Assembly: GCF_019195455.1 (NCBI RefSeq)
Contig: NZ_JAIMBW010000001.1
Span: 2,418,001 to 2,482,000 of the forward strand
Length of the DNA: 64,000 nucleotides
Source: Gymnodinialimonas phycosphaerae
GTDB taxonomy: Bacteria; Pseudomonadota; Alphaproteobacteria; Rhodobacterales; Rhodobacteraceae
Direction: 5' to 3'
Shown: positions 1-64,000 of the stretch, piece by piece
Position numbering within the stretch: position 1 is the first letter of the stretch
Layout: every line of letters begins with the position of its first letter
Program-made: the position numbers and the translations under genes
The notes under the pieces: model-generated
What the model was told of the DNA's origin: nothing
The model's input: only the letters and a program-made list of their open reading frames with translations
Database searches by the model: none

Positions 1-2108
1 CCGGCGCAGTCATCGCACCGCTTCTGGTGGACCGGCTGGCGCTGTCGGTGGGCGACACCTTCCGTCTTGGCACACAGGAATTCGAGTTGCGCGCCCTCCT
101 GCTGGACGAGCCTGATGGTGCGTCCTCGGGCTTCGGGCTGGGGCCGCGAACAATCGTTTCCCTGCAAGGCCTTGAGGGGTCCGGCCTGATCCAGACCGGT
201 ACCTTGTACGAAAGTCAGTACCGGCTGCGTCTGCCCGAGGGGACGGACCTGGCCGATGCGGAAACAGCGGCTTCTCCGTTGGAGGCGACCGGCGCCCGGT
301 GGCGCGACGCACGCAACGGCGCGCCGGGTGTGGCAGAGTTCATCGACCGCATCGGTGCGTTTCTGGTGCTGGTAGGCCTTGCGGGCCTTGCCGTGGGCGG
401 TGTCGGCGTTGCAGCGGCCGTCCGCGCGTACCTGGACGGAAAAATCGCAACGATCGCGACGCTGAAAACCCTCGGTGCAGAGGGGCGTACGATCTTTGCC
501 ACCTACTTCCTTCAAGTCAGTGTTCTGACCGCGATGGGCGTCAGTTTGGGCCTGGTTCTTGGGGCCTTCGCGCCGCTGGCCTTCGCCCCGGTGATCGAGG
601 CGATTTTACCCGTCCCCGTAGCGATCAGCGTCTATCCCGCTCCGCTTCTGGAGGCCGCCTGGTACGGCACGTTGACCGCAATGATCTTCACCCTTTGGCC
701 CTTGGCGCGCACGGCGCAGGTGCGGGCGGCAGCACTGTTCAGGGATGCGTCAATCGGTGCTGCAGCTTGGCCAGAGTGGCGCTACGTCCTTGTGATCGTT
801 GCACTTGCGGTAATCCTCGTAGGCTCTGCGGTGTGGGCGTCGGGCATCCCTCGGCTGGCGCTTGGGACAGCGGCGGGGCTGCTCTTTGCGCTGGCGCTCC
901 TGGCGCTTGCTGCTTGGGGCATACGGGCCCTGTGCCGACGTCTGGCGCGGGCACGGTTCGTGCGCGGGCACACGGCGGTCCGCACCGCGTTGGGGGCCGT
1001 CGGCGGGCCGGGCTCCGAAGCCGGATCCGTGGTGCTGTCCCTTGGCCTCGGGCTTGCCGTGCTGGCCGCCGTGGGGCAGATCGACACCAACCTGCGCAGC
1101 GCCATTCAGCGCGATTTGCCGGACGTCGCCCCAAGCTATTTCTTCGTTGATATTCAACCCGATCAGCTTCAGCCCTTCCTCGACCGGGTCGAGAACGACC
1201 CTCAGGTCAGCCGGGTCGATACCGCCCCGATGTTGCGCGGTGTAATCACCCAGATCAGCGGCGTCAGCGCGCAGGAAGTGGCGGGCGATCACTGGGTGCT
1301 GCAAGGCGACCGGGGCGTGACCTACATGGCGGGCCCACCGCCCGACAGCGAAATCACGGCGGGCCAATGGTGGCCCGACGACTACACCGGCCCGCCACTG
1401 ATCGCCTTCGCAGCAGAAGAGGCCGAGGAGATCGGGCTTGATCTGGGCGATGAGATCACCGTCAACGTTTTGGGCCGGGACATCACCGCAACAATCGCCG
1501 CCTTCCGCGAAGTATCCTTTGAAAACGCGGGCATAGGTTTCATCGTCACGATGAACGAGGCCGCGCTGGCGGGCGCACCGCACACCCATATCGCGACGGT
1601 CTACGCGGAAGAGGAAGCCGAAGCGCAGATCCTGCGCGATGTGGCGGGGGCAGCCCCGAACGTCACGGCCATCCTCGTCCGAGACGCGCTGGACCGTGTG
1701 GCCGAAGCCCTGCGCGGCATTGCGCGGGCGACCTCTTACGCCGCCCTCGCCACGCTGTTGACCGGCTTCGTGGTTCTGATCGGTGCGGCGGCAGCGGGCG
1801 AGCGGGGACGTGTGTTCGAGGCGGCTGTTCTGAAAACGCTTGGGGCGTCACGGGGCACGGTGTTGGCCAGTTTTGCCCTACGCGCCAGCCTGTTAGGGGC
1901 GGCCGCAGGGCTTGTCGCCATCTTCACCGGGGCCCTTGGCGGATGGGCCGTGATGACCTTCGTGATGGACACGGACTACGTGTTCGAGCCGATCTCGGCG
2001 CTTGCGATCATCCTGGGCGGCGCCAGTGCCACACTGCTGGCGGGTCTGGCCTTCGCGTGGCGCCCCCTCGCAAGCCGTCCGGCGCAGGTTCTGCGGGCAC
2101 GCGGGTAG
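1..2108 (+). CDS. FtsX/YbbP-family ABC transporter permease, 5' end outside the window
   Basis: The reading frame is open from the first bases of the window, so the gene starts upstream; the first internal start (GTG at 27) lies inside the conserved region. The visible part has two FtsX-type permease blocks. Each has a helix bundle followed by a basic loop of the form ATLKTLGA (near 470) or AVLKTLGA (near 1830), separated by a large extracytoplasmic region, and it ends in a final helix bundle. This is the layout of YbbP-like permeases that work with a YbbA-like ATPase and often with the lysophospholipase TesA. The partner genes would lie upstream. The substrate is unknown; export of lipid or lipoprotein-like molecules is the usual guess for the family. 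Confidence 0.85.
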   Translation, partial: GAVIAPLLVDRLALSVGDTFRLGTQEFELRALLLDEPDGASSGFGLGPRTIVSLQGLEGSGLIQTGTLYESQYRLRLPEGTDLADAETAASPLEATGARWRDARNGAPGVAEFIDRIGAFLVLVGLAGLAVGGVGVAAAVRAYLDGKIATIATLKTLGAEGRTIFATYFLQVSVLTAMGVSLGLVLGAFAPLAFAPVIEAILPVPVAISVYPAPLLEAAWYGTLTAMIFTLWPLARTAQVRAAALFRDASIGAAAWPEWRYVLVIVALAVILVGSAVWASGIPRLALGTAAGLLFALALLALAAWGIRALCRRLARARFVRGHTAVRTALGAVGGPGSEAGSVVLSLGLGLAVLAAVGQIDTNLRSAIQRDLPDVAPSYFFVDIQPDQLQPFLDRVENDPQVSRVDTAPMLRGVITQISGVSAQEVAGDHWVLQGDRGVTYMAGPPPDSEITAGQWWPDDYTGPPLIAFAAEEAEEIGLDLGDEITVNVLGRDITATIAAFREVSFENAGIGFIVTMNEAALAGAPHTHIATVYAEEEAEAQILRDVAGAAPNVTAILVRDALDRVAEALRGIARATSYAALATLLTGFVVLIGAAAAGERGRVFEAAVLKTLGASRGTVLASFALRASLLGAAAGLVAIFTGALGGWAVMTFVMDTDYVFEPISALAIILGGASATLLAGLAFAWRPLASRPAQVLRARG

Positions 2109-2154
2109 CGGCTTTTCCCTTGCCAAATCACCTGTGAATGCGCACCTGTGAAGG

Positions 2155-2964
2155 ATGTTGAAATCGATGCGATCCTTTCTTGGGCGGAAATCTCGGGCCG
2201 AGGTGCCGGCGGAAGCTGAAACGCAGGCGACACAAGATATGCCGCTGCCCGAACATCAGACCTACATCATCGGCGATGTCCACGGACGCGCCGATCTTCT
2301 GGAACTGATGCTGGAACTGATCGATGCTCATATCGGCGGCACCTCGGCGGCGGATCCGAAGCTGGTTTTCGTGGGCGACTACATCGACCTAGGGCCGGAT
2401 TCCGCCGTGGTTCTGGCGCGGATGAAAGAGTTGCAGGAAAGCTTCCCCGACAACGTGACCTGCCTGATGGGCAGTCACGAGCGGATGATGCTCGACTTTC
2501 TTGCCGATCCCGCCACGCGGGGGCCGCGCTGGTTGCGCTCGGGCGCGGTGGAGACCTTGCGCTCGTTCGGCATTGCAACCGCGGATCTGGAGGAAAGCCC
2601 GGAGTTCGACGCTTATCCCATTGCTGCCGCCACACTGCGCCGTCGCCTTCCTTCGGACACGTTGAAATGGCTTGAAAATCTGCCGCTCAGCTGGACGTCG
2701 GGCAACCTTTGGGCGGTCCATGCGGGGGCCGATCCGGGCCACGCCATGGACGACCAATCAGCCCGCGTTCTGCTTTGGGGGCACCCGGAATTCGACGGCG
2801 GGCCACGCGGCGATGACATCTGGATCGCCCATGGTCACACCGAGATCGATGCGCCGGTGGTGTCCGAGGGCCGGATCGGCACAGACACAGGCGCGTGGCG
2901 AACGGGGCGGTTGACAGCCTGCGCCGTGCGGACGAACGGACGGTATGATTTCCTCCAGACCTGA
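2155..2964 (+). CDS. Metallophosphoesterase (PPP-like Ser/Thr phosphatase family), atypical active-site residues
   Basis: A 269-residue calcineurin-like phosphoesterase. The GDVHG motif is at residues ~41-45, a GDYIDLGPDS block at ~80, MGSHE at ~105, a VHAG motif at ~188 and HGHT near 225. PPP-family enzymes normally have GDxxDRG and GNHE; here Arg is Leu and the metal-binding Asn is Ser. The fold is clear, but metal binding or activity may be changed. The start is the ATG at 2155, 46 bp after the permease stop, so co-transcription is possible. Its 3' end faces the mnh operon, 52 bp away. The substrate cannot be read from the sequence. Confidence 0.8.
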   Translation: MLKSMRSFLGRKSRAEVPAEAETQATQDMPLPEHQTYIIGDVHGRADLLELMLELIDAHIGGTSAADPKLVFVGDYIDLGPDSAVVLARMKELQESFPDNVTCLMGSHERMMLDFLADPATRGPRWLRSGAVETLRSFGIATADLEESPEFDAYPIAAATLRRRLPSDTLKWLENLPLSWTSGNLWAVHAGADPGHAMDDQSARVLLWGHPEFDGGPRGDDIWIAHGHTEIDAPVVSEGRIGTDTGAWRTGRLTACAVRTNGRYDFLQT

Positions 2965-3016
2965 CCGACACACCCGCCAAGGGTATATCAATCGTATATC
3001 AATTTCGTAGACGTGG

Positions 3017-3349
3017 TTAACGAGACAGCTTTTCCCGCGCCCCTTCTTCGATCTTGGTTTGCCACAGGGGGACGCCCGCGCGGAACGCGGCACGGCCGAT
3101 CATATGGGCGGCGACGGGCGCAGTGATCAGCAGAAAGAGGATCGTCGCCACGGCACGGGTGATCGTGGGGATATCGCCGAAGAAGACGGCAACGGCGATC
3201 AGGATCAGGCCAGCGCCCAACGTTCCCGCCTTGGTGGATGCGTGCATGCGGATCAGCACATCGGGCAGGCGCAACACGCCCAGCCCCGCGACGAAGCAGA
3301 AGAAGCCGCCGGAAATGATGAGCCCGGCGATGATGTACTCCATCAACAT
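3017..3349 (-). CDS. mnhG: Mrp/Mnh Na+/H+ antiporter subunit G
   Basis: A 110-residue membrane protein, last gene of the mnhABCDEFG operon. It has three predicted membrane helices and the PDVLIRMHASTKAGTLG-type segment (residues ~30-46) characteristic of MrpG/PhaG. The start is ATG at 3349, preceded by a GGAGGG ribosome-binding sequence. It lies 43 bp after the mnhF stop. MrpG is one of the small subunits needed for assembly and activity of the multi-subunit cation/proton antiporter in the inner membrane. Confidence 0.93.
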   Translation of the reverse strand: MLMEYIIAGLIISGGFFCFVAGLGVLRLPDVLIRMHASTKAGTLGAGLILIAVAVFFGDIPTITRAVATILFLLITAPVAAHMIGRAAFRAGVPLWQTKIEEGAREKLSR

Positions 3350-3392
3350 GGCGACCCTCCGGTATCAACGTGGCAAATCGCTGGTTTGACGG

Positions 3393-3716
3393 TCATGGCG
3401 CGTCCTCCGTCCGGATCGAGTTCTTGGGCGGCAACGGCTCGGACCGACGTTGACTGCGGTCCACGAAGCGCGCCAACGCGACCGTTGCCAGAAATCCGAT
3501 GATCGCCACGACAATGGCGACGTCCACGAAGGCGGTTACCCCCGATTGGATCGCATAGAGGCCGCAGAAGCTGACGATAAGCACAGTCATCATATCGAGC
3601 GCCACGATACGGTCGGGGAGCGACGGTCCTTTCACAAGGCGGATGAAGCCGCCAACGATGCCAAGCATCACGAGGATGAAGGAAATATCGATGGCAGTCA
3701 CAAGGAGCGGGTTCAT
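3393..3716 (-). CDS. mnhF: Mrp/Mnh Na+/H+ antiporter subunit F
   Basis: A 107-residue protein with three membrane helices and a central PSLPDRIVALDMMT segment (residues ~30-43) typical of MrpF/PhaF. Its start overlaps the mnhE stop by four bases (ATGA), so the two are translationally coupled. The C-terminus is a short basic cytoplasmic tail. It is part of the seven-subunit antiporter encoded at 3017-8859. Confidence 0.93.
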   Translation of the reverse strand: MNPLLVTAIDISFILVMLGIVGGFIRLVKGPSLPDRIVALDMMTVLIVSFCGLYAIQSGVTAFVDVAIVVAIIGFLATVALARFVDRSQRRSEPLPPKNSIRTEDAP

Positions 3717-4189
3717 TCCATGGCCTCCTTCACGCGGCGCTCGACCCCTTCCTTGATCGCGCGACGGATCTCGTCGGGGTCATCGGCGAACATGGCGTGA
3801 ATATAGAGCGTACGGCAATCCTCGCTTACATCCAACGAAAGCGTGCCGGGTGTCAGCGAAATGTAGTTCGTCAGGATCAGCAGCGCCATCTCTCGGTGGG
3901 AATCAAGCGGCACGGCGATGATACCGGGACGCGAGCGGTGCTGGGGTGTCAGCACGTCGATCACGACCTGTATGGAACCTTCGACCAGTTCCCAAAGGAA
4001 AGCCAGGATCAGCCTGACCCACGACGTGGCGCGGGTGAAGTACCGCTCTGTCCCCGGATAGAGGGGCCGCGTCACGAAAAGCGCGGCAGAGCCCAGCGCG
4101 AAGCCGATCAGCAGGTTGAGCTCGGAAAAATCACCGGTAAGGGCGGCCCAAGCGACGGCGAGGGCGACGTTGAGGGCAAAAACGTTCAC
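3713..4189 (-). CDS. mnhE: Mrp/Mnh Na+/H+ antiporter subunit E
   Basis: A 158-residue protein of the MrpE family: N-terminal hydrophobic helices, then a cytoplasmic domain with the conserved ISLTPGTLSLDVSEDCRTLYIHAM-type region (residues ~110-133). Overlaps mnhD and mnhF by four bases each. MrpE is peripheral to the core proton-pumping subunits and influences assembly and activity of the complex. Confidence 0.93.
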   Translation of the reverse strand: MNVFALNVALAVAWAALTGDFSELNLLIGFALGSAALFVTRPLYPGTERYFTRATSWVRLILAFLWELVEGSIQVVIDVLTPQHRSRPGIIAVPLDSHREMALLILTNYISLTPGTLSLDVSEDCRTLYIHAMFADDPDEIRRAIKEGVERRVKEAME

Positions 4190-5685
4190 GAGGCACCTCC
4201 CAATACAGCATCAATATATAGCTGCGGGTTCAGCAGTTGGTCAGCGGCGCGCTCGGCGAAAAGCACGAAGGGCTCTGGGAAGAGGCCAATGACGCAGGTG
4301 AGGGCGGCCAGCGCCGCGATGGGCAGCAGCAGCGCGGCGCGGTCCTTGGCAGGCAAGCTGGAAAGCTTGGGCTGCAATCCCGCAGGGTGCGGCTTCCAGA
4401 AGGCATTCCCCCAGATCTTGGTCATGGAATAGATCGTCAACAGGCCAACGATGAGGGCCACGGCCGAAATCCAGTAGTTGCCGTTCTCAAGCGCCGCTTT
4501 CACAAGGATGAACTTGGCCCAAAACCCCGAGAGCGGCGGGAACCCGGCCAGAGAGAACGCCGGAACCAGGAACAGCAGCGCCAGAAGCGGCGCGGTTTTG
4601 TAGAGGCCCCCGATCTGGTTGAGGTCGGTGGAGCCGGCGATGCGGCGTGTCACGCCCGCCACAAGGAACAGGTTCGCTTTTACGATGATGTGGTGCACGA
4701 GGTAGAAGACCGCGCCCACGATGGCCAGCGGCGTGAACAGCGCGAGGCCAAGGATCATGTAGCCGATCTGGGACACGATGTGGAAAGACAGGATGCGACG
4801 GAAGTCGTTCATCGCCGCCGCCCCCAGAACGCCCGTGACCATGGTGAAGCCTGCCACCCACAAAAGGATCGTGTGAGTGTAGGCCACGTCCGTGGTGAAG
4901 ACCAACGTGAACATCCGCATCAGGGAATAGACACCCACCTTCGTCAAAAGGCCTGCAAAAATCGCGGAAACGCTGATGGCGGGCGTGTGGTAGCTGGCAG
5001 GAAGCCAGAAGAACAACGGGAAGACGGCGGCTTTGACGCCGAAGGCCACCATGAACATCACGGCGATCACGACCAGCAGGCCGGGGTTTTCCACGGTTTG
5101 CACGGCACTGTGCAGGTCCGCCATGTTGAGCGTTCCGGTCATCCCGTAAAGCAGGCCGATGCCGCTGAGGAACATGACGGTCGAGACGAGGTTGAGGGTC
5201 ACGTACTTGATGCCCCCGTCCAGCTGTTGCCGATTGCCGCCCATGACCAGAAGGCCGAAGGACGAGATCAGCATCACCTCGAACCAGACGTAGAGGTTGA
5301 AGAGGTCGCCGGTCAGAAACGCGCCACAGACACCCGCCAGAAGCACTTGGTAGAGGGCGTGATAGCCGAGTTTTTCTTTCCGCTCTTCGATGTCGGCCAA
5401 GGCGTAAATGGCGATCGCCAGGCCGGTAATCCCGGTGATCACCACCATGACAGCCGACAAGAGGTCCGCGACCAGCGTGATGCCGAACGGCGCGGGCCAT
5501 TCGCCCATTTGTGCGGCGACGACGCCTTGGTCCCAGACCTCGACCATCAGGATGATCGACGCGATCAGAAGGCCAGCGGAGCCCAGAACGCTAAGCCAGC
5601 GCCCCTCGGGCCCATGGCGAAACAGAAACGCCAGGACGGCGGTCGCGAAGGGGATGATGATGGGGGCGGCGAGGATCCAGCTCAT
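4186..5685 (-). CDS. mnhD: Mrp/Mnh Na+/H+ antiporter subunit D
   Basis: A 499-residue polytopic protein homologous to the antiporter-like subunits NuoM/NuoN of complex I. The conserved proton-antiporter domain spans roughly residues 120-420 and includes the NLYVWFEVMLISSFGLL region with its membrane Glu and the VKAAVFPLFFWLPASYHTP segment with its conserved Lys. Full length for MrpD. ATGA overlaps with mnhC and mnhE show a tightly coupled operon. Confidence 0.95.
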   Translation of the reverse strand: MSWILAAPIIIPFATAVLAFLFRHGPEGRWLSVLGSAGLLIASIILMVEVWDQGVVAAQMGEWPAPFGITLVADLLSAVMVVITGITGLAIAIYALADIEERKEKLGYHALYQVLLAGVCGAFLTGDLFNLYVWFEVMLISSFGLLVMGGNRQQLDGGIKYVTLNLVSTVMFLSGIGLLYGMTGTLNMADLHSAVQTVENPGLLVVIAVMFMVAFGVKAAVFPLFFWLPASYHTPAISVSAIFAGLLTKVGVYSLMRMFTLVFTTDVAYTHTILLWVAGFTMVTGVLGAAAMNDFRRILSFHIVSQIGYMILGLALFTPLAIVGAVFYLVHHIIVKANLFLVAGVTRRIAGSTDLNQIGGLYKTAPLLALLFLVPAFSLAGFPPLSGFWAKFILVKAALENGNYWISAVALIVGLLTIYSMTKIWGNAFWKPHPAGLQPKLSSLPAKDRAALLLPIAALAALTCVIGLFPEPFVLFAERAADQLLNPQLYIDAVLGGAS

Positions 5686-6086
5686 TTGTCCGCCTCATAA
5701 GCGATATAGGCCTTGGAGGGGTCGGACGGCGTGTCCTCGACAGGCTCGGCCAGGCGCATTTCGTCGGAGTTCAGCGTGCCGAGGTTCTGATAGGTGCGGT
5801 AGACCAACGTCAGGGCGAAGGCGAAAAGGCCGAAGCCGATGACGATGGCGGTCAGCACAAGGGCCTGGGGCAGCGCGTTGGCGGCGTCGGCCAAGGGGGC
5901 GTAGTCGCCCTCGGGGATCAGGGGCGGCGACTCGGACGTCAGGCGGCCCGAGACGAAGATCGTCAGGTTGGCCGCGTTGGAGATCAGGATCAGCCCAAAG
6001 AGGAACCGCAACACGTTGCGGGCCAGCATCAGGTGGACGGCGGCGGCGACAAGAACGCCGACCATGATCGCGACAAGGAGTTCCAT
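5682..6086 (-). CDS. mnhC: Mrp/Mnh Na+/H+ antiporter subunit C
   Basis: A 134-residue NuoK-like subunit with three membrane helices and the segment FLFGLILISNAANLTIF around residues 29-45, matching MrpC. The start is ATG at 6086, sharing one base with the mnhB stop. It has a longer hydrophilic C-terminal tail than NuoK, as is usual for MrpC. Confidence 0.95.
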   Translation of the reverse strand: MELLVAIMVGVLVAAAVHLMLARNVLRFLFGLILISNAANLTIFVSGRLTSESPPLIPEGDYAPLADAANALPQALVLTAIVIGFGLFAFALTLVYRTYQNLGTLNSDEMRLAEPVEDTPSDPSKAYIAYEADK

Positions 6087-6517
6087 CAGACTTCATCCTC
6101 CAGCGCGAAAACAAGGGTGAGGATGGCGCCGAAAACCACGAGGTACACTCCGATATCAAAGAACAGGACAGAGCTGATCGGCAGCCCCTTGTCGTCGGGA
6201 TCTGCCGGGTCCGCGCCCGCAAACCACCATTGGCCGGTAAAGAAGGCCTCGCCGAAGAAGACGGCGAACACGCCAGAGGCAAGCGCGATGCCAAGGCCGA
6301 TCATGGCGATGTCCTGCGGCTCGTACTTCAGGGCCTGGCGGGCGGCAGCCGAGCCTTGGGCAATGGCGTAGAGGATGAACCCGGTAGACCCGATCAGCCC
6401 ACCGATGAAGCCACCACCGGGCAGGTTGTGGCCGCGCAGCAGCATGAAGACCGAGAACAACAGAAGCAGAGCCGTCACAAGCCGCGTTGCCGCGTTGAGG
6501 ATGATGGAGTTCATCAT
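6086..6517 (-). CDS. mnhB: Mrp/Mnh Na+/H+ antiporter subunit B
   Basis: A 143-residue MrpB protein with four predicted helices and the conserved LLRGHNLPGGGFIGGLI segment (residues ~26-42). It is encoded as a separate gene from mnhA, so the system is the seven-gene rather than the fused six-gene form found in some alphaproteobacteria. It overlaps mnhA by four bases. Confidence 0.95.
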   Translation of the reverse strand: MMNSIILNAATRLVTALLLLFSVFMLLRGHNLPGGGFIGGLIGSTGFILYAIAQGSAAARQALKYEPQDIAMIGLGIALASGVFAVFFGEAFFTGQWWFAGADPADPDDKGLPISSVLFFDIGVYLVVFGAILTLVFALEDEV

Positions 6518-8859
6518 GGCTTGCCCTCCACGGTTGCGTCGGGGACGGCGGGCCCGCCACTTTGCGGCGCTTCGTCCTCGCGGATGGTGCCGTAGCGGGT
6601 GCCGCGCAGAAGGGCATAGGCCGACAGGGCGGCGACGACGACGACGGCGATCTCGCCGAAGGTATCAAGGGCACGGAAGTCCACCAGGATCACGTTGACG
6701 ATGTTGCGCCCGTAAGCGTCAGGCCAGGAGGTCGCGTTGAAATACTCGGTCAGGCTCAGGTCGAGGTCGGATTGCAGAACCGCGACCAGCACCAGCGTCG
6801 TCAGCACGCCGACGGTGATCGACAGGGCCGCGTGGACGGGGCGGTTCGGCTCTGCGGTGCGGGTGCTGAGGTGGGGCAGTTTCAACATCGCGACAGCGAC
6901 GAGCACGACCACCAGCGTTTCCACCAGCAACTGGGTAATCGCCACATCGGGGGCAGAGAAGATGATGAAGATCAACGCCACGCCGATGCCCACGACGCCA
7001 AGCGCCGCGATGGCGGTCATGCGCGATTGGGTCAGGGCGGTCAGCAGCGCCCCCGCCGTGATGAACAGCAGCACGGCCCAGTGTTTGAAGAGCAACCCAT
7101 CGAATTCAGCGGCGACATCGACGCGGAAGTTGAGAACATCCTGCAAGTAAAGCGTGGCCCCGACGGCAACCGCGAAAGTGGCGAAGATGATAAAGACGTA
7201 GCGCTGAAGGATCCCGCTTTGCAGGTGCCGCGTCTGCCATCCGGCCAACGCCTTGAGACCATCAAGCCCGTGATCCCAGCCGGGATCGAACTTGATCGGG
7301 TTGGCGGAAATGATCGCGACCAGCAGGTCGCGCAGGCGAGCGTGCAGCAGGTAGAGGATAAAGCCGACGCCGAAAGTGACGAGCGACAGGATGAAGGCGG
7401 AATTCACCTCGCGGAACAGATAGAGGTCGACGGACACGTCGCTGCCGTAGACGGCATCCGTGGCGGGACCGACAAGCCAGACCTCGGGCACATCGGCAAA
7501 AATGCCAAAGTAGAACGACAGCGCGCCAAGGATGATCGGGCCAAGCCACATGGCCATGGGCCCCTCGGTCGTGTCCTTGAACCGCTCGGGCGTGCGCCCG
7601 AGGAAGGGACGCGCGACAGCGATACCGGCCGCGACGAACATCAGAGCGGAGGCTGCGAAGATCGTGCCGGTGATCCACAACATGGCCGTGTCCATGCCAA
7701 GGCCCGCCTTGTAAAGGAACTCCTTGCCGATGAAGCCCACGAAGGGTGGGATACCGGCCATGGAAATGGCCGCCAGCGCGCCTGCGAAGAAGGTGATGGG
7801 CATTTTGCGCGCCAACCCGCGCAGGTGCGCGACCTCTCGGGTGCCGGTCTGATTGTCGACGATGCCGATCATCAGGAACAGCGCGGCCTTGTAGAGGGAA
7901 TGGACGACAAGGAACAACATCGCCGCCTTGATCGCGTCGCTGGTGCCCGCGCCAATGAAAAGCGTCAGCGCCCCCAGCGCCATCAGCGTCGTGTAGGCGA
8001 GGACCTGTTTGATGTCGGTTTGACGGATCGCCAGAACGCTTGCGAACACGGTCGTGAAGCCGCCCGCAATGACCAGCGCCCAGAACCACGGCTCGGTCCC
8101 GCCCAACGTGGGGTTCATGCGTGCCATCAGGTAGACACCGCCCTTCACCATCGTGGCCGAATGCAGATAGGCCGACACGGGCGTCGGCGCGGCCATGGCG
8201 TTGGGAAGCCAGAAGTGGAACGGAAACTGCGCGGACTTGGTAAACGCGCCCGCGAGGAAAAGGATCAGGATCGGAACATAAAGGTCATGGTTGCGGATCG
8301 CGTCGCCCATGCCCCGGATCTCGGTCAACGAATAGGTGCCAGCCGCCGCGCCCAGAAGGATCATGCCAGCCAGCAGGGCCAGGCCGCCCGCCCCGGTCAC
8401 GAACAGCGCCTGAAGCGCGGAACGACGCGATTTGGCACTGTCGGAGTTGAACCCGATCAGCAGGTAGGAAGAGATCGTCGTCACCTCCCAGAAAACAAAA
8501 AGAGAGATCAGGTTGTCGGCCAGAACAAGGCCCAACATGCCGACCATGAAGGTCATGAAATATAGCACGAAGCGGGGATATTCCGGGTGATTGCCAAGAT
8601 AGCGCGACGAATAGAGCGCCACCAAGGCGCCGATGCCCGAGATGAGCAACGCGAACGTCAATGACAGACCGTCGATCAGTATTTCCAGGCGGATATCTAT
8701 GGAGGGGACCCAATCGATCCCGATCAGGGGTGTCTCGCCCGCGGCCACCGGCCCCAGGAACTGCGCGAACCACGCAAACAACAGCGCCGGGATCAGGACC
8801 GATATCCATCCTGCCGGGCCACCTGCGACCCGTGCTACCTCTTCCCCGCCTACTGCCAC
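6514..8859 (-). CDS. mnhA: Mrp/Mnh Na+/H+ antiporter subunit A
   Basis: A 781-residue polytopic protein, first gene of the mnh operon. The N-terminal two thirds is a NuoL-like antiporter domain (for example LISLFVFWEVTTISSYLLIGF near residue 120 and the AQFPFHFWLPNAMAAPTPVSAYLHS stretch near 215). The C-terminal third carries the MrpA-specific domains (PDVAITQLLVETLVVVL near 640). The start is GTG at 8859, with an AAGGGG ribosome-binding sequence about ten bases upstream; no in-frame ATG lies nearby. The complex exchanges cytoplasmic Na+ (or K+) for protons and fits a marine lifestyle. Confidence 0.94.
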   Translation of the reverse strand: MAVGGEEVARVAGGPAGWISVLIPALLFAWFAQFLGPVAAGETPLIGIDWVPSIDIRLEILIDGLSLTFALLISGIGALVALYSSRYLGNHPEYPRFVLYFMTFMVGMLGLVLADNLISLFVFWEVTTISSYLLIGFNSDSAKSRRSALQALFVTGAGGLALLAGMILLGAAAGTYSLTEIRGMGDAIRNHDLYVPILILFLAGAFTKSAQFPFHFWLPNAMAAPTPVSAYLHSATMVKGGVYLMARMNPTLGGTEPWFWALVIAGGFTTVFASVLAIRQTDIKQVLAYTTLMALGALTLFIGAGTSDAIKAAMLFLVVHSLYKAALFLMIGIVDNQTGTREVAHLRGLARKMPITFFAGALAAISMAGIPPFVGFIGKEFLYKAGLGMDTAMLWITGTIFAASALMFVAAGIAVARPFLGRTPERFKDTTEGPMAMWLGPIILGALSFYFGIFADVPEVWLVGPATDAVYGSDVSVDLYLFREVNSAFILSLVTFGVGFILYLLHARLRDLLVAIISANPIKFDPGWDHGLDGLKALAGWQTRHLQSGILQRYVFIIFATFAVAVGATLYLQDVLNFRVDVAAEFDGLLFKHWAVLLFITAGALLTALTQSRMTAIAALGVVGIGVALIFIIFSAPDVAITQLLVETLVVVLVAVAMLKLPHLSTRTAEPNRPVHAALSITVGVLTTLVLVAVLQSDLDLSLTEYFNATSWPDAYGRNIVNVILVDFRALDTFGEIAVVVVAALSAYALLRGTRYGTIREDEAPQSGGPAVPDATVEGKP

Positions 8860-9017
8860 TTCAACTGCCCCTTATCTCCACCCATTCGGGCTTCTTCTCA
8901 GATCGCTGCCTTCAAGCGATGTCACAATGGTTGGCTGGTGTATCTCAAGTTGGCGCAAACCCTGCTTGCGTCCACCTTGTGGTGCACTTTTCTGAACCAG
9001 CCTCTTCCTTTCGGCAG

Positions 9018-9049
9018 ATAGGACGGGCCTATTGATAGATCAATCCTTC
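9018..9049. promoter_or_regulatory. Candidate OxyR-type binding elements in the mnhA / LysR divergent region
   Basis: The ~500 bp between mnhA and the OxyR-like gene has no gene. It contains ATAG at 9018 and CTAT at 9029, separated by exactly seven bases as in one half of the classical OxyR site. A second ATAG follows at 9035, with CTTC seven bases later. The spacing between the two halves (two bases) is not the canonical seven, so this is only a suggestion based on the adjacent OxyR-like regulator. Confidence 0.25.
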
Positions 9050-9232
9050 GGCAATTTTATTTTTGATAGTTTATGCCAATGAAAGAGGTCGCCAACAAAA
9101 CGGTCTGAAAGGATATCGCCCGAACGACCCGTGAGCGACTGACGGCAGGAGCCGCCCACGGGCGTTCGAGGTTGTGGACCTGCGTCGTCTGTGAGCACTG
9201 GAAGGGACAACCACCAGCACAGCAGGGCCACG

Positions 9233-9266
9233 TTTGGTCAGCGGCGCATGCCGCCCTCTGACCAAA
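9233..9266. promoter_or_regulatory. Inverted repeat upstream of the OxyR-like gene
   Basis: The 9-base arms TTTGGTCAG (9233-9241) and CTGACCAAA (9258-9266) are perfect complements around a GC-rich centre that itself forms a short CGGC/GCCG stem. It lies about 95 bp before the regulator start. It could be an operator or an RNA hairpin; there is no T-run after it, so a terminator is less likely. Confidence 0.4.
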
Positions 9267-9358
9267 TTATTTGTCTCGGTGATGTTGAGTTAGAGGAGTT
9301 TTGATATAGCTCCAACCCAAGTGAACATGAATTCCCCATTGGAAAAAGCTATACGACC

Positions 9359-10297
9359 GTGCGCAATACCTCCCTCCCCTTCACCCTTCGACAGCTCCGC
9401 TATCTTGCAGCCTTGGAAGATACCCGCCATTTCCGCGAAGCCGCAGAGGCATGCGGGATTTCGCAACCCTCGCTGTCGGTACAGATCAAATCGCTGGAAG
9501 ACTCGCTGGGATTGACCTTGGTGGAGCGCGGGCGCGGCCCGGTTCGGCTGACGCAGGCCGGGCGCGAGGTGACGCGCCGCGCCCGTGAGATCCTGGACGC
9601 GGGACAAGGCATCCTCGATTTGTCGGCAACGCTGCAATCGGGGCTTGGCGGCACGCTTCGGATGGGTACGTCGACCACGCTTGGGCCCTACCTGATGCCC
9701 CATGTCGTCGGCGACCTGCACCGGACCCACCCCGATCTGCGCCTTTATATCCGGGAGAACGCGCCAAGGGATCTGGTGCGGGAACTCAACGACGGCACCC
9801 ATGATCTGATCCTGACCCAACTGCCCGTGCAAGGGGCACGACTGACATCCGCGCGGCTGTTCCGGGAACCCTTGGGCCTTGCGATGCCGATCGATCATGC
9901 GCTGACCGCGAAAGGCAACATCGATGGGCCCGAGCTTGCGGATCAGACCATCTTGTCCCTGTCGCCCGCCTATGCGCTGCATGACCAGATCAGCGCCCTG
10001 TGCGTGGAGACCGGAGCCCACATGTCGCGCGACTACGAGGGCACCTCGCTGGATGCGTTGCGGCAGATGGTGGCGCTGGACATGGGGCTGACGTTCCTGC
10101 CCGCGCTCTACGTCCGCTCGGAAATCGAGGGGCGCGCGAATGACGTCGTCGTGCGCCCTTTCCGGGGGCGGCGCTTCTCGCGCTCCATCGGATTGGTGTG
10201 GCGGTCGTCCTCCGGCGCGGCCCCGGCGTTCGAGCGTCTGGCGAGCGCAATCCGCGACACCGCGCGCCGTTTTCCGGAACTTGTGTTGGAAGGATAG
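9359..10297 (+). CDS. OxyR-like LysR-family regulator lacking the peroxidatic cysteine
   Basis: A 312-residue LysR-type regulator: N-terminal winged helix-turn-helix (residues ~8-65, REAAEACGISQPSLSVQIKSLE) and a co-inducer domain that follows E. coli OxyR closely, including the GLTFLPALYV and RSIGLVWR blocks. OxyR senses H2O2 through Cys199 and Cys208. Here the position matching Cys199 is Ala206 (in PAYALHDQ), while the Cys208 equivalent is Cys215. So it is OxyR-like in family but cannot form the classical disulfide. The start is GTG at 9359. No catalase or peroxiredoxin gene is adjacent; mnhA is divergent and an Ldh_2-like gene follows 95 bp downstream. Confidence 0.8.
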   Translation: MRNTSLPFTLRQLRYLAALEDTRHFREAAEACGISQPSLSVQIKSLEDSLGLTLVERGRGPVRLTQAGREVTRRAREILDAGQGILDLSATLQSGLGGTLRMGTSTTLGPYLMPHVVGDLHRTHPDLRLYIRENAPRDLVRELNDGTHDLILTQLPVQGARLTSARLFREPLGLAMPIDHALTAKGNIDGPELADQTILSLSPAYALHDQISALCVETGAHMSRDYEGTSLDALRQMVALDMGLTFLPALYVRSEIEGRANDVVVRPFRGRRFSRSIGLVWRSSSGAAPAFERLASAIRDTARRFPELVLEG

Positions 10298-10392
10298 CGG
10301 CAGCTTGTCGATGCCCTGCGGGCCTTCGCCGGGATCGACGTTAAAGGTCGGGGACCATTGACCTTCTGTGGTCATGGGGGAAGACTATCCAC

Positions 10393-11094
10393 ATGAAAGA
10401 TTCATACGACCTGTCGGACCTTGACATGCTGGCCCGCGACTGCCTGACACGGGCCGGCGTCGGCGAGGCGACGGCGCAGATCGTGGCCCGGGATGTCGCC
10501 TTGTCCGAGGCGGCGGGGCATGCCGACAGTGGCTTCACCGCCCTGCTGCGCGACATTCGATTGATCCGCTACGGACGGCTTCTCCCCGATGCGGAGGTCA
10601 CGATCACCACCCCTGCCCCATCAGTTTTTTGCGTGGACGCGGGCCACGGCTTTGCCGCCAGCGCCGTGTCGCAAGCCCTGCCCGCCGCAATCCTGGCCGC
10701 CCAGACACAGGGCATGGTGATGGTGCATCTGACGCGTGCCAGTGACCCGGGCACGTTGGCGGGGGCCATGGTCGAGATCGCAGGCGCAAACCTTGCGGCG
10801 GTGTCGTTGCGGACCCATGGCAAGGGCTTTGCCATCCGCCCGATGCGACGTCAGGTGATCGCGCTGGACGCTGGCGCGCAGACGATGCTGGACGCCCTTC
10901 TGGCCGTCGCACCACCGGCTGCGGATTCGCCGATGGGCGACCCCGTGGCAGAGTCCATCTGGCTGACGGTCCTGGATCCCCGCGTTACGGCGGCCGAAGA
11001 ACTGCTGGCGCATCTGCCCGAGATGACCGCCACGCCGTCGGCCCAGGGGATCGCACTGGCGCCGGAGTTGTTGGTGCAGATCGTGAACGCCTGA
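10393..11094 (+). CDS. Short Ldh_2-like (malate/L-lactate dehydrogenase family) protein, probably not a functional dehydrogenase
   Basis: A 233-residue protein whose first ~150 residues resemble the Ldh_2/YlbC family: an N-terminal segment LARDCLTRAGVGEATAQIVA, a GHADSGFTALLRDIRLIRYGRL region, then FCVDAGHGFAASAVSQALPA and a block like the NAD-binding part of the family. Family members are usually 330-360 residues and carry a DSHG motif; here it reads ADSG and the C-terminal third is missing. I infer a reduced paralogue. It is 3 bp from the downstream LysR gene, so the two are co-transcribed. Its function is unknown. Confidence 0.55.
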   Translation: MKDSYDLSDLDMLARDCLTRAGVGEATAQIVARDVALSEAAGHADSGFTALLRDIRLIRYGRLLPDAEVTITTPAPSVFCVDAGHGFAASAVSQALPAAILAAQTQGMVMVHLTRASDPGTLAGAMVEIAGANLAAVSLRTHGKGFAIRPMRRQVIALDAGAQTMLDALLAVAPPAADSPMGDPVAESIWLTVLDPRVTAAEELLAHLPEMTATPSAQGIALAPELLVQIVNA

Positions 11095-11097
11095 GCC

Positions 11098-12060
11098 ATG
11101 TCATCCACGCTTTTGAAGGGTTTGACACTGCGGGGCCTCGAAGTATTCGAGACGTTGGCGCGCACCGGCTCGGTCGCCGCCACGGCGACGGATCTGGGCA
11201 TGAGCGCGCCCGCTGTCTCGCAGCAGATGAAGAACCTGTCGACCGCGCTTGGCGTCGATCTGGTTGACGCCTCGCGCCGCCCGATGGTGGTGACGCCTGC
11301 GGGGCGGCTGTTTCTGGCGCAAGCCAAAGAGGCCCTGCGCGCGCTACGGGCCGGGCAGAGGGACCTCAAGACACTGGATCTGAGCGAATTGGCATCGCTG
11401 TCCTTGGGCGTGATCGAGGATTTCGAGAACGAGGTGACGCCGCTGCTGACGACGCGACTGGCGGAGGCGATGAGCCAATGTGCCTTTCTGCTCCAGACCG
11501 GCCCCAGCCACGTGTTGCAGGCAAGGATCGCCGCCCGCGAGCTGGACATGGTGATCTGCGCCGCCGGAGCGGCGACGCCAAGGGGGACCGTTGCCCTGCC
11601 GCTGTTGGACGATCCCTATATCCTTGCTGTCCCGAAGGGGGTCGACGTGGCCCCGGGGTTGAAAGCGCTGGCCGATCTGCCGTTTCTGCGCCGCGATCTG
11701 GATCAGGTCATGGGCCAACAGATCGAAGCCTATCTGGCGCGCGCAGGCATCGCCCCGGCCCGGCGGTTCGAGATGGATTCGAACCAGTCGATCTCGGCGC
11801 TGGTGGCGGCGGGCACCGGCTGGACCATCACCACCGCCCTGTCGCTGGCCCGCGCCGGACGGTTCGCGGGCGGGATCGAAGCACACCCCCTGCCCGGTGA
11901 GCCGATGGCAAGGAAGATCGTGCTTTATGTCACGGCGGATTGGTCCGGCGGCATCCCCGAGCAGATCGCAGAGCTGGCGCGCGAGTTGATCGGCGTGCAT
12001 TTCGCGGATCCGGGGCTGGAAAAGATGCCCTGGCTGGGGGACAGTTTTCGGGTGTTGTGA
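11098..12060 (+). CDS. LysR-family transcriptional regulator
   Basis: A 320-residue LysR regulator with an N-terminal helix-turn-helix (residues ~12-65, ATATDLGMSAPAVSQQMKNLSTALG) and a periplasmic-binding-like effector domain starting near residue 95. The start ATG at 11098 immediately follows the stop of the Ldh_2-like gene, so the two are translationally linked. Its target is probably that gene or the ABC operon that converges on it at 12204-15766, but nothing in the sequence decides this. Confidence 0.9.
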   Translation: MSSTLLKGLTLRGLEVFETLARTGSVAATATDLGMSAPAVSQQMKNLSTALGVDLVDASRRPMVVTPAGRLFLAQAKEALRALRAGQRDLKTLDLSELASLSLGVIEDFENEVTPLLTTRLAEAMSQCAFLLQTGPSHVLQARIAARELDMVICAAGAATPRGTVALPLLDDPYILAVPKGVDVAPGLKALADLPFLRRDLDQVMGQQIEAYLARAGIAPARRFEMDSNQSISALVAAGTGWTITTALSLARAGRFAGGIEAHPLPGEPMARKIVLYVTADWSGGIPEQIAELARELIGVHFADPGLEKMPWLGDSFRVL

Positions 12061-12094
12061 GGGGTTTCGCCCTGCTGACGCCGGGCGACGACGC

Positions 12095-12195
12095 GGGGGG
12101 CCAGCCCCCCGGCCCCCCGGAGTTGTATGGGCAAGATGAAGGAGCCCCCACCCTCGGGCCGTCGCAAGGGGGAACGGCGCGGGACGGCCCGGGGG
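12095..12195. terminator. GC-rich hairpins between convergent genes
   Basis: The 143-bp gap between the LysR stop and the convergent permease stop holds two strong stems. One pairs G-run 12095-12100 with C-run 12105-12110. The other pairs CGGGCCGTC (12155-12163) with GACGGCCCG (12183-12191), extended outward by a few more pairs. There is no clear T-tract, but the position between two 3' ends suggests a bidirectional transcription stop. Confidence 0.4.
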
Positions 12196-12203
12196 GGGGC
12201 GCG

Positions 12204-13364
12204 TCAGCCCTTGACCGCCCCGGCCGTCAGGCCGCTGACGATCTGGCGCTGGAACACCATGACCAGCAGGAACAGCGGCGCGATGATCGAGACGGCTGCG
12301 GCCACGGCCACGACTTGATCGGTGGTGGTGGTCTCACGGTTGAAGAAGCCTGCGATGGCGGGGACCATGGTCTGGTTCGTGCCGTCCAGAAGCAGCGCCG
12401 TGATCAGGTAATCATTGTAGGCCAAAAGGAATGAGAACAGGCCCGTGGTGATCACGCCCGGCCACATCACCGGCATGATCACCCAGCGGAACGCCTGAAA
12501 GTGGGTGCAGCCGTCGACGCGGGCGGCCTCGTCCAGCTCGTTCGGGATGTTCTGGAAGAAGCTGCGAAGCATCCAGATGGTGAAAGGCTGATTGATCGAC
12601 ACCAGCACGGTGATCACGGCCAGCGGTTGGCCGTAGAGCGTGGGGGCGTTTTCGCCCAGAATGGGGCGCAGGATTTCGGCGGAGTTCACGAAAACCGGGA
12701 GGTATCCCGCCAACAGGACCGAGTGGGGCAGCGCGCGGAACACGAGCGCCATGATCAGCAGCCAGAAGGCGATGTTGGAGCCGGACCGCGCGAGGCCATA
12801 GCCTGCCAGCGTGCCGACGGTGAGCGAGATCGTCACCGTACCCCCCGTCACGATCAGCGAGTTGACGAAGTTGTTGTAGAAGCCCCGCTCCACCCAGATT
12901 GTCTGGTAATGCTCGGTCGTGAGGCCAATGATCGGTGCACCGAGCGGCCCAAGGATCGGGTTCAACACGCCGAGGATCGCAGGCAGGATCACGAAGAACA
13001 CAAAGATGAAGGCCACGGCGTAGGCCATCGCGCCGATGATCCATCCGGCCCAGACCTGGCCCTTGGGGCTCCAATCTGTGACCCTGCGGGGCAGCCAGGT
13101 GAAGGCCAGCTTCAGGGCGAAAAACAGGACGGCGATGCCAAGGATGAGGTCGAGGGTCGACAGGCCATTGCCCCGGTCGCGGGTCACGGGGCCGAGGATC
13201 ACGTCAAAGGGGTTTGCCGCGAAGGCATCCACCGGGGACTTGAAGCTCATCAAGGTGATCCAGACGATCGGAAACGCCGCCAGAAGGCACCAGAAGGCCA
13301 AGAAAGCCGCGGACCCGATTTTCAGACCCAAGGGCTGGCGCATGGCGCGGGGGGTGTCGCTCAT
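12204..13364 (-). CDS. Carbohydrate ABC transporter permease, MalG type, with a long N-terminal insertion
   Basis: A 386-residue binding-protein-dependent permease. The ABC-loop (EAA) motif lies near residue 280 (ELDEAARVDGCTHFQAFRWVIMP). MalG-type permeases are usually ~280 residues. The extra ~100 residues lie after the first helix and add two more hydrophobic segments (residues ~70-85 and ~105-130) before the core domain. Third gene of the operon 15766-12204. The substrate is probably a sugar or polyol, by family only. Confidence 0.88.
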   Translation of the reverse strand: MSDTPRAMRQPLGLKIGSAAFLAFWCLLAAFPIVWITLMSFKSPVDAFAANPFDVILGPVTRDRGNGLSTLDLILGIAVLFFALKLAFTWLPRRVTDWSPKGQVWAGWIIGAMAYAVAFIFVFFVILPAILGVLNPILGPLGAPIIGLTTEHYQTIWVERGFYNNFVNSLIVTGGTVTISLTVGTLAGYGLARSGSNIAFWLLIMALVFRALPHSVLLAGYLPVFVNSAEILRPILGENAPTLYGQPLAVITVLVSINQPFTIWMLRSFFQNIPNELDEAARVDGCTHFQAFRWVIMPVMWPGVITTGLFSFLLAYNDYLITALLLDGTNQTMVPAIAGFFNRETTTTDQVVAVAAAVSIIAPLFLLVMVFQRQIVSGLTAGAVKG

Positions 13365-13383
13365 TTCAGGGCCTTCGGCGGGG

Positions 13384-13399
13384 TGCTCAAGCTTGAGCA
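13384..13399. promoter_or_regulatory. Perfect 16-bp palindrome between the two permease genes
   Basis: TGCTCAAGCTTGAGCA is a perfect palindrome in the 63-bp gap between the two permease genes, 20 bp before the start of the second. It may be a binding site for a dimeric regulator or a hairpin in the intercistronic RNA. Confidence 0.4.
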
Positions 13400-13427
13400 G
13401 CTATCTAAGCCATTGACAATAAACATT

Positions 13428-14456
13428 TTAGTGAGAGTTCCCTTTGTGATCACGCCATGTGCGGCGCAGGAGCGGGATCAGAAGCACCACGATCCCCAGC
13501 ATCGTCAGCATCGACGAAGCCGACGCCCGCGAGAAGGCGCGGTTTCCGGCATCATCGGGGCGGAGGAAATCAAACGTCAAGTATTGGAGCGAGGTCACAT
13601 GGGCCTCGGCCCGGAAGCCCACGATCTCATCAAAGACGCGGTAGGCGTCCATCAGGTGGATCAGCGCGATGAACACGATCAGCGGCATCAGGTGCGGGAT
13701 GACCACGTAGCGCAGCCGGTCCCAGCGGGACGCCCCGTCGATGATCGCGCTTTCCAGTGTATCCTGGTTCACGGTTTGCAGGCCCGCGTAGAAGATCACG
13801 AAGGCAAAGGGCGCCACGTGCCAGACGCGGTAGAACAGCATCAGCAACTCGATCGTCCAGCCCTGGGCGAACATGGCGATGTCGCGATCCAGCCATGCCT
13901 CGATCCCGCGGGTCAGGATGCCGTCGCCCACGAACAGCCAGTAGATCGAGAGAGACCCGATGACCGGCGTGATGATGAAGGGCAGCAGAGACACGAAGAT
14001 GATCGGGCCGCGCAGGGCCTTGGCGGCGCTGTTGACGGCCAGCGCAATCGCCAGGCCGACGCCGATCACGAACGGCAGCGTCACGAGGGTGAACATCAGG
14101 GTGAAGCGCAGGGCGGACCAGAAGTTGATCTGCATCAGGGCGTTATAGTCCAGGGCCTTGATCGCCTCCCACGCGCGCTGGGGCTCCAGCACGCGGGCAT
14201 AGGACAGGAAGCCGACCCATTCGGTGGTGGTGACGATGTCGCCGGTTTCGTCATCGATGACCGGCACGGTTTGCAGATCGGTCGTACACGTCTGCGCCAG
14301 GAAGCCCGCCGAGCAGGTTTCAACCTCCACCTGCTGCACCACGGGCTGGGTGATCTGGAACGATCCGAGGAAAACAGAAGTAAGGGGAGCTGCGATGAAC
14401 AACAGCATCAGGAACAGGGACGGCGCGACGAACCAGATGAATGTCTTGAACTTCAT
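13428..14456 (-). CDS. Carbohydrate ABC transporter permease, MalF type
   Basis: A 342-residue permease with an N-terminal helix, a ~90-residue extracytoplasmic loop that carries two cysteines (residues ~48 and 55), and the core six-helix domain. The coupling loop is near residue 240 (LESAIIDGASRWDRLRYVVIPHLMP). Second gene of the operon, 89 bp after the binding-protein gene. It pairs with the MalG-type permease downstream. Confidence 0.9.
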   Translation of the reverse strand: MKFKTFIWFVAPSLFLMLLFIAAPLTSVFLGSFQITQPVVQQVEVETCSAGFLAQTCTTDLQTVPVIDDETGDIVTTTEWVGFLSYARVLEPQRAWEAIKALDYNALMQINFWSALRFTLMFTLVTLPFVIGVGLAIALAVNSAAKALRGPIIFVSLLPFIITPVIGSLSIYWLFVGDGILTRGIEAWLDRDIAMFAQGWTIELLMLFYRVWHVAPFAFVIFYAGLQTVNQDTLESAIIDGASRWDRLRYVVIPHLMPLIVFIALIHLMDAYRVFDEIVGFRAEAHVTSLQYLTFDFLRPDDAGNRAFSRASASSMLTMLGIVVLLIPLLRRTWRDHKGNSH

Positions 14457-14545
14457 GGTTGGGGTTCCTGTCCGGTGGTGCCGGGGCCAGAAAGGTGGCC
14501 CCGGCGGATCTTGAGGTTGCGGGGTTTTCGCGACCCGCGTGCCGG

Positions 14546-15766
14546 TTACTCCAGCAAGCCCGCTTCTTGTGCGGCGACCGTATAGGCGGCCTCGACGGCG
14601 GCGAGCGCCTCTTCCGCCGACAAATCGCCGGTGAAGAAGGCAGGAAGCTCGTTCCCCAAAGCGGTGTGCATCAGGCCCATCTGGGTCGTGGACGGATAGG
14701 CGGGCGGCGCGGGGTTGGCCGTGGCCGAGGCGATGGCACCGGTGGCCATGGCGTTGGGCTCATACCCATCGATCAGCCAGATCGCGGCATCGGGCGCGGC
14801 GGCAACGGTTTCGGAAGAGATGCCTTCCATCGCCAGGCGGAAGGCGTTGTCTGCCTCTTCATCCGAGATGTTGGCCGCGACGACAATGCCGTCCCACCAC
14901 AGCGTGGTGGCGGGCGCGCCGCCTTCCATGGCGAGCGGAGCCGCCGCCGAGCCGACAAGACCAACGACCTGGCTTTCCGCCTCATCGTTCATGGCACCGC
15001 CGCGCGATGCCCAGAGGTTGGCCATCGCGATGGAGCCCTGCTGGAACTGCTGCTGCACGTATGTGGAATCCGACACGAGGAATTCGGGGTCCATGTATTC
15101 CGTCAGGCGCATCATCATGTCGAGCGCGGCCAGACCGGCTTCGGAGTTCACGTTGGGGGTGTTGTCGTCGTTGACGAAATCACCGCCGAAGCCGCCGAAC
15201 ATGTTGACGAATTCCTGCGCAAGGTTCCATCCGGCCTTCATGGTGCCGCCCATGGGATAATCCACGACACCTGCTTCCTGGATCGTTTCGGCGGCGGCCA
15301 AGACCTCTTCCCACGTCGTGGGCGTCTCGATGCCGAGGTCGGACAGGATGTCCTCGCGGTACATCAGGTGTTGGACGTTGACCATCATGGCGACGGCCAT
15401 GGTTTCCCCGTCGATCTGGATCAACTGGTTGGGCGTCAGATGCGCGCCATAGGCGGCGATCAGGTCATCGAGCGGGCGAATCGTTTCCTGGTTCAGGAGC
15501 GGGGTGATCGTGCCGTTGGACACGCCGCCGATTTGGTAAAGCGACGGGGACGCCGCGAAGCCTTCGGGCTGCTTGGTGCGGAATTCCTGGTCCAGCTCGG
15601 GCGTGAAGTTGCCGCATTCGGCCATCGCATCGGTCACGGCAACCCAGGCCTCGAACGCGGCGGACAGCATGGTGACTTCGGACGTGTTTTCAAAGCTGCA
15701 CTCAGCGTAAGCGCCGGTAGCGGCAAGCGAGACGGCGCCCGCGAGGGCAAGTCGTTTCACGTACAT
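14546..15766 (-). CDS. ABC transporter extracellular solute-binding protein (SBP_bac_1 family)
   Basis: A 406-residue periplasmic binding protein. The start is placed at ATG 15766 because a GGGAGA ribosome-binding site lies just upstream and a Sec signal peptide follows (residues 1-19, cleavage after AYA before ECSF). A longer in-frame start at 15868 would bury the signal peptide. Family features include the central MMVNVQHLMYREDILSDLG region. First gene of the operon; no ATPase gene follows, so it must borrow a MalK/UgpC-like ATPase encoded elsewhere. Confidence 0.9.
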   Translation of the reverse strand: MYVKRLALAGAVSLAATGAYAECSFENTSEVTMLSAAFEAWVAVTDAMAECGNFTPELDQEFRTKQPEGFAASPSLYQIGGVSNGTITPLLNQETIRPLDDLIAAYGAHLTPNQLIQIDGETMAVAMMVNVQHLMYREDILSDLGIETPTTWEEVLAAAETIQEAGVVDYPMGGTMKAGWNLAQEFVNMFGGFGGDFVNDDNTPNVNSEAGLAALDMMMRLTEYMDPEFLVSDSTYVQQQFQQGSIAMANLWASRGGAMNDEAESQVVGLVGSAAAPLAMEGGAPATTLWWDGIVVAANISDEEADNAFRLAMEGISSETVAAAPDAAIWLIDGYEPNAMATGAIASATANPAPPAYPSTTQMGLMHTALGNELPAFFTGDLSAEEALAAVEAAYTVAAQEAGLLE

Positions 15767-15960
15767 CGGATATCTCTCCCGTTGGTTTTTCGAGCCTGAC
15801 AGGTGTGCCCCGCATGGCCCTTGTTCATGTATGTTGGGGCCAAGAAAAGCGGCCCGTTCCCTAAGCATGCGATTTTTGCATAGGTTTGCAAGAATACGCT
15901 AGTGTCCCGTTTGGCGATCTGGCAAGTGTTTTTCCAATCATGGCGCGGACAGGGACGAAC

Positions 15961-16953
15961 ATGGGCGATACACGGGCGAAACTCCAAGCGTTTTTGGCCA
16001 GCTTGTTCCACGCCAGAGCCGAGGATTTACAGGCACTTGCGGCAAAGGGCTTCGCGGCAGATGCGCGGGTCGAGGTGTCTAGCCCCGTGGGCACGCTGAT
16101 CGGGCCTGCGCAGATCGTGACGGGGTTGATCGCCCCGCTGCGCGCGGCGTTCGCGCCCGCCCGCCGCCGCGACCTGATGATCTTCGGCGGCCAGAATCGC
16201 CGCGACTATGGGGGCGAGTGGGTCACGTCGATCACCCATATCACCGGGCTGTTCACGGCGCCGTTGTGGGGTGTGCAGCCGTCAGGCAAGTTGGCCTACC
16301 TGCGGATCGGAGAATTCTGGCGGGTGGAAAACGGCCTGATCGTCGAGGCGCGGCTGATCGTGGATGTGCTGGACCTGATCCACCAGACGGGTGTTTGGCC
16401 TCTGGCCGAGGGCCATTACGGCGCGCCGGTCGTTTTTCCCTCCCCCGCAACGCAGGATGGGCTTTGTCCGTCCAACCGCGAAGACGGCGCAGCGGCGCTG
16501 GATGTGGTGGAGGCGATGTTGTCTGCGCTTCACGTCTATGACCCCGACAGCTTCGGGTCCGATGGCCAGGTGGGCGCGGGCGGCACATGGGCGCCGGACT
16601 TCGCGTGGTACGGGCCCGGCGGCATCGGCTCCACGGTATCGTGGCCCGGCTTCGTGGATCACCACCGCGCGCCCTTCCTGCGTGCCTTTCCCGATCGCAA
16701 GGGCGGCAACCACTATGCGCGCGTGGGCGACGGCAATTACGCCGCCGTGTCGGGCTGGCCCTCGATGACGATGACCCACCGCGATACCTATCTGGGCGTG
16801 CCCGCGACGGGGAAGGCCCTGACGCTGCGGGTGATGGATTTTTACCGGGTCGAGCACGGGCTGATCGCGGAAAACTGGGTGCTTCTGGACTACATCGATT
16901 TGTTGCAGCAAATGGGCGTGGATGTGATCGCACAGGCGGCGCAGCAGCTGTAG
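15961..16953 (+). CDS. Tandem SnoaL-like (polyketide cyclase/NTF2 fold) protein
   Basis: A 330-residue protein made of two SnoaL-like domains, about residues 5-145 and 165-325. Each ends in the same kind of segment (FWRVENGLIVEARLIVDVLDLIHQTGVWPL in the first; FYRVEHGLIAENWVLLDYIDLLQQMGVDV in the second, each given in part). The start ATG at 15961 is chosen because AGGGAC precedes it; an upstream ATG at 15940 has no such signal. Divergent from the ABC operon, so it may act on the imported compound. The catalytic role is unknown. Confidence 0.75.
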   Translation: MGDTRAKLQAFLASLFHARAEDLQALAAKGFAADARVEVSSPVGTLIGPAQIVTGLIAPLRAAFAPARRRDLMIFGGQNRRDYGGEWVTSITHITGLFTAPLWGVQPSGKLAYLRIGEFWRVENGLIVEARLIVDVLDLIHQTGVWPLAEGHYGAPVVFPSPATQDGLCPSNREDGAAALDVVEAMLSALHVYDPDSFGSDGQVGAGGTWAPDFAWYGPGGIGSTVSWPGFVDHHRAPFLRAFPDRKGGNHYARVGDGNYAAVSGWPSMTMTHRDTYLGVPATGKALTLRVMDFYRVEHGLIAENWVLLDYIDLLQQMGVDVIAQAAQQL

Positions 16954-17251
16954 TAAAGATTTTTACGCGCTAGGGTCACAGCCGTAAATCACCCTGACAC
17001 GATTTTCTGCGTCATTAAGAAACCTTCCTCTGATTGGCCAATCCCTGCCATGTTGGCCCCGAAACAGATCGCCTGGCGGCCGGGAGGGCCGTACCCTGGG
17101 GTGATCTGTTGGGGGAGGCTCGCATGATTAACGACTGCCGTGACATCACACCGCCTGCTTGCTGGTGCACGTCCGCGTCACGCCCCCCGATCCGTCTGAC
17201 CCGAGCCTGCACCAAGAGCGCCGCTCGACCCACTTTCTAGGAGAGACAACC

Positions 17252-19189
17252 GTGCCCAACGAAAACATGCCCCCCCTGTTGAACGACGCCCATATCGATG
17301 CGGCCAAGTATGACGAGATGTATGCCGCCTCCATGGCGGACCCGGATGCGTTCTGGGGCGAGCATGGGAAGCGGCTGGACTGGATCAAACCCTACACCAA
17401 GGTCAAGAACACCTCTTTCGCCCATGACGACGTGCATGTGAAATGGTTCGAGGACGGCACCCTGAACGTCAGCGCCAATTGCATCGACCGCCACCTGGCC
17501 AAGCGCGGCGATCAGACCGCGATCCTGTTCGAGCCGGACGAGCCCGGTGATGGTGCGCAGCACATCACCTATAACGAGTTGCACGAAAAGGTCAGCCGCT
17601 TTGCCAATGTGCTGAAGGAATTGGGCGTGAAGCGCGGCGACCGCGTCGTCCTGTACCTGCCGATGATCCCCGAAGCGGCCTATGCGATGCTGGCCTGCAC
17701 GCGGATCGGTGCCGTCCATTCGATCGTCTTCGCGGGTTTCTCTGCTGACGCCCTTAGTGCACGGATCAACGGATCGGGCGCAAAGCTGGTCATCACTGCC
17801 GACGGCGCCCCGCGCGGCGGCCGCGTCACCGAGTTGAAGGACAACGTCAACAAGGCGCTGTTGCACAACGTCATCGACACCAAGTGCCTTGTGGTCAAGC
17901 GCACCGGCGATCAGGTCGCCTGGGTCGGGGGCCGGGACATCTGGTACGACGACGTGGCAAGCCGCGTCAGCGCCGATTGCCCGCCCGAGGAAATGAACGC
18001 CGAAGATCCGCTGTTCATTCTCTATACCTCAGGCTCGACCGGGCAGCCCAAGGGCGTGGTGCATACCACCGGCGGCTACCTCGTCTATGCCTCGATGACG
18101 CACGAATACACCTTCGACTACAAGGAGGGCGATGTTTTCTGGTGCACAGCGGACGTGGGCTGGGTCACGGGCCACAGCTACATCGTCTATGGCCCGCTGG
18201 CCAACGGCGGCACCACGCTGATGTTCGAAGGTGTGCCCACCTACCCCGATGCCGGCCGCTTCTGGGAGGTCTGCGAAAAGCACAAGGTGAACCAGTTCTA
18301 CACCGCCCCCACCGCCATCCGCGCGCTGATGGGAAAGGGCACGTCGTTCGTGGAGAAATACGACCTGAGCAGCCTGAAACTGCTGGGAACCGTGGGCGAA
18401 AATATCAACCCCGAGGCCTGGAATTGGTACAATGAGAACGTCGGCAAGGGCAAATGCCCCATCGTCGACACCTGGTGGCAGACGGAAACCGGCGGTCACA
18501 TGATGACGCCCCTGCCCGGCGCGCATGCCTTGAAACCGGGATCGGCCCAGAAGCCGTTCTTCGGGGTGAAACCCTTGGTGCTGGAGCCGACCAGCGGTGA
18601 GGTGATCGAGGGCAATGACGTCGAAGGCGTGTTGGTCATCGCCGATAGCTGGCCCGGCCAGATGCGCACCGTCTGGGGCGACCATGATCGCTTCGTGGCC
18701 ACCTACTTCAGCGACTACAAGGGCTATTACTTCAGTGGCGACGGCTGCAAGCGCGACGCGGACGGCGAATACTGGATCACGGGCCGCGTGGACGATGTGA
18801 TCAACGTCTCGGGCCACCGCATGGGCACGCCTGAAATCGAAAGCGCATTGGTCGCCCATGAAACGGTGTCAGAGGCCGCCGTGGTCGGCTACCCGCATCC
18901 GGTCAAGGGCCAGGGCATCTACTGCTACGTCACCCTGATGAATGACGAGACGCCCTCGGACGAGTTGAAGGCCAAGCTACAGGCCTGGGTCCGTCAGGAG
19001 ATTGGCCCGATCGCCAAGCCCGATGTCATCCAATGGGCGCCGGGCCTGCCCAAGACACGGTCCGGCAAGATCATGCGTCGTATCCTGCGCAAGATCGCCG
19101 AAAATGACTATGGGGCTTTGGGCGATACCTCGACCCTCGCCGATCCGTCGGTGGTCGACGATCTGATCGCCAACCGCGCCGACGTATAA
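17252..19189 (+). CDS. acsA: Acetyl-CoA synthetase
   Basis: A 645-residue AMP-forming acetate:CoA ligase of full length. It shows the P-loop-like [13 protein letters not shown] (from residue ~258), the acetate-pocket motif WWQTETGGH (~408), the [12 protein letters not shown] hinge region and the C-terminal [11 protein letters not shown] with the acetylatable Lys (~606). The start is GTG at 17252, seven bases after an AGGAGA ribosome-binding site; the upstream in-frame ATG adds an unconserved tail. It makes acetyl-CoA from acetate in the cytoplasm. The ~300 bp upstream hold no other gene. Confidence 0.96.
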
Positions 19190-19194
19190 GTCCC

Positions 19195-19229
19195 CCCGTC
19201 CCCGCCTTTTGGACAAGGGCGGGGACGGG
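19195..19229 (+). terminator. Hairpin after acsA
   Basis: A perfect 12-bp stem, CCCGTCCCCGCC (19195-19206) with GGCGGGGACGGG (19218-19229), starts six bases after the acsA stop. Only a weak T-stretch follows, so it may act as a terminator or as a 3'-end stabiliser. Confidence 0.6.
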
Positions 19230-19287
19230 TTGCGAAAAATGCTGCACTGCGGCATAGTGGTGGAGCAGTTTCCCGGAGCGCCCCTTG

Positions 19288-19983
19288 ATGGCACGTAAAC
19301 CCCTCTACCAAATCGTCGAAGCCGACATGGTTTCCCGAATCGCCACTGGCGCGTGGGAGGTTGGCCGCCGCTTGCCCAATGAGTTCGGGCTTGCCGATGA
19401 GTTCAACGTCAGCCAAGGCACCATGCGCCGCGCGCTGATCACCCTGGAGCAGAAGGGTTTCCTGAGCCGCAAGCCCGGGCGCGGCACGATCGTCGCGGCG
19501 CAAGCCCCCGTGACCGAGGCCAGCGCCACAGCGCTGCCCCGCCTGCTGGACGCCACTGGCTCGCCGTTGGTGATGGAGCCGTTTCGGGGCCGCTCGGGCA
19601 CCCGGGCCGCAACGCCCGCTGAGGCGGATCTGTTGGGCACTGCCCGTGTTGCCTACCTGGAACGGACGCTGAAGCACGCGGGCGCGCGTGCGGCCCTGGA
19701 AGAGTTGGTCGTATCCGAGGCCACCCTTCCGACCCTGTCCGAGGACGCCGCACCCGATCTGACCCAGCACCTTGCAGAGGCAAACCTTGCCGCCGACCGC
19801 ATCGAGGCCACAGCCCATGCCGAGGTCACCGACATGGCGCAATCCGTCGCCCTGTCCACGGACCGCCACACGGCGCTGTTGTGCGTGCGTTCGGTGGCGT
19901 TTGACGCCTCTGGCACGGCGATCGCGGTGCAACGACTGAAACTAGCGGTTCCAGGCGCGCAATTGGTGCATATTTCCGGTTGA
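19288..19983 (+). CDS. GntR-family transcriptional regulator (HutC/UTRA type)
   Basis: A 231-residue regulator: GntR winged helix at residues ~5-70 (NEFGLADEFNVSQGTMRRALITLEQKG) and a UTRA ligand-binding domain in the remainder. The start is the ATG at 19288 with GGAG nine bases upstream. It stands between acsA and tRNA-Met; no target gene is obvious. The ligand is unknown. Confidence 0.88.
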   Translation: MARKPLYQIVEADMVSRIATGAWEVGRRLPNEFGLADEFNVSQGTMRRALITLEQKGFLSRKPGRGTIVAAQAPVTEASATALPRLLDATGSPLVMEPFRGRSGTRAATPAEADLLGTARVAYLERTLKHAGARAALEELVVSEATLPTLSEDAAPDLTQHLAEANLAADRIEATAHAEVTDMAQSVALSTDRHTALLCVRSVAFDASGTAIAVQRLKLAVPGAQLVHISG

Positions 19984-20021
19984 CGCTTCCCCTTCCCCGC
20001 CGTACCCACAGCATCGCGTTT

Positions 20022-20098
20022 GGCGGAGTAGCTCAGTTGGTTAGAGCAGCGGAATCATAATCCGCGTGTCGGGGGTTCAAGTCCCTCCTCCGCTACCA
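20022..20098 (+). tRNA. tRNA-Met (CAT anticodon)
   Basis: A 77-base cloverleaf with CCA encoded: acceptor GGCGGAG pairing with CTCCGCT (one G-U at the end), D-arm AGCTCAGTTGGTTAGAGC, a seven-base anticodon loop ATCATAA with CAT in the middle, and a T-arm with GGTTCAAGTCC. Elongator Met is most likely; a tRNA-Ile2 read with lysidine has the same anticodon and cannot be excluded by eye. The 3' half is the insertion site of the element described below. Confidence 0.92.
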
Positions 20099-21671
20099 TC
20101 AATCCCCGACATATTGGGCTTTCGCCGAGAAGTGCTGCCCGGAAACCATCGACCGTGACGTCGAGACCCCGCTCCTTGGGTGTGTTGATCACGGCGCTGA
20201 CCAATTCGCGCAGGATGGCAACAGCATCGCAATTGTCAGGGGCCAAACGTCCGTCAGACAGGTCGGCTAGGGCTTCCAGATATCTCTCTATAGAAGCGGG
20301 ATGGAGTTCGATCACCTCCGGTTCGGTGTCGATGCGCGGTAGAATTGCTTGAGCGGCCTTTACGTCTTCCTGTAGCCGGTGGATCTCGGCTTCTGCTTCC
20401 GGGCCGTCTGTTACGCCTTTGATGTAGAGGGCACGGGCGCGGTCGAAAGCCATTCGGGCTTTCGCTGCTTTCCGTTCCAAACCTGCGCCATTTTGCTTTG
20501 CTTCGCGGTTAAGGCGGGCACGTTCTTTGTGGTATGCCTTGAGATATTTTCGGACATAGACTGGGTCGCGCAACTCTTCGGTCAGCCCTTTGAAGATCGT
20601 TGCCTCGATCCGATCAATCCGCATTTCCGCAAGGTTGGTGCAAGACCCGCTCTCGGTTCGGGTCGAGCAACGGCCCCAGACTGACCCCCCTCGCCTCTTA
20701 GAAATGGCGATACCACCACCACACAATCCACACCTCAAAAGCCCCGAAAAGGGACGCGTGGGACGACTTGGTCCGCGACCGCGACGACCTTTGGTTTGCT
20801 GATGCGCGCGGGACTTGCGTTTCACTTGCACGCTATCCCAGAGGGATTGCGGCACGATCCTGAGATGCGCCGCCGGAACACGGTGCCACTCCGTCGGATC
20901 ATTGACACGACTGACCCGTTTGCCGGTGTCTGGATTCCGCACCATCGTGACGCGGTTCCAGATGATTTCTCCCCGGCAGATGTCGTTGACCAGAATGCCA
21001 TAGCCACGTTGTGCGTTGCCATTGAGCGTTGAGGCATTCCATTTCTCGCCACGCGGAGCGGGGATTCTGTCGGCGTTCAGGGCCGTTGCGATGGTTCGGG
21101 GACTATCACCCGAAGCATAAGCCTCAAAAATCCGGCGCACGACCTCCGCTTCGTGCTCGACAATCGCCAACTCGCCGGGTTTTCCAGCCACGGGCGAATA
21201 GCCATACGCCTTGCCACCGGCGTGTCGTCCGTCACGGATGACCCCGGCCTGACCGCGATGGACCTTCTTGCGGTGGCCATCCATCCAGATCTGCCCGAGC
21301 AATCCGTGGACGCCAACGCTGATGGCATCGGCGGTCCCGTCGTTCACCGTGCGAATTGGAATGTTCAGATACTCAAGTCGCTTCCAAATTCCGGCCAGAT
21401 CGCCTTGGTCTCGGGACAGACGGTCCAGGGCTTCGACGATCACAAACTCGAAGCGCCCCTCCTTGGCCTCCGCCAAAAGATCCTGCATCCCGTCTCGTCC
21501 GATGAGCGTGGCAGATGTGCGCGCCCGATCCACGAAGGTTGCGACGATCGTCAATCCTTCCCGGTCGGCAAGCGTCCGACAAACCGCAACCTGATCGTCG
21601 ACGGATCGATCTCGTTGGAGGTCCGTGGAGAATCTTGCGTAGACGGCTGCTCTTTTTCGGTGCTGGGGCAT
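20055..21671 (-). CDS. Large serine recombinase (element integrase), 3' end inside tRNA-Met
   Basis: A 538-residue serine recombinase. The resolvase-type catalytic domain covers residues ~7-150 with the active Ser at 15 (YARFSTDLQ). A recombinase domain follows (~160-270), then a zinc ribbon with CGLCGGG and two further cysteines (~310-345) and a coiled coil (~370-430). The stop codon lies at 20055-20057, in the anticodon region of the tRNA, so the last ~15 residues (EEGLEPPTRGL) are encoded by the complement of the tRNA. This is typical of an integrase gene next to the attachment site of an element integrated in a tRNA. It probably catalyses insertion and, with a directionality factor, excision. 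Confidence 0.93.
   Translation of the reverse strand: MPQHRKRAAVYARFSTDLQRDRSVDDQVAVCRTLADREGLTIVATFVDRARTSATLIGRDGMQDLLAEAKEGRFEFVIVEALDRLSRDQGDLAGIWKRLEYLNIPIRTVNDGTADAISVGVHGLLGQIWMDGHRKKVHRGQAGVIRDGRHAGGKAYGYSPVAGKPGELAIVEHEAEVVRRIFEAYASGDSPRTIATALNADRIPAPRGEKWNASTLNGNAQRGYGILVNDICRGEIIWNRVTMVRNPDTGKRVSRVNDPTEWHRVPAAHLRIVPQSLWDSVQVKRKSRAHQQTKGRRGRGPSRPTRPFSGLLRCGLCGGGIAISKRRGGSVWGRCSTRTESGSCTNLAEMRIDRIEATIFKGLTEELRDPVYVRKYLKAYHKERARLNREAKQNGAGLERKAAKARMAFDRARALYIKGVTDGPEAEAEIHRLQEDVKAAQAILPRIDTEPEVIELHPASIERYLEALADLSDGRLAPDNCDAVAILRELVSAVINTPKERGLDVTVDGFRAALLGESPICRGLMVAEEGLEPPTRGL
20085..20098 (+). repeat. Putative att core, copy 1 (tRNA-Met 3' end)
   Basis: CTCCTCCGCTACCA, the last 14 bases of tRNA-Met, recurs once in the same orientation at 62820-62833. 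The two copies would bound the integrated element. Identity stops on both sides of the 14 bases. Confidence 0.65.
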
Positions 21672-21784
21672 CTGACTGAACCTCTGGCGTGATCACGACG
21701 CGCGTCGTGCTGCGCGAGGGCACGGACAAATCGCAGGAGGCGTTCATCCTTTTCTTCATGGTCCCTGCGAGGATCATAGGCCAT
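21551..21784 (-). CDS. Small ORF between the DUF2274 gene and the recombinase, uncertain
   Basis: A 77-codon ORF beginning MAYDPRRDHEEKDERLLRFVRALAQHD in a helical, charged style. Its ATG lies six bases after the DUF2274 stop, which would allow translational coupling. The last ~40 codons overlap the start of the recombinase in another frame and look non-coding. I do not recognise a family. It may be a real short protein or chance. Confidence 0.3.
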   Translation of the reverse strand: MAYDPRRDHEEKDERLLRFVRALAQHDARRDHARGSVRCPSTEKEQPSTQDSPRTSNEIDPSTIRLRFVGRLPTGKD

Positions 21785-21790
21785 GAAGGT

Positions 21791-22060
21791 TCAGTCTTGC
21801 GAAGGCTTGTTTTGGAGTGCTGCTTTCTCGGCACCACTTTGCCGCCCGTGCGTTCGCCGCGCGGTGGCAAAGCCGCGACCCGTTGCCATGAAGCGCGCGA
21901 TCATCGGAGCGACGAGTTGAGCGGGCTCTGACTTCTGGCCAGTCTGGCGGGCCAGGACAGTGGCATAGTCGACGAGGTCCCGATGCACGTCGGCAGGAAG
22001 TGCAACCGTGAGTTTCACTGGCTTGTCGTCCGGGATCGCGCTCAGTTTTAGCTTCGTCAT
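21791..22060 (-). CDS. DUF2274 family protein, last gene of the trb operon
   Basis: An 89-residue protein starting MTKLKLSAIPDDKPVKLTV with a LPADVHRDLVDYATVLA segment and PMIARFMATGRGFATARR near residue 60. This matches the small DUF2274 proteins found directly after trbI in trb-type integrative elements. The start ATG overlaps the trbI stop (ATGA). Its role is unknown; a DNA-binding or transfer-accessory role has been assumed from position only. Confidence 0.8.
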   Translation of the reverse strand: MTKLKLSAIPDDKPVKLTVALPADVHRDLVDYATVLARQTGQKSEPAQLVAPMIARFMATGRGFATARRTHGRQSGAEKAALQNKPSQD

Positions 22061-23256
22061 CGTACTTCTCCCAAAGGCTCGAAGATCAGATCGCGGGTGA
22101 TCATCACGCGTACCGGGAAACCGGGGCGGATCGTGAGGCTTGGTGGGACGGAGATCTGTTGCCGGACGATCTCTTCGCCGGTGCGCCCGATTGTACCTTG
22201 GGCCGCCTCGCGGATGGCAGTTGCGACGGCGTTCTCGCTTGGCGCTTCGCTTTCCAGACCGACATTGAGGATCGTGGCGAGGCCTGCGGCAAGGAAGACC
22301 CGGCCCCAATGGTAGTTGACCCGATCCTGCAACCCTGCGGCGCCTGTTCCGTCGGTGCCGGGTTCGCGATTGAGGTTGATTGACCGGCCATCGGGCAGGA
22401 TCAGCCGGGTCCAGACCAGGAGGAGACGGTTCTGGCCCACGACGATATTACTGTCGTATTCGCCGAGGAGCCGCGCGCCTTGGGGAATGAGCAGGTAGCG
22501 CCCGGAGGGGCTGTCATAGACGTTGGAGGTGACTTGTGCTGCGATTTGGCCCGGCAGGTCCGAGCGGAGCCCGGTGACGAGCGCGGCAGAAATGACGGTG
22601 CCGGCCTGGAGGATGTAGGGACTTGGCGGGGACATCAGCCGCTCGGGGCTAACGGGATCGGCGGCATTTCCGCGTGTCAGAAACGCGCCCTGACCAGTTG
22701 CACAGCCTTGGGGCGTGGAGGAGCCCTGCGGCATGGGGCACATGGTTGAACCCAATCGGGCAGACCCTGGGTTTGCACCGCCACCCTGGGACCCGGTCTG
22801 CGCCTCTGCAAAAAGGGCACTCAACCTGGCGGCCTCGATCTCTTGCAGTCGAAGCTGTTCTGCCGGATCGATCCCGGGCGCTGAAATGCCCGTAAGAGTT
22901 GGAATGGGAACCGGATCACCCCGTTCCTGCGCGCTGAGGATGGGCCGACCAAGCTCGCCGGGCAGCGGTGGCCCAAGACGGGGAACATCGCCGTAATTTG
23001 TGGGCAATCGCGAGAGACCTTCTGCGGCCTGAATACGTTCGGTCGAATACAACTCGGATGGAGTGTCGCTGGCCTGACGGCCTTGCAAAGCGACGATGAG
23101 GATGGCGCCAAGACCGAGGCCGCCGGTCGCCACGAACGCAGCGATGGCTTTTCGGGAAAGGCGCATGACGCGCGGTGGGTCAGAGCGGAGGCGGAGATCC
23201 CGGTCAATGTCCTGTTCTTTGCTCAGGCCCTTGGGATCGCTGATTGGAGCTGTCAT
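22057..23256 (-). CDS. trbI: TrbI, VirB10-like type IV secretion channel protein
   Basis: A 399-residue protein with a cytoplasmic N-terminus, one membrane helix (~residues 36-58), a proline-rich periplasmic spacer and the VirB10 C-terminal domain (~200-399), including LLIPQGARLLGEYDS and RPGFPVRVMITRDLIFEP. It appears intact. It spans inner and outer membranes in the conjugation channel together with TrbG and TrbF. It overlaps trbG by four bases. Confidence 0.92.
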   Translation of the reverse strand: MTAPISDPKGLSKEQDIDRDLRLRSDPPRVMRLSRKAIAAFVATGGLGLGAILIVALQGRQASDTPSELYSTERIQAAEGLSRLPTNYGDVPRLGPPLPGELGRPILSAQERGDPVPIPTLTGISAPGIDPAEQLRLQEIEAARLSALFAEAQTGSQGGGANPGSARLGSTMCPMPQGSSTPQGCATGQGAFLTRGNAADPVSPERLMSPPSPYILQAGTVISAALVTGLRSDLPGQIAAQVTSNVYDSPSGRYLLIPQGARLLGEYDSNIVVGQNRLLLVWTRLILPDGRSINLNREPGTDGTGAAGLQDRVNYHWGRVFLAAGLATILNVGLESEAPSENAVATAIREAAQGTIGRTGEEIVRQQISVPPSLTIRPGFPVRVMITRDLIFEPLGEVR

Positions 23257-24239
23257 CTCACCTGGCCCTCCGCATCGTCTGCGCCTGTCCGTCGGTGCAC
23301 GATGCCGTCCATCCGCACGATCCGGACCACTTCCTGCCGGGCCTCACCCAGCCTGAGTTCTGCGGCCCCAAATAGCCGGTCGACGATCAGGACATTGCCC
23401 GTAACGCGGGTGTTGACGATCTGGCCCTGGCCGTCCGGTCCGATCACGAAAAGAGGCGGCATTTCACCTTGGGCGATGCCGGTTGGGAAAACGACGTAGA
23501 CCTGGCGGCCATCGTCGAAGACCGCAACCGGTCGCCAGGGTGGGCTGTCACCTTGCAGACCGTAGCGATAGTTCCGGTCCACCTCATGCGGGATGGTCGG
23601 GCGCATCAGGGTTGGCAGGCGCGGGCGTGTCGGCTCTTCGGGATAGGCCCAGGCGACGGCGGGCATCCAGATCTCTTCGCTGGCGCGCAACTCGATCAAG
23701 TAGTTGCGCCGGTCGGTGCTGATGACGAGATTTGTGGTGATGTCCGGAAGCGTGGGTTTGACGAGGACATGGACGCGGGCGGTTCTCCCTGCGCCGCTGG
23801 TGGTGTCGCCGATGATCCAGCGAGCGGTGTCGCCTGCTGCGATAGGGCCGGGACCGGTCAGTTGTTCGCCCGCCTCCAGCGTGATCGTCGTGATCTGGCC
23901 GGGGGCGGCATAGACCTGATAGAGCGCGCCTTCGCTCCAAGGGAAGACCTGCAGGGCATTGTAGTAGCCCTCTGGGCGCGGCTCGACGCGTGCGGCGGCG
24001 TTGGCGGCTGCGATCCGGGCCTCTGGCGTTTCAGCCTCGGGGTCGCCCCCTCGGGAAGGGGTCCATGACGGCGGGATGTGGACCGGACGCAGAGGATCTT
24101 CCGCCGGAGGAGGTGGCGGAGGAGGTGCGAGGGTCGGGACTATGTCGTCGTAGGCGATCTGTGGCGGAGGTTCATTGGCGCAAGCCGTTAGGACGGTCGT
24201 TGCGAGAAGAAGACAGGATAGGGTTCTGAGATGGGTCAT
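23253..24239 (-). CDS. trbG: TrbG, VirB9-like outer-membrane channel component
   Basis: A 328-residue protein starting at ATG 24239 with a lipoprotein signal (lipobox LTAC, Cys at residue 20), a proline-rich linker (~35-60) and a VirB9-type beta domain ending near ELRLGEARQEVVRIVR. The longer open frame upstream is only antisense or overlapping DNA. It overlaps trbF and trbI by four bases on each side. Looks intact. Confidence 0.92.
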   Translation of the reverse strand: MTHLRTLSCLLLATTVLTACANEPPPQIAYDDIVPTLAPPPPPPPAEDPLRPVHIPPSWTPSRGGDPEAETPEARIAAANAAARVEPRPEGYYNALQVFPWSEGALYQVYAAPGQITTITLEAGEQLTGPGPIAAGDTARWIIGDTTSGAGRTARVHVLVKPTLPDITTNLVISTDRRNYLIELRASEEIWMPAVAWAYPEEPTRPRLPTLMRPTIPHEVDRNYRYGLQGDSPPWRPVAVFDDGRQVYVVFPTGIAQGEMPPLFVIGPDGQGQIVNTRVTGNVLIVDRLFGAAELRLGEARQEVVRIVRMDGIVHRRTGADDAEGQVR

Positions 24240-24919
24240 TGGGCACTCTCCCTCGACCAGTTGATGGCATGGACATAGACACCAAGCGGGTTCTGACGCA
24301 GGCGCTCGGCATCGCGGGGCGGTTGGATGACGATGGTGAGGATAGCGGTCCAGCGTTGAGTGGCGGCCAGCTGGCCGTTCTCGTAGCGCCGCTCCATCCA
24401 AGCGACGCGGAAGCTGGAGTCGGAGGCGCGGATGACACTGGAAATCTCGATTGCGATCTGGGTCTCGCCGACGGCCGCGAATGGGTCGTTCACCCGTGCA
24501 TAGTCGTTGAGTGCTGTAGCGCCGCGATCCGTGGTGAAATCGTAGGCGCGAAGCCAGCTTTGGCGCAGCACGATCGGGTCTGTGGGAACCTGCCGGACAT
24601 TCTCGATAAAACGTGCCAGATGCCAGGCAATCTGCGGGTCGGTGGGTTGGTAATCTGCGAGCGCGGGCGCAACAGCCTGCGCCGCACCAAGATTGTCGAC
24701 CTCGACCACATACGGAACGACAGAACTCTGCGTTGATTGCCAGATGAGCGTTACACTCAACCCGGCGACCAGCGTGAGGCAACCATAGGCCATGAGGCGC
24801 CAGTTACGGGCTTGGACGCGGGCGGAACCGATGCGGTCGTCCCAAGCTTGCGCCGCCCTCTGATAGGGCGTGACGGGCACGGGGGTGGTAGAGTAGCGGA
24901 CTGTTGGACGTCGGAACAT
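24236..24919 (-). CDS. trbF: TrbF, VirB8-like assembly factor
   Basis: A 227-residue protein: short cytoplasmic N-terminus, a membrane helix at ~43-63, then a VirB8-type NTF2-like periplasmic domain with VVPYVVEVDNLGAAQAV. The start is ATG at 24919, two bases after the native trbL stop codon (24922-24924). It appears intact although the genes upstream are broken. Confidence 0.92.
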   Translation of the reverse strand: MFRRPTVRYSTTPVPVTPYQRAAQAWDDRIGSARVQARNWRLMAYGCLTLVAGLSVTLIWQSTQSSVVPYVVEVDNLGAAQAVAPALADYQPTDPQIAWHLARFIENVRQVPTDPIVLRQSWLRAYDFTTDRGATALNDYARVNDPFAAVGETQIAIEISSVIRASDSSFRVAWMERRYENGQLAATQRWTAILTIVIQPPRDAERLRQNPLGVYVHAINWSRESAQ

Positions 24920-24921
24920 GG

Positions 24922-25987
24922 TCAGGATCTCTCCGATAGGCTGACGGCTGATCCGCCACCGCCATGATCGCCGGAGCGGATCACATGGGCGGCGGTGCTT
25001 ACGCCGTGATGGATGGATTGCTGCTGCTTCATGCGACGGGCCCAAGCGGGCGGGCCAGCGGTCGCGGTTGATGCGGTGGTATGGCCGGCATGACTGCCGC
25101 CGGTGGCGGCGTAGGCGGCGCGCGCGCCAGATTAGGCGCTCTCCGCAATCGAGCGTCGCAGCGGGTTTGTCGCGGCCACAACTCCGGCCTTTCCGATTGC
25201 GGCAACGCCTCCTGCAGCCTTTCCAGCCATCGTAGAGCGCGGTGCCGACCCGAGCTGATAGGCCGTGGATGCTCCTCCGGCCATCGCGCTTGCGCAACGG
25301 ACGCCAGCACCCGCCACTCCAAGAGCCATGCGTCCGGCGGCGGCACCACCAACTGCGAGGCCGCCCGCCGCAACGGCCGTTCCGACGGCGCTGCCCGCGC
25401 CAAGTTGCGGGCCACCCGAGACGATCCCGTTGGCGATGCCGGGGCCGAAGATGCCCAAGGCCAGAAGTCCCAAGGCACCCAGAACGACGGACATGGCATC
25501 TTCGATGGTGGGCTCCCCGGCAAAGCCGAAGGTAAAATCCCCGAAAATGGTCGAGCCGATGCCGACTATGACGGCAAGGACGAGAACCTTCACTCCGGAC
25601 GAAATGACGAGGCCGAGGACGCGTTCCGCCATGAAGGCCGTCTTGTTGAAGAGGCCGAATGGGACGAGGATGAAGCCTGCGAGGGTAGCGAGTTTGAATT
25701 CGATTAGCGTGACGAAGAGCTGGATCGCGAGGATGAAGAAGGACAGCAAGACCACGAGCCAGGCGAAGAACAGGATCGTGATCTGCAGGAAGTTCTCGAA
25801 GAACGACACGAAGCCAATGAGGTCGGAGATTGAGCAAGGATCGGGCGACCGGCGTCCATTCCGACCTGCGCGATGCGGCCCGGTTGCAGCAATTCGTCGG
25901 CGCTGATCATGCCGCCGGTGGCCACCAGCCCGAGGCCTGCAAAGCTGTCGAAGACGGTCCGCGCGAGCGTGTTCCAATTGCCGATCA
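24922..25987 (-). pseudogene. trbL: trbL (VirB6-like) remnant: 5' deleted, frameshifted and with a premature stop
   Basis: Homology to TrbL begins abruptly in the middle of the protein (GNWNTLARTVFDSFAGLGLVATGG, in part) directly after the trbE fragment. Near 25830 the TrbL reading shifts by one frame: the upstream frame reads DAGRPILAQ and the downstream frame SISDLIGFVSFFENF. The second frame covers the membrane core (~25800-25250). It then meets an in-frame TAA at 25132-25134, yet the same frame continues with a typical TrbL tail (GPPAWARRMKQQQSIHHG) to a TGA at 24922. So the gene carries at least three lesions and cannot make normal TrbL. Confidence 0.85.
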
Positions 25988-26249
25988 GGTAGTCTCGCGC
26001 CGGAATCCGCTGCGCTTCGACGAAGACGGCCCACCCTGAGCCAAGCCGACGCAGCGCGCTGTTGAACCGGGCCGATGTTGCGACCAGCTCGGCGGGCGTG
26101 GCGGAATCGAGATCGGGACCGCGAAACCGGGCAGAGCGTTGGAGGCTGCCATCCTTATTCAAGACTACTCCGTGCGCGACGAGTGCGGCCCACGGTAGGA
26201 AATCGGCCAGGAGGGCGGATTTGGAGCGATATTCGGCAAGGTGCATCAT
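25988..26249 (-). pseudogene. trbE: trbE (VirB4-like) 5' remnant fused in frame to trbL
   Basis: Starts at ATG 26249, four bases after trbD. About 87 codons match the TrbE N-terminus (LAEYRSKSALLADFLPW; VVLNKDGSLQRSARFRGPDL). The rest of trbE (normally ~800 codons with Walker A and B), all of trbJ and the first part of trbL are missing; the frame runs straight into trbL sequence. The breakpoint is at about 25988. No other VirB4-like ATPase is present in the window. Confidence 0.88.
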
Positions 26250-26253
26250 CGGA

Positions 26254-26526
26254 TCACACCCCGAACCAGGAGGGATAGCGCAGATGCCGCCGCGCAACTT
26301 CGGCGATTTGCGCGTCTCGCTTTGCAAGCCAGACCGCGAGGAGATGGCCGACAAGCCAGAACAGGAGGCCGACGATCCAAAGGCGAAGCCCGAGGCCAAC
26401 CGCAGCGGCCAGCGTGCCATTGGCAATCGCGATGGCGCGTGGTGCGCCAGCCAGCAGGATCGGCTCTGACAGAGCGCGATGCACGGGCGCGTAGAAGCCG
26501 GGAATATTGGTGGAGGGGTCTTGCAT
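26254..26526 (-). CDS. trbD: TrbD, VirB3-like protein
   Basis: A 90-residue protein with the family start IPGFYAPVHRALSEPILLAGAPRAIAI followed by two close membrane helices (~residues 30-65) and a basic tail. ATGA overlap with trbC. VirB3-like proteins sit in the inner membrane beside the VirB4 ATPase, whose gene is destroyed here. Confidence 0.9.
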   Translation of the reverse strand: MQDPSTNIPGFYAPVHRALSEPILLAGAPRAIAIANGTLAAAVGLGLRLWIVGLLFWLVGHLLAVWLAKRDAQIAEVARRHLRYPSWFGV

Positions 26527-26849
26527 CAGATCAACGCCCCGCCGCCAAAGGAGAAAAAGGACAGAAAGAAGCTCGACGCGGCGAAGGCGATGGTGAGTCC
26601 GAAGACGATCTGGATCAGCCGCCGAAACCCTCCGCCTGCATCGCCAAAGGCCAGAGTAAGTCCGGTCACGATGATGATGATCACGGCCACTATCTTGGCG
26701 ACGGGCCCCTCGATCGACTCGAGGATCGATTGGAGTGGGGCCTCCCACGGCATGCCGGATCCGGCGGCCATAGCGGGGTCGGCGAATGTAAGTGCGACGG
26801 TCGCCGCGAGCGCAATCAGGAGATGGCGGGATACTGGCGAGACTGTCAT
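26526..26849 (-). CDS. trbC: TrbC, VirB2-like pilin
   Basis: A 107-residue prepilin with a signal peptide (cleavage near AMAA, residue ~29) and two hydrophobic helices (~48-68 and ~78-102), as in VirB2/TrbC. Overlaps trbB and trbD by a few bases. Intact. Confidence 0.92.
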   Translation of the reverse strand: MTVSPVSRHLLIALAATVALTFADPAMAAGSGMPWEAPLQSILESIEGPVAKIVAVIIIIVTGLTLAFGDAGGGFRRLIQIVFGLTIAFAASSFFLSFFSFGGGALI

Positions 26850-27829
26850 GGACGATCTCCATGGGGTTGGGTGAGAAGCTGTTCGACGGAGTAGTCGCCT
26901 GCGGCGGCCAAGCCGGTGACGCGGGCAAGCTCAGACAAGCGCCGATCTGCACCTCGGCCTGTGACCACCGCGACGAGATCGATGGTTTCCGCAATGAGGG
27001 CGCGGGGAACGGTTACGACGGCTTCCTGGATCAGCTGTTCGAGGCGGCGGATCGCGCCCATGGCGGTCCCGGCGTGGATCGTTCCGATGCCGCCGGGATG
27101 CCCAGTGCCCCAGGCCTTGAGCAAATCAAGCGCCTCCGCGCCGCGGACTTCCCCGATTGGAATGCGGTCGGGTCGAAGCCGAAGAGACGAACGCACGAGG
27201 TCCGACAGGGAAGCAACCCCGTCCTTCGTGCGGAGGGCGACCAGATTGGGGGTAAGGCATTGAAGTTCGCGGGTGTCCTCGATCAGGACCACGCGATCTG
27301 TGCTTTTGGCGACCTCGGCCAGCAACGCATTGGTCAGCGTCGTTTTGCCGGTCGACGTTCCGCCGGCGACAAGAATGTTGGCGCGACCGGCCACTGCGTC
27401 TCGCAACTTTTGCGCTGCGTGTGATGTCATGATCCTGCTGGCGACGTAATCCTCAAGCGTAAACACCGCGACAGCAGGCTTTCGGATCGCGAATGTCGGG
27501 GCCGCGACAACGGGTGGCAGAAGTCCTTCGAACCGTTCTCCCGTCCCGGGCAGTTCGGCAGAAATCCGGGGGGAAGCGCTATGGACCTCCGCGCCGACAT
27601 GATGTGCGACGAGCCGAATGATCCGCTCGCCGTCCCTCGGAGAGAATTGGGTGCCTGTATCTGACATCCCATCCGACAGGCGATCGAGCCAAATCCGACC
27701 GTCCGGGTTTAGCATCACCTCGACGACGGACGGGTCCTGAAGCCAGGTGGCGATTTTCAAGCCAAGCGCGCTTCGCAGCATTTGGGTACTGCGGGTGGCG
27801 AATTCAGGTTTGAGTGGGGTCACAGTCAT
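26846..27829 (-). CDS. trbB: TrbB, VirB11-like secretion ATPase
   Basis: A 327-residue hexameric ATPase: N-terminal domain to ~residue 140, Walker A GGTSTGKT at 156-163, Asp-box/Walker B region [10 protein letters not shown] (~180-190), and His-box GTIHAG (~247). Intact. In related elements trbB follows copG within a few bases. Here copG is 15.6 kb away because the phosphonate cluster lies between, so trbB may have lost its native promoter. Confidence 0.94.
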
Positions 27830-28093
27830 GGTCGTTCCCGCGTTGGATTACGGGATCGATCAAGAAGACTGTTCTTTGCGTATGAGCAACAGTCGAGAGG
27901 GCGTAGTAGGGGTGTGGCGTAGGGAGGCAGGGGAGAGTGTGAGGGCGATGTCTCCAAATTTTGGTCGACGAGGTAGTGTGAACGACCCAAAGCCGCCATC
28001 CGCAGCGGTCTTCGTCTCTGCGATTCAGCTTCCCCGAAGCAGACGTTGATAGTCGCCGCAGCATTTCGCTGGTGTCCATGACGGCTCTGCGGG

Positions 28094-28129
28094 ACGAAGC
28101 GGACCCACCACGAAGGTCCGCTTCGTTTT
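28094..28129 (+). terminator. Rho-independent terminator-like hairpin
   Basis: A perfect 12-bp stem, ACGAAGCGGACC (28094-28105) with GGTCCGCTTCGT (28115-28126), with a nine-base loop and TTTT at the end on the plus strand. No plus-strand gene precedes it, so it may be left over from a lost gene. Confidence 0.6.
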
Positions 28130-28479
28130 GATCGGTCAATTCGCCATCACGAAGTATCGCCGCGTCAGCGCACGAAAAACGCCTTTTCTGGCCGGGTTTT
28201 CACGTCATCGCCACGTAACAGATTCGAGTTATCCACAGGTTGAAAAGGGCAATTCGAGCAGAAAAAATGGAACACGTTACACCGATTTATCACTCGGCGC
28301 TGCGTTTCTTTACCGGGTCGCCGGAAGCTCTGTGTTCAAGGGCGTGGCGCCACAGAAATCGTTTTGCGTCCCGCATATTGATCCGGCTTGTGGGCCAGAA
28401 GCATTGCCAAGTAAGCTATGGATGGTGGCAAGGGCGGGTTTGACGCAGGCTGCCAATAATCTAGCGCCTTGCGCTCTGA

Positions 28480-28695
28480 TTACGTCGTGCGCGCAGCCTG
28501 CTGTGTTTTTGCGGCAATCCAACTCTCGATTTCACGACGCGAAGCACCTGCGAATTGCTGCTGAGACTTAGGTTTGATTGTGTGTTTTCGAGGGTCGAAG
28601 GGACCAGGACCCCGGGCGCCGTCTTTCTTCACCCACACAGCAGCGATTTTTCCCGCTTCATCCAATTCAGCAACGTAAATGTCCGTGATCCCACT
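28480..28695 (-). pseudogene. Possible remnant of a small unidentified protein
   Basis: The frame is open from 28695 and reads GITDIYVAELDEAGKIAAVW and then FDPRKHTIKPKSQQQFAGAS before stopping at 28480. It has a protein-like composition, but there is no ATG or GTG start in frame (only TTG at 28665), so it is probably a 5'-truncated fragment. I do not recognise the family. Confidence 0.3.
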
Positions 28696-28861
28696 TCAAG
28701 CGTCTGTAACATTTGCATGACACTATTGGGCTGGCTCAGATTCGAAAAGCAAACGATTGAGGGGCGACACATGGCCCAATCCGGGCCTGGTTGCATCCAT
28801 GGAGCGGAGCCACACCAAATGGGCGCCCATCATTGCCCGGCGATGCCTCTCAGAGCAAGTC

Positions 28862-29485
28862 TCAGGAGTCGGATTTCGCGTATTTCTCGATGAACGCGGC
28901 CAAAGACAAAGCTCTGAAGTCGGGAATGGCTGCAGCAAAGCGGTCATGGGACCAATCCCACCACGAGATGTCGAGAAGCGCTTCTTCCTCAGCCGGAGTG
29001 GCGCGTCGACGGATCACTTTCGCAGGAACCCCACCGACAATCGTGTAAGGGGGCACGTCTTTCGTCACCACTGCGCCTGCGCCAACCACCGCCCCGGTGC
29101 CGACGCGGACGCCCGCCATGATACTGACCCCATGACCAATCCAAACGTCATGCCCGATCGTGACCCAATGATCCTTACGCCATTCGAAGAAATCGGCTTC
29201 ATCCTCGCCAAACCCGTACATCGAGGCCCGATAAAGCGCATGATGCTGGCAGGCGCGCCAGGTTGGATGATTGCCGGGGTTGATCCGGACGTTGTTGGCG
29301 ATGTTGGTGAACTTGCCGATTGTCGTCCAGATCACATGGCCGAAATCGCAGATGTAGGAATAATCGCCCATTTCGCAGGCGGTCAATTTGGTTAACCTTC
29401 CCACCTCGGTGTAGCGGCCCAGTGTGACATCGCCGCCGACCTCTGCCTCCGCATGGATGGTCGGCGCCTCGGTGAGTTTCTTCAT
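28862..29485 (-). CDS. Phosphonate-cluster hexapeptide-repeat acetyltransferase
   Basis: A 207-residue left-handed beta-helix transferase of the group linked with phosphonate operons. Hexapeptide repeats are seen at residues ~15-60 and again at ~110-155 ([37 protein letters not shown]). It starts at ATG 29485, overlapping the phnE stop. No GNAT-type phnO is present; this enzyme could N-acetylate aminoalkylphosphonates in its place, but that is inference from position. Confidence 0.82.
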
Positions 29486-30345
29486 CGCTCGCCCTGCTCG
29501 CCAATGGCCCACAGGCGGACGCGTTTGGACAGCCAGTCGATGGCAAAGATCAGCACCAGAACATTCAGAACCACGAAGGCCACCTGATCGTAAAGCGAGG
29601 CACGGAAGCGTTCGATGATGATCATGCCGATCCCGCCTGCACCCACGATGCCGAGGATCGTGGCCGAGCGGGTGTTGGATTCCAGAAAATACAGTGATTG
29701 CGAGATAAACACCGGCAGGACCTGAGGGATATAGCCGTAGCGGATCACCGCCAGCGGCCCCGCACCAGTGGACCGGATGCCTTCCACCTGTTTGCGGTCG
29801 ATGTTCTCAATCGCCTCGGAATAGAGCTTTGACAAGGTGCCAAGGTCGCTCACGAAGATCGCCAGAACACCGGCCAGTGGCCCAAGCCCCACCGCACGCA
29901 CGAAGACCAGACCCCAGACCAGCTGATCAATGCCCCGCAGAATGTCCAAGAACCGCCGCACGATCTGACGCACGAAGCCAAAGGGCATGACGTTCTTGGC
30001 GGCCATGAAGCCTACGACCAGCGAGCCAAGCGTGCCGAGTAGGGTTCCGAGAAACGCCATGGCAAGCGTCTGCGAGATCCCGACATAGATCTGGCGATAG
30101 GCCCATGTATCCATGTCCTGCCAGACGACGAAGTTACGAAGAAGCGCCAACACCCGCTCAGAGGCATCAAGTAGCCGCCCGAACTCGAAATACCACAGCG
30201 AGACAATGACGTAGATGACTGCGGCGACAAGCGGTGCCCATCGCTTAACAGTGGCCCACGACGACCCGAAAGCACCCGGATGCGCGGTGCGGGCCGCGTC
30301 GATCTGCGCCTGAGACAGCGTTTCAAAGGTTGCAGTTGTCATCAC
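29482..30345 (-). CDS. phnE: Phosphonate ABC transporter permease PhnE (second copy)
   Basis: A 287-residue permease with about six helices and the PhnE coupling region ([27 protein letters not shown], in part, near residue 195). Paired with the preceding phnE to form the heterodimeric channel. ATGA overlaps on both sides. Last transporter gene before the acetyltransferase. Confidence 0.93.
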
Positions 30346-31280
30346 AGGTTCTCCCGCCCGATGAAGCGATGGCGAATGCGCTCAGAGATCAGGTCGATCA
30401 CCGTCACCGTCAGCACCACAAGGATCAGAACCGCCAAAACCCGGTCGTCGGAGTAAAAGGAAATTACGCGGTTGAGTTCCTGTCCGATCCCGCCTGCACC
30501 CACGAAACCAATGATCGACGAGGCGCGCACGTTGATCTCGAACCGCAGCATGGCGTAGCTGAATAAGTTCGGCGCAACCTGCGGGACAACGCCATAGGCG
30601 ATTTTCTCTGGCCAGTTCCCACCCACGGCAGCGATACCTTCAACCGGACGGGAGGAGGCGTTCTCGTTCACTTCCGCGAAAAGCTTGCCCAATGCGCCCG
30701 CCGTGTGGATGGCAATCGCCAAAACCCCGGCAAGCGGTCCGATCCCGATCATGAAGACGAAGACCAGCGCCAGCAGGATCTCAGGGATGCCCCGACAGAT
30801 CTCCAAAAACCGGCGAGAGATCCAGTAGATCCAGCTATTCGGAGCGAGGTTGTTGGCCGCTGGGAAGGACAGCACAAAAGCCATGCCCGCGCCGATCAAG
30901 GTGGCGGTCATGGCCATCAGGATCGTCTCCCAGATCAGCGTCGCGTAGGTCCAGAAGTCGGTGTACCAGTAGGTGATTGAGCCGGGCACAGCGCGCCCGT
31001 CGGCATCGCGACCCTCAAACAGGGTATCCCATTGCAGCTCGGGGATGATTGTCCCGAAATATTCAAAGATGCGCGGCACGCCGCTGGCCAGCCGTTCCGG
31101 GTAGAAATTGCTGATATAAATCGACAAACCCAGGCAGATCGTGAAGACCACCAAGGCAAAGATCGTCCAGCCCCGTTTGGAGGCGCGCAAGGCGGCGCGG
31201 TGGCGTTCGAACAGCGTGACCACATCGCTGGCGTTGGGCCCAGCGGACGGCACACCGCCAGAGATTGAAATATCAGACAT
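30342..31280 (-). CDS. phnE: Phnonate ABC transporter permease PhnE (first copy)
   Basis: A 312-residue phosphonate transporter permease with a cytoplasmic N-terminal extension (~35 residues) and the coupling loop [21 protein letters not shown] near residue 220. The start at ATG 31280 overlaps the phnC stop by eight bases. Two non-identical PhnE proteins in tandem are common in alphaproteobacterial phn operons. Confidence 0.93.
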
Positions 31281-32094
31281 GAGCCGCAGCCTCTTTCAGT
31301 GCGGCGACTGCCTCTGAGTCCGGCAGCGTGGTCGAGGTTGCGGCTTCGTCGAACTCTTCGGCCTCGGCACCGTAAATCTCACGCGCCATGTCCGTGGTCA
31401 GAAGGTCTGGCGTTCCGTCGAACACGATCTTGCCCGCTGACATCCCGATGATCCGGTCGCAATAGTTGCGCGCGGTATCAAGAGTGTGGAGGTTGCAGAT
31501 GACCGTCTTGCCATCCTGCTGGTTGATCGATCGCAGCGCATCCATCACGATCTTCGCGTTCATGGGGTCGAGCGAGGCGATGGGTTCGTCCGCCAGCAAG
31601 ATCTTTGGCTCCTGCGCCAAGGCGCGGGCAATCGCGACGCGCTGCTGTTGCCCGCCCGACAGTGTCTCGGCCCGTTGTAAGGCCGTGTGGGCCATGCCAA
31701 GCCGGTCCAGTGCCTGGATGGCGAAAGCGCGTTCGTGCGCTGTGAAAGTCTGGGTCATCGAACGCCAGGCGGGCATCGTATAAAGCCGCCCCGTCAGAAC
31801 GTTGGTGATCACGTCCAATCGTCCCACGAGGTTGAATTGTTGGAAGATCATCGCACAATCCGAACGCCATTCACGAAGCTCGCGCCCCTTGAGCTGCGCG
31901 ATGTCCGTACCGGCGTAGACAATCTTGCCGTCGGAGGGGTCTGTCAAACGGTTCAAGAGCTTCAAAAGCGTGGATTTGCCCGCACCGGATCGCCCGATGA
32001 TGCCCACCATCTGACCATCCGGGATTTCAAGATTGGCGCTGGCCACGGCGGTGTTCTCGCCAAATCGGCGCGACAGGTTTTCTAGCATCAGCAT
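31273..32094 (-). CDS. phnC: Phosphonate ABC transporter ATP-binding protein PhnC
   Basis: A 273-residue ABC ATPase: Walker [10 protein letters not shown] (~residues 37-45), signature [15 protein letters not shown] (~145-159) and Walker B ILLADEP. The start is placed at ATG 32094 with GGAGAG upstream; the longer frame has no such signal. The C-terminal extension is acidic. It is in the phnD-C-E-E operon and drives phosphonate uptake. Confidence 0.94.
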
Positions 32095-32171
32095 GGGACT
32101 CTCCGGGCGTTGCGGAACAAGAAGAGAGGCCAGCGCCTTTGGCACTGACCTCTGTTGTCTCGGATCGGCGC

Positions 32172-33098
32172 TTAGCGCTGACCCTCCAGCTCTCGCCGCA
32201 TGTTGATGATCGGCAGGTAAAACTCGTGGTTGATCGGCCAGTAGCCCATCGCTTCACCATCGTTGATGGCGTTGAAGCACTCACGATCTTCGGTTTGCAG
32301 CGACATCATTGCGCCCATCACCAGGTCCTTGAGTTCCTGAGGTAGGTCCGAGCGGATCACGCGCGGGCCGTTGGTGATTAGGTTCGACTGCCAGATGATG
32401 CGGATTTCATCCATGTTGAGCATGTCACGATCGACCATCGACCGCAGGTTTCCGCGCGAATAGCCTTGGTTGATGTCGCCCACGCCCGAGGTCCAGGTCA
32501 CACCGGCATCATACTGACCCTGCAGCACGGCCACCACGGCCTGTTCGTGACCGCCGCCAAATCCGGTCTCACCGAAATAGCCTTCAAGCGGCCCGATTTC
32601 CTGTGCCAGTTCATAGGACGGCACCAGATAACCTGAGGTGGAGTTCGGATCAGCGAACGCCAGCGTGCGGCCTTCCATGTCTTCGAAGCTTTCAATGTCG
32701 CTGTCGGCGCGCACATACATGACCGAGTAATAACCCAACGAGCCATCGATCTGCATGGTGGTGTAGAGCGGCTCAACGGCTGTTTCGTCCTGCAGAACGA
32801 TGCCCGCATAGCCCGAGGAACCCAAACCCGCGAATTCCAGCTGACCGGCCAGCAGGCCTTGAAGAACACCGGCATAGTCGGAGGCCGGGAACAGTTCCAC
32901 GTCAACGCCCAGGCGCTCTTCCAGGTACGCTTCCTGGCAAGCGTGCTGGCGCAGGCGGTCGGATTCATTCTCGCCGCCCAGAAGTCCAATGCGGAACACG
33001 GGCACCTCTTCGCGCCAATCGGCGTCCTGCGCGAATGCAGCGGTGGAGGTCAGTGCAGTTGCGCCGGCGAGCAGCGCGGCAAGTGAGATCTTCGACAT
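32172..33098 (-). CDS. phnD: Phosphonate ABC transporter substrate-binding protein PhnD
   Basis: A 308-residue periplasmic protein with a Sec signal (cleavage after AFA, residue ~23) and the PhnD family core: [15 protein letters not shown] at ~37, [15 protein letters not shown] at ~150, and a DAGVTWTSG segment near 200. First gene of the minus-strand uptake operon. A candidate Pho box lies ~93 bp upstream. Confidence 0.94.
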
Positions 33099-33190
33099 GT
33101 GATTTCATCCCTCAGGTTTTTCAAACCCTGGAGCTGCGCTTGATGTCTATTGATGCGCCACCCAGGTCGCTGCACGCCTAGGCGATGGGG

Positions 33191-33219
33191 ATGAACGAAA
33201 AGCAACGGCTAGATGACAG
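33191..33219 (-). promoter_or_regulatory. Candidate Pho box upstream of phnD
   Basis: Read on the minus strand, three heptamers start at exactly 11-bp steps: CTGTCAT, CCGTTGC and CGTTCAT. This matches the PhoB direct-repeat pattern in which a GTCA-type heptamer recurs every 11 bp. A nearly identical trio precedes the binding-protein gene at 56616. Confidence 0.6.
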
Positions 33220-33408
33220 TTGAAAGACGATCTCGGAAGTTCCTGATTTCCATTGATTCTCGTGAGGAATCTGCCCTCACGCGTGCGTATGGGTCGCTTT
33301 TTGTTCACGGATTTCTCGGGTCGAATGTCGGTTTATTTGGCCAACGGCGGCCCTCCGACCTCAAAAAGCAGATTCGTCCACAACCGGAACGCTGGCCACC
33401 CCCCCATT

Positions 33409-33449
33409 TTGTCACCAAAGCGTCACCCCTCGGTGTGGTGGGTGTTACC
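33409..33449 (+). promoter_or_regulatory. Candidate Pho box upstream of phnM copy 1
   Basis: TTGTCAC (33409-33415) and GCGTCAC (33420-33426) are 11 bp apart, and TGTTACC at 33443 is in phase (two further steps, allowing one base). It lies about 66 bp before the phnM start, on the same strand. Confidence 0.65.
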
Positions 33450-33492
33450 CATCCGCCCCTAGGACGGGTCTCCCACTTTTTAGAGGTGTCCC

Positions 33493-34644
33493 ATGTTTGA
33501 CCGTTTCGAGCAGACCGCGACCGTTTTGAGCGACGCAAAGATCGTCACACCCGGAGGCATCGTTGATGGTGCCCTCGCGATAGTAGACGGTCAGATCGCA
33601 GGTCTTACGCAGGCGCAGAACGGCGAAAGCCTGCAAGGTGCTTATCTGATCCCCGGTATCGTTGATGTTCATACCGACCATGTGGAGCGGCACACCCATC
33701 CCCGCGTTGGCGTGATCTGGGCGTTTCTGCCTGCATTGCTTGCCTATGATGCTGTAGTGATTTCTGGTGGCACGACGACCGTCTTCGACAGTCTCTCGGT
33801 TGGCGCATCGATGCAAAAACAGGAACGTCGCGAGCTGCTGCAACCGCTTGTGGCTGCCATCCGCGACGCGGTCGATCGCGACCTTTTCCGGGCCGAGCAC
33901 CTTTTGCATCTGCGCTGCGAAATCTCCGACCCGGCCACGCCCGCCTTGGTTGATGCCACCATCGGCCTGCCCATCACACGGTTGATGTCTGTCATGGATC
34001 ATACCCCCGGTGACCGGCAAAGCCCTGATGTGGACAAATGGTTCTGGCACATGATCCGCGACATGGAAGTCGATGAGACTGAGGGGCGCCAGATGATGTC
34101 CGAGCTTTTCGACCGCTCCAAGACCCACGGCGCTTCGGTTCGCGCCCATTGCGTTGATGCAGCAGCCCGCGCCTGTGTGTCGCTCATGAGCCACGATGAT
34201 GCCTCAGCCGCCCATGTCGACCAGGCGAAATCGGAAGGCTGCGCGATATCGGAATTCCCCACAACCCTAGAGGCCGCGCAGCGTGCCCGAGATCTGGGTC
34301 TGACCGTGGTCGCGGGCGCGCCGAATTACCTGCGCGGTGGCTCTCAGTCGGGGAACGTTTCGGTGGCCGAGCTTCTGTCCCACGGGCTCGTGGACATCCT
34401 GGCCTCCGACTACATCCCGCGCTCGCCGCTGGATGCGGCCTTCGCCATCGCGGCCGACCCGGCCCTGCCCTACGATCTGCCGCAAGCCATCGGCATGGTC
34501 ACACGCGCGCCCGCACATCTGGCGGGCTTGTCGGACCGTGGCGTGATCGAGGCCGGTGCGCGGGCCGATCTGGTTGCCGTCCGCGTGGAACAGGGCCAGC
34601 CCTTGGTGCAGGCGGTCTGGCGCGCCGGGAAACGGGTGTTCTGA
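33493..34644 (+). CDS. phnM: PhnM copy 1, ribose 1-methylphosphonate 5-triphosphate diphosphatase
   Basis: A 383-residue amidohydrolase-fold enzyme. The metal-binding stretch VDVHTDHVERH covers residues ~57-67, with MDHTPGDRQ (~168), GCAISEFPTTLEAAQ and the GAPNYLRGGSQSGN segment typical of PhnM. It removes pyrophosphate from the triphosphate intermediate before C-P cleavage. It is divergent from phnD and overlaps the TIM-barrel gene by one base. Confidence 0.93.
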   Translation: MFDRFEQTATVLSDAKIVTPGGIVDGALAIVDGQIAGLTQAQNGESLQGAYLIPGIVDVHTDHVERHTHPRVGVIWAFLPALLAYDAVVISGGTTTVFDSLSVGASMQKQERRELLQPLVAAIRDAVDRDLFRAEHLLHLRCEISDPATPALVDATIGLPITRLMSVMDHTPGDRQSPDVDKWFWHMIRDMEVDETEGRQMMSELFDRSKTHGASVRAHCVDAAARACVSLMSHDDASAAHVDQAKSEGCAISEFPTTLEAAQRARDLGLTVVAGAPNYLRGGSQSGNVSVAELLSHGLVDILASDYIPRSPLDAAFAIAADPALPYDLPQAIGMVTRAPAHLAGLSDRGVIEAGARADLVAVRVEQGQPLVQAVWRAGKRVF

Positions 34645-35483
34645 TGGCCGATCTGCCCTTGTCCATCGGCGCGGCGCTAAATGTCGCTGAGCTGCCCACC
34701 TACCGCGAGTGGCTGATTGACGGCCAACGCGACCTTGAAATCCAGGATTTCTGCGCGCCCAAGGTTCTGCTTGGCGATTGGCAGCCGCTTGTCTCGAAAG
34801 CCCGCGAGCATCTTGACGGGTTCAAAGGGCGTCTGGGCATCCACGGCCCGTTCTACGACCTGCCGCTCGACATGAAAGACCCCGAGCTTGCAGCGATCCT
34901 GTCGCGCCGGATGGTCACTGCGGTGGACGCCGCCGCCGCGCTGGGAGCTACACAGATTGTTGTGCATTCGCCCTACAAGACCTGGGATTGGTTCAACTTC
35001 GGAAACAATCCGCGCGCCGGAAACACCCCTTCCACTGCCGAGGCAACAATCGACCGCGTGCACCACAACCTAAGCGCCGCCGTGACACGGGCCGAGGCGG
35101 AAGGGATCACGCTGGTGATCGAGAATATTGAGGACATTGACCCGTCGTGGCGCCGCGCGCTTGCGACCAGCTTTGGCTCTGATGCCGTGCGGCTCTCCAT
35201 CGACACCGGCCACGCCCATTACGCGCATGGTACGACAGGCGCGCCGCCGGTGGATTACTTCGTGACGGATGCGGCTGAAATGCTGTCCCATGTCCACCTT
35301 CAGGATGCCGATGGCTTCGCCGACCGCCATTGGCCTCCGGGCCGAGGGACCGTGAATTGGCACGCTGTGTTCCGTGCGATTGCGGCGCTTCCGCAGCGCC
35401 CGCATCTCGTCCTCGAACTGCGCGAGGCCAACGACATTCCTGCCGCGATGGACTATCTCAGCGGCGAAGGGTTGGCATGTTAA
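34644..35483 (+). CDS. Xylose-isomerase-like TIM-barrel protein in the phosphonate cluster
   Basis: A 279-residue sugar-phosphate isomerase/epimerase (AP endonuclease 2 superfamily). Candidate metal ligands follow the family order: His in GIHGPFYDL, His in VVHSPYKTW, Glu in VIENIEDID, Asp and His in SIDTGHAHY, His in SHVHLQD and Glu in LELRE. All are kept, so it is probably active. It is translationally coupled to phnM copy 1. It may process the ribose phosphate released by C-P lyase; this gene is not part of the classical phn set. Confidence 0.82.
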   Translation: MADLPLSIGAALNVAELPTYREWLIDGQRDLEIQDFCAPKVLLGDWQPLVSKAREHLDGFKGRLGIHGPFYDLPLDMKDPELAAILSRRMVTAVDAAAALGATQIVVHSPYKTWDWFNFGNNPRAGNTPSTAEATIDRVHHNLSAAVTRAEAEGITLVIENIEDIDPSWRRALATSFGSDAVRLSIDTGHAHYAHGTTGAPPVDYFVTDAAEMLSHVHLQDADGFADRHWPPGRGTVNWHAVFRAIAALPQRPHLVLELREANDIPAAMDYLSGEGLAC

Positions 35484-36646
35484 GCGACCCGCCGCCCGCC
35501 CGACCAGACACAGTGCAAAATTGGAACTTCGCCCTCGACCCGGAAGCGCACCAAATCGGCACGCTGACCTGCGGCGATTTCGCCCCGATCCGTCAGACCG
35601 GCAGCTCGCGCGGGCGCGGAACTGACCGCCGCCAAAGCTCGCGGCAGGTCGCCCCAGAGCGCCCCGAGTCGCACGGCCGCAAACAGCAGCGCCGAGGGCA
35701 CGTAATCCGAAGACAGGATGTCCAGCAGCCCGGCCTTGGCAAGCGCGCCCGCCGCGACGTTGCCGGAATGCGAGCCTCCCCGGATCAGGTTCGGCGCGCC
35801 CATTATCACCGAGATTCCATGCGCCCGGCACGCTTCCGCCGCCGCGAGCGTTGTCGGAAACTCTGCCAGCGCAATGCCATAGCCCGCAGACCGCTCCACA
35901 TGTTCGACCAGTGTATCATCATGGCTGGCCAATACGGCCCCGAACCGACCTGCCGCCGCGACCGCAGCCGCCTCATGCACATCACGCACCTTTTCGCCAA
36001 GGGCCTGACGCGTCCGCACATGGTCCTCAAAACTGTCATGAGACAGGCCATGCTTACCCTTCATGTAGATCTCGTACTGGCCGATATCCGCGAATTGCCG
36101 CTGCCCCGGCGTGTGGTCCATCAGGCTCACGATCCCAACCCGGTCGTCCGGCCCAAACTGCTCCAACTCGTCGATCAACGAATGAGAGCATGCCTCCGCC
36201 CGCAGATGCAGATGATGGCTGATCTTCAGCGCCCCTTTGGCGCGCATTGCCAAGACTTCATCGGCCAAATCACGGGCATAACGCGACCATCCGGTCCCTG
36301 CCTTGCCCTCAATCGAGCCAACTCGGATCGCATCGAACACCGTGGTGATCCCGCACGAGGCCAGCTCCGCATCATGGGCGACAATCGCTGCATTGTGCGG
36401 CCAATGCACCGCAGGGCGCGGGCGAATGTGACGCTCCAGATTGTCGGTGTGCAGCTCCACCAGACCCGGCGCGACCACGTCGCCACCGCAATCGATGGCA
36501 CCCGCAGGCACCTCGGCGCCATCCACCACCTCGACGATCAGGTCACCAACCACAGTAACGCGTCCCCGGAACGCGCCGTCAGGCGCTATGACTTCAGCAT
36601 TGGCAAGGACAACAGGTTCAGCGATGACAGCAGCATCTTCAGGCAT
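35480..36646 (-). CDS. phnM: PhnM copy 2
   Basis: A 388-residue second PhnM with VELHTDNLERHIRPRP, LMDHTPGQRQF and the APNLIRGGSHSGN segment, clearly diverged from copy 1. The start is placed at ATG 36646, five bases after a CGAGGG sequence; upstream in-frame ATG and GTG would overlap the divergent DUF1045 gene. Its 3' end overlaps the TIM-barrel gene tail to tail by four bases. Why two PhnM enzymes are kept is unclear; different substrates or regulation are possible. Confidence 0.92.
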   Translation of the reverse strand: MPEDAAVIAEPVVLANAEVIAPDGAFRGRVTVVGDLIVEVVDGAEVPAGAIDCGGDVVAPGLVELHTDNLERHIRPRPAVHWPHNAAIVAHDAELASCGITTVFDAIRVGSIEGKAGTGWSRYARDLADEVLAMRAKGALKISHHLHLRAEACSHSLIDELEQFGPDDRVGIVSLMDHTPGQRQFADIGQYEIYMKGKHGLSHDSFEDHVRTRQALGEKVRDVHEAAAVAAAGRFGAVLASHDDTLVEHVERSAGYGIALAEFPTTLAAAEACRAHGISVIMGAPNLIRGGSHSGNVAAGALAKAGLLDILSSDYVPSALLFAAVRLGALWGDLPRALAAVSSAPARAAGLTDRGEIAAGQRADLVRFRVEGEVPILHCVWSGGRRVA

Positions 36647-36659
36647 GGGACCCTCGGGC

Positions 36660-37340
36660 ATGGATGAATTCAAACGGTTCGGGCTTTACGTGGTGCCGCA
36701 AGGCGCGCTCTTCGATGCGGCCTCGGCGTGGCTCGGATGGAACAGCGCGACCGGTCAGGCCGTGCCGCACCCGAATGTCGCGGGCCTGCCGGAACCGGTC
36801 GAAGTCCTGGCCGCCACGCCCCGGAGCTACGGCTTCCACGGCACGATCAAACCGCCTTTTGTGATGGCCGATGGACAGTCCGTCGACGCGCTCCACGATG
36901 CCGCAGCGGATTTTTGCGCCACCCAGGCTCCGGTCACGATCCCCAGTCTTGCCGTGCGCCGACTGGGCGGCTTCGTCGCCATCGTGCCCGCTGATCCCTC
37001 GCCGGGCCTCGCCACGCTGGCGGCCGCAGCGGTTGAAGCGCTCGACACCTTCCGCGCGCGCCCCTCCGAGACCGAATTGGCCAAGCGCCGCAAGGCAGGC
37101 CTTTCCGACCGGCAAGAGGCGCTCTTGCAGAAATGGGGCTATCCTTACGTGATGGACGAATTCCAGTTCCATATGACGTTGACCGGCCGAGCGGACCATG
37201 CGGAGGCTGTCCGGGACGTCCTGGCCAGGCACTTTGCCCCAGTCCTGCCAAGCCCGTTCGAGATCGAAAGCCTTGCGCTGATGGGCGAGGACCCCGACGG
37301 ACGCTTTCACCTGCTCCATCGCTATACTCTCGCCGGGTAA
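36660..37340 (+). CDS. DUF1045 phosphonate-metabolism protein, 2H-phosphoesterase-like
   Basis: A 226-residue protein of the DUF1045 family found in phn operons. It has two HxT motifs, HGT at residues 60-62 and HMT at 171-173, the pattern of 2H phosphoesterases that act on cyclic phosphodiesters. The cluster lacks phnP, so this protein is a candidate for opening the cyclic ribose phosphate made by C-P lyase. It starts at ATG 36660, only 13 bp from the divergent phnM copy 2. Its 3' end overlaps phnN by 19 bp. Confidence 0.85.
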   Translation: MDEFKRFGLYVVPQGALFDAASAWLGWNSATGQAVPHPNVAGLPEPVEVLAATPRSYGFHGTIKPPFVMADGQSVDALHDAAADFCATQAPVTIPSLAVRRLGGFVAIVPADPSPGLATLAAAAVEALDTFRARPSETELAKRRKAGLSDRQEALLQKWGYPYVMDEFQFHMTLTGRADHAEAVRDVLARHFAPVLPSPFEIESLALMGEDPDGRFHLLHRYTLAG

Positions 37341-37864
37341 AGGGCCGCTGCCGCTGCCAAAACGCTTTCGGCCAATGGCCCGGAATTGTCGATGGTGATG
37401 GTCTTCAACCCCACCGGCATCACCGGCTTGGGCCGGGCCAAACGCCGGTCGATCTCATGCCCGCGTTCGCGCCCTCTTTGGGCCAATCGCCGTGCCAGGA
37501 TCTTCGGGCTTGCAGTCACATGCAGAACGATCAGGTCGTCAAACGTGTCGTCTGCCGCCTGCAAAACCCCGCGCGACAGGTTCGCGAGCGCATCTTGCCC
37601 ATTGGCAAGCACTTCGCGCACCGCATTTGGGATGCCATAGCTCAACCCATGGGCCTTCCAGTGCAACGCGAAATCCCCGCCAGCCGCCCGTGCGGCAAAC
37701 AAGCTCTCTGAGACATATTCATAATTCTCGCCGCCCAGCTCAGGCGACCGCGTGATGACACGCCGCACACGGTGCAGGTCGGACCGGGTCGCGCAAAGCC
37801 CTTCCATCAGGCTGTCTTTGCCAACGCCGGAAGGCCCAACCACCGCGATGAAGCGCCCCGCCAT
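37322..37864 (-). CDS. phnN: PhnN, ribose 1,5-bisphosphokinase
   Basis: A 180-residue guanylate-kinase-like enzyme with P-loop GPSGVGKDS (residues ~10-18) and RRVITRSPELGGENYEYV. It phosphorylates ribose 1,5-bisphosphate to PRPP, the last step of the C-P lyase route. It shares a base with phnL upstream. It is the last gene of the phnGHIJKLN operon and overlaps the convergent DUF1045 gene. Confidence 0.93.
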   Translation of the reverse strand: MAGRFIAVVGPSGVGKDSLMEGLCATRSDLHRVRRVITRSPELGGENYEYVSESLFAARAAGGDFALHWKAHGLSYGIPNAVREVLANGQDALANLSRGVLQAADDTFDDLIVLHVTASPKILARRLAQRGRERGHEIDRRLARPKPVMPVGLKTITIDNSGPLAESVLAAAAALYPARV

Positions 37865-38544
37865 TACACCGCCTTTGGCGTGAAGGCCGAGACATCGACC
37901 TCCCGATCCGCCACGCTGGCGCGGGCCTCAAGATCGTGGAAGATGCCAACGATGGCAGCGCCCCCCGCCTTGGCCTCTTCGATCAGTGACAGCACCGTTT
38001 CGCGGTTCGTTGCGTCCAGGCTGGCTGTCGGCTCGTCCAGAAGCAGCGCCGGATAGCGATGGGCAAAGCCACGCGCGATGTTCACGCGCTGCTGCTCGCC
38101 GCCGGAAAAGGTGGTGGGCGACAGCGACCACAACCGCTCCGGGATGCGCAGCCGGTCCAGCAATGCGCGCGCGCGGGCTTTGGCATCAGCCTCGGACCAA
38201 CCAACGTGCAAAAGCGGCTCAGACACGACATCGAGTGTCGGGACCCGTGGCACCACCCGCAAGAACTGGCTTACATAGCCAAGGGTCTCGCGGCGCAGGC
38301 GCAGGATCTCACGCGGCTCGGCATGGGTGATGTCCACATCGCCAATCCGAACGGCCCCGCCTTGCGCTAGGTAATTGCCGTAAAGGATACGCATGACGGT
38401 CGATTTGCCCGCGCCACTTTCGCCAGTCAGCGCCACGCATTCACCTGGCTCTACCGAAAAACCGGCCCCTTCAATCACCGGGATGATTGCGGCATCCTGG
38501 TTGTGCAAGGTGAAAGTCTTGGTCAGATTCTCAACCGCGATCAT
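37864..38544 (-). CDS. phnL: PhnL, C-P lyase ABC-type subunit
   Basis: A 226-residue ABC-like protein: Walker A TGESGAGKST (~39-48), signature TFSGGEQQRVNIARGF (~140-155), Walker B LLLDEPTASLD. PhnL works with the C-P lyase core rather than in transport. It follows phnK after a 60-bp gap. Confidence 0.93.
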   Translation of the reverse strand: MIAVENLTKTFTLHNQDAAIIPVIEGAGFSVEPGECVALTGESGAGKSTVMRILYGNYLAQGGAVRIGDVDITHAEPREILRLRRETLGYVSQFLRVVPRVPTLDVVSEPLLHVGWSEADAKARARALLDRLRIPERLWSLSPTTFSGGEQQRVNIARGFAHRYPALLLDEPTASLDATNRETVLSLIEEAKAGGAAIVGIFHDLEARASVADREVDVSAFTPKAV

Positions 38545-38604
38545 CGTTAAGCCCTCCTTATAAAACTGTTTAAAATTAGATGGTTCACACGCGAAACCTC
38601 TCCC

Positions 38605-39375
38605 TCAGACCTGCAGAACAGAACTCACCAGAAGCTGAGTGTAGGGCGCCTGCGGGTCGTCCAGCACCTGATCGGTCAGGCCTGTTTCGATGACATTGCC
38701 GTCCTTCATCACTATCAGCCGGTCCGCCAAAAGCCGCACAACGGCGAGGTCATGGGTGACCACAATGGCCGACAACCCCATCTGCCGAACAAGACTGCGT
38801 AGAAGGTCAAGAAGCCGCGCTTGCACGCTCACATCCAGCCCGCCCGTCGGCTCGTCCATGAAGATCAGGCGCGGCCCAGTGACGAGGTTTCGCGCGATCT
38901 GCAACCGCTGCTGCATACCCCCAGAAAAAGCGGCGGGGCGATCATCAATCCGCTCGCCCGCAATCTCAACGCGGTCGAGCCAGTCGAGTGCCTGTTCGCG
39001 GATCTCGCCGTAATGCCGTGCCCCCACAGCCATCAAGCGCTCGCCCACATTGCCGCCCGCGCTCACGCGCATCCGCAATCCGTCGCGCGGGTTTTGATGC
39101 ACGAAGGCCCAATCGGTGCGACCCAACATCCGCCTCTCCGGCTCGGACATCGCCAAAACATCGCGCGGCCCTTCGGCGCGGGTGTCAAAGATCACCTCGC
39201 CCTGATCGGGTGGCAGATGCCCTGCAAGGCAGTTCAGCAAGGTCGATTTTCCCGAGCCACTCTCCCCCACAATCCCCAGCACCTCGCCGGGATAGAGGCG
39301 GAACGAAACATCGGCGCACCCGATCCGTGCGCCATAGGTTTTGGTCAGGTCCCGAACATCCATTAGCGGGGTCAT
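38605..39375 (-). CDS. phnK: PhnK, C-P lyase ABC-type subunit
   Basis: A 256-residue ABC-like protein with Walker A GESGSGKST (~36-44), signature FSGGMQQRLQIARNL and Walker B FMDEPTGGLD. PhnK binds PhnJ in the core complex. The start is ATG 39375, overlapping the phnJ stop; the longer frame upstream is not conserved. Confidence 0.93.
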   Translation of the reverse strand: MTPLMDVRDLTKTYGARIGCADVSFRLYPGEVLGIVGESGSGKSTLLNCLAGHLPPDQGEVIFDTRAEGPRDVLAMSEPERRMLGRTDWAFVHQNPRDGLRMRVSAGGNVGERLMAVGARHYGEIREQALDWLDRVEIAGERIDDRPAAFSGGMQQRLQIARNLVTGPRLIFMDEPTGGLDVSVQARLLDLLRSLVRQMGLSAIVVTHDLAVVRLLADRLIVMKDGNVIETGLTDQVLDDPQAPYTQLLVSSVLQV

Positions 39376-40262
39376 TGCGTGGCCTCCTGTTCGACTGAGA
39401 AGGGGCGCGTATTCGTCATTTCGCCTGTAAAGCCAGCAGCCTTGCGGGAGGCGCAGAAATCTGTGTCGGAGCACACAAACATCCGGCCGCCCTGATCGTC
39501 TGTGATGACCTCATCGAGGTAACTGTCTTCGGCCTCACACAGTGCACAAGGATGCGGCGCTTTGGACTGGTCGAAGGGATGATCCTCGAAATCGAGGCTC
39601 ACGACCTTGGTGTAGGGCGGCACCGCGTAGATGCGTTGCTCGCGCCCCGCGCCAAACAGCTGCAAGGCGGCGCTTTCCATCTTCGGATTGTCGAATTTCG
39701 GGATCGGGGAGGGGTCCATTACGTAGCGATCCTCGACCTTCACCGGATAGGCATAGGCCGTCGCAATCTCACCGTGTCGCGAAATGTCCTCGTAGAGCTT
39801 CACATACATCAGCCCGTATTCCTCAAGGCTGTGCATCTTGCGGGTCTCGACTTCGGAAGGCTCCAAGAACCGCAAAGGCTCGGGGATCGGCACCTGGTAG
39901 ACGAGGATCTGATCCTCGGTAAGCGTCTCTTCGGGAATGCGGTGGCGGGTCTGGATCACTGTGGCCTCCCCGGTCTTTTCGGTCACGGCAACTTGCGCCG
40001 TCTTCTCGAAGAACTTGCGGATCGAGACGGCGTTGGTCGTGTCATCCGCGCCTTGGTCAATCACCTTCAGCGTGTCATCAGGCGTCAGGCAGGCGGCGGT
40101 GACCTGCACGCCCCCCGTGCCCCAGCCATAGGGCATCGGCATCTCGCGGCTGGCGAAGGGCACCTGATAACCCGGCACCGCGACGCCTTTCAGGATCGCG
40201 CGGCGGATCATGCGCTTGGTCTGTTCGTCGAGGTAGGCGAAGTTGTAGGTTTGATCGGTCAT
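39372..40262 (-). CDS. phnJ: PhnJ, C-P lyase radical SAM enzyme
   Basis: A 296-residue catalytic subunit that cleaves the C-P bond using S-adenosylmethionine. The four cysteines expected for PhnJ are present: Cys239, Cys242, Cys264 and Cys270 (CxxC, 21 residues, then five residues); the last corresponds to the radical-carrying Cys272 of E. coli. An N-terminal YGWGTGGVQVT segment is also conserved. Full length. Overlaps phnI and phnK by four bases. Confidence 0.96.
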   Translation of the reverse strand: MTDQTYNFAYLDEQTKRMIRRAILKGVAVPGYQVPFASREMPMPYGWGTGGVQVTAACLTPDDTLKVIDQGADDTTNAVSIRKFFEKTAQVAVTEKTGEATVIQTRHRIPEETLTEDQILVYQVPIPEPLRFLEPSEVETRKMHSLEEYGLMYVKLYEDISRHGEIATAYAYPVKVEDRYVMDPSPIPKFDNPKMESAALQLFGAGREQRIYAVPPYTKVVSLDFEDHPFDQSKAPHPCALCEAEDSYLDEVITDDQGGRMFVCSDTDFCASRKAAGFTGEMTNTRPFSVEQEATQ

Positions 40263-41350
40263 TCCGCAGCCTCCTGATGCCGGCCTTCCATTGCCTCCGC
40301 CCGCAACCTGCGGATCAGTTCAAGCTCCGATTGGAAATCGACGTAATGGGGCAGTTTGATGTGCTCCAGAAAGCCCGAGGCCTGCACATTGTCCGCGTGA
40401 TAGAGGACAAATTCCTCGTCCTGCGCCGGAGCGCCGACATTGTCCTCACCCAACTCCGCCCACCGCATCGCACGGTCGACCAACGCCATGGAGATCGCCT
40501 TGCGCTCGCAACGCCCGAAGGTCAGCCCATAGCCCCGAGTGAATTGTGGCGGCTCGGTCTTGGAGCCGGTGAACTGGTTCACGGTTTCGCATTCGGTGAC
40601 CACGACCTCGCCGATTTCTATTGCGAACCCCAACTCGGGAATGTCCATTTCAACCGGCACTAAACCGATCCGCAACTCGCCCACGAAGGGATGGTTGCGC
40701 CCATAGCCACGTTGGGTGGAATAGGCCATCGACAGGACAAACCCTTCATCCCCCCGGCTAAGCGCCTGAAGCCGCAAAGGCCGGTCGGTCGGGAAATCCA
40801 ACGGCTCGCGCGTCAGGTCGCGCGGCGTGTCGGTGCCTTCGGGTTCGCGTTGGATCAGATCCTCCTGCGTAAGGAAATCGGTGACGTGGGGCAGATCGGC
40901 CATGTCAGCCGGTGCTTCCGGTGCCTCGGGCGGCTCAAGTCCCTCAGCCGCTAGCGCGAAGTCGAGCAGTCGATGGGTGTAGTCGAATGTCGGCCCAAGC
41001 ACCTGCCCGCCCGGCAGATCCTTGTACGTGGCCGAAATGCGCCGGTCGCAAGCCATCGCACCCGTGTCGATCGGCTCACTGGCCCCAAAGCGTGGCAGGG
41101 TTGTGCGATAGGCGCGGATCAGGAAGACCGCTTCGATCATGTCGCCGCGCGCTTGTTTTATCGCCAATGCGGCGAGGTCCGGGTCGTAAAGCGACCCCTC
41201 GGCCATCACGCGGTCAACGGCCAGCGCCAGCTGCTCTCGGATTTGCGCAATGGTCATCTCGGCGATGCCGGTATCGCCCCGGCGTTCTTCGGCAAGCCAG
41301 GCATGGGCGTTATCAATGGCCCGCTCCCCGCCTTTGACGGCAACATACAT
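40259..41350 (-). CDS. phnI: PhnI, C-P lyase core subunit (nucleosidase)
   Basis: A 363-residue protein starting MYVAVKGGERAIDNAHAWLAEER, as PhnI does. Other conserved parts are the LVDRAMRW segment and LEHIKLPHYVDFQSELELIRRLR near the C-terminus. It displaces adenine from ATP in favour of phosphonate with PhnG, H and L. Four-base overlap with phnJ; phnH lies 4 bp upstream. Confidence 0.95.
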   Translation of the reverse strand: MYVAVKGGERAIDNAHAWLAEERRGDTGIAEMTIAQIREQLALAVDRVMAEGSLYDPDLAALAIKQARGDMIEAVFLIRAYRTTLPRFGASEPIDTGAMACDRRISATYKDLPGGQVLGPTFDYTHRLLDFALAAEGLEPPEAPEAPADMADLPHVTDFLTQEDLIQREPEGTDTPRDLTREPLDFPTDRPLRLQALSRGDEGFVLSMAYSTQRGYGRNHPFVGELRIGLVPVEMDIPELGFAIEIGEVVVTECETVNQFTGSKTEPPQFTRGYGLTFGRCERKAISMALVDRAMRWAELGEDNVGAPAQDEEFVLYHADNVQASGFLEHIKLPHYVDFQSELELIRRLRAEAMEGRHQEAAE

Positions 41351-41354
41351 GACC

Positions 41355-41927
41355 CTATCCCTCCGTTACGCGGGTTGACCGCGGCAGGCCCGCGACGCGC
41401 GCTCCGCAGGTGAAGAAGAAATCGAGGCCCAAGGGAAACTGTGCCCGGTTAGTCTGGAAGGCCGCGACCTCTGCCAGGTTCAAACGGGCCGTGCTCTCAA
41501 TACCCGGCCCGGTCAGAACCGCGCCTTCGGCTTCCAGCGTAGGCACCTCGACAATCAGCGTCGCCGCGCGATCCGGATAGGCCGGGGTTCCAACGGAGTA
41601 GGCGCCAAGCGGCGCAAGCGCGCCCCATGTTCCAATGGCAAACACCGCATCCTTTGCCGCTACGAAGGGCGCACCGGTCTGGAAGGTGATCCAGTCGCGG
41701 AGCGCCTCAGTGTCGTGGGACGGCGCCACGTACAACGGCGTGGTCGGATCGCACAGCGTGACAATCAGGGTCGCTGCCGCAGCAGAGCAAGGGGCCGGAG
41801 CCGTTGCCCCCGCAATCTGGCGAATGCTTCCGGGGCGCGACAAGGCATCAAGCGCGGCGCGAAAAGCGTGCGCTGCATCCCGAGCAGGATCGGCAAGACC
41901 CCCGTCCAGAACAGCATTTTGCATCAA
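41355..41927 (-). CDS. phnH: PhnH, C-P lyase core subunit
   Basis: A 190-residue PhnH with the family start DPARDAAHAFRAALDALSRPGS and the ending GLDFFFTCGARVAGLPRSTRV. Structural subunit of the PhnGHIJ core. The start at ATG 41927 overlaps the phnG stop. Confidence 0.94.
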   Translation of the reverse strand: MMQNAVLDGGLADPARDAAHAFRAALDALSRPGSIRQIAGATAPAPCSAAAATLIVTLCDPTTPLYVAPSHDTEALRDWITFQTGAPFVAAKDAVFAIGTWGALAPLGAYSVGTPAYPDRAATLIVEVPTLEAEGAVLTGPGIESTARLNLAEVAAFQTNRAQFPLGLDFFFTCGARVAGLPRSTRVTEG

Positions 41928-42400
41928 CCCTCTCCTCGAACCATGGTGAAGAACTCGACTTTCGTCGCCGCAGCCTTTGCGGCCCGTGCCGCGCGCGCTG
42001 TTTGAGCGGCCCCCTCAAGGGGCGTCGTAACAAGGTCGTCGACACCGTCGGCAAACCCATCCTCAGCCATCGCATCCAGAAGCGCGGCCATCCGCGCGGC
42101 GTCTTTCGAGCGGCCTTGCACATAACCATGGCCTACCGCGCCCGAAGGCAGGCGTACCGAAATGCGCGTCACTGACATCTCTCCCAGATTGAAGGCGGCA
42201 CCGGAGCCACCCGTCCGACCCCGCACCATGCTGGTGCCCACCTCCGGCACGCGCAGGATTGTGTAGTCTTCGATCGGGTGGGCCACAGCGAAGCGCTCGA
42301 ACAGAGGGGCCAGCGCTTCCTCACCCGCCTTGGCAAAGATCGAAAGTCGGCGCTTGCGGGCGGCCACAGAGAGGGACAGATCAGATTGGGAATTCGACAT
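41924..42400 (-). CDS. phnG: PhnG, C-P lyase core subunit
   Basis: A 158-residue PhnG with IEDYTILRVPEVGTSMVRGR (~50-69) and the GYVQGRSKDAARMAALLDA region. The start is ATG at 42400; a start at 42427 is possible, but it would lie on top of the TATACAA repeats. First gene of the phnGHIJKLN operon, divergent from phnF. Confidence 0.94.
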   Translation of the reverse strand: MSNSQSDLSLSVAARKRRLSIFAKAGEEALAPLFERFAVAHPIEDYTILRVPEVGTSMVRGRTGGSGAAFNLGEMSVTRISVRLPSGAVGHGYVQGRSKDAARMAALLDAMAEDGFADGVDDLVTTPLEGAAQTARAARAAKAAATKVEFFTMVRGEG

Positions 42401-42420
42401 CTTGCGGACTTGTCTATTTT

Positions 42421-42435
42421 TATACAACTATACAA
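42421..42435. promoter_or_regulatory. Tandem TATACAA repeat, candidate PhnF operator
   Basis: TATACAA occurs at 42421-42427 and 42429-42435, an 8-bp period, between phnG and phnF and 21-35 bp before phnG. GntR/HutC-type repressors often bind TATA-containing half-sites in such divergent regions, so this is a plausible site for PhnF. Confidence 0.4.
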
Positions 42436-42477
42436 ACTTGCTATGGCCGAATCCGGCCCGAGTGCAAGCTTTGTTGA

Positions 42478-42495
42478 ATGAAAGTTTCATGACAT
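42478..42495 (-). promoter_or_regulatory. Candidate Pho box upstream of phnG
   Basis: On the minus strand, ATGTCAT and CTTTCAT lie 11 bp apart with GAAA between. The site is ~78 bp before phnG and overlaps the phnF start codon at 42494. Confidence 0.6.
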
Positions 42496-43222
42496 GGGAC
42501 GCACTGCCCTTTGGACCGCCATCCGCGACACGCTGGTCCGTGACATCAGCGAAGGCCACTATCCGCCCGGTCAGCGCCTGCCGACCGAGGCGCAATTGTC
42601 TGAGCGCTTCGGCGTAAACCGTCACACCGTACGCCGTGCGATTGCAGACATGGCCGAGCAGAACATCGTTCACTCGCGACGCGGAGCCGGCGTTTTCGTT
42701 CGGCATGTGCCGACGCCGTACCGAATAGGGCGCCGCACGCGGTTTCGACAAAACCTGTCTGAGGCCGGGCGCGTGCCCGAGCGGCGTGTTCTGTCGCTGG
42801 AAACGCGGGGGGCCAACAAGCAAGAGGCGGGCGCGCTTGGTCTGGGCAAAGGCGAGCCCGCGCATGTTTACGAGGGCATCAGCCTGTCCGACGGCGCGCC
42901 GCTGGCGCTGTTCTGCTCTGTGTTTCCGGCGGCGCGCTTTCCGGATCTGCTGACTCATCTCGACGAGCAAGGATCGGTCACCAAGGCTTTGGAGAAACAG
43001 GGGCTTTCGGACTACACGCGCAAATCAACCGAGATCACAGCCAAAGCGGCCTCAAAGACGCACGCCACGCTGCTGGAGCTTTCGGTCGGCGACCCAATGC
43101 TGCGCACCGTGGCGATCAACGTCGACACGTCGGGCAAACCGGTCGAATTCGGAAGGACCTGGTTTGCCGCTGATCGTGTAACTCTGATTTTGGGCGACGG
43201 CCGAATTCAGCAAGTCGTTTAA
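42494..43222 (+). CDS. phnF: PhnF, GntR-family regulator of the phosphonate operon
   Basis: A 242-residue GntR/HutC-type regulator: winged helix at ~10-78 (LSERFGVNRHTVRRAIADMAE) and a UTRA ligand domain after ~95. Divergent from phnG, as in many C-P lyase clusters. It starts at ATG 42494, inside the candidate Pho box. It probably represses the phn operons until a phosphonate-derived ligand binds. Confidence 0.92.
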   Translation: MGRTALWTAIRDTLVRDISEGHYPPGQRLPTEAQLSERFGVNRHTVRRAIADMAEQNIVHSRRGAGVFVRHVPTPYRIGRRTRFRQNLSEAGRVPERRVLSLETRGANKQEAGALGLGKGEPAHVYEGISLSDGAPLALFCSVFPAARFPDLLTHLDEQGSVTKALEKQGLSDYTRKSTEITAKAASKTHATLLELSVGDPMLRTVAINVDTSGKPVEFGRTWFAADRVTLILGDGRIQQVV

Positions 43223-43484
43223 ACATAGTGAACACGACCATTGTCCCAAGCGCCGTATTGATAGAAAAAGTCGCCGTTCAGAAGGGCAAAAACTGGGTGT
43301 CGAGGGACGATATCTTGAGAAAGCCTCAATGGCCGAAGTACGACTGTCATTGCCGATGGAAAACCGGAGTTTGCTTTTTGAAAAGAGCAAGAGTCGCGGC
43401 TAAACGAATGTCGGTTTCTTGCGGACGTCATGACACCTTCGCCTATGCAGCGAACGTCCGCTCACCGCCCACTGACGCTAGTCC

Positions 43485-43919
43485 TCAGATTCCACCCGCC
43501 GTATCGGCCGCATCCCCTTTCACATTACGGCTCAGTTCCTTTGCCAACGTTGACCCCTTCGCCAACCTCCGTGCCAGGTTCTCGACAAATCCGGTGTAGC
43601 GCTCCTTTCCTTGGGCCATTGCAGCCTCTCGGAGGTCGTCTTGGACGGGAGGTATGGCGGACAGCCAAAAGCGGATGAAGAGCGCCAGCGCCTCGCCTGT
43701 TATTTCCTGATCACGCTCGAACCGCTCGATCGCCCTCATCATGCGATCTAGTCGTCTCACAAGGGCTGCTTCGCGCTGATCTGCCTCATCGGGCGTCAGA
43801 AAGGAGGCCAGCGCCGCCTCGACAATATGGGTCATTGGGACACGTCGGCTGGTAGCTGTGGCCTCAAGCTGGTCGAAGAGGTCGGGATCAAAGTAGACGT
43901 TGAGGCGGATTTTTGCCAT
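43485..43919 (-). CDS. CopG-like ribbon-helix-helix protein of the transfer module
   Basis: A 144-residue protein starting MAKIRLNVYFDPDLFDQLEA with a ribbon-helix-helix fold in the first ~45 residues, then a coiled helical tail. In trb-type elements this gene sits between traG and trbB. Here it is 5 bp after traG, but trbB is far away. It is likely an autoregulator of the transfer genes. The 262 bp between it and phnF hold no gene I can support. Confidence 0.85.
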   Translation of the reverse strand: MAKIRLNVYFDPDLFDQLEATATSRRVPMTHIVEAALASFLTPDEADQREAALVRRLDRMMRAIERFERDQEITGEALALFIRFWLSAIPPVQDDLREAAMAQGKERYTGFVENLARRLAKGSTLAKELSRNVKGDAADTAGGI

Positions 43920-43924
43920 CGGTT

Positions 43925-45922
43925 CTAATCCGACATGCCCAAATCGTCACTCGGGTCCATCGCGGCCATCCGTGCCACGGAGCGTCCACGTTCGAGAACT
44001 GTTTGGGCGGAAGCTGTTTTGTCTTGTGTGTCATCATCCAAGCCTTCGAATTCCGCCTCTCGTGCAGAAGGAACTGGCGCATTCTTCACTTTTTCCGGCA
44101 ACTCATGCGCTCGATCAATGCCTCCTTCTTCGTCTTCGGCACTTGTGGCATCGGGGTCATTCGCAGGGGAGGCTATCGGTGTCATCGCGCTCCAATCATC
44201 CATCGGTGGTTTGAGTGGGGACTGCGCAATGCCAGTCGGCGGTTCAATCACGCGCGTCTTGAGTTGAGCATCGGCAAAGTATCTAACCTTTCGGGCGCGA
44301 ATTGGCGGGGCGCCGGAGACCAAAACAATCTCATCGTCGGGCGGCAGTTGCATGATCTCGCCGGGAGTCAGTAATGCACGCGCCGTCTCCTGCCGTGAGA
44401 CCATCAGGTGCCCAAGCCAGGGCGAAAGCCGATGACCTGCGTAGTTCTTCATGGCGCGTAACTCGGTCGTGGTACCGAGGGCATCGGATAGACGCTTCGC
44501 GGTCCGCTCATCATTTGTCGCGAAGGCGACGCGGACGTGGCAATTGTCGAGGATGGCGTTGTTCTGGCCATAGGCCTTCTCGATCTGGTTCAGCGACTGC
44601 GCGATCAGGAACGCCTTCAGACCGTAGCCCGCCATGAACGCCAGTTGCGTCTCAAAAAAGTCGAGGCGGCCCAAGGCCGGGAACTCGTCGAGCATGAACA
44701 AAAGCCGGTGTTGCTGCCTGGTTGTTACGAGATCTTCGGTCAATCGTCGGCCGATCTGGTTCAGGATTAGTCGGACTAATGGTTTCGTGCGCGAGATGTC
44801 GGACGGTGGCACCACGATATAAAGCGTCACTGGGCGCTCACCGGTGACCAGATCGGCAATCCGCCAATCGCAACGGGACGTCACAGCGGCGACCACAGGG
44901 TCACGGTAGAGGCCGAGGAAGGACATTGCGGTGGAGAGAACGCCAGAACACTCGTTCGGGGACTTGTTCAGAAGTTCGCGTGCGGCCTGTGCCACGACCG
45001 GATGCGGCCGGTCCCCCAAATGCGGCGTGTAGAGCATTGCGTTGAGCGTCGCGTTGATACTGCGCCTTGGATCGGAGAGGAAAGTGGCGACTCCGGCCAG
45101 TGTCTTGTCTTCGCCGGCATAGAGGACATGCAGGATCGCGCCGACCAGTAGGGAATGGCTGGTCTTCTCCCAGTGGCTGCGCCGCTCCAGGAGCCCATCG
45201 GGATCGACAAGTATGTCGGCGATGTTCTGGACATCGCGTACCTCCCGGACGCCGCGCCGGACCTCGAGTAGGGGATTGTAGGCGGCACTGGCCTCGTTTG
45301 TTGGATCGAAACGTAGCACGGGTCCGATCCGTGCGCGCCAGCCAGCGGTTAGCTGCCAGTTCTCACCCTTGATGTCATGGACGATGGCAGATCCGGGCCA
45401 GGTCAGCAGGCTGGGGATGACGAGCCCCACGCCCTTGCCGGACCGGGTCGGCGCGAAGCAGAGCACATGTTCGGGGCCGTCATGGCGGAGGTAGCTTCGG
45501 TCAAGCCGACCGAGGACGACCCCGTCCTCGCTGAGCAATCCGGCTGCAGTTGCGTCTGATGCCGTTGCCCATCGGGCCGAGCCGTAGGTGCTGACATCGC
45601 TCGCCTCGCGGGCGCGCAGCACCGACAGGAGGATGGCGACCAGGATAGCGGCAATTCCTCCTGCGCCCGCGATGGCGGCGCCTTCGACGAAGACCCGCGG
45701 GACGTAGGCGTCGTACCAATACCACCAGAGGAAGAAGTCCCAAGGTCGGTAGATGGGCCAGCCGAAGAGATCGGTCAGCGGCGGGCCGAGTGCTGCTTGG
45801 TGTCCGAGACGGAAGGCGACCCATTGCGTGGAGGCCCAAAGGAACGTGAGGACAACGAGGCTGACAATCACGAATTGTCCCCAGAGGATCACGGTGGCAG
45901 GCGCGGTGTCGGTCTGGCGCAT
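43925..45922 (-). CDS. traG: TraG, VirD4-type coupling protein
   Basis: A 665-residue coupling ATPase: two N-terminal membrane helices (~12-36 and ~80-102), Walker A APTRSGKG at 157-164, Walker B region LLFMLDEFPALG (~420) and a disordered acidic C-terminus. Intact. The start is ATG 45922 with AAAGGA upstream rather than a TTG at 45937. It would bring the relaxase-DNA complex to the channel, but both the relaxase and the channel are broken here. Confidence 0.93.
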   Translation of the reverse strand: MRQTDTAPATVILWGQFVIVSLVVLTFLWASTQWVAFRLGHQAALGPPLTDLFGWPIYRPWDFFLWWYWYDAYVPRVFVEGAAIAGAGGIAAILVAILLSVLRAREASDVSTYGSARWATASDATAAGLLSEDGVVLGRLDRSYLRHDGPEHVLCFAPTRSGKGVGLVIPSLLTWPGSAIVHDIKGENWQLTAGWRARIGPVLRFDPTNEASAAYNPLLEVRRGVREVRDVQNIADILVDPDGLLERRSHWEKTSHSLLVGAILHVLYAGEDKTLAGVATFLSDPRRSINATLNAMLYTPHLGDRPHPVVAQAARELLNKSPNECSGVLSTAMSFLGLYRDPVVAAVTSRCDWRIADLVTGERPVTLYIVVPPSDISRTKPLVRLILNQIGRRLTEDLVTTRQQHRLLFMLDEFPALGRLDFFETQLAFMAGYGLKAFLIAQSLNQIEKAYGQNNAILDNCHVRVAFATNDERTAKRLSDALGTTTELRAMKNYAGHRLSPWLGHLMVSRQETARALLTPGEIMQLPPDDEIVLVSGAPPIRARKVRYFADAQLKTRVIEPPTGIAQSPLKPPMDDWSAMTPIASPANDPDATSAEDEEGGIDRAHELPEKVKNAPVPSAREAEFEGLDDDTQDKTASAQTVLERGRSVARMAAMDPSDDLGMSD

Positions 45923-45937
45923 GGGTGTTCCTTTCAA

Positions 45938-47684
45938 TCAGCGGCTGAGGCCGCGACGGCGACCGAGGGTCCAATCAATACCACCACCCGAGCGGACCAT
46001 TCCGGAGACCGAGCGTCCGAGTTGCCGGTCCAATTGCGGTGTCCAGGGAACGAGGGAGAACCCCAGCCCGTCATCGATCATGGCGAAGCGGCCCGAGGCG
46101 AGATTGAGGCGTTGGCGGTAGGTCCCTTCGACAGCGTCGCCCTCGTGGTGGCGGTAGCGGATCAGACCGGTCTGCGTAGCGAGCTTTGTTGCCTGCGCTT
46201 CCAGTTCGCGAGTCCGCAGCATGGAAAGGAGGTCGCGGGAGAAGACCACCCGTTTTCCCTGCCGTTGCGCCAGCCCCATGTCCACGAGATTGTTTGCGCG
46301 GCAGGCCATGGCCGTCCGCACCTCAGCCCCAAACCCTGATCCACTTAGCGGTACGCGATCACGAGCCAGTTGCAACCGATCGAGCCAGGTCGCGCCCTTG
46401 GCCCCGATCTGAGCGGACAGGTCCAGATCGGACCTGCCAACCAGTGCCAGCCGCGGTCGACCGCCCGCTTTCGGGGTCCACAGGCGCGCCTCGACGATGC
46501 CACCTTGGCCCGTGTCGCCGGTCGCCGCGATTTCTGGAAAACGTAGGTGATGAACACGCCCGTCAACCCCGTCGATGATTGCATAGGCCGTGTCGCGATG
46601 TTCGTCTTGCAGGCCCCTCTCGACGAGCCGACCGAGAATTGGGCTCGTGGGCGTGCCTTCGATAGCGAAGTCGAAATCCGCGCAGTCCGGGCCATTTTCC
46701 AGTGCGCGATGCATCGTCTTGATGATGTCGCCACGCAGGCCGAGATCGCGCAGTGTGTTTTCTGCCCCCGGCTTCAACTCCCAAACGGCTGGGAGGACGG
46801 GCGTCGCCAATCCCAATCGCTCCAGCTTTTGCGCGCGCCCGATCATCAGGCGGCGCAGCTCCGGGTTGCGGGGCTCTGGCGTTCCCCGGCGCAGATCGAC
46901 AATGCGCGCATGATCGTCGGCCAAGGCGCGCAACCCGCGGTCAAGGTCGGTCGAGCGTTCGGTGGTGACCTGGCGTTCCAGGTCGCTGGTGATTTCGCGC
47001 GCGCTCCGGAGGCCGAGTTCGAGTTGCACAAGAACTTCGGCGCGCGCGCAGGCCATGGGCGATGTAGTCTCGTGAGATGACCAGGTCTCGACCGTCATCG
47101 GCTTTGCCGCGCACGAGAATGTGGACATGCGGGTTGTCGGTGCTCCAGTGGTCAACTGCCGCCCAGTCGAGCTTCGTGCCCAGGTCACGCTCGGCGCGAG
47201 CCATCGGGTCGCGGGTGAAGGCGCGCAGGTCTTCGAGTTCTTGGGCATCCTCGGGCGACACGATGAACCGGAAGTGATGGCGATCCTCCTCCCAAGTCGC
47301 CGAGAGTGTACGACCTTCAACCGTGTCGCTGTCGTGGCCAAAGAAATCGGCGCGTTGCCCGTTCTGGCTGACCCCGTCGCGTTGCAGATAACCGATGTGT
47401 TGGGCGAGCGGAGCGGAGCGGTATCGGGCCCCACGGTGTCGGACTACTCGAGCCTTTATGACGACGCGGCGGGAAGTGCGGGGGAGCCCTTTGGCGGTCC
47501 GGACAAAACGTCCCCGGCCGTCGGTAGCTCCGCGGCCTCCTGATCCACCGAAACCTTTCCCCATATGGCCGGTCTTTCGGGCCGCACGAATGACTTCGCC
47601 GACGAACCTAGTGACCCGGCGAGATGAGGGGTCCCTGTTTAGGATGCGGCCACGGCGCGGACGAAAATTGTCGTTCCGGCTCAT
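45938..47684 (-). pseudogene. Relaxase (VirD2-like, DUF3363) with a frameshift
   Basis: The 5' part, from ATG 47684 (AAGGAT upstream), encodes the relaxase N-terminus with the HVH motif (DNPHVHILVRG) and runs to DYIAHGLRAR. The homologous sequence continues in a different frame from about 47041 (AEVLVQLELGLRSAREI) to the stop at 45938. The switch lies in a GC-dinucleotide run at 47041-47049; loss of two bases or gain of one explains it. Either the gene is inactive or the assembly has an error there. The C-terminal part fits the DUF3363 relaxase family. Confidence 0.85.
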
Positions 47685-47753
47685 GGCATTGATCCTTGCC
47701 AAAAGGCATCGGCACTACAAAAATCTTTTTTGATCAGATGCTTGCCGAAAAAG

Positions 47754-47783
47754 CCGGCACGGTTGGTCCTGAACCGGCACGGT
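47754..47783. repeat. Two copies of CCGGCACGGT upstream of the relaxase
   Basis: The 10-mer CCGGCACGGT is at 47754-47763 and again at 47774-47783, 70 bp before the relaxase start. Direct repeats beside a relaxase gene are a usual part of an oriT, but no nic-site motif is recognised. Confidence 0.4.
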
Positions 47784-47808
47784 AAATTGATCCAACAAAC
47801 AACCGCAT

Positions 47809-47833
47809 GCCTGGCCAGAGTGCCAGGCCTTTT
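47809..47833 (+). terminator. Hairpin followed by T-run
   Basis: GCCTGGC (47809-47815) pairs with GCCAGGC (47822-47828) around a six-base loop, and CTTTT follows on the plus strand. No plus-strand gene precedes it; it lies between the transglycosylase and relaxase genes. Confidence 0.35.
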
Positions 47834-47931
47834 ATCTCGCAACTTTTCCGTAGAGATTTCGTGCTTCCCTTCACTCTGACGGAACTCGCCGGCGGAGCAC
47901 GCTAGCCTGCGCGAGTGTGCGAACTTCATGC

Positions 47932-48624
47932 TCATGGCGTTTCCGATCGGCCGAGAGGCACAAACAAGCCGTGCGGAATATCGCGGTCATCGGATTGAGG
48001 GCCGGTTACAGCCTCGTCCATGGTCGCGATTGGAGTCGCAGCAAATGGCGGTGCCTCACGCCAGTCCTGCGGTCGCAACGGCAGTTCGTCAGCAAAAGTA
48101 GCATCCTGCTGCGCACTGATGATTGGCGCCAGAACGGCAAGGAAGTTGCGCGTTTCGGTGGGTAGGGAGCGTCCCGTGGCGAGATATTCTGCGTATCGCG
48201 CAGGTCCTGCATTGTAGGCCGCAAGGAAGCCCGGCGATCCGAAGTGGTCGTACATGGCGCGCAGATAGGCCGTTCCGGCGAGGATGTTTTCGCGGGGATC
48301 AAAAAGGTCATCTCCAAAGCCATGGTTCCGGCGCAAGTCGGACCAGGTGCCGGGCATGATCTGCATCAGACCCATGGCGCCTGCGCTACTGACGGCACGC
48401 GGATTGCCCGCACTTTCGACCTCGATCACAGCGCTGATCCACGCGGCTGGAACGCCAAACCTTTGCGCGGCTTCTGCGATGTGGGCGTCAAACGACTGCT
48501 GCTCGGCTGCTTCAGGCATGCGATCTTGTGCCATCGCCATCGTCGGTGCCACTGCAGACGGAGCGCACATGGTCAACACGAGCGCGGTGGTACAAGCAGA
48601 GCGATTGATGTCGGATGGGCGCAC
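47932..48624 (-). CDS. Lytic transglycosylase (VirB1-like)
   Basis: A 230-residue SLT-domain protein with a signal peptide (cleavage near MAMAQ, residue ~33), catalytic Glu in VESAGNP (residue 70), GAMGLMQIMPGTW and AYNAGPARYAEYL. It probably opens peptidoglycan for the conjugation channel. The predicted start (GTG at 48624) lies in DNA that also encodes the opposite-strand permease, so its original first codons may have been replaced at a junction. Confidence 0.85.
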   Translation of the reverse strand: MRPSDINRSACTTALVLTMCAPSAVAPTMAMAQDRMPEAAEQQSFDAHIAEAAQRFGVPAAWISAVIEVESAGNPRAVSSAGAMGLMQIMPGTWSDLRRNHGFGDDLFDPRENILAGTAYLRAMYDHFGSPGFLAAYNAGPARYAEYLATGRSLPTETRNFLAVLAPIISAQQDATFADELPLRPQDWREAPPFAATPIATMDEAVTGPQSDDRDIPHGLFVPLGRSETP

Positions 48625-49447
48625 GCGTCCGCTGGTCGAGATCGCGATGGCGGCGATGATCGTGGTGATCCTGATCCTGCCGGTGACGGCGCTGTTCGGG
48701 ACGGCGCTAGTGGTGACCTACGGCCTGCCTCTGACGCTCGAAACGGCAACCCTCGCCAATTTTCGCCAGATCCTGTTCGAGCAATCGGTGACCGCGCGCG
48801 CATTTGGCAATTCGACCCTGACCGCGGGTCTTGCCGCTCTGGTCATCGCGGCGGCCTGCGTGTTGCTGGCGCGGCTGCTGTCCGGGCCGCCGGGCGTGGC
48901 GCGCGGCATCGGGCGGGGCATCGCCTTTGCCGCCGAAATCACTTACGCCATCCCCGGCCTGGTGCTGTCGGTCGCATTTATCCTTACCTTCATCCGCCCG
49001 CTTCCATGGCTGGACGTGTCGATCTACAACACGCTTGGCATCATCTTCGGGGCCTATCTCTGCGCCTTCTTCGCGGTGGCGCTGAAGCCGATATCGGCGG
49101 CCTACCTGCAACTCGACCCGGCGCTCGACGAGGCAGCAAAGGTCGCGGGCGCGGGCTATTGGCGACGGCTTTGGCGGATCACGCTGCCGCTGCTGGCGCC
49201 TGCCGCCGCATCCGGCGCAATTCTCGTTTTCCTGATCGCCTATAACGAGATCACGGTCTCGGCGCTGTTGTGGTCGACGGGGACCGAGACCATCGGCACC
49301 GCGATCTACAACTATGAGAGTGGCGGTGCCACGACGCTGGCCTCTGCGATGGCGGCGGTGACGGTAGTGGCCAAGATCGGGCTTTTGCTGGCGCTCGACA
49401 TCATGGGGCGCTGGCTGCCGCGCGGCGTGGTGCCTTGGCGGCCATAG
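48608..49447 (+). CDS. FbpB-like ABC permease, C-terminal half only
   Basis: A 279-residue frame that matches the second half of two-domain Fe3+/phosphonate-type permeases (FbpB-like, usually 530-700 residues). It has one core domain and a coupling loop LDEAAKVAGAGYWRRLWRITLP near residue 182. Upstream of 48608 the frame runs through antisense transglycosylase DNA, so the first half is gone. Some single-domain permeases of this size exist, but the lack of a partner permease nearby favours truncation. Its 3' end overlaps the convergent ATPase gene by 47 bp. Confidence 0.7.
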   Translation: MSDGRTRPLVEIAMAAMIVVILILPVTALFGTALVVTYGLPLTLETATLANFRQILFEQSVTARAFGNSTLTAGLAALVIAAACVLLARLLSGPPGVARGIGRGIAFAAEITYAIPGLVLSVAFILTFIRPLPWLDVSIYNTLGIIFGAYLCAFFAVALKPISAAYLQLDPALDEAAKVAGAGYWRRLWRITLPLLAPAAASGAILVFLIAYNEITVSALLWSTGTETIGTAIYNYESGGATTLASAMAAVTVVAKIGLLLALDIMGRWLPRGVVPWRP

Positions 49448-50486
49448 CGGCTTCGGGGAGAAGCCAGCCGCCGGTCAACCGCAGGCCGATGGCCTCGCCC
49501 GCGCGCGCCGGGCGGTTCAGGTGGACCGGCAACGGCTCGGCCAGACCCTCCACGGCAACCAACGCCTCCCACAAGCCGCCGCGATAGAGAACCGAGAGGG
49601 TGCGGCCTGCGACGGCCCCCTCTGCACCCGGATCGGTCGCCGTGATGTCAGAGGGTCGCAGCATCGCGCTGCGCGGGCCGGTCTCGGCACCGTTCAGGAC
49701 GCGCAGGAAGACGCGCTGACCTGCGATCAGGGCGGTGCCTTGCGCAATTTCGACCGGCAGAACGACGCCCTGTCCGATGAAGCGCGCAATCTCCTCCGAA
49801 GCGGGACGCTCGTAGATCTCCTGCGGGGTGCCGACTTGCAGGAACCGCCCCGCCGACATGACCGCCATCCGGTCCGCCACCGCCATCGCCTCGCGCTGAT
49901 CGTGGGTGATGTAGAGGGTGGTTGCGCCAGAGGCCGCGTGGAAGGCGAGCAGCTCGCGCTCCATCGCGCCGCGCAGATGCGGGTCGAGATTGGCCAGCGG
50001 CTCATCCATCAGGATCGTGCGCGCGCCTTGCGCCAGACAGCGGGCAAGGGCCACGCGCTGCCGCTGCCCGCCCGACAATTCCGCCGGACGACGGGTGGCG
50101 AACGGCTGCAACGCGACCGTGGCGAGGTGTCGGTCGGCGGCGCGGGCGGCGTCATTGCGTGAAGCGCCGGCGGTTTCAATCGGGAAGGCGACATTACCGC
50201 GGACATCAAGATGCGGCCAGAGCGCGTAGGACTGGAACACCACGCCAAACCCCCGCCCCTCGGGCGGGACGTGCAAGCCCGGGCCGCTGACCGGCTCGCC
50301 GTGCAGGCGGATGCTGCCTGCATCAGCAGTCTCCAGCCCCGCGATCAGGCGCAGAAGGGTGGATTTGCCACAACCCGATGCGCCGACGATGGCGAAGAAC
50401 TCCGCCTCGGCGATGTCGATGCTGAGGCCATCCACGACGGCTTGGCCGCCAAAACGCTTTGTCAGGCCGTCGATCTGAAGGGTCAT
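49401..50486 (-). CDS. FbpC/PotA-like ABC transporter ATP-binding protein
   Basis: A 361-residue ATPase with Walker A GASGCGKST (~34-42), signature LSGGQRQRVALARCL (~135-149), Walker B ILMDEP and a C-terminal TOBE-like domain. It is probably the partner of the truncated FbpB-like permease although it lies on the other strand. It is also on the same strand as, and 147 bp after, the binding-protein operon at 50634-56616, which has its own ATPase. No binding protein of the Fbp type is close. Related systems carry iron or 2-aminoethylphosphonate; the substrate is open. Confidence 0.85.
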   Translation of the reverse strand: MTLQIDGLTKRFGGQAVVDGLSIDIAEAEFFAIVGASGCGKSTLLRLIAGLETADAGSIRLHGEPVSGPGLHVPPEGRGFGVVFQSYALWPHLDVRGNVAFPIETAGASRNDAARAADRHLATVALQPFATRRPAELSGGQRQRVALARCLAQGARTILMDEPLANLDPHLRGAMERELLAFHAASGATTLYITHDQREAMAVADRMAVMSAGRFLQVGTPQEIYERPASEEIARFIGQGVVLPVEIAQGTALIAGQRVFLRVLNGAETGPRSAMLRPSDITATDPGAEGAVAGRTLSVLYRGGLWEALVAVEGLAEPLPVHLNRPARAGEAIGLRLTGGWLLPEAAMAAKAPRRAAASAP

Positions 50487-50633
50487 GGCGCGTCATCCAT
50501 TTGTTGCCGTTGCACTGTAGGGCCCATATTTCCGAAGGCCAATTGGCGATTAGCGATTAGCGATAGCAATGGGGCAAACGAGCCGAGGAGCCGCTATTTT
50601 CAGCAATTGTTGAGCCGTTCATGACGTTGTCCG

Positions 50634-51710
50634 CTAATCTGCACGGGGCAGGCGAACGGTAACTGCGATAGCATCGTGATCGGACAGGATAGTGCCGTCC
50701 TCACCGACTGCCGGGACCACTTTCGGCTCGGAGGCGACAAGGCCCCGGCTGAACAACCAGTCGATCTTGCCTGGAACCCGGCCCGTTGCGCGCGCGTCGT
50801 CGGGATCGAGAAACCGTTGGGTTGGCATATGGGGTACGTTGCACGTGGTCCAATCGAAGCCAGCAGCGGCCATGGTGTCGAACATCGGCTCGTGCGGCAC
50901 GACATCAGACCGCTTCTGCGGATCCTCCGGCACCCCGGCGGTCCGCTCGGCCCAGCTGCGCGTCGAAGTGTTCACATCTCCCCCGATCAGGACGGGGGCA
51001 GAGGGATCATAGTGCCCGATCAATTCGACCAGTCGCACCATCTGGCCCGCGCGATGCGCCGGATCTGAATGGCTTTCCAGATGCACGCCCACCACAGTGA
51101 CCGCGACCCCGTCGAGCATCACTTGCCCGCCGATGGCGATGCGCCCGCCCACCCGCGGCTCGCCCCGGGTCCAGCCGAACCACTTGCCCTCAGCCTCCAG
51201 CCGGAAGAGGACGGGACGGCGCAGCGCCAGCCGCGACAGAATGGCGTTGCCGTGAAACCCGATATTGTTGGCTTGCTCGGCGTGATCGGCGCGTTCGCCT
51301 TCCGTCCCAAGGTCCAGCTCGACGAACTCGACACCATAGGCGTAGGTCTGCCCAATAGCCTTCGCCAATTCCGCCGTACGGTGGGTGTTGCCAGTCCGGG
51401 CCATGCCTTTGTCGATCTCGGTCATCAGGCAGACATCAGCACCCTCGCGCAGCAGGACATCGGCCGTTTGCGGCAGATGGCGCAGGCGCTCGACATTCCA
51501 GGCGACGATGCGCATGGTCCCCTGCCCGTCCGGGCCAGCGGGCGACACCGACCCAACCTCGATCTGGGCGAGGGCGGGGATGGCGTCATGGGCGGCGCGA
51601 AAGCTGGCCATGTCATCTGGGCCGTCACGCAGGCGCGCGCGCGTCTGGGCGGGCACCTCTGTCAGGGCCTGGACGGTTTGCAACACGGGGCGATGGATCC
51701 AATTGGTCAT
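50634..51710 (-). CDS. Endonuclease/exonuclease/phosphatase-fold enzyme
   Basis: A 358-residue EEP-superfamily protein: RIVAWNVERL near residue 68, the catalytic Glu in CLMTEIDKG, VVGVHLESHSDPAHR, LIGGDVNTS and the final SDHDAIAV. The start at ATG 51710 overlaps the preceding GDPD gene (ATGA). The family includes nucleases and lipid or inositol-phosphate phosphatases. In this operon a phosphodiesterase or phosphomonoesterase acting on an imported organophosphate is most likely. No signal peptide is seen, so it acts in the cytoplasm. Confidence 0.82.
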   Translation of the reverse strand: MTNWIHRPVLQTVQALTEVPAQTRARLRDGPDDMASFRAAHDAIPALAQIEVGSVSPAGPDGQGTMRIVAWNVERLRHLPQTADVLLREGADVCLMTEIDKGMARTGNTHRTAELAKAIGQTYAYGVEFVELDLGTEGERADHAEQANNIGFHGNAILSRLALRRPVLFRLEAEGKWFGWTRGEPRVGGRIAIGGQVMLDGVAVTVVGVHLESHSDPAHRAGQMVRLVELIGHYDPSAPVLIGGDVNTSTRSWAERTAGVPEDPQKRSDVVPHEPMFDTMAAAGFDWTTCNVPHMPTQRFLDPDDARATGRVPGKIDWLFSRGLVASEPKVVPAVGEDGTILSDHDAIAVTVRLPRAD

Positions 51711-52528
51711 GCGTCGATGTCCCTTGGGGGTGCGACACCGGCCTCTGCCACAAGGGCGGCGACCCATCCGACATCATCGCTCGACAACGTATCAATGGCT
51801 CCAGCCGCCAGCGCGTCCTTGAGGGAAGGACGCGGATCGAGACCTGCGAGCGTGATACGCTCGATCACGGTGGGAGAATAGGCGTGGCAGCGATTGACGA
51901 CACCTGCTTCGTGCAGCCGCATCGCATTCCCTGCATCCCAGACGGACAGGTCGATGCACAACTCGTCAAGTCGGGCCGAGACCGCAACCTGCACCGGGTC
52001 GCCATGGCGGGCATGGACGATACCGCCGGTCGTGATCCCCGGTATCTGGGTCTTGAGCCAGCGCAGGCTCACATGGTCGAAGGAGATCATCATGACGCGC
52101 GCCCTGTCGGCAGGGTCCTCCAGCACTTCGGCCAACCGTTTGGCATAGTGGGGCAGATTGCGGCGTTCCTTGATCTCCACCTCGAAGCCCAGATCCAGAT
52201 CGCGGGCCACCGCGAGGGCCTCGGTCAGGGTCAGGACCGGCTCGCCCGCGAAGGCTGGAGCAAACCAGCCGCCCGCATCCAGCTGGCGGATCGCTTCAAG
52301 GGGGATATCGGCGACTATCCCACTCCCGTCCGTTGTCCGGTCGACGCTCAGGTCGTGCATCAGCACGATCTCGCCGTCGGCGGTCAAAACCGTGTCGATC
52401 TCGGCGGTGGTGCCACCGTGGGCACGGGTGGCAAGGAAGGCGGCGACGGTGTTTTCCGGCGCGCCGACCGAGTGGCCGCGGTGGCCACAGACATGGACAA
52501 AGCCGTTGGTTGCGAAATCCCATTGCAT
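51707..52528 (-). CDS. Glycerophosphodiester phosphodiesterase (copy 1)
   Basis: A 273-residue GDPD: HRG motif in GHRGHSVGAPENT (~16-28), EIDTVLTADGEIVLMHD (~43-59) and a TIM-barrel remainder with EVEIKE. It cleaves glycerophosphodiesters to glycerol-3-phosphate and an alcohol. There is no signal peptide, so it is cytoplasmic, after uptake by the transporter encoded just upstream (12 bp). Confidence 0.9.
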   Translation of the reverse strand: MQWDFATNGFVHVCGHRGHSVGAPENTVAAFLATRAHGGTTAEIDTVLTADGEIVLMHDLSVDRTTDGSGIVADIPLEAIRQLDAGGWFAPAFAGEPVLTLTEALAVARDLDLGFEVEIKERRNLPHYAKRLAEVLEDPADRARVMMISFDHVSLRWLKTQIPGITTGGIVHARHGDPVQVAVSARLDELCIDLSVWDAGNAMRLHEAGVVNRCHAYSPTVIERITLAGLDPRPSLKDALAAGAIDTLSSDDVGWVAALVAEAGVAPPRDIDA

Positions 52529-52540
52529 TGAAGTGTCCCT

Positions 52541-53413
52541 TCAGAGTTTGCCCATGCCCGAGGCAAGGACATCGTCGCGCAACACGCGACCAGCCAGAAA
52601 AAAGACGATGAGCATGGGCACCAGCAGGATGAAGGTCACCACGGCGGCATTCGGGAAGATAATGCCGCGCCCGCCGAGGTAGGTCCACAAGATCACCGGC
52701 AGGGTCTGCACGAAAGGCGATCCGATGATGAAGGTCTTCTCGAATTCCTCGAACGATGACACGAAGGTCAGGAGGCCGCCGGCGATGAATCCGGGCCAAG
52801 CCAGCGGGATCAGGATGTACCGCGCAATCGCGCCCGGCCCCGCCCCTAGCGTGCGGGCGGCGGCGATCAGATCGTTGGGAATGGCCTCGATCGTGGCCGC
52901 GAGGATACGGATCATCAGTGGCAGTGTTCCGACAGTCTGCACCAGAATCACGCCGGAAACGGTATAGACCAGATCGAGGCGAAAGAAGATCGCGCCGATG
53001 CCCACAGCCACGATGATACCGGGCACGATCAGGGGGGCGAGGACGAAGACCTCCACAAAGCGCTTCATCCTGAATGGCAGTTTGGCCAGCGCATAGGCTG
53101 TGGGCAACGCAAGGGTGGCCGTCAGGATCGTGACCGCGATGCCGATGCCGATGGAGAGGCCAAGCGCGCTGACGATGCTTGGATTACGCAATGCTCCGGA
53201 CCAATGATTAAGTGCACGCGAGGTTGGCAGGATATCGGGCGCGAACCAGCCGACCTGTGGATCGACTAGGGACCACAGCACCGTCACCAGCAGCGGCATC
53301 CCGAGAACGACGACGAAGGCCGCGCCGAGGCCCAGGGATATCCAGCGCCCATCCGCTTTGATGAAGGGCAGACGGTGATCTTTTGCCGCGGTTTGCGGGT
53401 GCTCGATGTTCAT
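52541..53413 (-). CDS. PotC-type ABC transporter permease
   Basis: A 290-residue permease, second of the pair. The coupling loop is near residue 190 (DLIAAARTLGAGPGAIARYILIPLAW, in part). The start is ATG 53413, overlapping the stop of the first permease; the longer open frame is antisense noise. Part of the six-gene operon 56616-50634. Confidence 0.9.
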   Translation of the reverse strand: MNIEHPQTAAKDHRLPFIKADGRWISLGLGAAFVVVLGMPLLVTVLWSLVDPQVGWFAPDILPTSRALNHWSGALRNPSIVSALGLSIGIGIAVTILTATLALPTAYALAKLPFRMKRFVEVFVLAPLIVPGIIVAVGIGAIFFRLDLVYTVSGVILVQTVGTLPLMIRILAATIEAIPNDLIAAARTLGAGPGAIARYILIPLAWPGFIAGGLLTFVSSFEEFEKTFIIGSPFVQTLPVILWTYLGGRGIIFPNAAVVTFILLVPMLIVFFLAGRVLRDDVLASGMGKL

Positions 53414-54270
53414 CGTTGTTCTCCACCAAAGACGCGCCGCATCCCCCGCGTTACACGGTAATAGGCCAGCAGGACCGAAATGGATATCAGGCTGAGTACC
53501 GTGCCCATTGCCGAGACAAGACCCCAGTTGTTGCGCTCGAACGCGTTGACATACATGTGGACCGAGAGCGGCAAGGGATAGACCGGCCCCAGAAGGTTCG
53601 GCACCGCATAGGCCCCCATCCCGCCGATGAAGGTCAGCAGGAACGCCGCGGTGATACCCGGCAAGGCAAGCGGCACCTGAATGCGCCAGAAGGTGGCGAG
53701 CGGCCCGGCCCCGAGGGTGCGCGCCGCCGACAGAATGTCCCGGTTGATCGAGGCCAGCGAGCCGCCGATGATCAGCGTCATTAAGGGCACGGCCTTCCAC
53801 GATGTCGCGATGATCACGCCAATGGCCCATTGATCGCGCACCAGTTTCGGCAGGTCGATGCCAACGGGGGCCAGCACCCGCGCGGCCAATCCACCGCGAT
53901 CAAACATGGTCATCACGACAAAGGCCGCGACGATGCCGGGCACGACCAGCGGCACCTTGTAAAGGATGTTGAACAACCGCTGTCCCGGATGGGTGCGCGC
54001 GAGCGCCACCGCCAGCGGCAGGGACAGGGCAAGACTGGCGAGGGTGGGAACAATCGCGAGGTAGGTGGAGAACCAGAGGCCGTCACGGTAGGCCTGCGTG
54101 GTTAAGAGCGCGCGGTAATGCTCCAGCGTGAAGCCTGTCTGTGCCCCACGGGTAAAAAGACCAAAGCCCCCCAGAAACGCCAGCAGAAGCGGCAAGCCGA
54201 AGAAAAGTGCCAGATAGCCTCCGGCGGGCAGGAGGAGGATGGGGACGGCGGCGCGGTGCAAGAGGCTCAT
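53410..54270 (-). CDS. PotB-type ABC transporter permease
   Basis: A 286-residue permease with six helices and coupling loop ILSAARTLGAGPLATFWRIQVPLALPG (in part) near residue 180. Overlaps the ATPase gene upstream and the second permease downstream by four bases. Forms the heterodimeric channel. Confidence 0.9.
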   Translation of the reverse strand: MSLLHRAAVPILLLPAGGYLALFFGLPLLLAFLGGFGLFTRGAQTGFTLEHYRALLTTQAYRDGLWFSTYLAIVPTLASLALSLPLAVALARTHPGQRLFNILYKVPLVVPGIVAAFVVMTMFDRGGLAARVLAPVGIDLPKLVRDQWAIGVIIATSWKAVPLMTLIIGGSLASINRDILSAARTLGAGPLATFWRIQVPLALPGITAAFLLTFIGGMGAYAVPNLLGPVYPLPLSVHMYVNAFERNNWGLVSAMGTVLSLISISVLLAYYRVTRGMRRVFGGEQR

Positions 54271-55307
54271 GGAAGGGCCATTAGTTCCACCTCGCCCAAG
54301 GGGTGCGGCGGCGTCCTTGTGTTAAAGCTGACGCGCTGGCCCACGGCCGGAAGGGCCACCCCGCTTCCGGTATCGCGCATCCGAATTTCCAGATCGCCAA
54401 ATGCCACGCGACATTCAACGCTGGCCCCCAGAAACGTCACTGAACGGACCTCGCCGGGGCCTTCCGGGTCGAGCACCATGGCGATGTCTTCGGGGCGCAA
54501 CGAGACATGAGTGGCCTCGGCGGCGGCCTTTGCGATAATCGGCTGGCCCCAGGGCAGCACGGCTTGGCCGTTCTGTCGGACGACCGGTAAAACATTGGTT
54601 TGCCCCAGGAACTCTGCGGCAAATCGGGTGCGGGGTTGGCGGTAGAGCGCCACGGGCGCGCCTTCCTCGATGATCCGCCCCGCCTGCATCACAAGGATCC
54701 GATCCGCCAGCGCCATGGCCTCGGCCTGATCATGGGTGACATAGATCGCGGTGATGCCGAGGCGGCGTTGCAGAACCTTCAGATCGTCGCGCAACTGGTC
54801 ACGCAGCTTGGCGTCGAGGTTCGAGAGCGGCTCATCAAACAGCAGGATATCAGGCTCGATCACCACAGCCCGCGCTAGGGCCACGCGCTGTTGCTGCCCG
54901 CCGCTCAACGCCTTTGGGTAGCGCTCCGCGAACGCGCCAAGGTCCACCAGATCGAGGGCGGCGGCCACCCGCGCATCGGCATCAGCGCGCGCGATGCCCC
55001 GCATCTTCAACCCGAAACCGACATTGGCGGCGACCGTCATGTGCGGGAACAGGGCATAGGACTGGAACACAAGCCCGATATTGCGCCGCTCGGGCGGCAG
55101 GGCATGGATCGCGCGACCATCGATCCGGATCTCGCCCCGGTCGGGCTGGGTGATCCCGGCGATAATCCGCATCAGAGTTGTCTTGCCGCAGCCCGAAGGG
55201 CCAAGCAGGGTGACGAATTCCCCGTCCGCCACGCTGAGCGACAGGGCGTGAAGGGCAGTGGCGTCGCCAAAGCTCTTGGCGATGCCATCCAGATGCAGGG
55301 TGCTCAT
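54267..55307 (-). CDS. PotA-type ABC transporter ATP-binding protein
   Basis: A 346-residue ATPase: Walker A GPSGCGKTT (~34-42), signature [15 protein letters not shown] (~133-147), Walker B ILLFDEPLSNLD and a C-terminal TOBE domain. The start is ATG 55307; the upstream extension runs through the gap after the binding-protein gene and is not conserved. Confidence 0.92.
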   Translation of the reverse strand: MSTLHLDGIAKSFGDATALHALSLSVADGEFVTLLGPSGCGKTTLMRIIAGITQPDRGEIRIDGRAIHALPPERRNIGLVFQSYALFPHMTVAANVGFGLKMRGIARADADARVAAALDLVDLGAFAERYPKALSGGQQQRVALARAVVIEPDILLFDEPLSNLDAKLRDQLRDDLKVLQRRLGITAIYVTHDQAEAMALADRILVMQAGRIIEEGAPVALYRQPRTRFAAEFLGQTNVLPVVRQNGQAVLPWGQPIIAKAAAEATHVSLRPEDIAMVLDPEGPGEVRSVTFLGASVECRVAFGDLEIRMRDTGSGVALPAVGQRVSFNTRTPPHPLGEVELMALP

Positions 55308-55359
55308 GGTCGCACCCCCCGCACCGAACAGGTGTGAGGGGGCTGGAAGCAGGCAGCGA

Positions 55360-56616
55360 TCATTGCTGAAGAATATCCACCACGAACCGATCCGTGGCGG
55401 CAGAGCTGACCACACCGGCGATCCGCGCGCGGCTGCGGGCGTTGAACAGATCGGTCGGGATCAACCGATCGGCCATGTCGCTGTCGATGGCCGCAGAGAG
55501 GTCCAGCCCGGTCCGGGCGGAGCGCGAGCCGTTGAGGCCGACCTTGATCACCTGCGCCTCGTCCGAGAGCAGGAAGTTCACGAACAAAAGCGCCGCCGCG
55601 ACGTTGTCGGTGCCGGAGGGGATCATGATGCCGTCGCCGTCGCCGACCTGCCCACTTTCCAGAAGCGTGGTGCGTACCGTCGGCGGCAGCAGGCCACGAC
55701 CGATGAAGTCAAAGGTTTGATCCTCCCACACGGTGCCGATGCTGGCCACGCCATTGGCGATCAGGTTCAGCGTATCGGTATTGCCGTTGGTGATTTCGAC
55801 GAACTCTTCCAGCTCGGCGAAATAGGCCATCACCGGGTCAAGACAGTCACCTGCTGCCCATTCGACAGCCTGTTCCGGGGTCAGGGTGAAATCCTGCGCC
55901 TGGGCCACACATTCGCCTGAGGCAAGCCCCAAGATCGCGCTTTCGAGAAAACCGCCACCCGATCCGCCGCCCGCAGGCGAGGTCATCGCGAACTGGCCCG
56001 GGTTCTCGCGCGCCCAATCGAGGATGGCCGCGAATGTCTGCGGCACCTGCTCTGCCGCAAGGCTGCGGGTGTCGTAGCCGATGGCCGTCTGGTTGCGGTG
56101 AAACGGCACCACAACGTCGCCGTGGAAATACCCGCGCGATACAGTCGCGGCCTCTTCCGCGAGATCGGGCGCGGAGGGCAGCATCGTGTTCAGCGGCAGG
56201 TTCGCGATCACGCCGGATTCGTTGGCAAGGCGGACCTGGCCATTGGGCATGAAGAACACGTCCGCAGGCGACTCGCGCCCGGCTTCATGGGCAGCGATCA
56301 ACTGCTGCACGCCGGCGGCGCCGTCGATGGAGACGTGGGTGACGGTGATGTCCTGATATATCGCATTGAAGGCCGGGATCAGGTTGTCCACGAACAGCGG
56401 GCCAAAGGATTCCGTGAAATCGTAGAAGACGATCTCCGTGCCTGTCGCGAGGGGCAAAAGGCTTGCTTCAAACGACCCGGGCGTCAATGTGGAGAAGTCG
56501 ACCGGGCTTTCGAAATTGAACGTTTCGGCGCCGACAGGCTGCTGCGCGGAAACGGTCGAGGCGGCGATGACGCTGACAAGAAGCGTTGTTGAGACAAGGC
56601 GGGCGGTGACAGACAT
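55360..56616 (-). CDS. PotD/YnjB-like ABC substrate-binding protein
   Basis: A 418-residue periplasmic protein. The start is ATG 56616 with AAAGGA upstream; a Sec signal follows (cleavage after VSA, residue ~23). The motif IVFYDFTESFGPLFVDNLIPAFNAIY (in part) opens the mature core. Two cysteines (in SGECVAQ and AGDCLDP) could form a disulfide. First gene of an operon that also carries a GDPD and an EEP enzyme, so an organophosphate such as a glycerophosphodiester is the likely ligand. A candidate Pho box lies ~100 bp upstream. Confidence 0.88.
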   Translation of the reverse strand: MSVTARLVSTTLLVSVIAASTVSAQQPVGAETFNFESPVDFSTLTPGSFEASLLPLATGTEIVFYDFTESFGPLFVDNLIPAFNAIYQDITVTHVSIDGAAGVQQLIAAHEAGRESPADVFFMPNGQVRLANESGVIANLPLNTMLPSAPDLAEEAATVSRGYFHGDVVVPFHRNQTAIGYDTRSLAAEQVPQTFAAILDWARENPGQFAMTSPAGGGSGGGFLESAILGLASGECVAQAQDFTLTPEQAVEWAAGDCLDPVMAYFAELEEFVEITNGNTDTLNLIANGVASIGTVWEDQTFDFIGRGLLPPTVRTTLLESGQVGDGDGIMIPSGTDNVAAALLFVNFLLSDEAQVIKVGLNGSRSARTGLDLSAAIDSDMADRLIPTDLFNARSRARIAGVVSSAATDRFVVDILQQ

Positions 56617-56717
56617 TTGCAAGATCCTTTCTATCAGCGCCCGCGCCTTGAGGTCATATGCCCAGAGCAAAGCCTGATGTCGTTGAAACAGGTGTGACAA
56701 AGCTTTAGCGCGTGCCA

Positions 56718-56746
56718 ATGAACCTGAGGCAACGGGGCGGTAACAG
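56718..56746 (-). promoter_or_regulatory. Candidate Pho box upstream of the PotD-like gene
   Basis: On the minus strand, CTGTTAC, CCGTTGC and GGTTCAT start at 11-bp steps. The middle heptamer is identical to that in the phnD site and the distance to the start codon (~102 bp) is almost the same. The ~460 bp region between this gene and the next one holds no gene I can support. Confidence 0.55.
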
Positions 56747-57080
56747 TTTTTAAACATGCGCGGTTTGCCACCGGCGATGTCGGACGCGCAGGCGGGATGC
56801 CGCGCTGTCATCTTTTGTCACCCCTGCCCATTTCAGGACGAAATGCGAATTGCCGACCATCGGATGCAGCAGGTGCAGGCGCGGGCGGCGACCCTGGCCG
56901 GGATCCCGCCCCTACCCCCGAGGACCGGCTGAAAGTGTGGATGCACCATACCTTCTACGGATCGCTCATTCGCAGCCATGCAGGCCGCCACCAGACAGGA
57001 ACCTTTGCCGCGCCCCATGCCAGACTTGTGGGGCACCTTGCGGCTCTGTCCGGGTGGCACAAGGGTTTGGCAGCGCGCTT

Positions 57081-58151
57081 TCAGTCCAGCCGCAAACCGG
57101 TGTATGCATCGAAGAGGTGGAGGTCATCGGGATCGAAACAGACCTCGACAGGATCGCCTTTGGACAGTTGGCGCTTGTCCGGTGTGACGATGGGCACCGT
57201 TTCGCCAGCAACCCTTAGATGGTGCAGGCGGGCATTGCCTAACTCCTCGCTCAGTTGATGCGTGGCGGTCAGCGTCGCGCCAACCATGCCGAAGCGCAAC
57301 GCCTCGGGCCTGATCCCCACGACCACAGCCGCCCCATCGCGCAGGTGTTCCGAACGACCCGGCAACGCGATCTGCTGCCCGTCGGACAATAAAATCGTCC
57401 CAGCCTCACCCCAGTACGTCGCCGGAATGGTGCCCATGGAGGGAGAGCCGATAAAGCGCGCGATATACAGCGAGCGAGGCGTCTCGTAGACCTCTGACGG
57501 CGTGCCAACTTGCTGGATTTCGCCGTCGCGCATGACCACCAGTCGGTCGGCCAGCGTCATCGCCTCGACCTGGTCGTGGGTGACATAGACCGAGGTTGCG
57601 CCCACATCCTCGTGGATCCGCCGGACCTCGTGGCGCATCTGGACCCGCAATTCGGCGTCGAGGTTCGACAGGGGCTCATCGAACAGAAACACCGATGGCG
57701 ACCGGATGATCGCGCGTGCCATGGCGACTCGCTGGCGCTGACCACCGGATAATTCACTCGGCTTGCGGTCCAGCAAGCCGTCCAGTTGTACCAGTTTGGC
57801 GGTTCGCTCGGCCCGGCGTCGGCGCTCGGCGCGTGGCAGGCCCTCGACCCGGAGGGAATAGGCGATATTCTCGGCCACGGTCATGTGTGGATAGAGCGCG
57901 TAATTCTGGAACACCATGGCGCAGCCGCGATCCTTTGGCTCCAGCCCCGACACCTCGGTCTCACCGATCTGGATGGAACCTGCGGACTTGTGTTCCAGCC
58001 CGGCGATCAGGCGCAGGAGGGTGGACTTGCCACAGCCAGAGGGGCCGAGGATGACGACGAATTCGCCGCCACGGATGTGCAGATCGACTCCCTTGAGAAT
58101 GTCAGTCACACCGAAAGCCTTGCGAAGGCCCGAGAGGGTTATGTTGGTCAT
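57081..58151 (-). CDS. ugpC: UgpC/MalK-like ABC transporter ATP-binding protein
   Basis: A 356-residue ATPase of the CUT1 class: Walker A GPSGCGKST at ~36-44, signature LSGGQRQRVAMARAI (~131-145), Walker B FLFDEPLSNLDAELR and a regulatory C-terminal domain (VVGIRPEALRFG). The start is ATG 58151 rather than a TTG at 58166. It lies 76 bp after the UgpB-like gene on the same strand and serves the permeases encoded divergently. Confidence 0.88.
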   Translation of the reverse strand: MTNITLSGLRKAFGVTDILKGVDLHIRGGEFVVILGPSGCGKSTLLRLIAGLEHKSAGSIQIGETEVSGLEPKDRGCAMVFQNYALYPHMTVAENIAYSLRVEGLPRAERRRRAERTAKLVQLDGLLDRKPSELSGGQRQRVAMARAIIRSPSVFLFDEPLSNLDAELRVQMRHEVRRIHEDVGATSVYVTHDQVEAMTLADRLVVMRDGEIQQVGTPSEVYETPRSLYIARFIGSPSMGTIPATYWGEAGTILLSDGQQIALPGRSEHLRDGAAVVVGIRPEALRFGMVGATLTATHQLSEELGNARLHHLRVAGETVPIVTPDKRQLSKGDPVEVCFDPDDLHLFDAYTGLRLD

Positions 58152-58227
58152 ATCTGCCTGATCCAAAATACGATTGGCCGGAGGAACAACGCCCCCCCGG
58201 CCAATGCAGGTAGTCCGCCCGTGCGGC

Positions 58228-59472
58228 TTAGTTGGCGGCGATCATCTCGCGCATCTGGTCCGCAAAGACGCCAAGTGCCTCTTCGGCGGTCTGCTCGCCC
58301 AGAACAATGGATTGCCATACCGCGGGCTCTTCTGAGCGGATCGCGGGCATTGCAGGCGGGCGAGCACGGCCAAAGCCCACTTCCAGCTGGGTGTTGGCGA
58401 CGAGATACGCGGGGTATTCCGCAATGGTTTCCTGCGCCAGATCGGTCTCGATGGCCCCCTCTACAATCGGCAAATAGCCGGTGCGCACGAAGACGAAGGC
58501 GTTGTTTTCCACGGTCGTGACATATTCGATAAATTCCCATGCGCCGTCCTGAACCTCCTGCGGGGCAGAAGCGACGATACCGAGCGTTGCGCCGCCGATT
58601 GGCGCGGCACAGACTGCCTGACAAGGCAGCGGCGCCACGCCGAGATCAAACGGCAGGTTCTCCAAATTTCCGGTCAAGCCACCGGTGGAGTTAAACTCGA
58701 TCGCTGCCCGGCCAGTATCGAAATACTGATCGCCCACGTCCTCATCCAGCGCTGCCTCGAGTGAAGCCACGCCATGCACGTTTACCCAATCGGCAGCGTA
58801 TTGATACGCCATGATGGACTCCGGCATGTCGATCTGCACCGCGTTGTTGACTGGGTCAACCCAGCCACCGCCAGCCTGGTTGGTCATCGCCCAACGCACC
58901 CATTGCGGCGGGGTCACAATGCCCCACTGCATCACGGTATCGCCGTCGCGTATCGTCAGCGCTCGCGCCAGCTCGGTCACTTCGTCCCAGGTTGTCGGCG
59001 GCGCATCGGGGTCGAGGCCTGCGGCGCGGAACAGGTCACGGTTGTAATACATGACAGGGGTGGAAACGTTGAAAGGCAGCACATACGACTCGCCCAGATA
59101 ACGCGACGCATCGAGCGCGAAGGGACGAATGCGGTCCGTCAACTCAGCCCCTGCGGCGTCCAGATAGGGCTGCAAGGGCGCAAGCGCACCGCGGTCGGCA
59201 AAAAGCCCATAGCGCGTGATTTCCAGCATGACGAGGCCCGGCGCAGTGTTGCCCGCAATGGCAGCGGTCAGGCGCTGCGTGCCTTCGGTATAGTTGCCAG
59301 TGTAGACCGGGACGATCTGATAATCGCCCTGGCTTTCGTTGAACATCGCGGCCAATTCGTCGACAGCGGTGCCGTTGTTGCCGCTGAAGGCGTGCCAGAA
59401 TTCAACCTGGGTTTGGGCATGACCGGCGGTGGCCGCCAGGCAAAGCGCAATGGCGCAAGTTGTCAGTCGCAT
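58228..59472 (-). CDS. ugpB: UgpB-like ABC substrate-binding protein
   Basis: A 414-residue periplasmic protein with signal peptide (cleavage after GHA, residue ~19) and the SBP_bac_1 pattern QVEFWHAFSGNNGTAVDELAAMFNE seen in glycerol-3-phosphate binding proteins. Divergent from ugpA with candidate Pho boxes for both directions between them. The ligand is probably glycerol-3-phosphate or a glycerophosphodiester, given the phosphodiesterase gene in the cluster. Confidence 0.85.
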   Translation of the reverse strand: MRLTTCAIALCLAATAGHAQTQVEFWHAFSGNNGTAVDELAAMFNESQGDYQIVPVYTGNYTEGTQRLTAAIAGNTAPGLVMLEITRYGLFADRGALAPLQPYLDAAGAELTDRIRPFALDASRYLGESYVLPFNVSTPVMYYNRDLFRAAGLDPDAPPTTWDEVTELARALTIRDGDTVMQWGIVTPPQWVRWAMTNQAGGGWVDPVNNAVQIDMPESIMAYQYAADWVNVHGVASLEAALDEDVGDQYFDTGRAAIEFNSTGGLTGNLENLPFDLGVAPLPCQAVCAAPIGGATLGIVASAPQEVQDGAWEFIEYVTTVENNAFVFVRTGYLPIVEGAIETDLAQETIAEYPAYLVANTQLEVGFGRARPPAMPAIRSEEPAVWQSIVLGEQTAEEALGVFADQMREMIAAN

Positions 59473-59521
59473 GAGAAGGTCCCCGAGTTTGGTTAATTCC
59501 CAAAAACGGTAGCGAGGCAGC

Positions 59522-59539
59522 GTAACACTCCGATGACCG
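59522..59539 (-). promoter_or_regulatory. Candidate Pho box for the UgpB-like gene
   Basis: On the minus strand, CGGTCAT and GTGTTAC are 11 bp apart, about 50 bp before the start codon. A third in-phase heptamer, TTATCAC, precedes them. Confidence 0.5.
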
Positions 59540-59553
59540 TTGTGTGATAAACG

Positions 59554-59571
59554 ATGTCACGCGTTCGTCAC
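59554..59571 (+). promoter_or_regulatory. Candidate Pho box for the UgpA-like gene
   Basis: ATGTCAC (59554-59560) and TCGTCAC (59565-59571) are 11 bp apart on the plus strand, 35 bp before the permease start. It is very similar to the site before phnM copy 1. Confidence 0.6.
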
Positions 59572-59605
59572 GCAGTTGATACGTTCGGATGTGTAAGTCA
59601 CTGAG

Positions 59606-60475
59606 ATGACGCGCCTCAGCCCCTACCTGTTCGTTTTGCCCGCCTGCCTGATCCTGGGGCTCTTTGTCTATTGGCCGATCGTCTATTCCGTTTGGCTAAG
59701 CGTGCACCGCTGGGATTTCCTGATGCCGCAACCAGAATTCATCGGCGCGCGGAATTACGTTGTCATGCTGACCAGCGGGCAGTTCCAGAACGCGCTCTGG
59801 AATACCGTTCTATTCACATTGATTTCCGTGCCGCCGACGCTGGGTCTCGCCCTTGCGGTGGCGGTGCTCGTCGCGCCGCCTACTCGGCCCAACCGTCTTT
59901 TGCGGTCAGTCTACTTCATGCCGACGGTGATGTCGGCGGTCGCCATCGGCGTAATTTTCGACTGGATGATGAATACCGAGATCGGGACATTCAACCGGGT
60001 GTTGAACGCCCTTGGCTTGCCTGCGGTGCGTTGGCTCAGCGATCCGGATGTGGCGTTGTTTTCGCTCGCCATCGTCGAGGTCTGGAAGCAGTTTGGCTAT
60101 TCGGTCGTGATCTATGCCGCAGCCCTTCAGGCGATCCCTACGGCGCTTTACGAGGCCGCACGAATGGACGGTGCACGCTCGTGGCACCAGTTCCGTGACG
60201 TGACCTTTCCGCTGGTCATGCCGACGACTTTCTTCCTGCTGATCCTGTCGGTCATAAACGGTTTCCAAGTCTACACCTTCGTAGAAGTGATGACCCAAGG
60301 CGGCCCCGCGCGAGCGACGGAGGTAATTCTTTATTACCTGATCCGCGTCGGCTTCGATGGTGCAAATGTCGGGCTTGGGTCGGCTGTCGCGTTGTTCCTC
60401 TTTGCCTTGTTGATCGGGATCACAGTTCTGAAAATCGTCACCATCGGGCGGAAGGTGCATTATGGCTACGATTGA
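59606..60475 (+). CDS. ugpA: UgpA-like ABC transporter permease
   Basis: A 289-residue CUT1 permease with six helices and coupling loop LYEAARMDGARSWHQFRDVTFPLVMP (in part) near residue 190. The start is ATG 59606. It overlaps ugpE by 14 bases. Confidence 0.9.
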   Translation: MTRLSPYLFVLPACLILGLFVYWPIVYSVWLSVHRWDFLMPQPEFIGARNYVVMLTSGQFQNALWNTVLFTLISVPPTLGLALAVAVLVAPPTRPNRLLRSVYFMPTVMSAVAIGVIFDWMMNTEIGTFNRVLNALGLPAVRWLSDPDVALFSLAIVEVWKQFGYSVVIYAAALQAIPTALYEAARMDGARSWHQFRDVTFPLVMPTTFFLLILSVINGFQVYTFVEVMTQGGPARATEVILYYLIRVGFDGANVGLGSAVALFLFALLIGITVLKIVTIGRKVHYGYD

Positions 60476-61328
60476 AAGTGCGGCGGGCGTTGTCGTGACC
60501 CCCTCTGAACGCGGCGGCATGCGCGCGCCACTCAGAGTGCTGTTCCTAGGGTTTCTCGCTTTGGTCGTGCTTTATCCGCTATGGGAGATCGCCCGGATTT
60601 CCTTTCTGAATCCTGTTGAGGTCAACGCAGCCGACGCGCGCTTCTGGCCGCCGACCTTTCGCGCCTATGTCGAGGCATGGACAGGCGTGTCATTCCCGCG
60701 CTATTTCATCAACTCGGTCGTGGTCACGCTGGCCGTGACGCTGGGCAGCACGGTCACGGCGATTCTCGCGGCCTATGCCTTCGCGCGGGCCGAGTTCCGG
60801 GGCCGTGATCTGTTGTTTCTGGCCGTTATCGGCACACTGATGATCCCCAACCACATCACGCTAATCCCCAACTATCTGACCTTCGCGCGGTTCAACCTGC
60901 TCAACACGTTTGTTTGCCTGATCGTGCCTTTTCTCGCCTCGGGTTTTTCGGTGTTCTTCCTGCGCCAGCATATGCTGACGATCCCCCGCGCGCTGGACGA
61001 GTCGGCGCGGATGGACGGGGCGAGCACGGGAATGATCCTGCGCACGATCATCGTGCCGCTGTCTTGGCCCGCGATCGCGGTGGTGGCGCTGTTCGCGTTC
61101 ATGGGCCAGTGGAACGAGTTCATCTGGCCGTTGCTCGCCACCACCTCCGACGATATGCGCACGATCCAGATCGGATTGCGCTACCTGCTGCGGGACCAAG
61201 AGGGGGCTTTGCCGGATTGGCCCCTGGTAATGGCGGGAACCATGATCACGCTGGTGCCGTTGCTGATCGCCTATGCCGTGGCCGAGCGGCACCTGATCCG
61301 GGGCATCACAATGGGATCGTTCCGATGA
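60462..61328 (+). CDS. ugpE: UgpE-like ABC transporter permease
   Basis: A 288-residue CUT1 permease, partner of the UgpA-like protein. The coupling loop is near residue 180 (LDESARMDGASTGMILRTIIVPLSWP, in part). It overlaps the downstream phosphodiesterase gene by four bases. Confidence 0.9.
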   Translation: MATIESAAGVVVTPSERGGMRAPLRVLFLGFLALVVLYPLWEIARISFLNPVEVNAADARFWPPTFRAYVEAWTGVSFPRYFINSVVVTLAVTLGSTVTAILAAYAFARAEFRGRDLLFLAVIGTLMIPNHITLIPNYLTFARFNLLNTFVCLIVPFLASGFSVFFLRQHMLTIPRALDESARMDGASTGMILRTIIVPLSWPAIAVVALFAFMGQWNEFIWPLLATTSDDMRTIQIGLRYLLRDQEGALPDWPLVMAGTMITLVPLLIAYAVAERHLIRGITMGSFR

Positions 61329-62077
61329 CCGACATCGCATCACATCGCGGCGGTGCCGCGATCTGGCCCGAAAACTCGCGGCTTGCCTTCGAAGAGACAG
61401 CAAAACTTGCTGTCGAGCAGATCGAATTCGACGTGCAACTCAGCGCCGATGGCGTCCCCGTTATCTTTCACGACAGCGACGTCGCGCGTGTGACCGATGG
61501 CACGGGCCAATTGGTTAACAAGACCTTGGCCGAGATCAAGGCGTTAACGATCTCCAACGGCGGAGGACAGATCATGACCTTGGCCGAGGGGTTGGAATTG
61601 CTGGCGCCAACTCACCTCTTGCTGCGTTGCGAGATCAAGCCGGGGCCCGAGATTAGGCCCTATCCGGGCCTGCGCGAGGCAACAGTGGCGATGATCGCAG
61701 CCAATCGACTGCTGGATCGCACGGTTCTGACCTCGTTCCACCTGCCGACATTGGCCGCGCTGGCGGATGAGCGGGTGGCAGCGAAAGACCTGATCTGGCT
61801 GGTCGCCGATCCGATCATGCGCCTGACCTCGCCAGAGGCGGTGGCTCATCTCGCACAAACATCCGGGATAGATCATGTCGCGCCGCACCATCTGTCGCTA
61901 CGCGACGGGATGCTGGACATGCTTCGTGACAAGGGGCTGACCGTTGGCGCCTTTGCAGTATTGGAGGATGAAGCGATTGTCTGGGCGCTGGAAAACGACC
62001 TTTCGGTGTTCACAACGGATCGCCCCAACTCGGCGGTGGTGATCCGAGATCGATTGGTGCGCGGCACTGGTGCCTGA
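61325..62077 (+). CDS. Glycerophosphodiester phosphodiesterase (copy 2, UgpQ-like)
   Basis: A 250-residue GDPD: SHRGGAAIWPENSRLAF (~6-22), EFDVQLSADGVPVIFHDSD (~35-53) and a late LSVFTTDRP segment. Cytoplasmic, translationally coupled to the UgpE-like permease. It hydrolyses imported glycerophosphodiesters as UgpQ does in enteric bacteria. Only distantly similar to copy 1 at 51707. Confidence 0.91.
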   Translation: MTDIASHRGGAAIWPENSRLAFEETAKLAVEQIEFDVQLSADGVPVIFHDSDVARVTDGTGQLVNKTLAEIKALTISNGGGQIMTLAEGLELLAPTHLLLRCEIKPGPEIRPYPGLREATVAMIAANRLLDRTVLTSFHLPTLAALADERVAAKDLIWLVADPIMRLTSPEAVAHLAQTSGIDHVAPHHLSLRDGMLDMLRDKGLTVGAFAVLEDEAIVWALENDLSVFTTDRPNSAVVIRDRLVRGTGA

Positions 62078-63564
62078 GGGCACTTGGCGAGCTAGGGTCG
62101 ACGCTGCAGAATGCTCCTGTGCCGAAGGCAAACACCTCGTCTGAGAGTTGCCTGCATCACAGGCATGCAGGACACTTCAACCAAGGACAATGGTCCGGGA
62201 TCCGAAGGATGCACCCGGAAGAAGCTTGGTCCGCTTGAACTGTCTCGCATCCTTTATGGAGAACGAACCCGCCCCCAGCCGCCAAGTCAGTAGTGTCGCC
62301 GAAGGGCCCAACGGTGGCAGCACTGGAAGCTGCAGCCGAAAAATTGTGATACGGTCTTCCGAGAAATGTTCAGGGGTTTTCGTTGCAATTCGCTCAGATC
62401 GCATTGTATGCGGCAGCCAAGTTGCGAACATCTGATTGCAGGAACGGATGCCGATCTTGGCCATGCGGGGTTTCCACCGACCGTCCTGTCAAAAAGCTTC
62501 ATGCCGTTCGAAGCAGAGGAGGGATTTGGCAATTAGGCGTTTTTTCAGCAAATTCTCTGCCAGCAAGCGGACGCCCACCCATAGGACTTGTTTTATGATC
62601 AGCCAATGATTGTTGACAGAGTGCCACCCTCTCATGCCTCCGCGTCGTGCGACTGAAATAGACGAAACTCCATCGAGCATGCATCCGGTGCGCCAAGCCC
62701 ACCTGAAACGTTCGAACGATTTGTAGCTACCTTTCTTCGTTTTCGATCGCTAAATTCCTCAGAGCTCCCAGTCAAAAAGGTATCTTCCTGAACTGAAGTA
62801 TCGGGAATTGAATAGAACGCTCCTCCGCTACCAGTTCACCTACTAAAAACAACACCTTACCAATATCGGCGCGCGAACCATGTCTCGAAATGATGTGTGT
62901 GGGTGACATTTGGATGCCAAAGTTACTGCGTGAGTCGAGACAAGAACCCACACTTTCAGAACGCTGCATGCCTACAGTGGCAACATACTTGAAGGAAGTT
63001 CTTGGATATACCGAGGTTGCGCGGCACCACTGAAACAGTCCACCACAGGCCAGAAAACGGGCAATCATTTGGGGTCATGACTTTCCGAGCAATGGGCCCT
63101 TCCGGGACAGATGAACCACTTCAGGACAGACCGGCCCATATCCCGCGCTCTTCAGCAGAGCAGGTCAATGCCTTTGATGCATGCGCTTTTCGCATTCAAA
63201 GCTTCTTGATTCCTTGTCGCCAATCGAGAGATTTTCTTGAAGAGATGTTCGAAACGGCAATTGGATAAATAATGATTCACCATCCCTTCATATATTTGTA
63301 AGGATCGAAAATTGGGGCCGGTCCAGATCCCCGTCGTCACGATTTAGAACGATCAAGCCAGACATCTCTAGAAGGAAAGAATTCCAAATTCCGAACACGT
63401 CACATCCAATTATTTCATTCCGGATCGAATGTTCTTCAGAATGCACTCATGGAAAAAAATGCTTGAGAAGGCTTTGGATTTCTCTATCACTTCATCAGGT
63501 GATCGCCTGATCGACCCGGGCGCTGGACCTGTGCTTGCCATGAAAAGGGAAAGGTCAATGGAAA
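62078..63564. other. 1.5 kb AT-richer region without genes, containing the right att-like repeat
   Basis: No frame on either strand shows a recognisable protein or the codon pattern of the neighbours, and the DNA is visibly richer in A and T than the rest. It contains the second copy of the 14-bp tRNA repeat at 62820. DNA left of that point would belong to the element, DNA right of it to the original chromosome. Confidence 0.6.
62820..62833 (+). repeat. Putative att core, copy 2
   Basis: CTCCTCCGCTACCA, identical and in the same orientation as the 3' end of tRNA-Met at 20085-20098. In a circular form of the element the recombinase frame would continue from here for about 15 codons to a stop at 62772, which would give a different C-terminus. 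Confidence 0.65.
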
Positions 63565-64000
63565 GTGACCGCGGACAAGTCAACTGAAGCGGAACCACAT
63601 CAATCACAGGGGCTTGCCGATCTTGGGAACTGGCGGACGAAGCCGCACAGCGACTGGGCGTTCTCGAATGTGGACAAGCTCGTGCCGGTGGCTTCCATCA
63701 ACTTGGAAACCTCGCGCCCGACAGCCCCGGAATTCGGATCGCTTCTGACGGATGAAATAGAAACCGGTGATGGCAGGACGTCGATATCTTGCGCGCTGCG
63801 GGATCTGGACACGGACATCGTGCTTGCGTGCAAGGACGGTATCCCTGCTGCGCTCTGGACCGCGCCTCATGCGGATGCACATGCGCCGCATCTTGCATTT
63901 TCGGTGTCCAAATCAATCACCGGATTGGCTGCAGGTGTGGCATGGGCTGAAGGGCACCTGGATCTCGACGCCGTCATCGTGACCCTTGTTCCCGAATGTG
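63565..64000 (+). CDS. Serine hydrolase (beta-lactamase / 6-aminohexanoate-dimer hydrolase family), 3' end outside the window
   Basis: The frame is open to the window end. It reads LGNWRTKPHSDWAFSNVDKL, then a block ending in APHLAFSVSKSITGLAAGV, which holds the SxxK catalytic motif (SVSK) at about residue 115, and then LDLDAVIVTLVPEC. The start is uncertain: GTG at 63565 is the first plausible codon after an upstream stop at 63541. The family covers esterases, class C beta-lactamases and amide hydrolases. It is probably the chromosomal gene to the right of the integrated element. Confidence 0.75.
   Translation, partial: MTADKSTEAEPHQSQGLADLGNWRTKPHSDWAFSNVDKLVPVASINLETSRPTAPEFGSLLTDEIETGDGRTSISCALRDLDTDIVLACKDGIPAALWTAPHADAHAPHLAFSVSKSITGLAAGVAWAEGHLDLDAVIVTLVPEC

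Follow-up and report, generated by a model that had tools for sequence, protein, structure and literature searches.

A probable transfer-defective mosaic ICE with phosphonate and glycerophosphodiester cargo at a tRNA-Met gene of Gymnodinialimonas phycosphaerae

In a 64,000-nucleotide stretch of the Gymnodinialimonas phycosphaerae genome (the window; Table 1), conjugation genes and genes for organic-phosphorus acquisition lie together beside a tRNA-Met gene, which raises the question of how this combination came about. An earlier sequence-only reading described a trb-type integrative element in which the whole set moved as one phosphorus island and then lost mobility. Integration at tRNA-Met is supported by a large serine recombinase (LSR), the trb genes, and the att ends; arrival of the whole set as one unit is not. 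The locus is very probably a defective, LSR-integrated mosaic ICE into which cargo was swapped separately and which has since lost transfer.

Table 1. Features of the element (window coordinates)
Feature	Position	Strand	Remarks
tRNA-Met (CAT)	20022..20098	+	insertion site; left att core formed by its final 14 bp (20085-20098)
LSR, 538 aa	20055..21671	-	last 13 codons and stop antisense to tRNA-Met
small ORF	21797..22060	-	conserved in sister ICE, 83%
trbI	22057..23256	-	full length
trbG	23256..24239	-	full length
trbF	24239..25045	-	full length
trbL remnant	24925..25991	-	first 84 residues gone; rest in two frames
trbE remnant	25989..26432	-	residues 3-150 of 890
trbC	26526..26849	-	
trbB	26846..27829	-	
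phn cassette in trbB-traG slot	28243..43197		81% nt identity with G009 across 15 kb
phosphonate-associated hexapeptide transferase	28862..29512	-	TIGR03308
phosphonate importer: phnE, phnE, phnC, phnD	29482..33098	-	
Pho-box-like site	33410..33426	+	between phnD and phnM
phnM paralog 1	33493..34644	+	
xylose-isomerase-like TIM barrel protein	34644..35483	+	
phnM paralog 2	35480..36673	-	
cassette ORF without family match	36639..37319	-	relatives in G009, G004, G259, G393, G108
phnN, phnL, phnK, phnJ, phnI, phnH, phnG	37322..42427	-	
Pho-box-like site	42478..42494	-	between phnG and phnF
phnF regulator	42494..43222	+	
ICE backbone ORF beside traG	43485..43919	-	90% in G005
traG coupling protein	43925..45937	-	full length
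rlxS (DUF3363) relaxase	45941..47780	-	frameshifted; residues 1-263 in one frame, 236-614 in another
lytic transglycosylase	47932..48624	-	backbone homology stops at 48604
importer block with GDPD	48605..56811		GDPD 51707-52528(-)
endonuclease/exonuclease/phosphatase-family protein	50634-51767		within 48605..56811 block
Ugp-like importer	57081..62077		ugpC(-), ugpB(-), two permeases(+), second GDPD(+) within ORF 60914-62077
Pho-box-like site	59555..59571	+	between ugpB and first permease
attR	62801..62833	+	inner arm 62801-62819 and 14-bp core 62820-62833

The element spans 20099-62833 plus the shared core 20085-20098. The 14-mer at the end of the tRNA gene, CTCCTCCGCTACCA, has one further copy in the window, at 62820, as the sequence-only reading had noted, and this repeat is beyond chance because the element's last 41 bp, up to 62833, agree at 93% with the far end of a sister ICE in G005, of the same genus. 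In addition, joining the right end to the LSR end yields the inverted-repeat attP of a large serine integrase, with a common center in G000 (the present genome), G005, and G004 (scores of 14/24, 14/24, and 20/24). At that center, random right ends from the same element equaled the attP score in 0, 1, and 0 of 5000 draws, respectively, and in G000 attL and attR each score 5 against 14/24 for the joined site. The result is weaker when the best of all centers is allowed (80, 67, and 0 of 5000), and free-type relatives score 18 (Mae-JY30), 12, 12, 11, 11, 11, and 8, the best repeat lying elsewhere in most of them. GC content is 0.61–0.64 in element and flanks alike; third-position GC is lower across the LSR/trb/phn part.

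The recombinase gene does run into tRNA-Met and terminates within it, so that the host tRNA gene encodes the last amino acids of the protein. The frame has no internal stops and contains the Resolvase, Recombinase, and Zn-ribbon domains of a large serine integrase; Ser15, which we take to be the catalytic Ser, is invariant among 15 aligned LSRs. A tRNA-antisense ending is found at 52 of the 80 named loci of the LSR clade, with the stop at the anticodon in 50. These endings at tRNA-Met arise because the LSRs of the clade read through attP, and a free phage copy of a clade LSR ends differently from integrated copies. For the island, the free-form tail is predicted, from the core joined to the right arm, to be RSIQFPILQFRKIPF.

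This read-through is likely to be a passive outcome of attP overlapping the 3' end of the gene, with no role of its own. The antisense strand of tRNA genes often offers a readable frame. At four of the 80 loci the LSR passes through the tRNA in another frame, so no single tail sequence is preserved. Against this reading, the overlap is kept across LSRs just 35–40% identical to that of the island and is not limited to a single type of CAT tRNA. A more tentative alternative, which we regard as improbable, is that the clade uses the attP inside its own 3' end as a state sensor. In the integrated state the LSR would carry a short tRNA-antisense tail stopped by the anticodon; after excision its tail would be read from the other arm and would be different and usually longer. 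Such a change would affect the stability or the direction of the integrase, and the protein would thereby report whether the element is integrated. A degradation tag on the free-form tail was also considered. An -LAA ending marks ssrA-type tags, and the case is weak: an -AA ending occurs in just two of the nine free or predicted-free tails compared (G000, G005, and G004, predicted free; L196, L212, and L246; RR1-A, Mae-JY30, and pWSM1497). In the available excerpt of a Sinorhizobium meliloti survey, RR1-A-like prophages are mostly at tRNA-Thr and nearly all integrases there are called tyrosine, which counts against RR1-A as an example, although the serine integrase of RR1-A itself is not treated in that excerpt (PMC11476347).

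The conjugation genes are present and decayed, as the sequence-only reading had proposed. trbI, trbG, trbF, trbC, trbB, traG, and rlxS are recognizable together with pieces of trbL and trbE, and the backbone is 85–86% identical at the nucleotide level to that of G005 over 19969-25991, 25990-27988, and 43437-48604. Compared with G005, a deletion of 3.48 kb at ~25990 truncates TrbE and also spans the expected place of trbJ, whose loss is judged by position, Pfam giving no match at that place in G005 itself. Mating-pair formation is thus incomplete, with trbL broken as well, and the relaxase gene is split between two frames relative to its sister genes. Sequencing errors might account for the frameshifts in trbL and rlxS, but less readily for the trb deletion. 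The proposed loss of mobility holds for conjugation; the LSR reading frame and the two att ends (the left core and the attR arm) appear intact, so the element may still be able to excise.

The cargo is consistent with organic-phosphorus use, as previously claimed, with phn genes in one block and GDPD importer genes in the other. The C-P lyase set is complete, comprising the phnGHIJKLM core, phnN, phnF, and a second phnM, and it is accompanied by the predicted phosphonate importer; PhnG, H, K, L, M, and N exceed NCBIfam cut-offs, while PhnI and PhnJ were called by Pfam. In G000, G004, and G009 the cassette has the same ends, to within some 12 bp. The trbB-traG slot holds other DNA in three sister ICEs, where it measures some 7 kb in both G005 and G004 (in G005, a GreAB-C/PIN-type pair) and about 40 kb in G001.

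Both importer operons carry a GDPD gene adjoining ABC-importer genes, as described before. The UgpC profile scores 457.6 bits against a cut-off of 432, and UgpB 156.3 against 411. Two candidate ORFs were rejected here: the permease ORF 48284-49447 is not an ICE fusion protein, its N-terminal similarity to the sister ICE being antisense to the transglycosylase gene, and 61340-62131(-) is not a broken GDPD, since the GDPD is on the + strand. Separately, the 5.7-kb contig C152 of G244 contains an endonuclease-like relative and an att-like site with three mismatches, which may be chance; an Rfam search of this contig found nothing.

Did an ICE bring both blocks preassembled and lose transfer later, as the one-island reading has it? 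Both are phosphorus-related, lie between one att pair, and are served by Pho-box-like sites. However, 12 other genomes have phn clusters in tracts that, as far as they were read, show no trb, traG, rlxS, or LSR match (five of the 12 share the overall phn gene order), and no second genome has an LSR near phnI among the positions listed. Moreover, in three sister ICEs the place of the GDPD/Ugp block is taken by some 13 kb of backbone, and among the matches listed in the other 12 genus genomes the first 10 kb of the block lacks a syntenic counterpart. Joint arrival is accordingly unlikely. Assembly in a donor before arrival is compatible with the data.

A serine hydrolase does lie to the right of the element, as predicted (Beta-lactamase family, L006:3565-4743; window frame ~63565), but this flank is not beside tRNA-Met in the other genus genomes with the site located, and in none of 11 such genomes was tRNA-Met seen joined directly to the serine hydrolase region as an empty site. 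Nor is the flank conserved chromosome: matches right of 62833 are scattered in the genus, none adjoining tRNA-Met. A 9.7-kb flank from G002 adjoins the tRNA-Met element only in G005 and is elsewhere or in pieces in other genomes. The tRNA-Met site is an accretion hotspot, and another attP-like site, which lies 27.8 kb to the right of 62833 (C1:2508599-2508631), implies a longer history at the locus. That 62833 is an internal att site of a larger island reaching this site, near window-frame 90600, or beyond is doubtful: the second site has both half-site sequences, and sequence less than 20 kb from tRNA-Met in G009 and G011 is more than 80 kb away in G000, but the core is intact at 62833 and scrambled at the second site (CCTCTCC for CTCCTCC), beside which an own-genome search found no LSR of the clade.

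Pho-box-like sites occur in three divergent cargo promoters, and the organic-phosphorus region is probably under PhoB control. Two patterns were tried in turn: the first, stricter one was not enriched (four matches versus 3.43 expected), and the second gave five matches versus 0.73 expected, a number reached in 0 of 100 shuffles. Two of these five (28706 and 62903) are outside cargo promoters. Both phn intergenic regions also carry a match in G009, G004, and G310.

In the mosaic ICE model, LSR-catalyzed attP x attB recombination would have placed an RlxS/TraG/trb-type ICE at tRNA-Met, in the 3' end of that gene. A phosphonate cassette of 15 kb, encoding C-P lyase and PhnCDEE, would have entered the trbB-traG slot, and the backbone distal to the transglycosylase gene may have given way to two glycerophosphodiester importer blocks. 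The 3.5-kb trb deletion and the trbL and rlxS frameshifts would then have ended self-transfer, leaving a putative chromosomal region for organic-phosphorus acquisition.

Known systems share parts of this arrangement, as far as the available excerpts describe them. Tn4371-family ICEs have an RlxS-type relaxase, TraG, the trbBCDEJLFGI order, and cargo within the transfer region, but they are defined by a tyrosine recombinase and an 8-bp attB, TTTTTCAT, rather than an LSR at the tRNA-Met 3' end, and their variable region precedes traR-traG instead of lying between traG and trbB (PMC2789088, PMC11448139). In Tn4371 elements trb directly follows traG, whereas in the island orf43485 and the phn cassette intervene. 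Mesorhizobium trb ICEs also use tRNA sites, including met-tRNA, but 73 of 79 elements have tyrosine integrases; ICEMspB4-1-4 carries two phosphonate-catabolism clusters, and phosphonate catabolism as ICE cargo is already published, although that ICE is tripartite and 626 kb long, unlike this 42.7-kb defective mosaic with C-P lyase and GDPD importers (PMC8627217, PMC9973854). The Paracoccus phage vB_PamS_Pami6 likewise has a serine recombinase at tRNA-Met(CAT) in Rhodobacteraceae, but it is a phage rather than an ICE, and C-terminal read-through is not mentioned in the excerpt (PMC6536676). In the integration-dependent immunity of mycobacteriophages and Gordonia phages, attP is also within a coding sequence whose C-terminus is set by integration state; there it lies in a repressor gene with an ssrA-like tag and the integrases are tyrosine recombinases, whereas here it is at the 3' end of the serine integrase itself (PMC5559632).

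An integrase ORF ending at the tRNA-Met anticodon is a sequence signature from which the insertion site and attL can be read for one class of serine integrases. Predicting att sites of this sort is often difficult; the excerpted Paracoccus survey gives a predicted site for just one serine-recombinase phage (PMC6536676). Were the tail swap to have consequences, the integrase would contain its own sensor of integration. The trbB-traG interval is a defined cargo slot that can be surveyed in other genomes, and the locus suggests that a nutrient-scavenging region can be built by cargo swaps inside an ICE that stopped moving.

The defective, composite ICE island with its organic-phosphorus cargo is real. 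The transfer genes, the C-P lyase set, the phosphonate importer and the two GDPD-containing importer blocks described in the sequence-only reading were all found, as was its far-end 14-bp repeat, the tRNA-end 14-mer CTCCTCCGCTACCA, which recurs once.

Features of the window (C1:2418001-2482000 of the 4.32-Mb source genome), in window coordinates
Feature	Position	Strand	Remark
tRNA-Met(CAT)	20022-20098		
Large serine recombinase, 538 aa	20055-21671	-	3' end within tRNA-Met
TGTCAY-N5-TGTCAY site	28706		not at a cargo promoter
TGTCAY-N5-TGTCAY site	33410		divergent intergenic region phnD/phnM
phnM paralogue	33493-34644		
phnM paralogue	35480-36673		
ORF adjoining phnM paralogues	36639-37319		no family match
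TGTCAY-N5-TGTCAY site	42478		divergent intergenic region phnG/phnF
TGTCAY-N5-TGTCAY site	59555		divergent intergenic region ugpB/first permease
Second GDPD	within ORF 60914-62077	+	
Second 14-mer copy	62820		
TGTCAY-N5-TGTCAY site	62903		not at a cargo promoter

A large serine recombinase (LSR) occurs at this tRNA-Met in four of 13 genus genomes, the source genome (G000) included; the LSRs of the sister ICEs are 91% (G005) and 46–48% (G001 and G004) identical to that of G000. The elements of G001 and G004 (loci L049-L052) combine a trb backbone as in G005 with the divergent LSR, the backbone being inverted relative to it, which looks as though one recombinase module had replaced another at this tRNA.

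We place the right end of the element at 62833, a position proposed from the sequence and supported by a 41-bp match to the end of the G005 element and by the inverted repeat of the joined site. The G005 element is ~97 kb long up to its second 14-mer copy, and sequence shared with another genus genome, G002, begins ~0.2 kb past that copy. Over its final 41 bp, the G000 element shares 93% identity with that of G005, and the preceding 1.8 kb of G000 has no other match in G005. When LSR end, core and right arm are joined, an inverted repeat centred on GAG/GAG results in G000, G005 and G004, with 14/24, 14/24 and 20/24 matches, respectively, scores reached by 0, 1 and 0 of 5000 random right ends of the same element at this centre, which was itself first identified on these three sites. 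With any centre permitted, random ends reached the score 80, 67 and 0 times per 5000. At the GAG/GAG centre the attL/attR scores are 5/5 for G000, 5/9 for G005 and 7/11 for G004. A second attP-like site, with both half-sites, a scrambled core and no adjoining LSR, sits 27.8 kb right of the element end (G000 C1:2508599-2508631, window frame ~90600).

The predicted empty site, with tRNA-Met running directly into the sequence right of the island, was not found in the genus genomes in which the site was located. Besides the four LSR carriers these number eight (G002, G003, G007, G008, G009, G010, G011 and G012), and their DNA downstream of tRNA-Met (0.7 kb compared in G007, 11–18 kb elsewhere) shares no piece >250 bp; nor does the sequence right of 62833 adjoin tRNA-Met in other genus genomes. 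The site was not located in G006, whose top hit for the flanking gene is possibly a paralogue. The tRNA end is present as tandem copies in G002 and G008, and a longer repeat lies 32.6 kb from tRNA-Met in G012. At such an accretion hotspot the empty-site comparison gives no clean answer. Left of tRNA-Met, G009, G010 and G008 (L044, L045, L047) have ~7 kb of common DNA between a CoA synthetase and a GntR gene.

It had been suggested that the whole set moved as one phosphorus island, a proposal that phn clusters elsewhere speak against. Backbone homology with G005 breaks off at 27988 and restarts at 43437, and the phn cassette (C-P lyase plus phosphonate importer) occupies this gap between trbB and traG. 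In G005 the same slot (L039:58-6376) is occupied by a GreAB-C/PIN-type pair that may be a defence system, for which PADLOC found no more than a weak hit to LmuA; the slot is ~7 kb long in G004 and ~40 kb in G001. phnI is present in three of 13 genus genomes, the G004 and G009 copies lying outside the tRNA-Met slot, and in 186 of 394 family genomes (E ≤ 1e-150). The cassette spans 28243-43197, and its counterparts in G009 and G004 have ends that agree within ~12 bp. We compared phnI neighbourhoods in 12 genomes: G004, G009 and ten family genomes (the ten best listed after G000, with G302 replacing G270), in stretches of 20–40 kb in 11 and 102 kb in G009, phnG of G108 lying 0.45 kb from a contig end. 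None of these stretches contains trb, traG, rlxS or LSR genes (E ≤ 1e-15, 30% identity, 40% of query). Overall phn gene order is as in G000 in G004, G009, G310, G259 and G393 and different in the other seven. Among the genomes with listed positions for both genes, which cover part of the 186 with phnI and include many fragmented assemblies, LSR and phnI lie within 100 kb on one contig in G000 only. Within the cassette, a xylose-isomerase-like gene sits between the two phnM paralogues.

Past 48604 the homology with the G005 backbone is lost once more. Ten proteins encoded in the 12.6 kb that follows in G005 were tested: they have relatives in G004 and G001, and the 163 kb of G000 contains no match to them. 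For the first 10 kb of the 14.2-kb replacing block, the matches listed in the other 12 genus genomes are at most ~660 bp long and ≤76% identical, all on two ATPase genes; its endonuclease-family gene occurs in eight of 394 family genomes, including G000.

The conjugation genes are decayed, as had been noted. At ~25990, 3.48 kb present in G005 is missing; TrbE is reduced to residues 3-150 of 890, trbL has lost 84 residues with the remainder split over two frames, and the expected place of trbJ (assigned by position only, the G005 ORF there having no Pfam match) is deleted. RlxS is split into residues 1-263 and 236-614 in separate frames. Alignments span all of TraG, TrbB, TrbF, TrbG and TrbI, and 87 of the 107 residues of TrbC; the G004 and G001 versions of these genes, together with TrbE, TrbL and RlxS, align at the same or near-full length.

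The cargo may be regulated through Pho-box-like sites. The pattern TGTCAY-N5-TGTCAY (≤1 mismatch) occurs five times in the window vs 0.73 expected, a count reached in 0/100 shuffles, and has no further match in 163 kb of G000; a stricter pattern is not enriched. Both phn intergenic regions carry a match in G009, G004 and G310, one does in G259, and neither in G393. Of the other seven genomes, the six in which phnG/phnF could be compared lack a match there, and the phnD/phnM arrangement is not comparable in any of the seven.

The integrase tail is a less expected feature than the cargo island, and is testable. The integrated LSR ends in VAEE-GLEPPTRGL, encoded antisense through tRNA-Met, and its predicted circle form ends in VAEE-RSIQFPILQFRKIPF. 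In a first set of 36 loci, tRNA-Met lies near the LSR end in 26 and overlaps it in 24, the other two having an early stop and an end 24 bases short of the tRNA. The tail VAGVGFEPTTFRL occurs in 11 of the 24; judging from one sequence, the tRNA at these 11 loci is probably initiator-type. In a second set, the best 80 of at least 564 LSR relatives, the ORF ends within tRNA-Met in 58 (52 in the same frame, four in another, RTPD..., and two otherwise). All 52 same-frame ORFs terminate with TGA, which in 50 lies 44 bases from the tRNA 3' end and is there the antisense of U33-C34-A35. Of the other 22, three have the tail without a predicted tRNA and 19 are of other kinds; four of the 22 lie at contig ends. 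Read-through across attP into antisense tRNA-Met, mostly with the anticodon stop, is seen at window 20055-20098 and in loci L104-L131, L196-L275 and L281. In L217 (Mesorhizobium norvegicum), an apparent free-type arm (VAEERHRQDP) precedes the tRNA-derived tail in one ORF.

Free or apparently free relatives end differently, so the change of tail between states is observed by comparing relatives, not within one strain. The LSR of Rhizobium phage RR1-A, flanked on both sides by phage genes, ends in VAGE-RFEQSPQIILGRFVA; a survey (PMC11476347) places RR1-A-like prophages mostly at tRNA-Thr, which counts against this case. Microcystis phage Mae-JY30 ends in VAEV-RSNPSPPFRFGVIAA, in a record that begins at the stop codon, so its free state is less certain. 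Plasmid pWSM1497, which may be a free form, ends in VAGE-GYRQFTAATEFVC, and loci L196, L212 and L246 are also free or apparently free forms ending differently from the integrated tail. Att-centre scores are 12 for RR1-A, 18 for Mae-JY30 and 11, 11, 11 and 12 for the other four; an integrated-type plasmid copy and pMpar-1 score 8 each.

Among the top-ranked titles listed from the open-licence literature, none concerned an LSR with its C-terminus read from a tRNA gene, which is weak evidence of absence, and the one paper listed for C-P lyase as ICE cargo is on another subject. Published work already describes phosphonate catabolism carried by an ICE (PMC9973854) and a serine recombinase using tRNA-Met in phage Pami6 (PMC6536676). 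In Methylocystis silviterrae (L244), an LSR of this clade adjoins trbB, C, L, F and I at tRNA-Met, and the LSR-trb pairing thus reaches beyond the Rhodobacteraceae.
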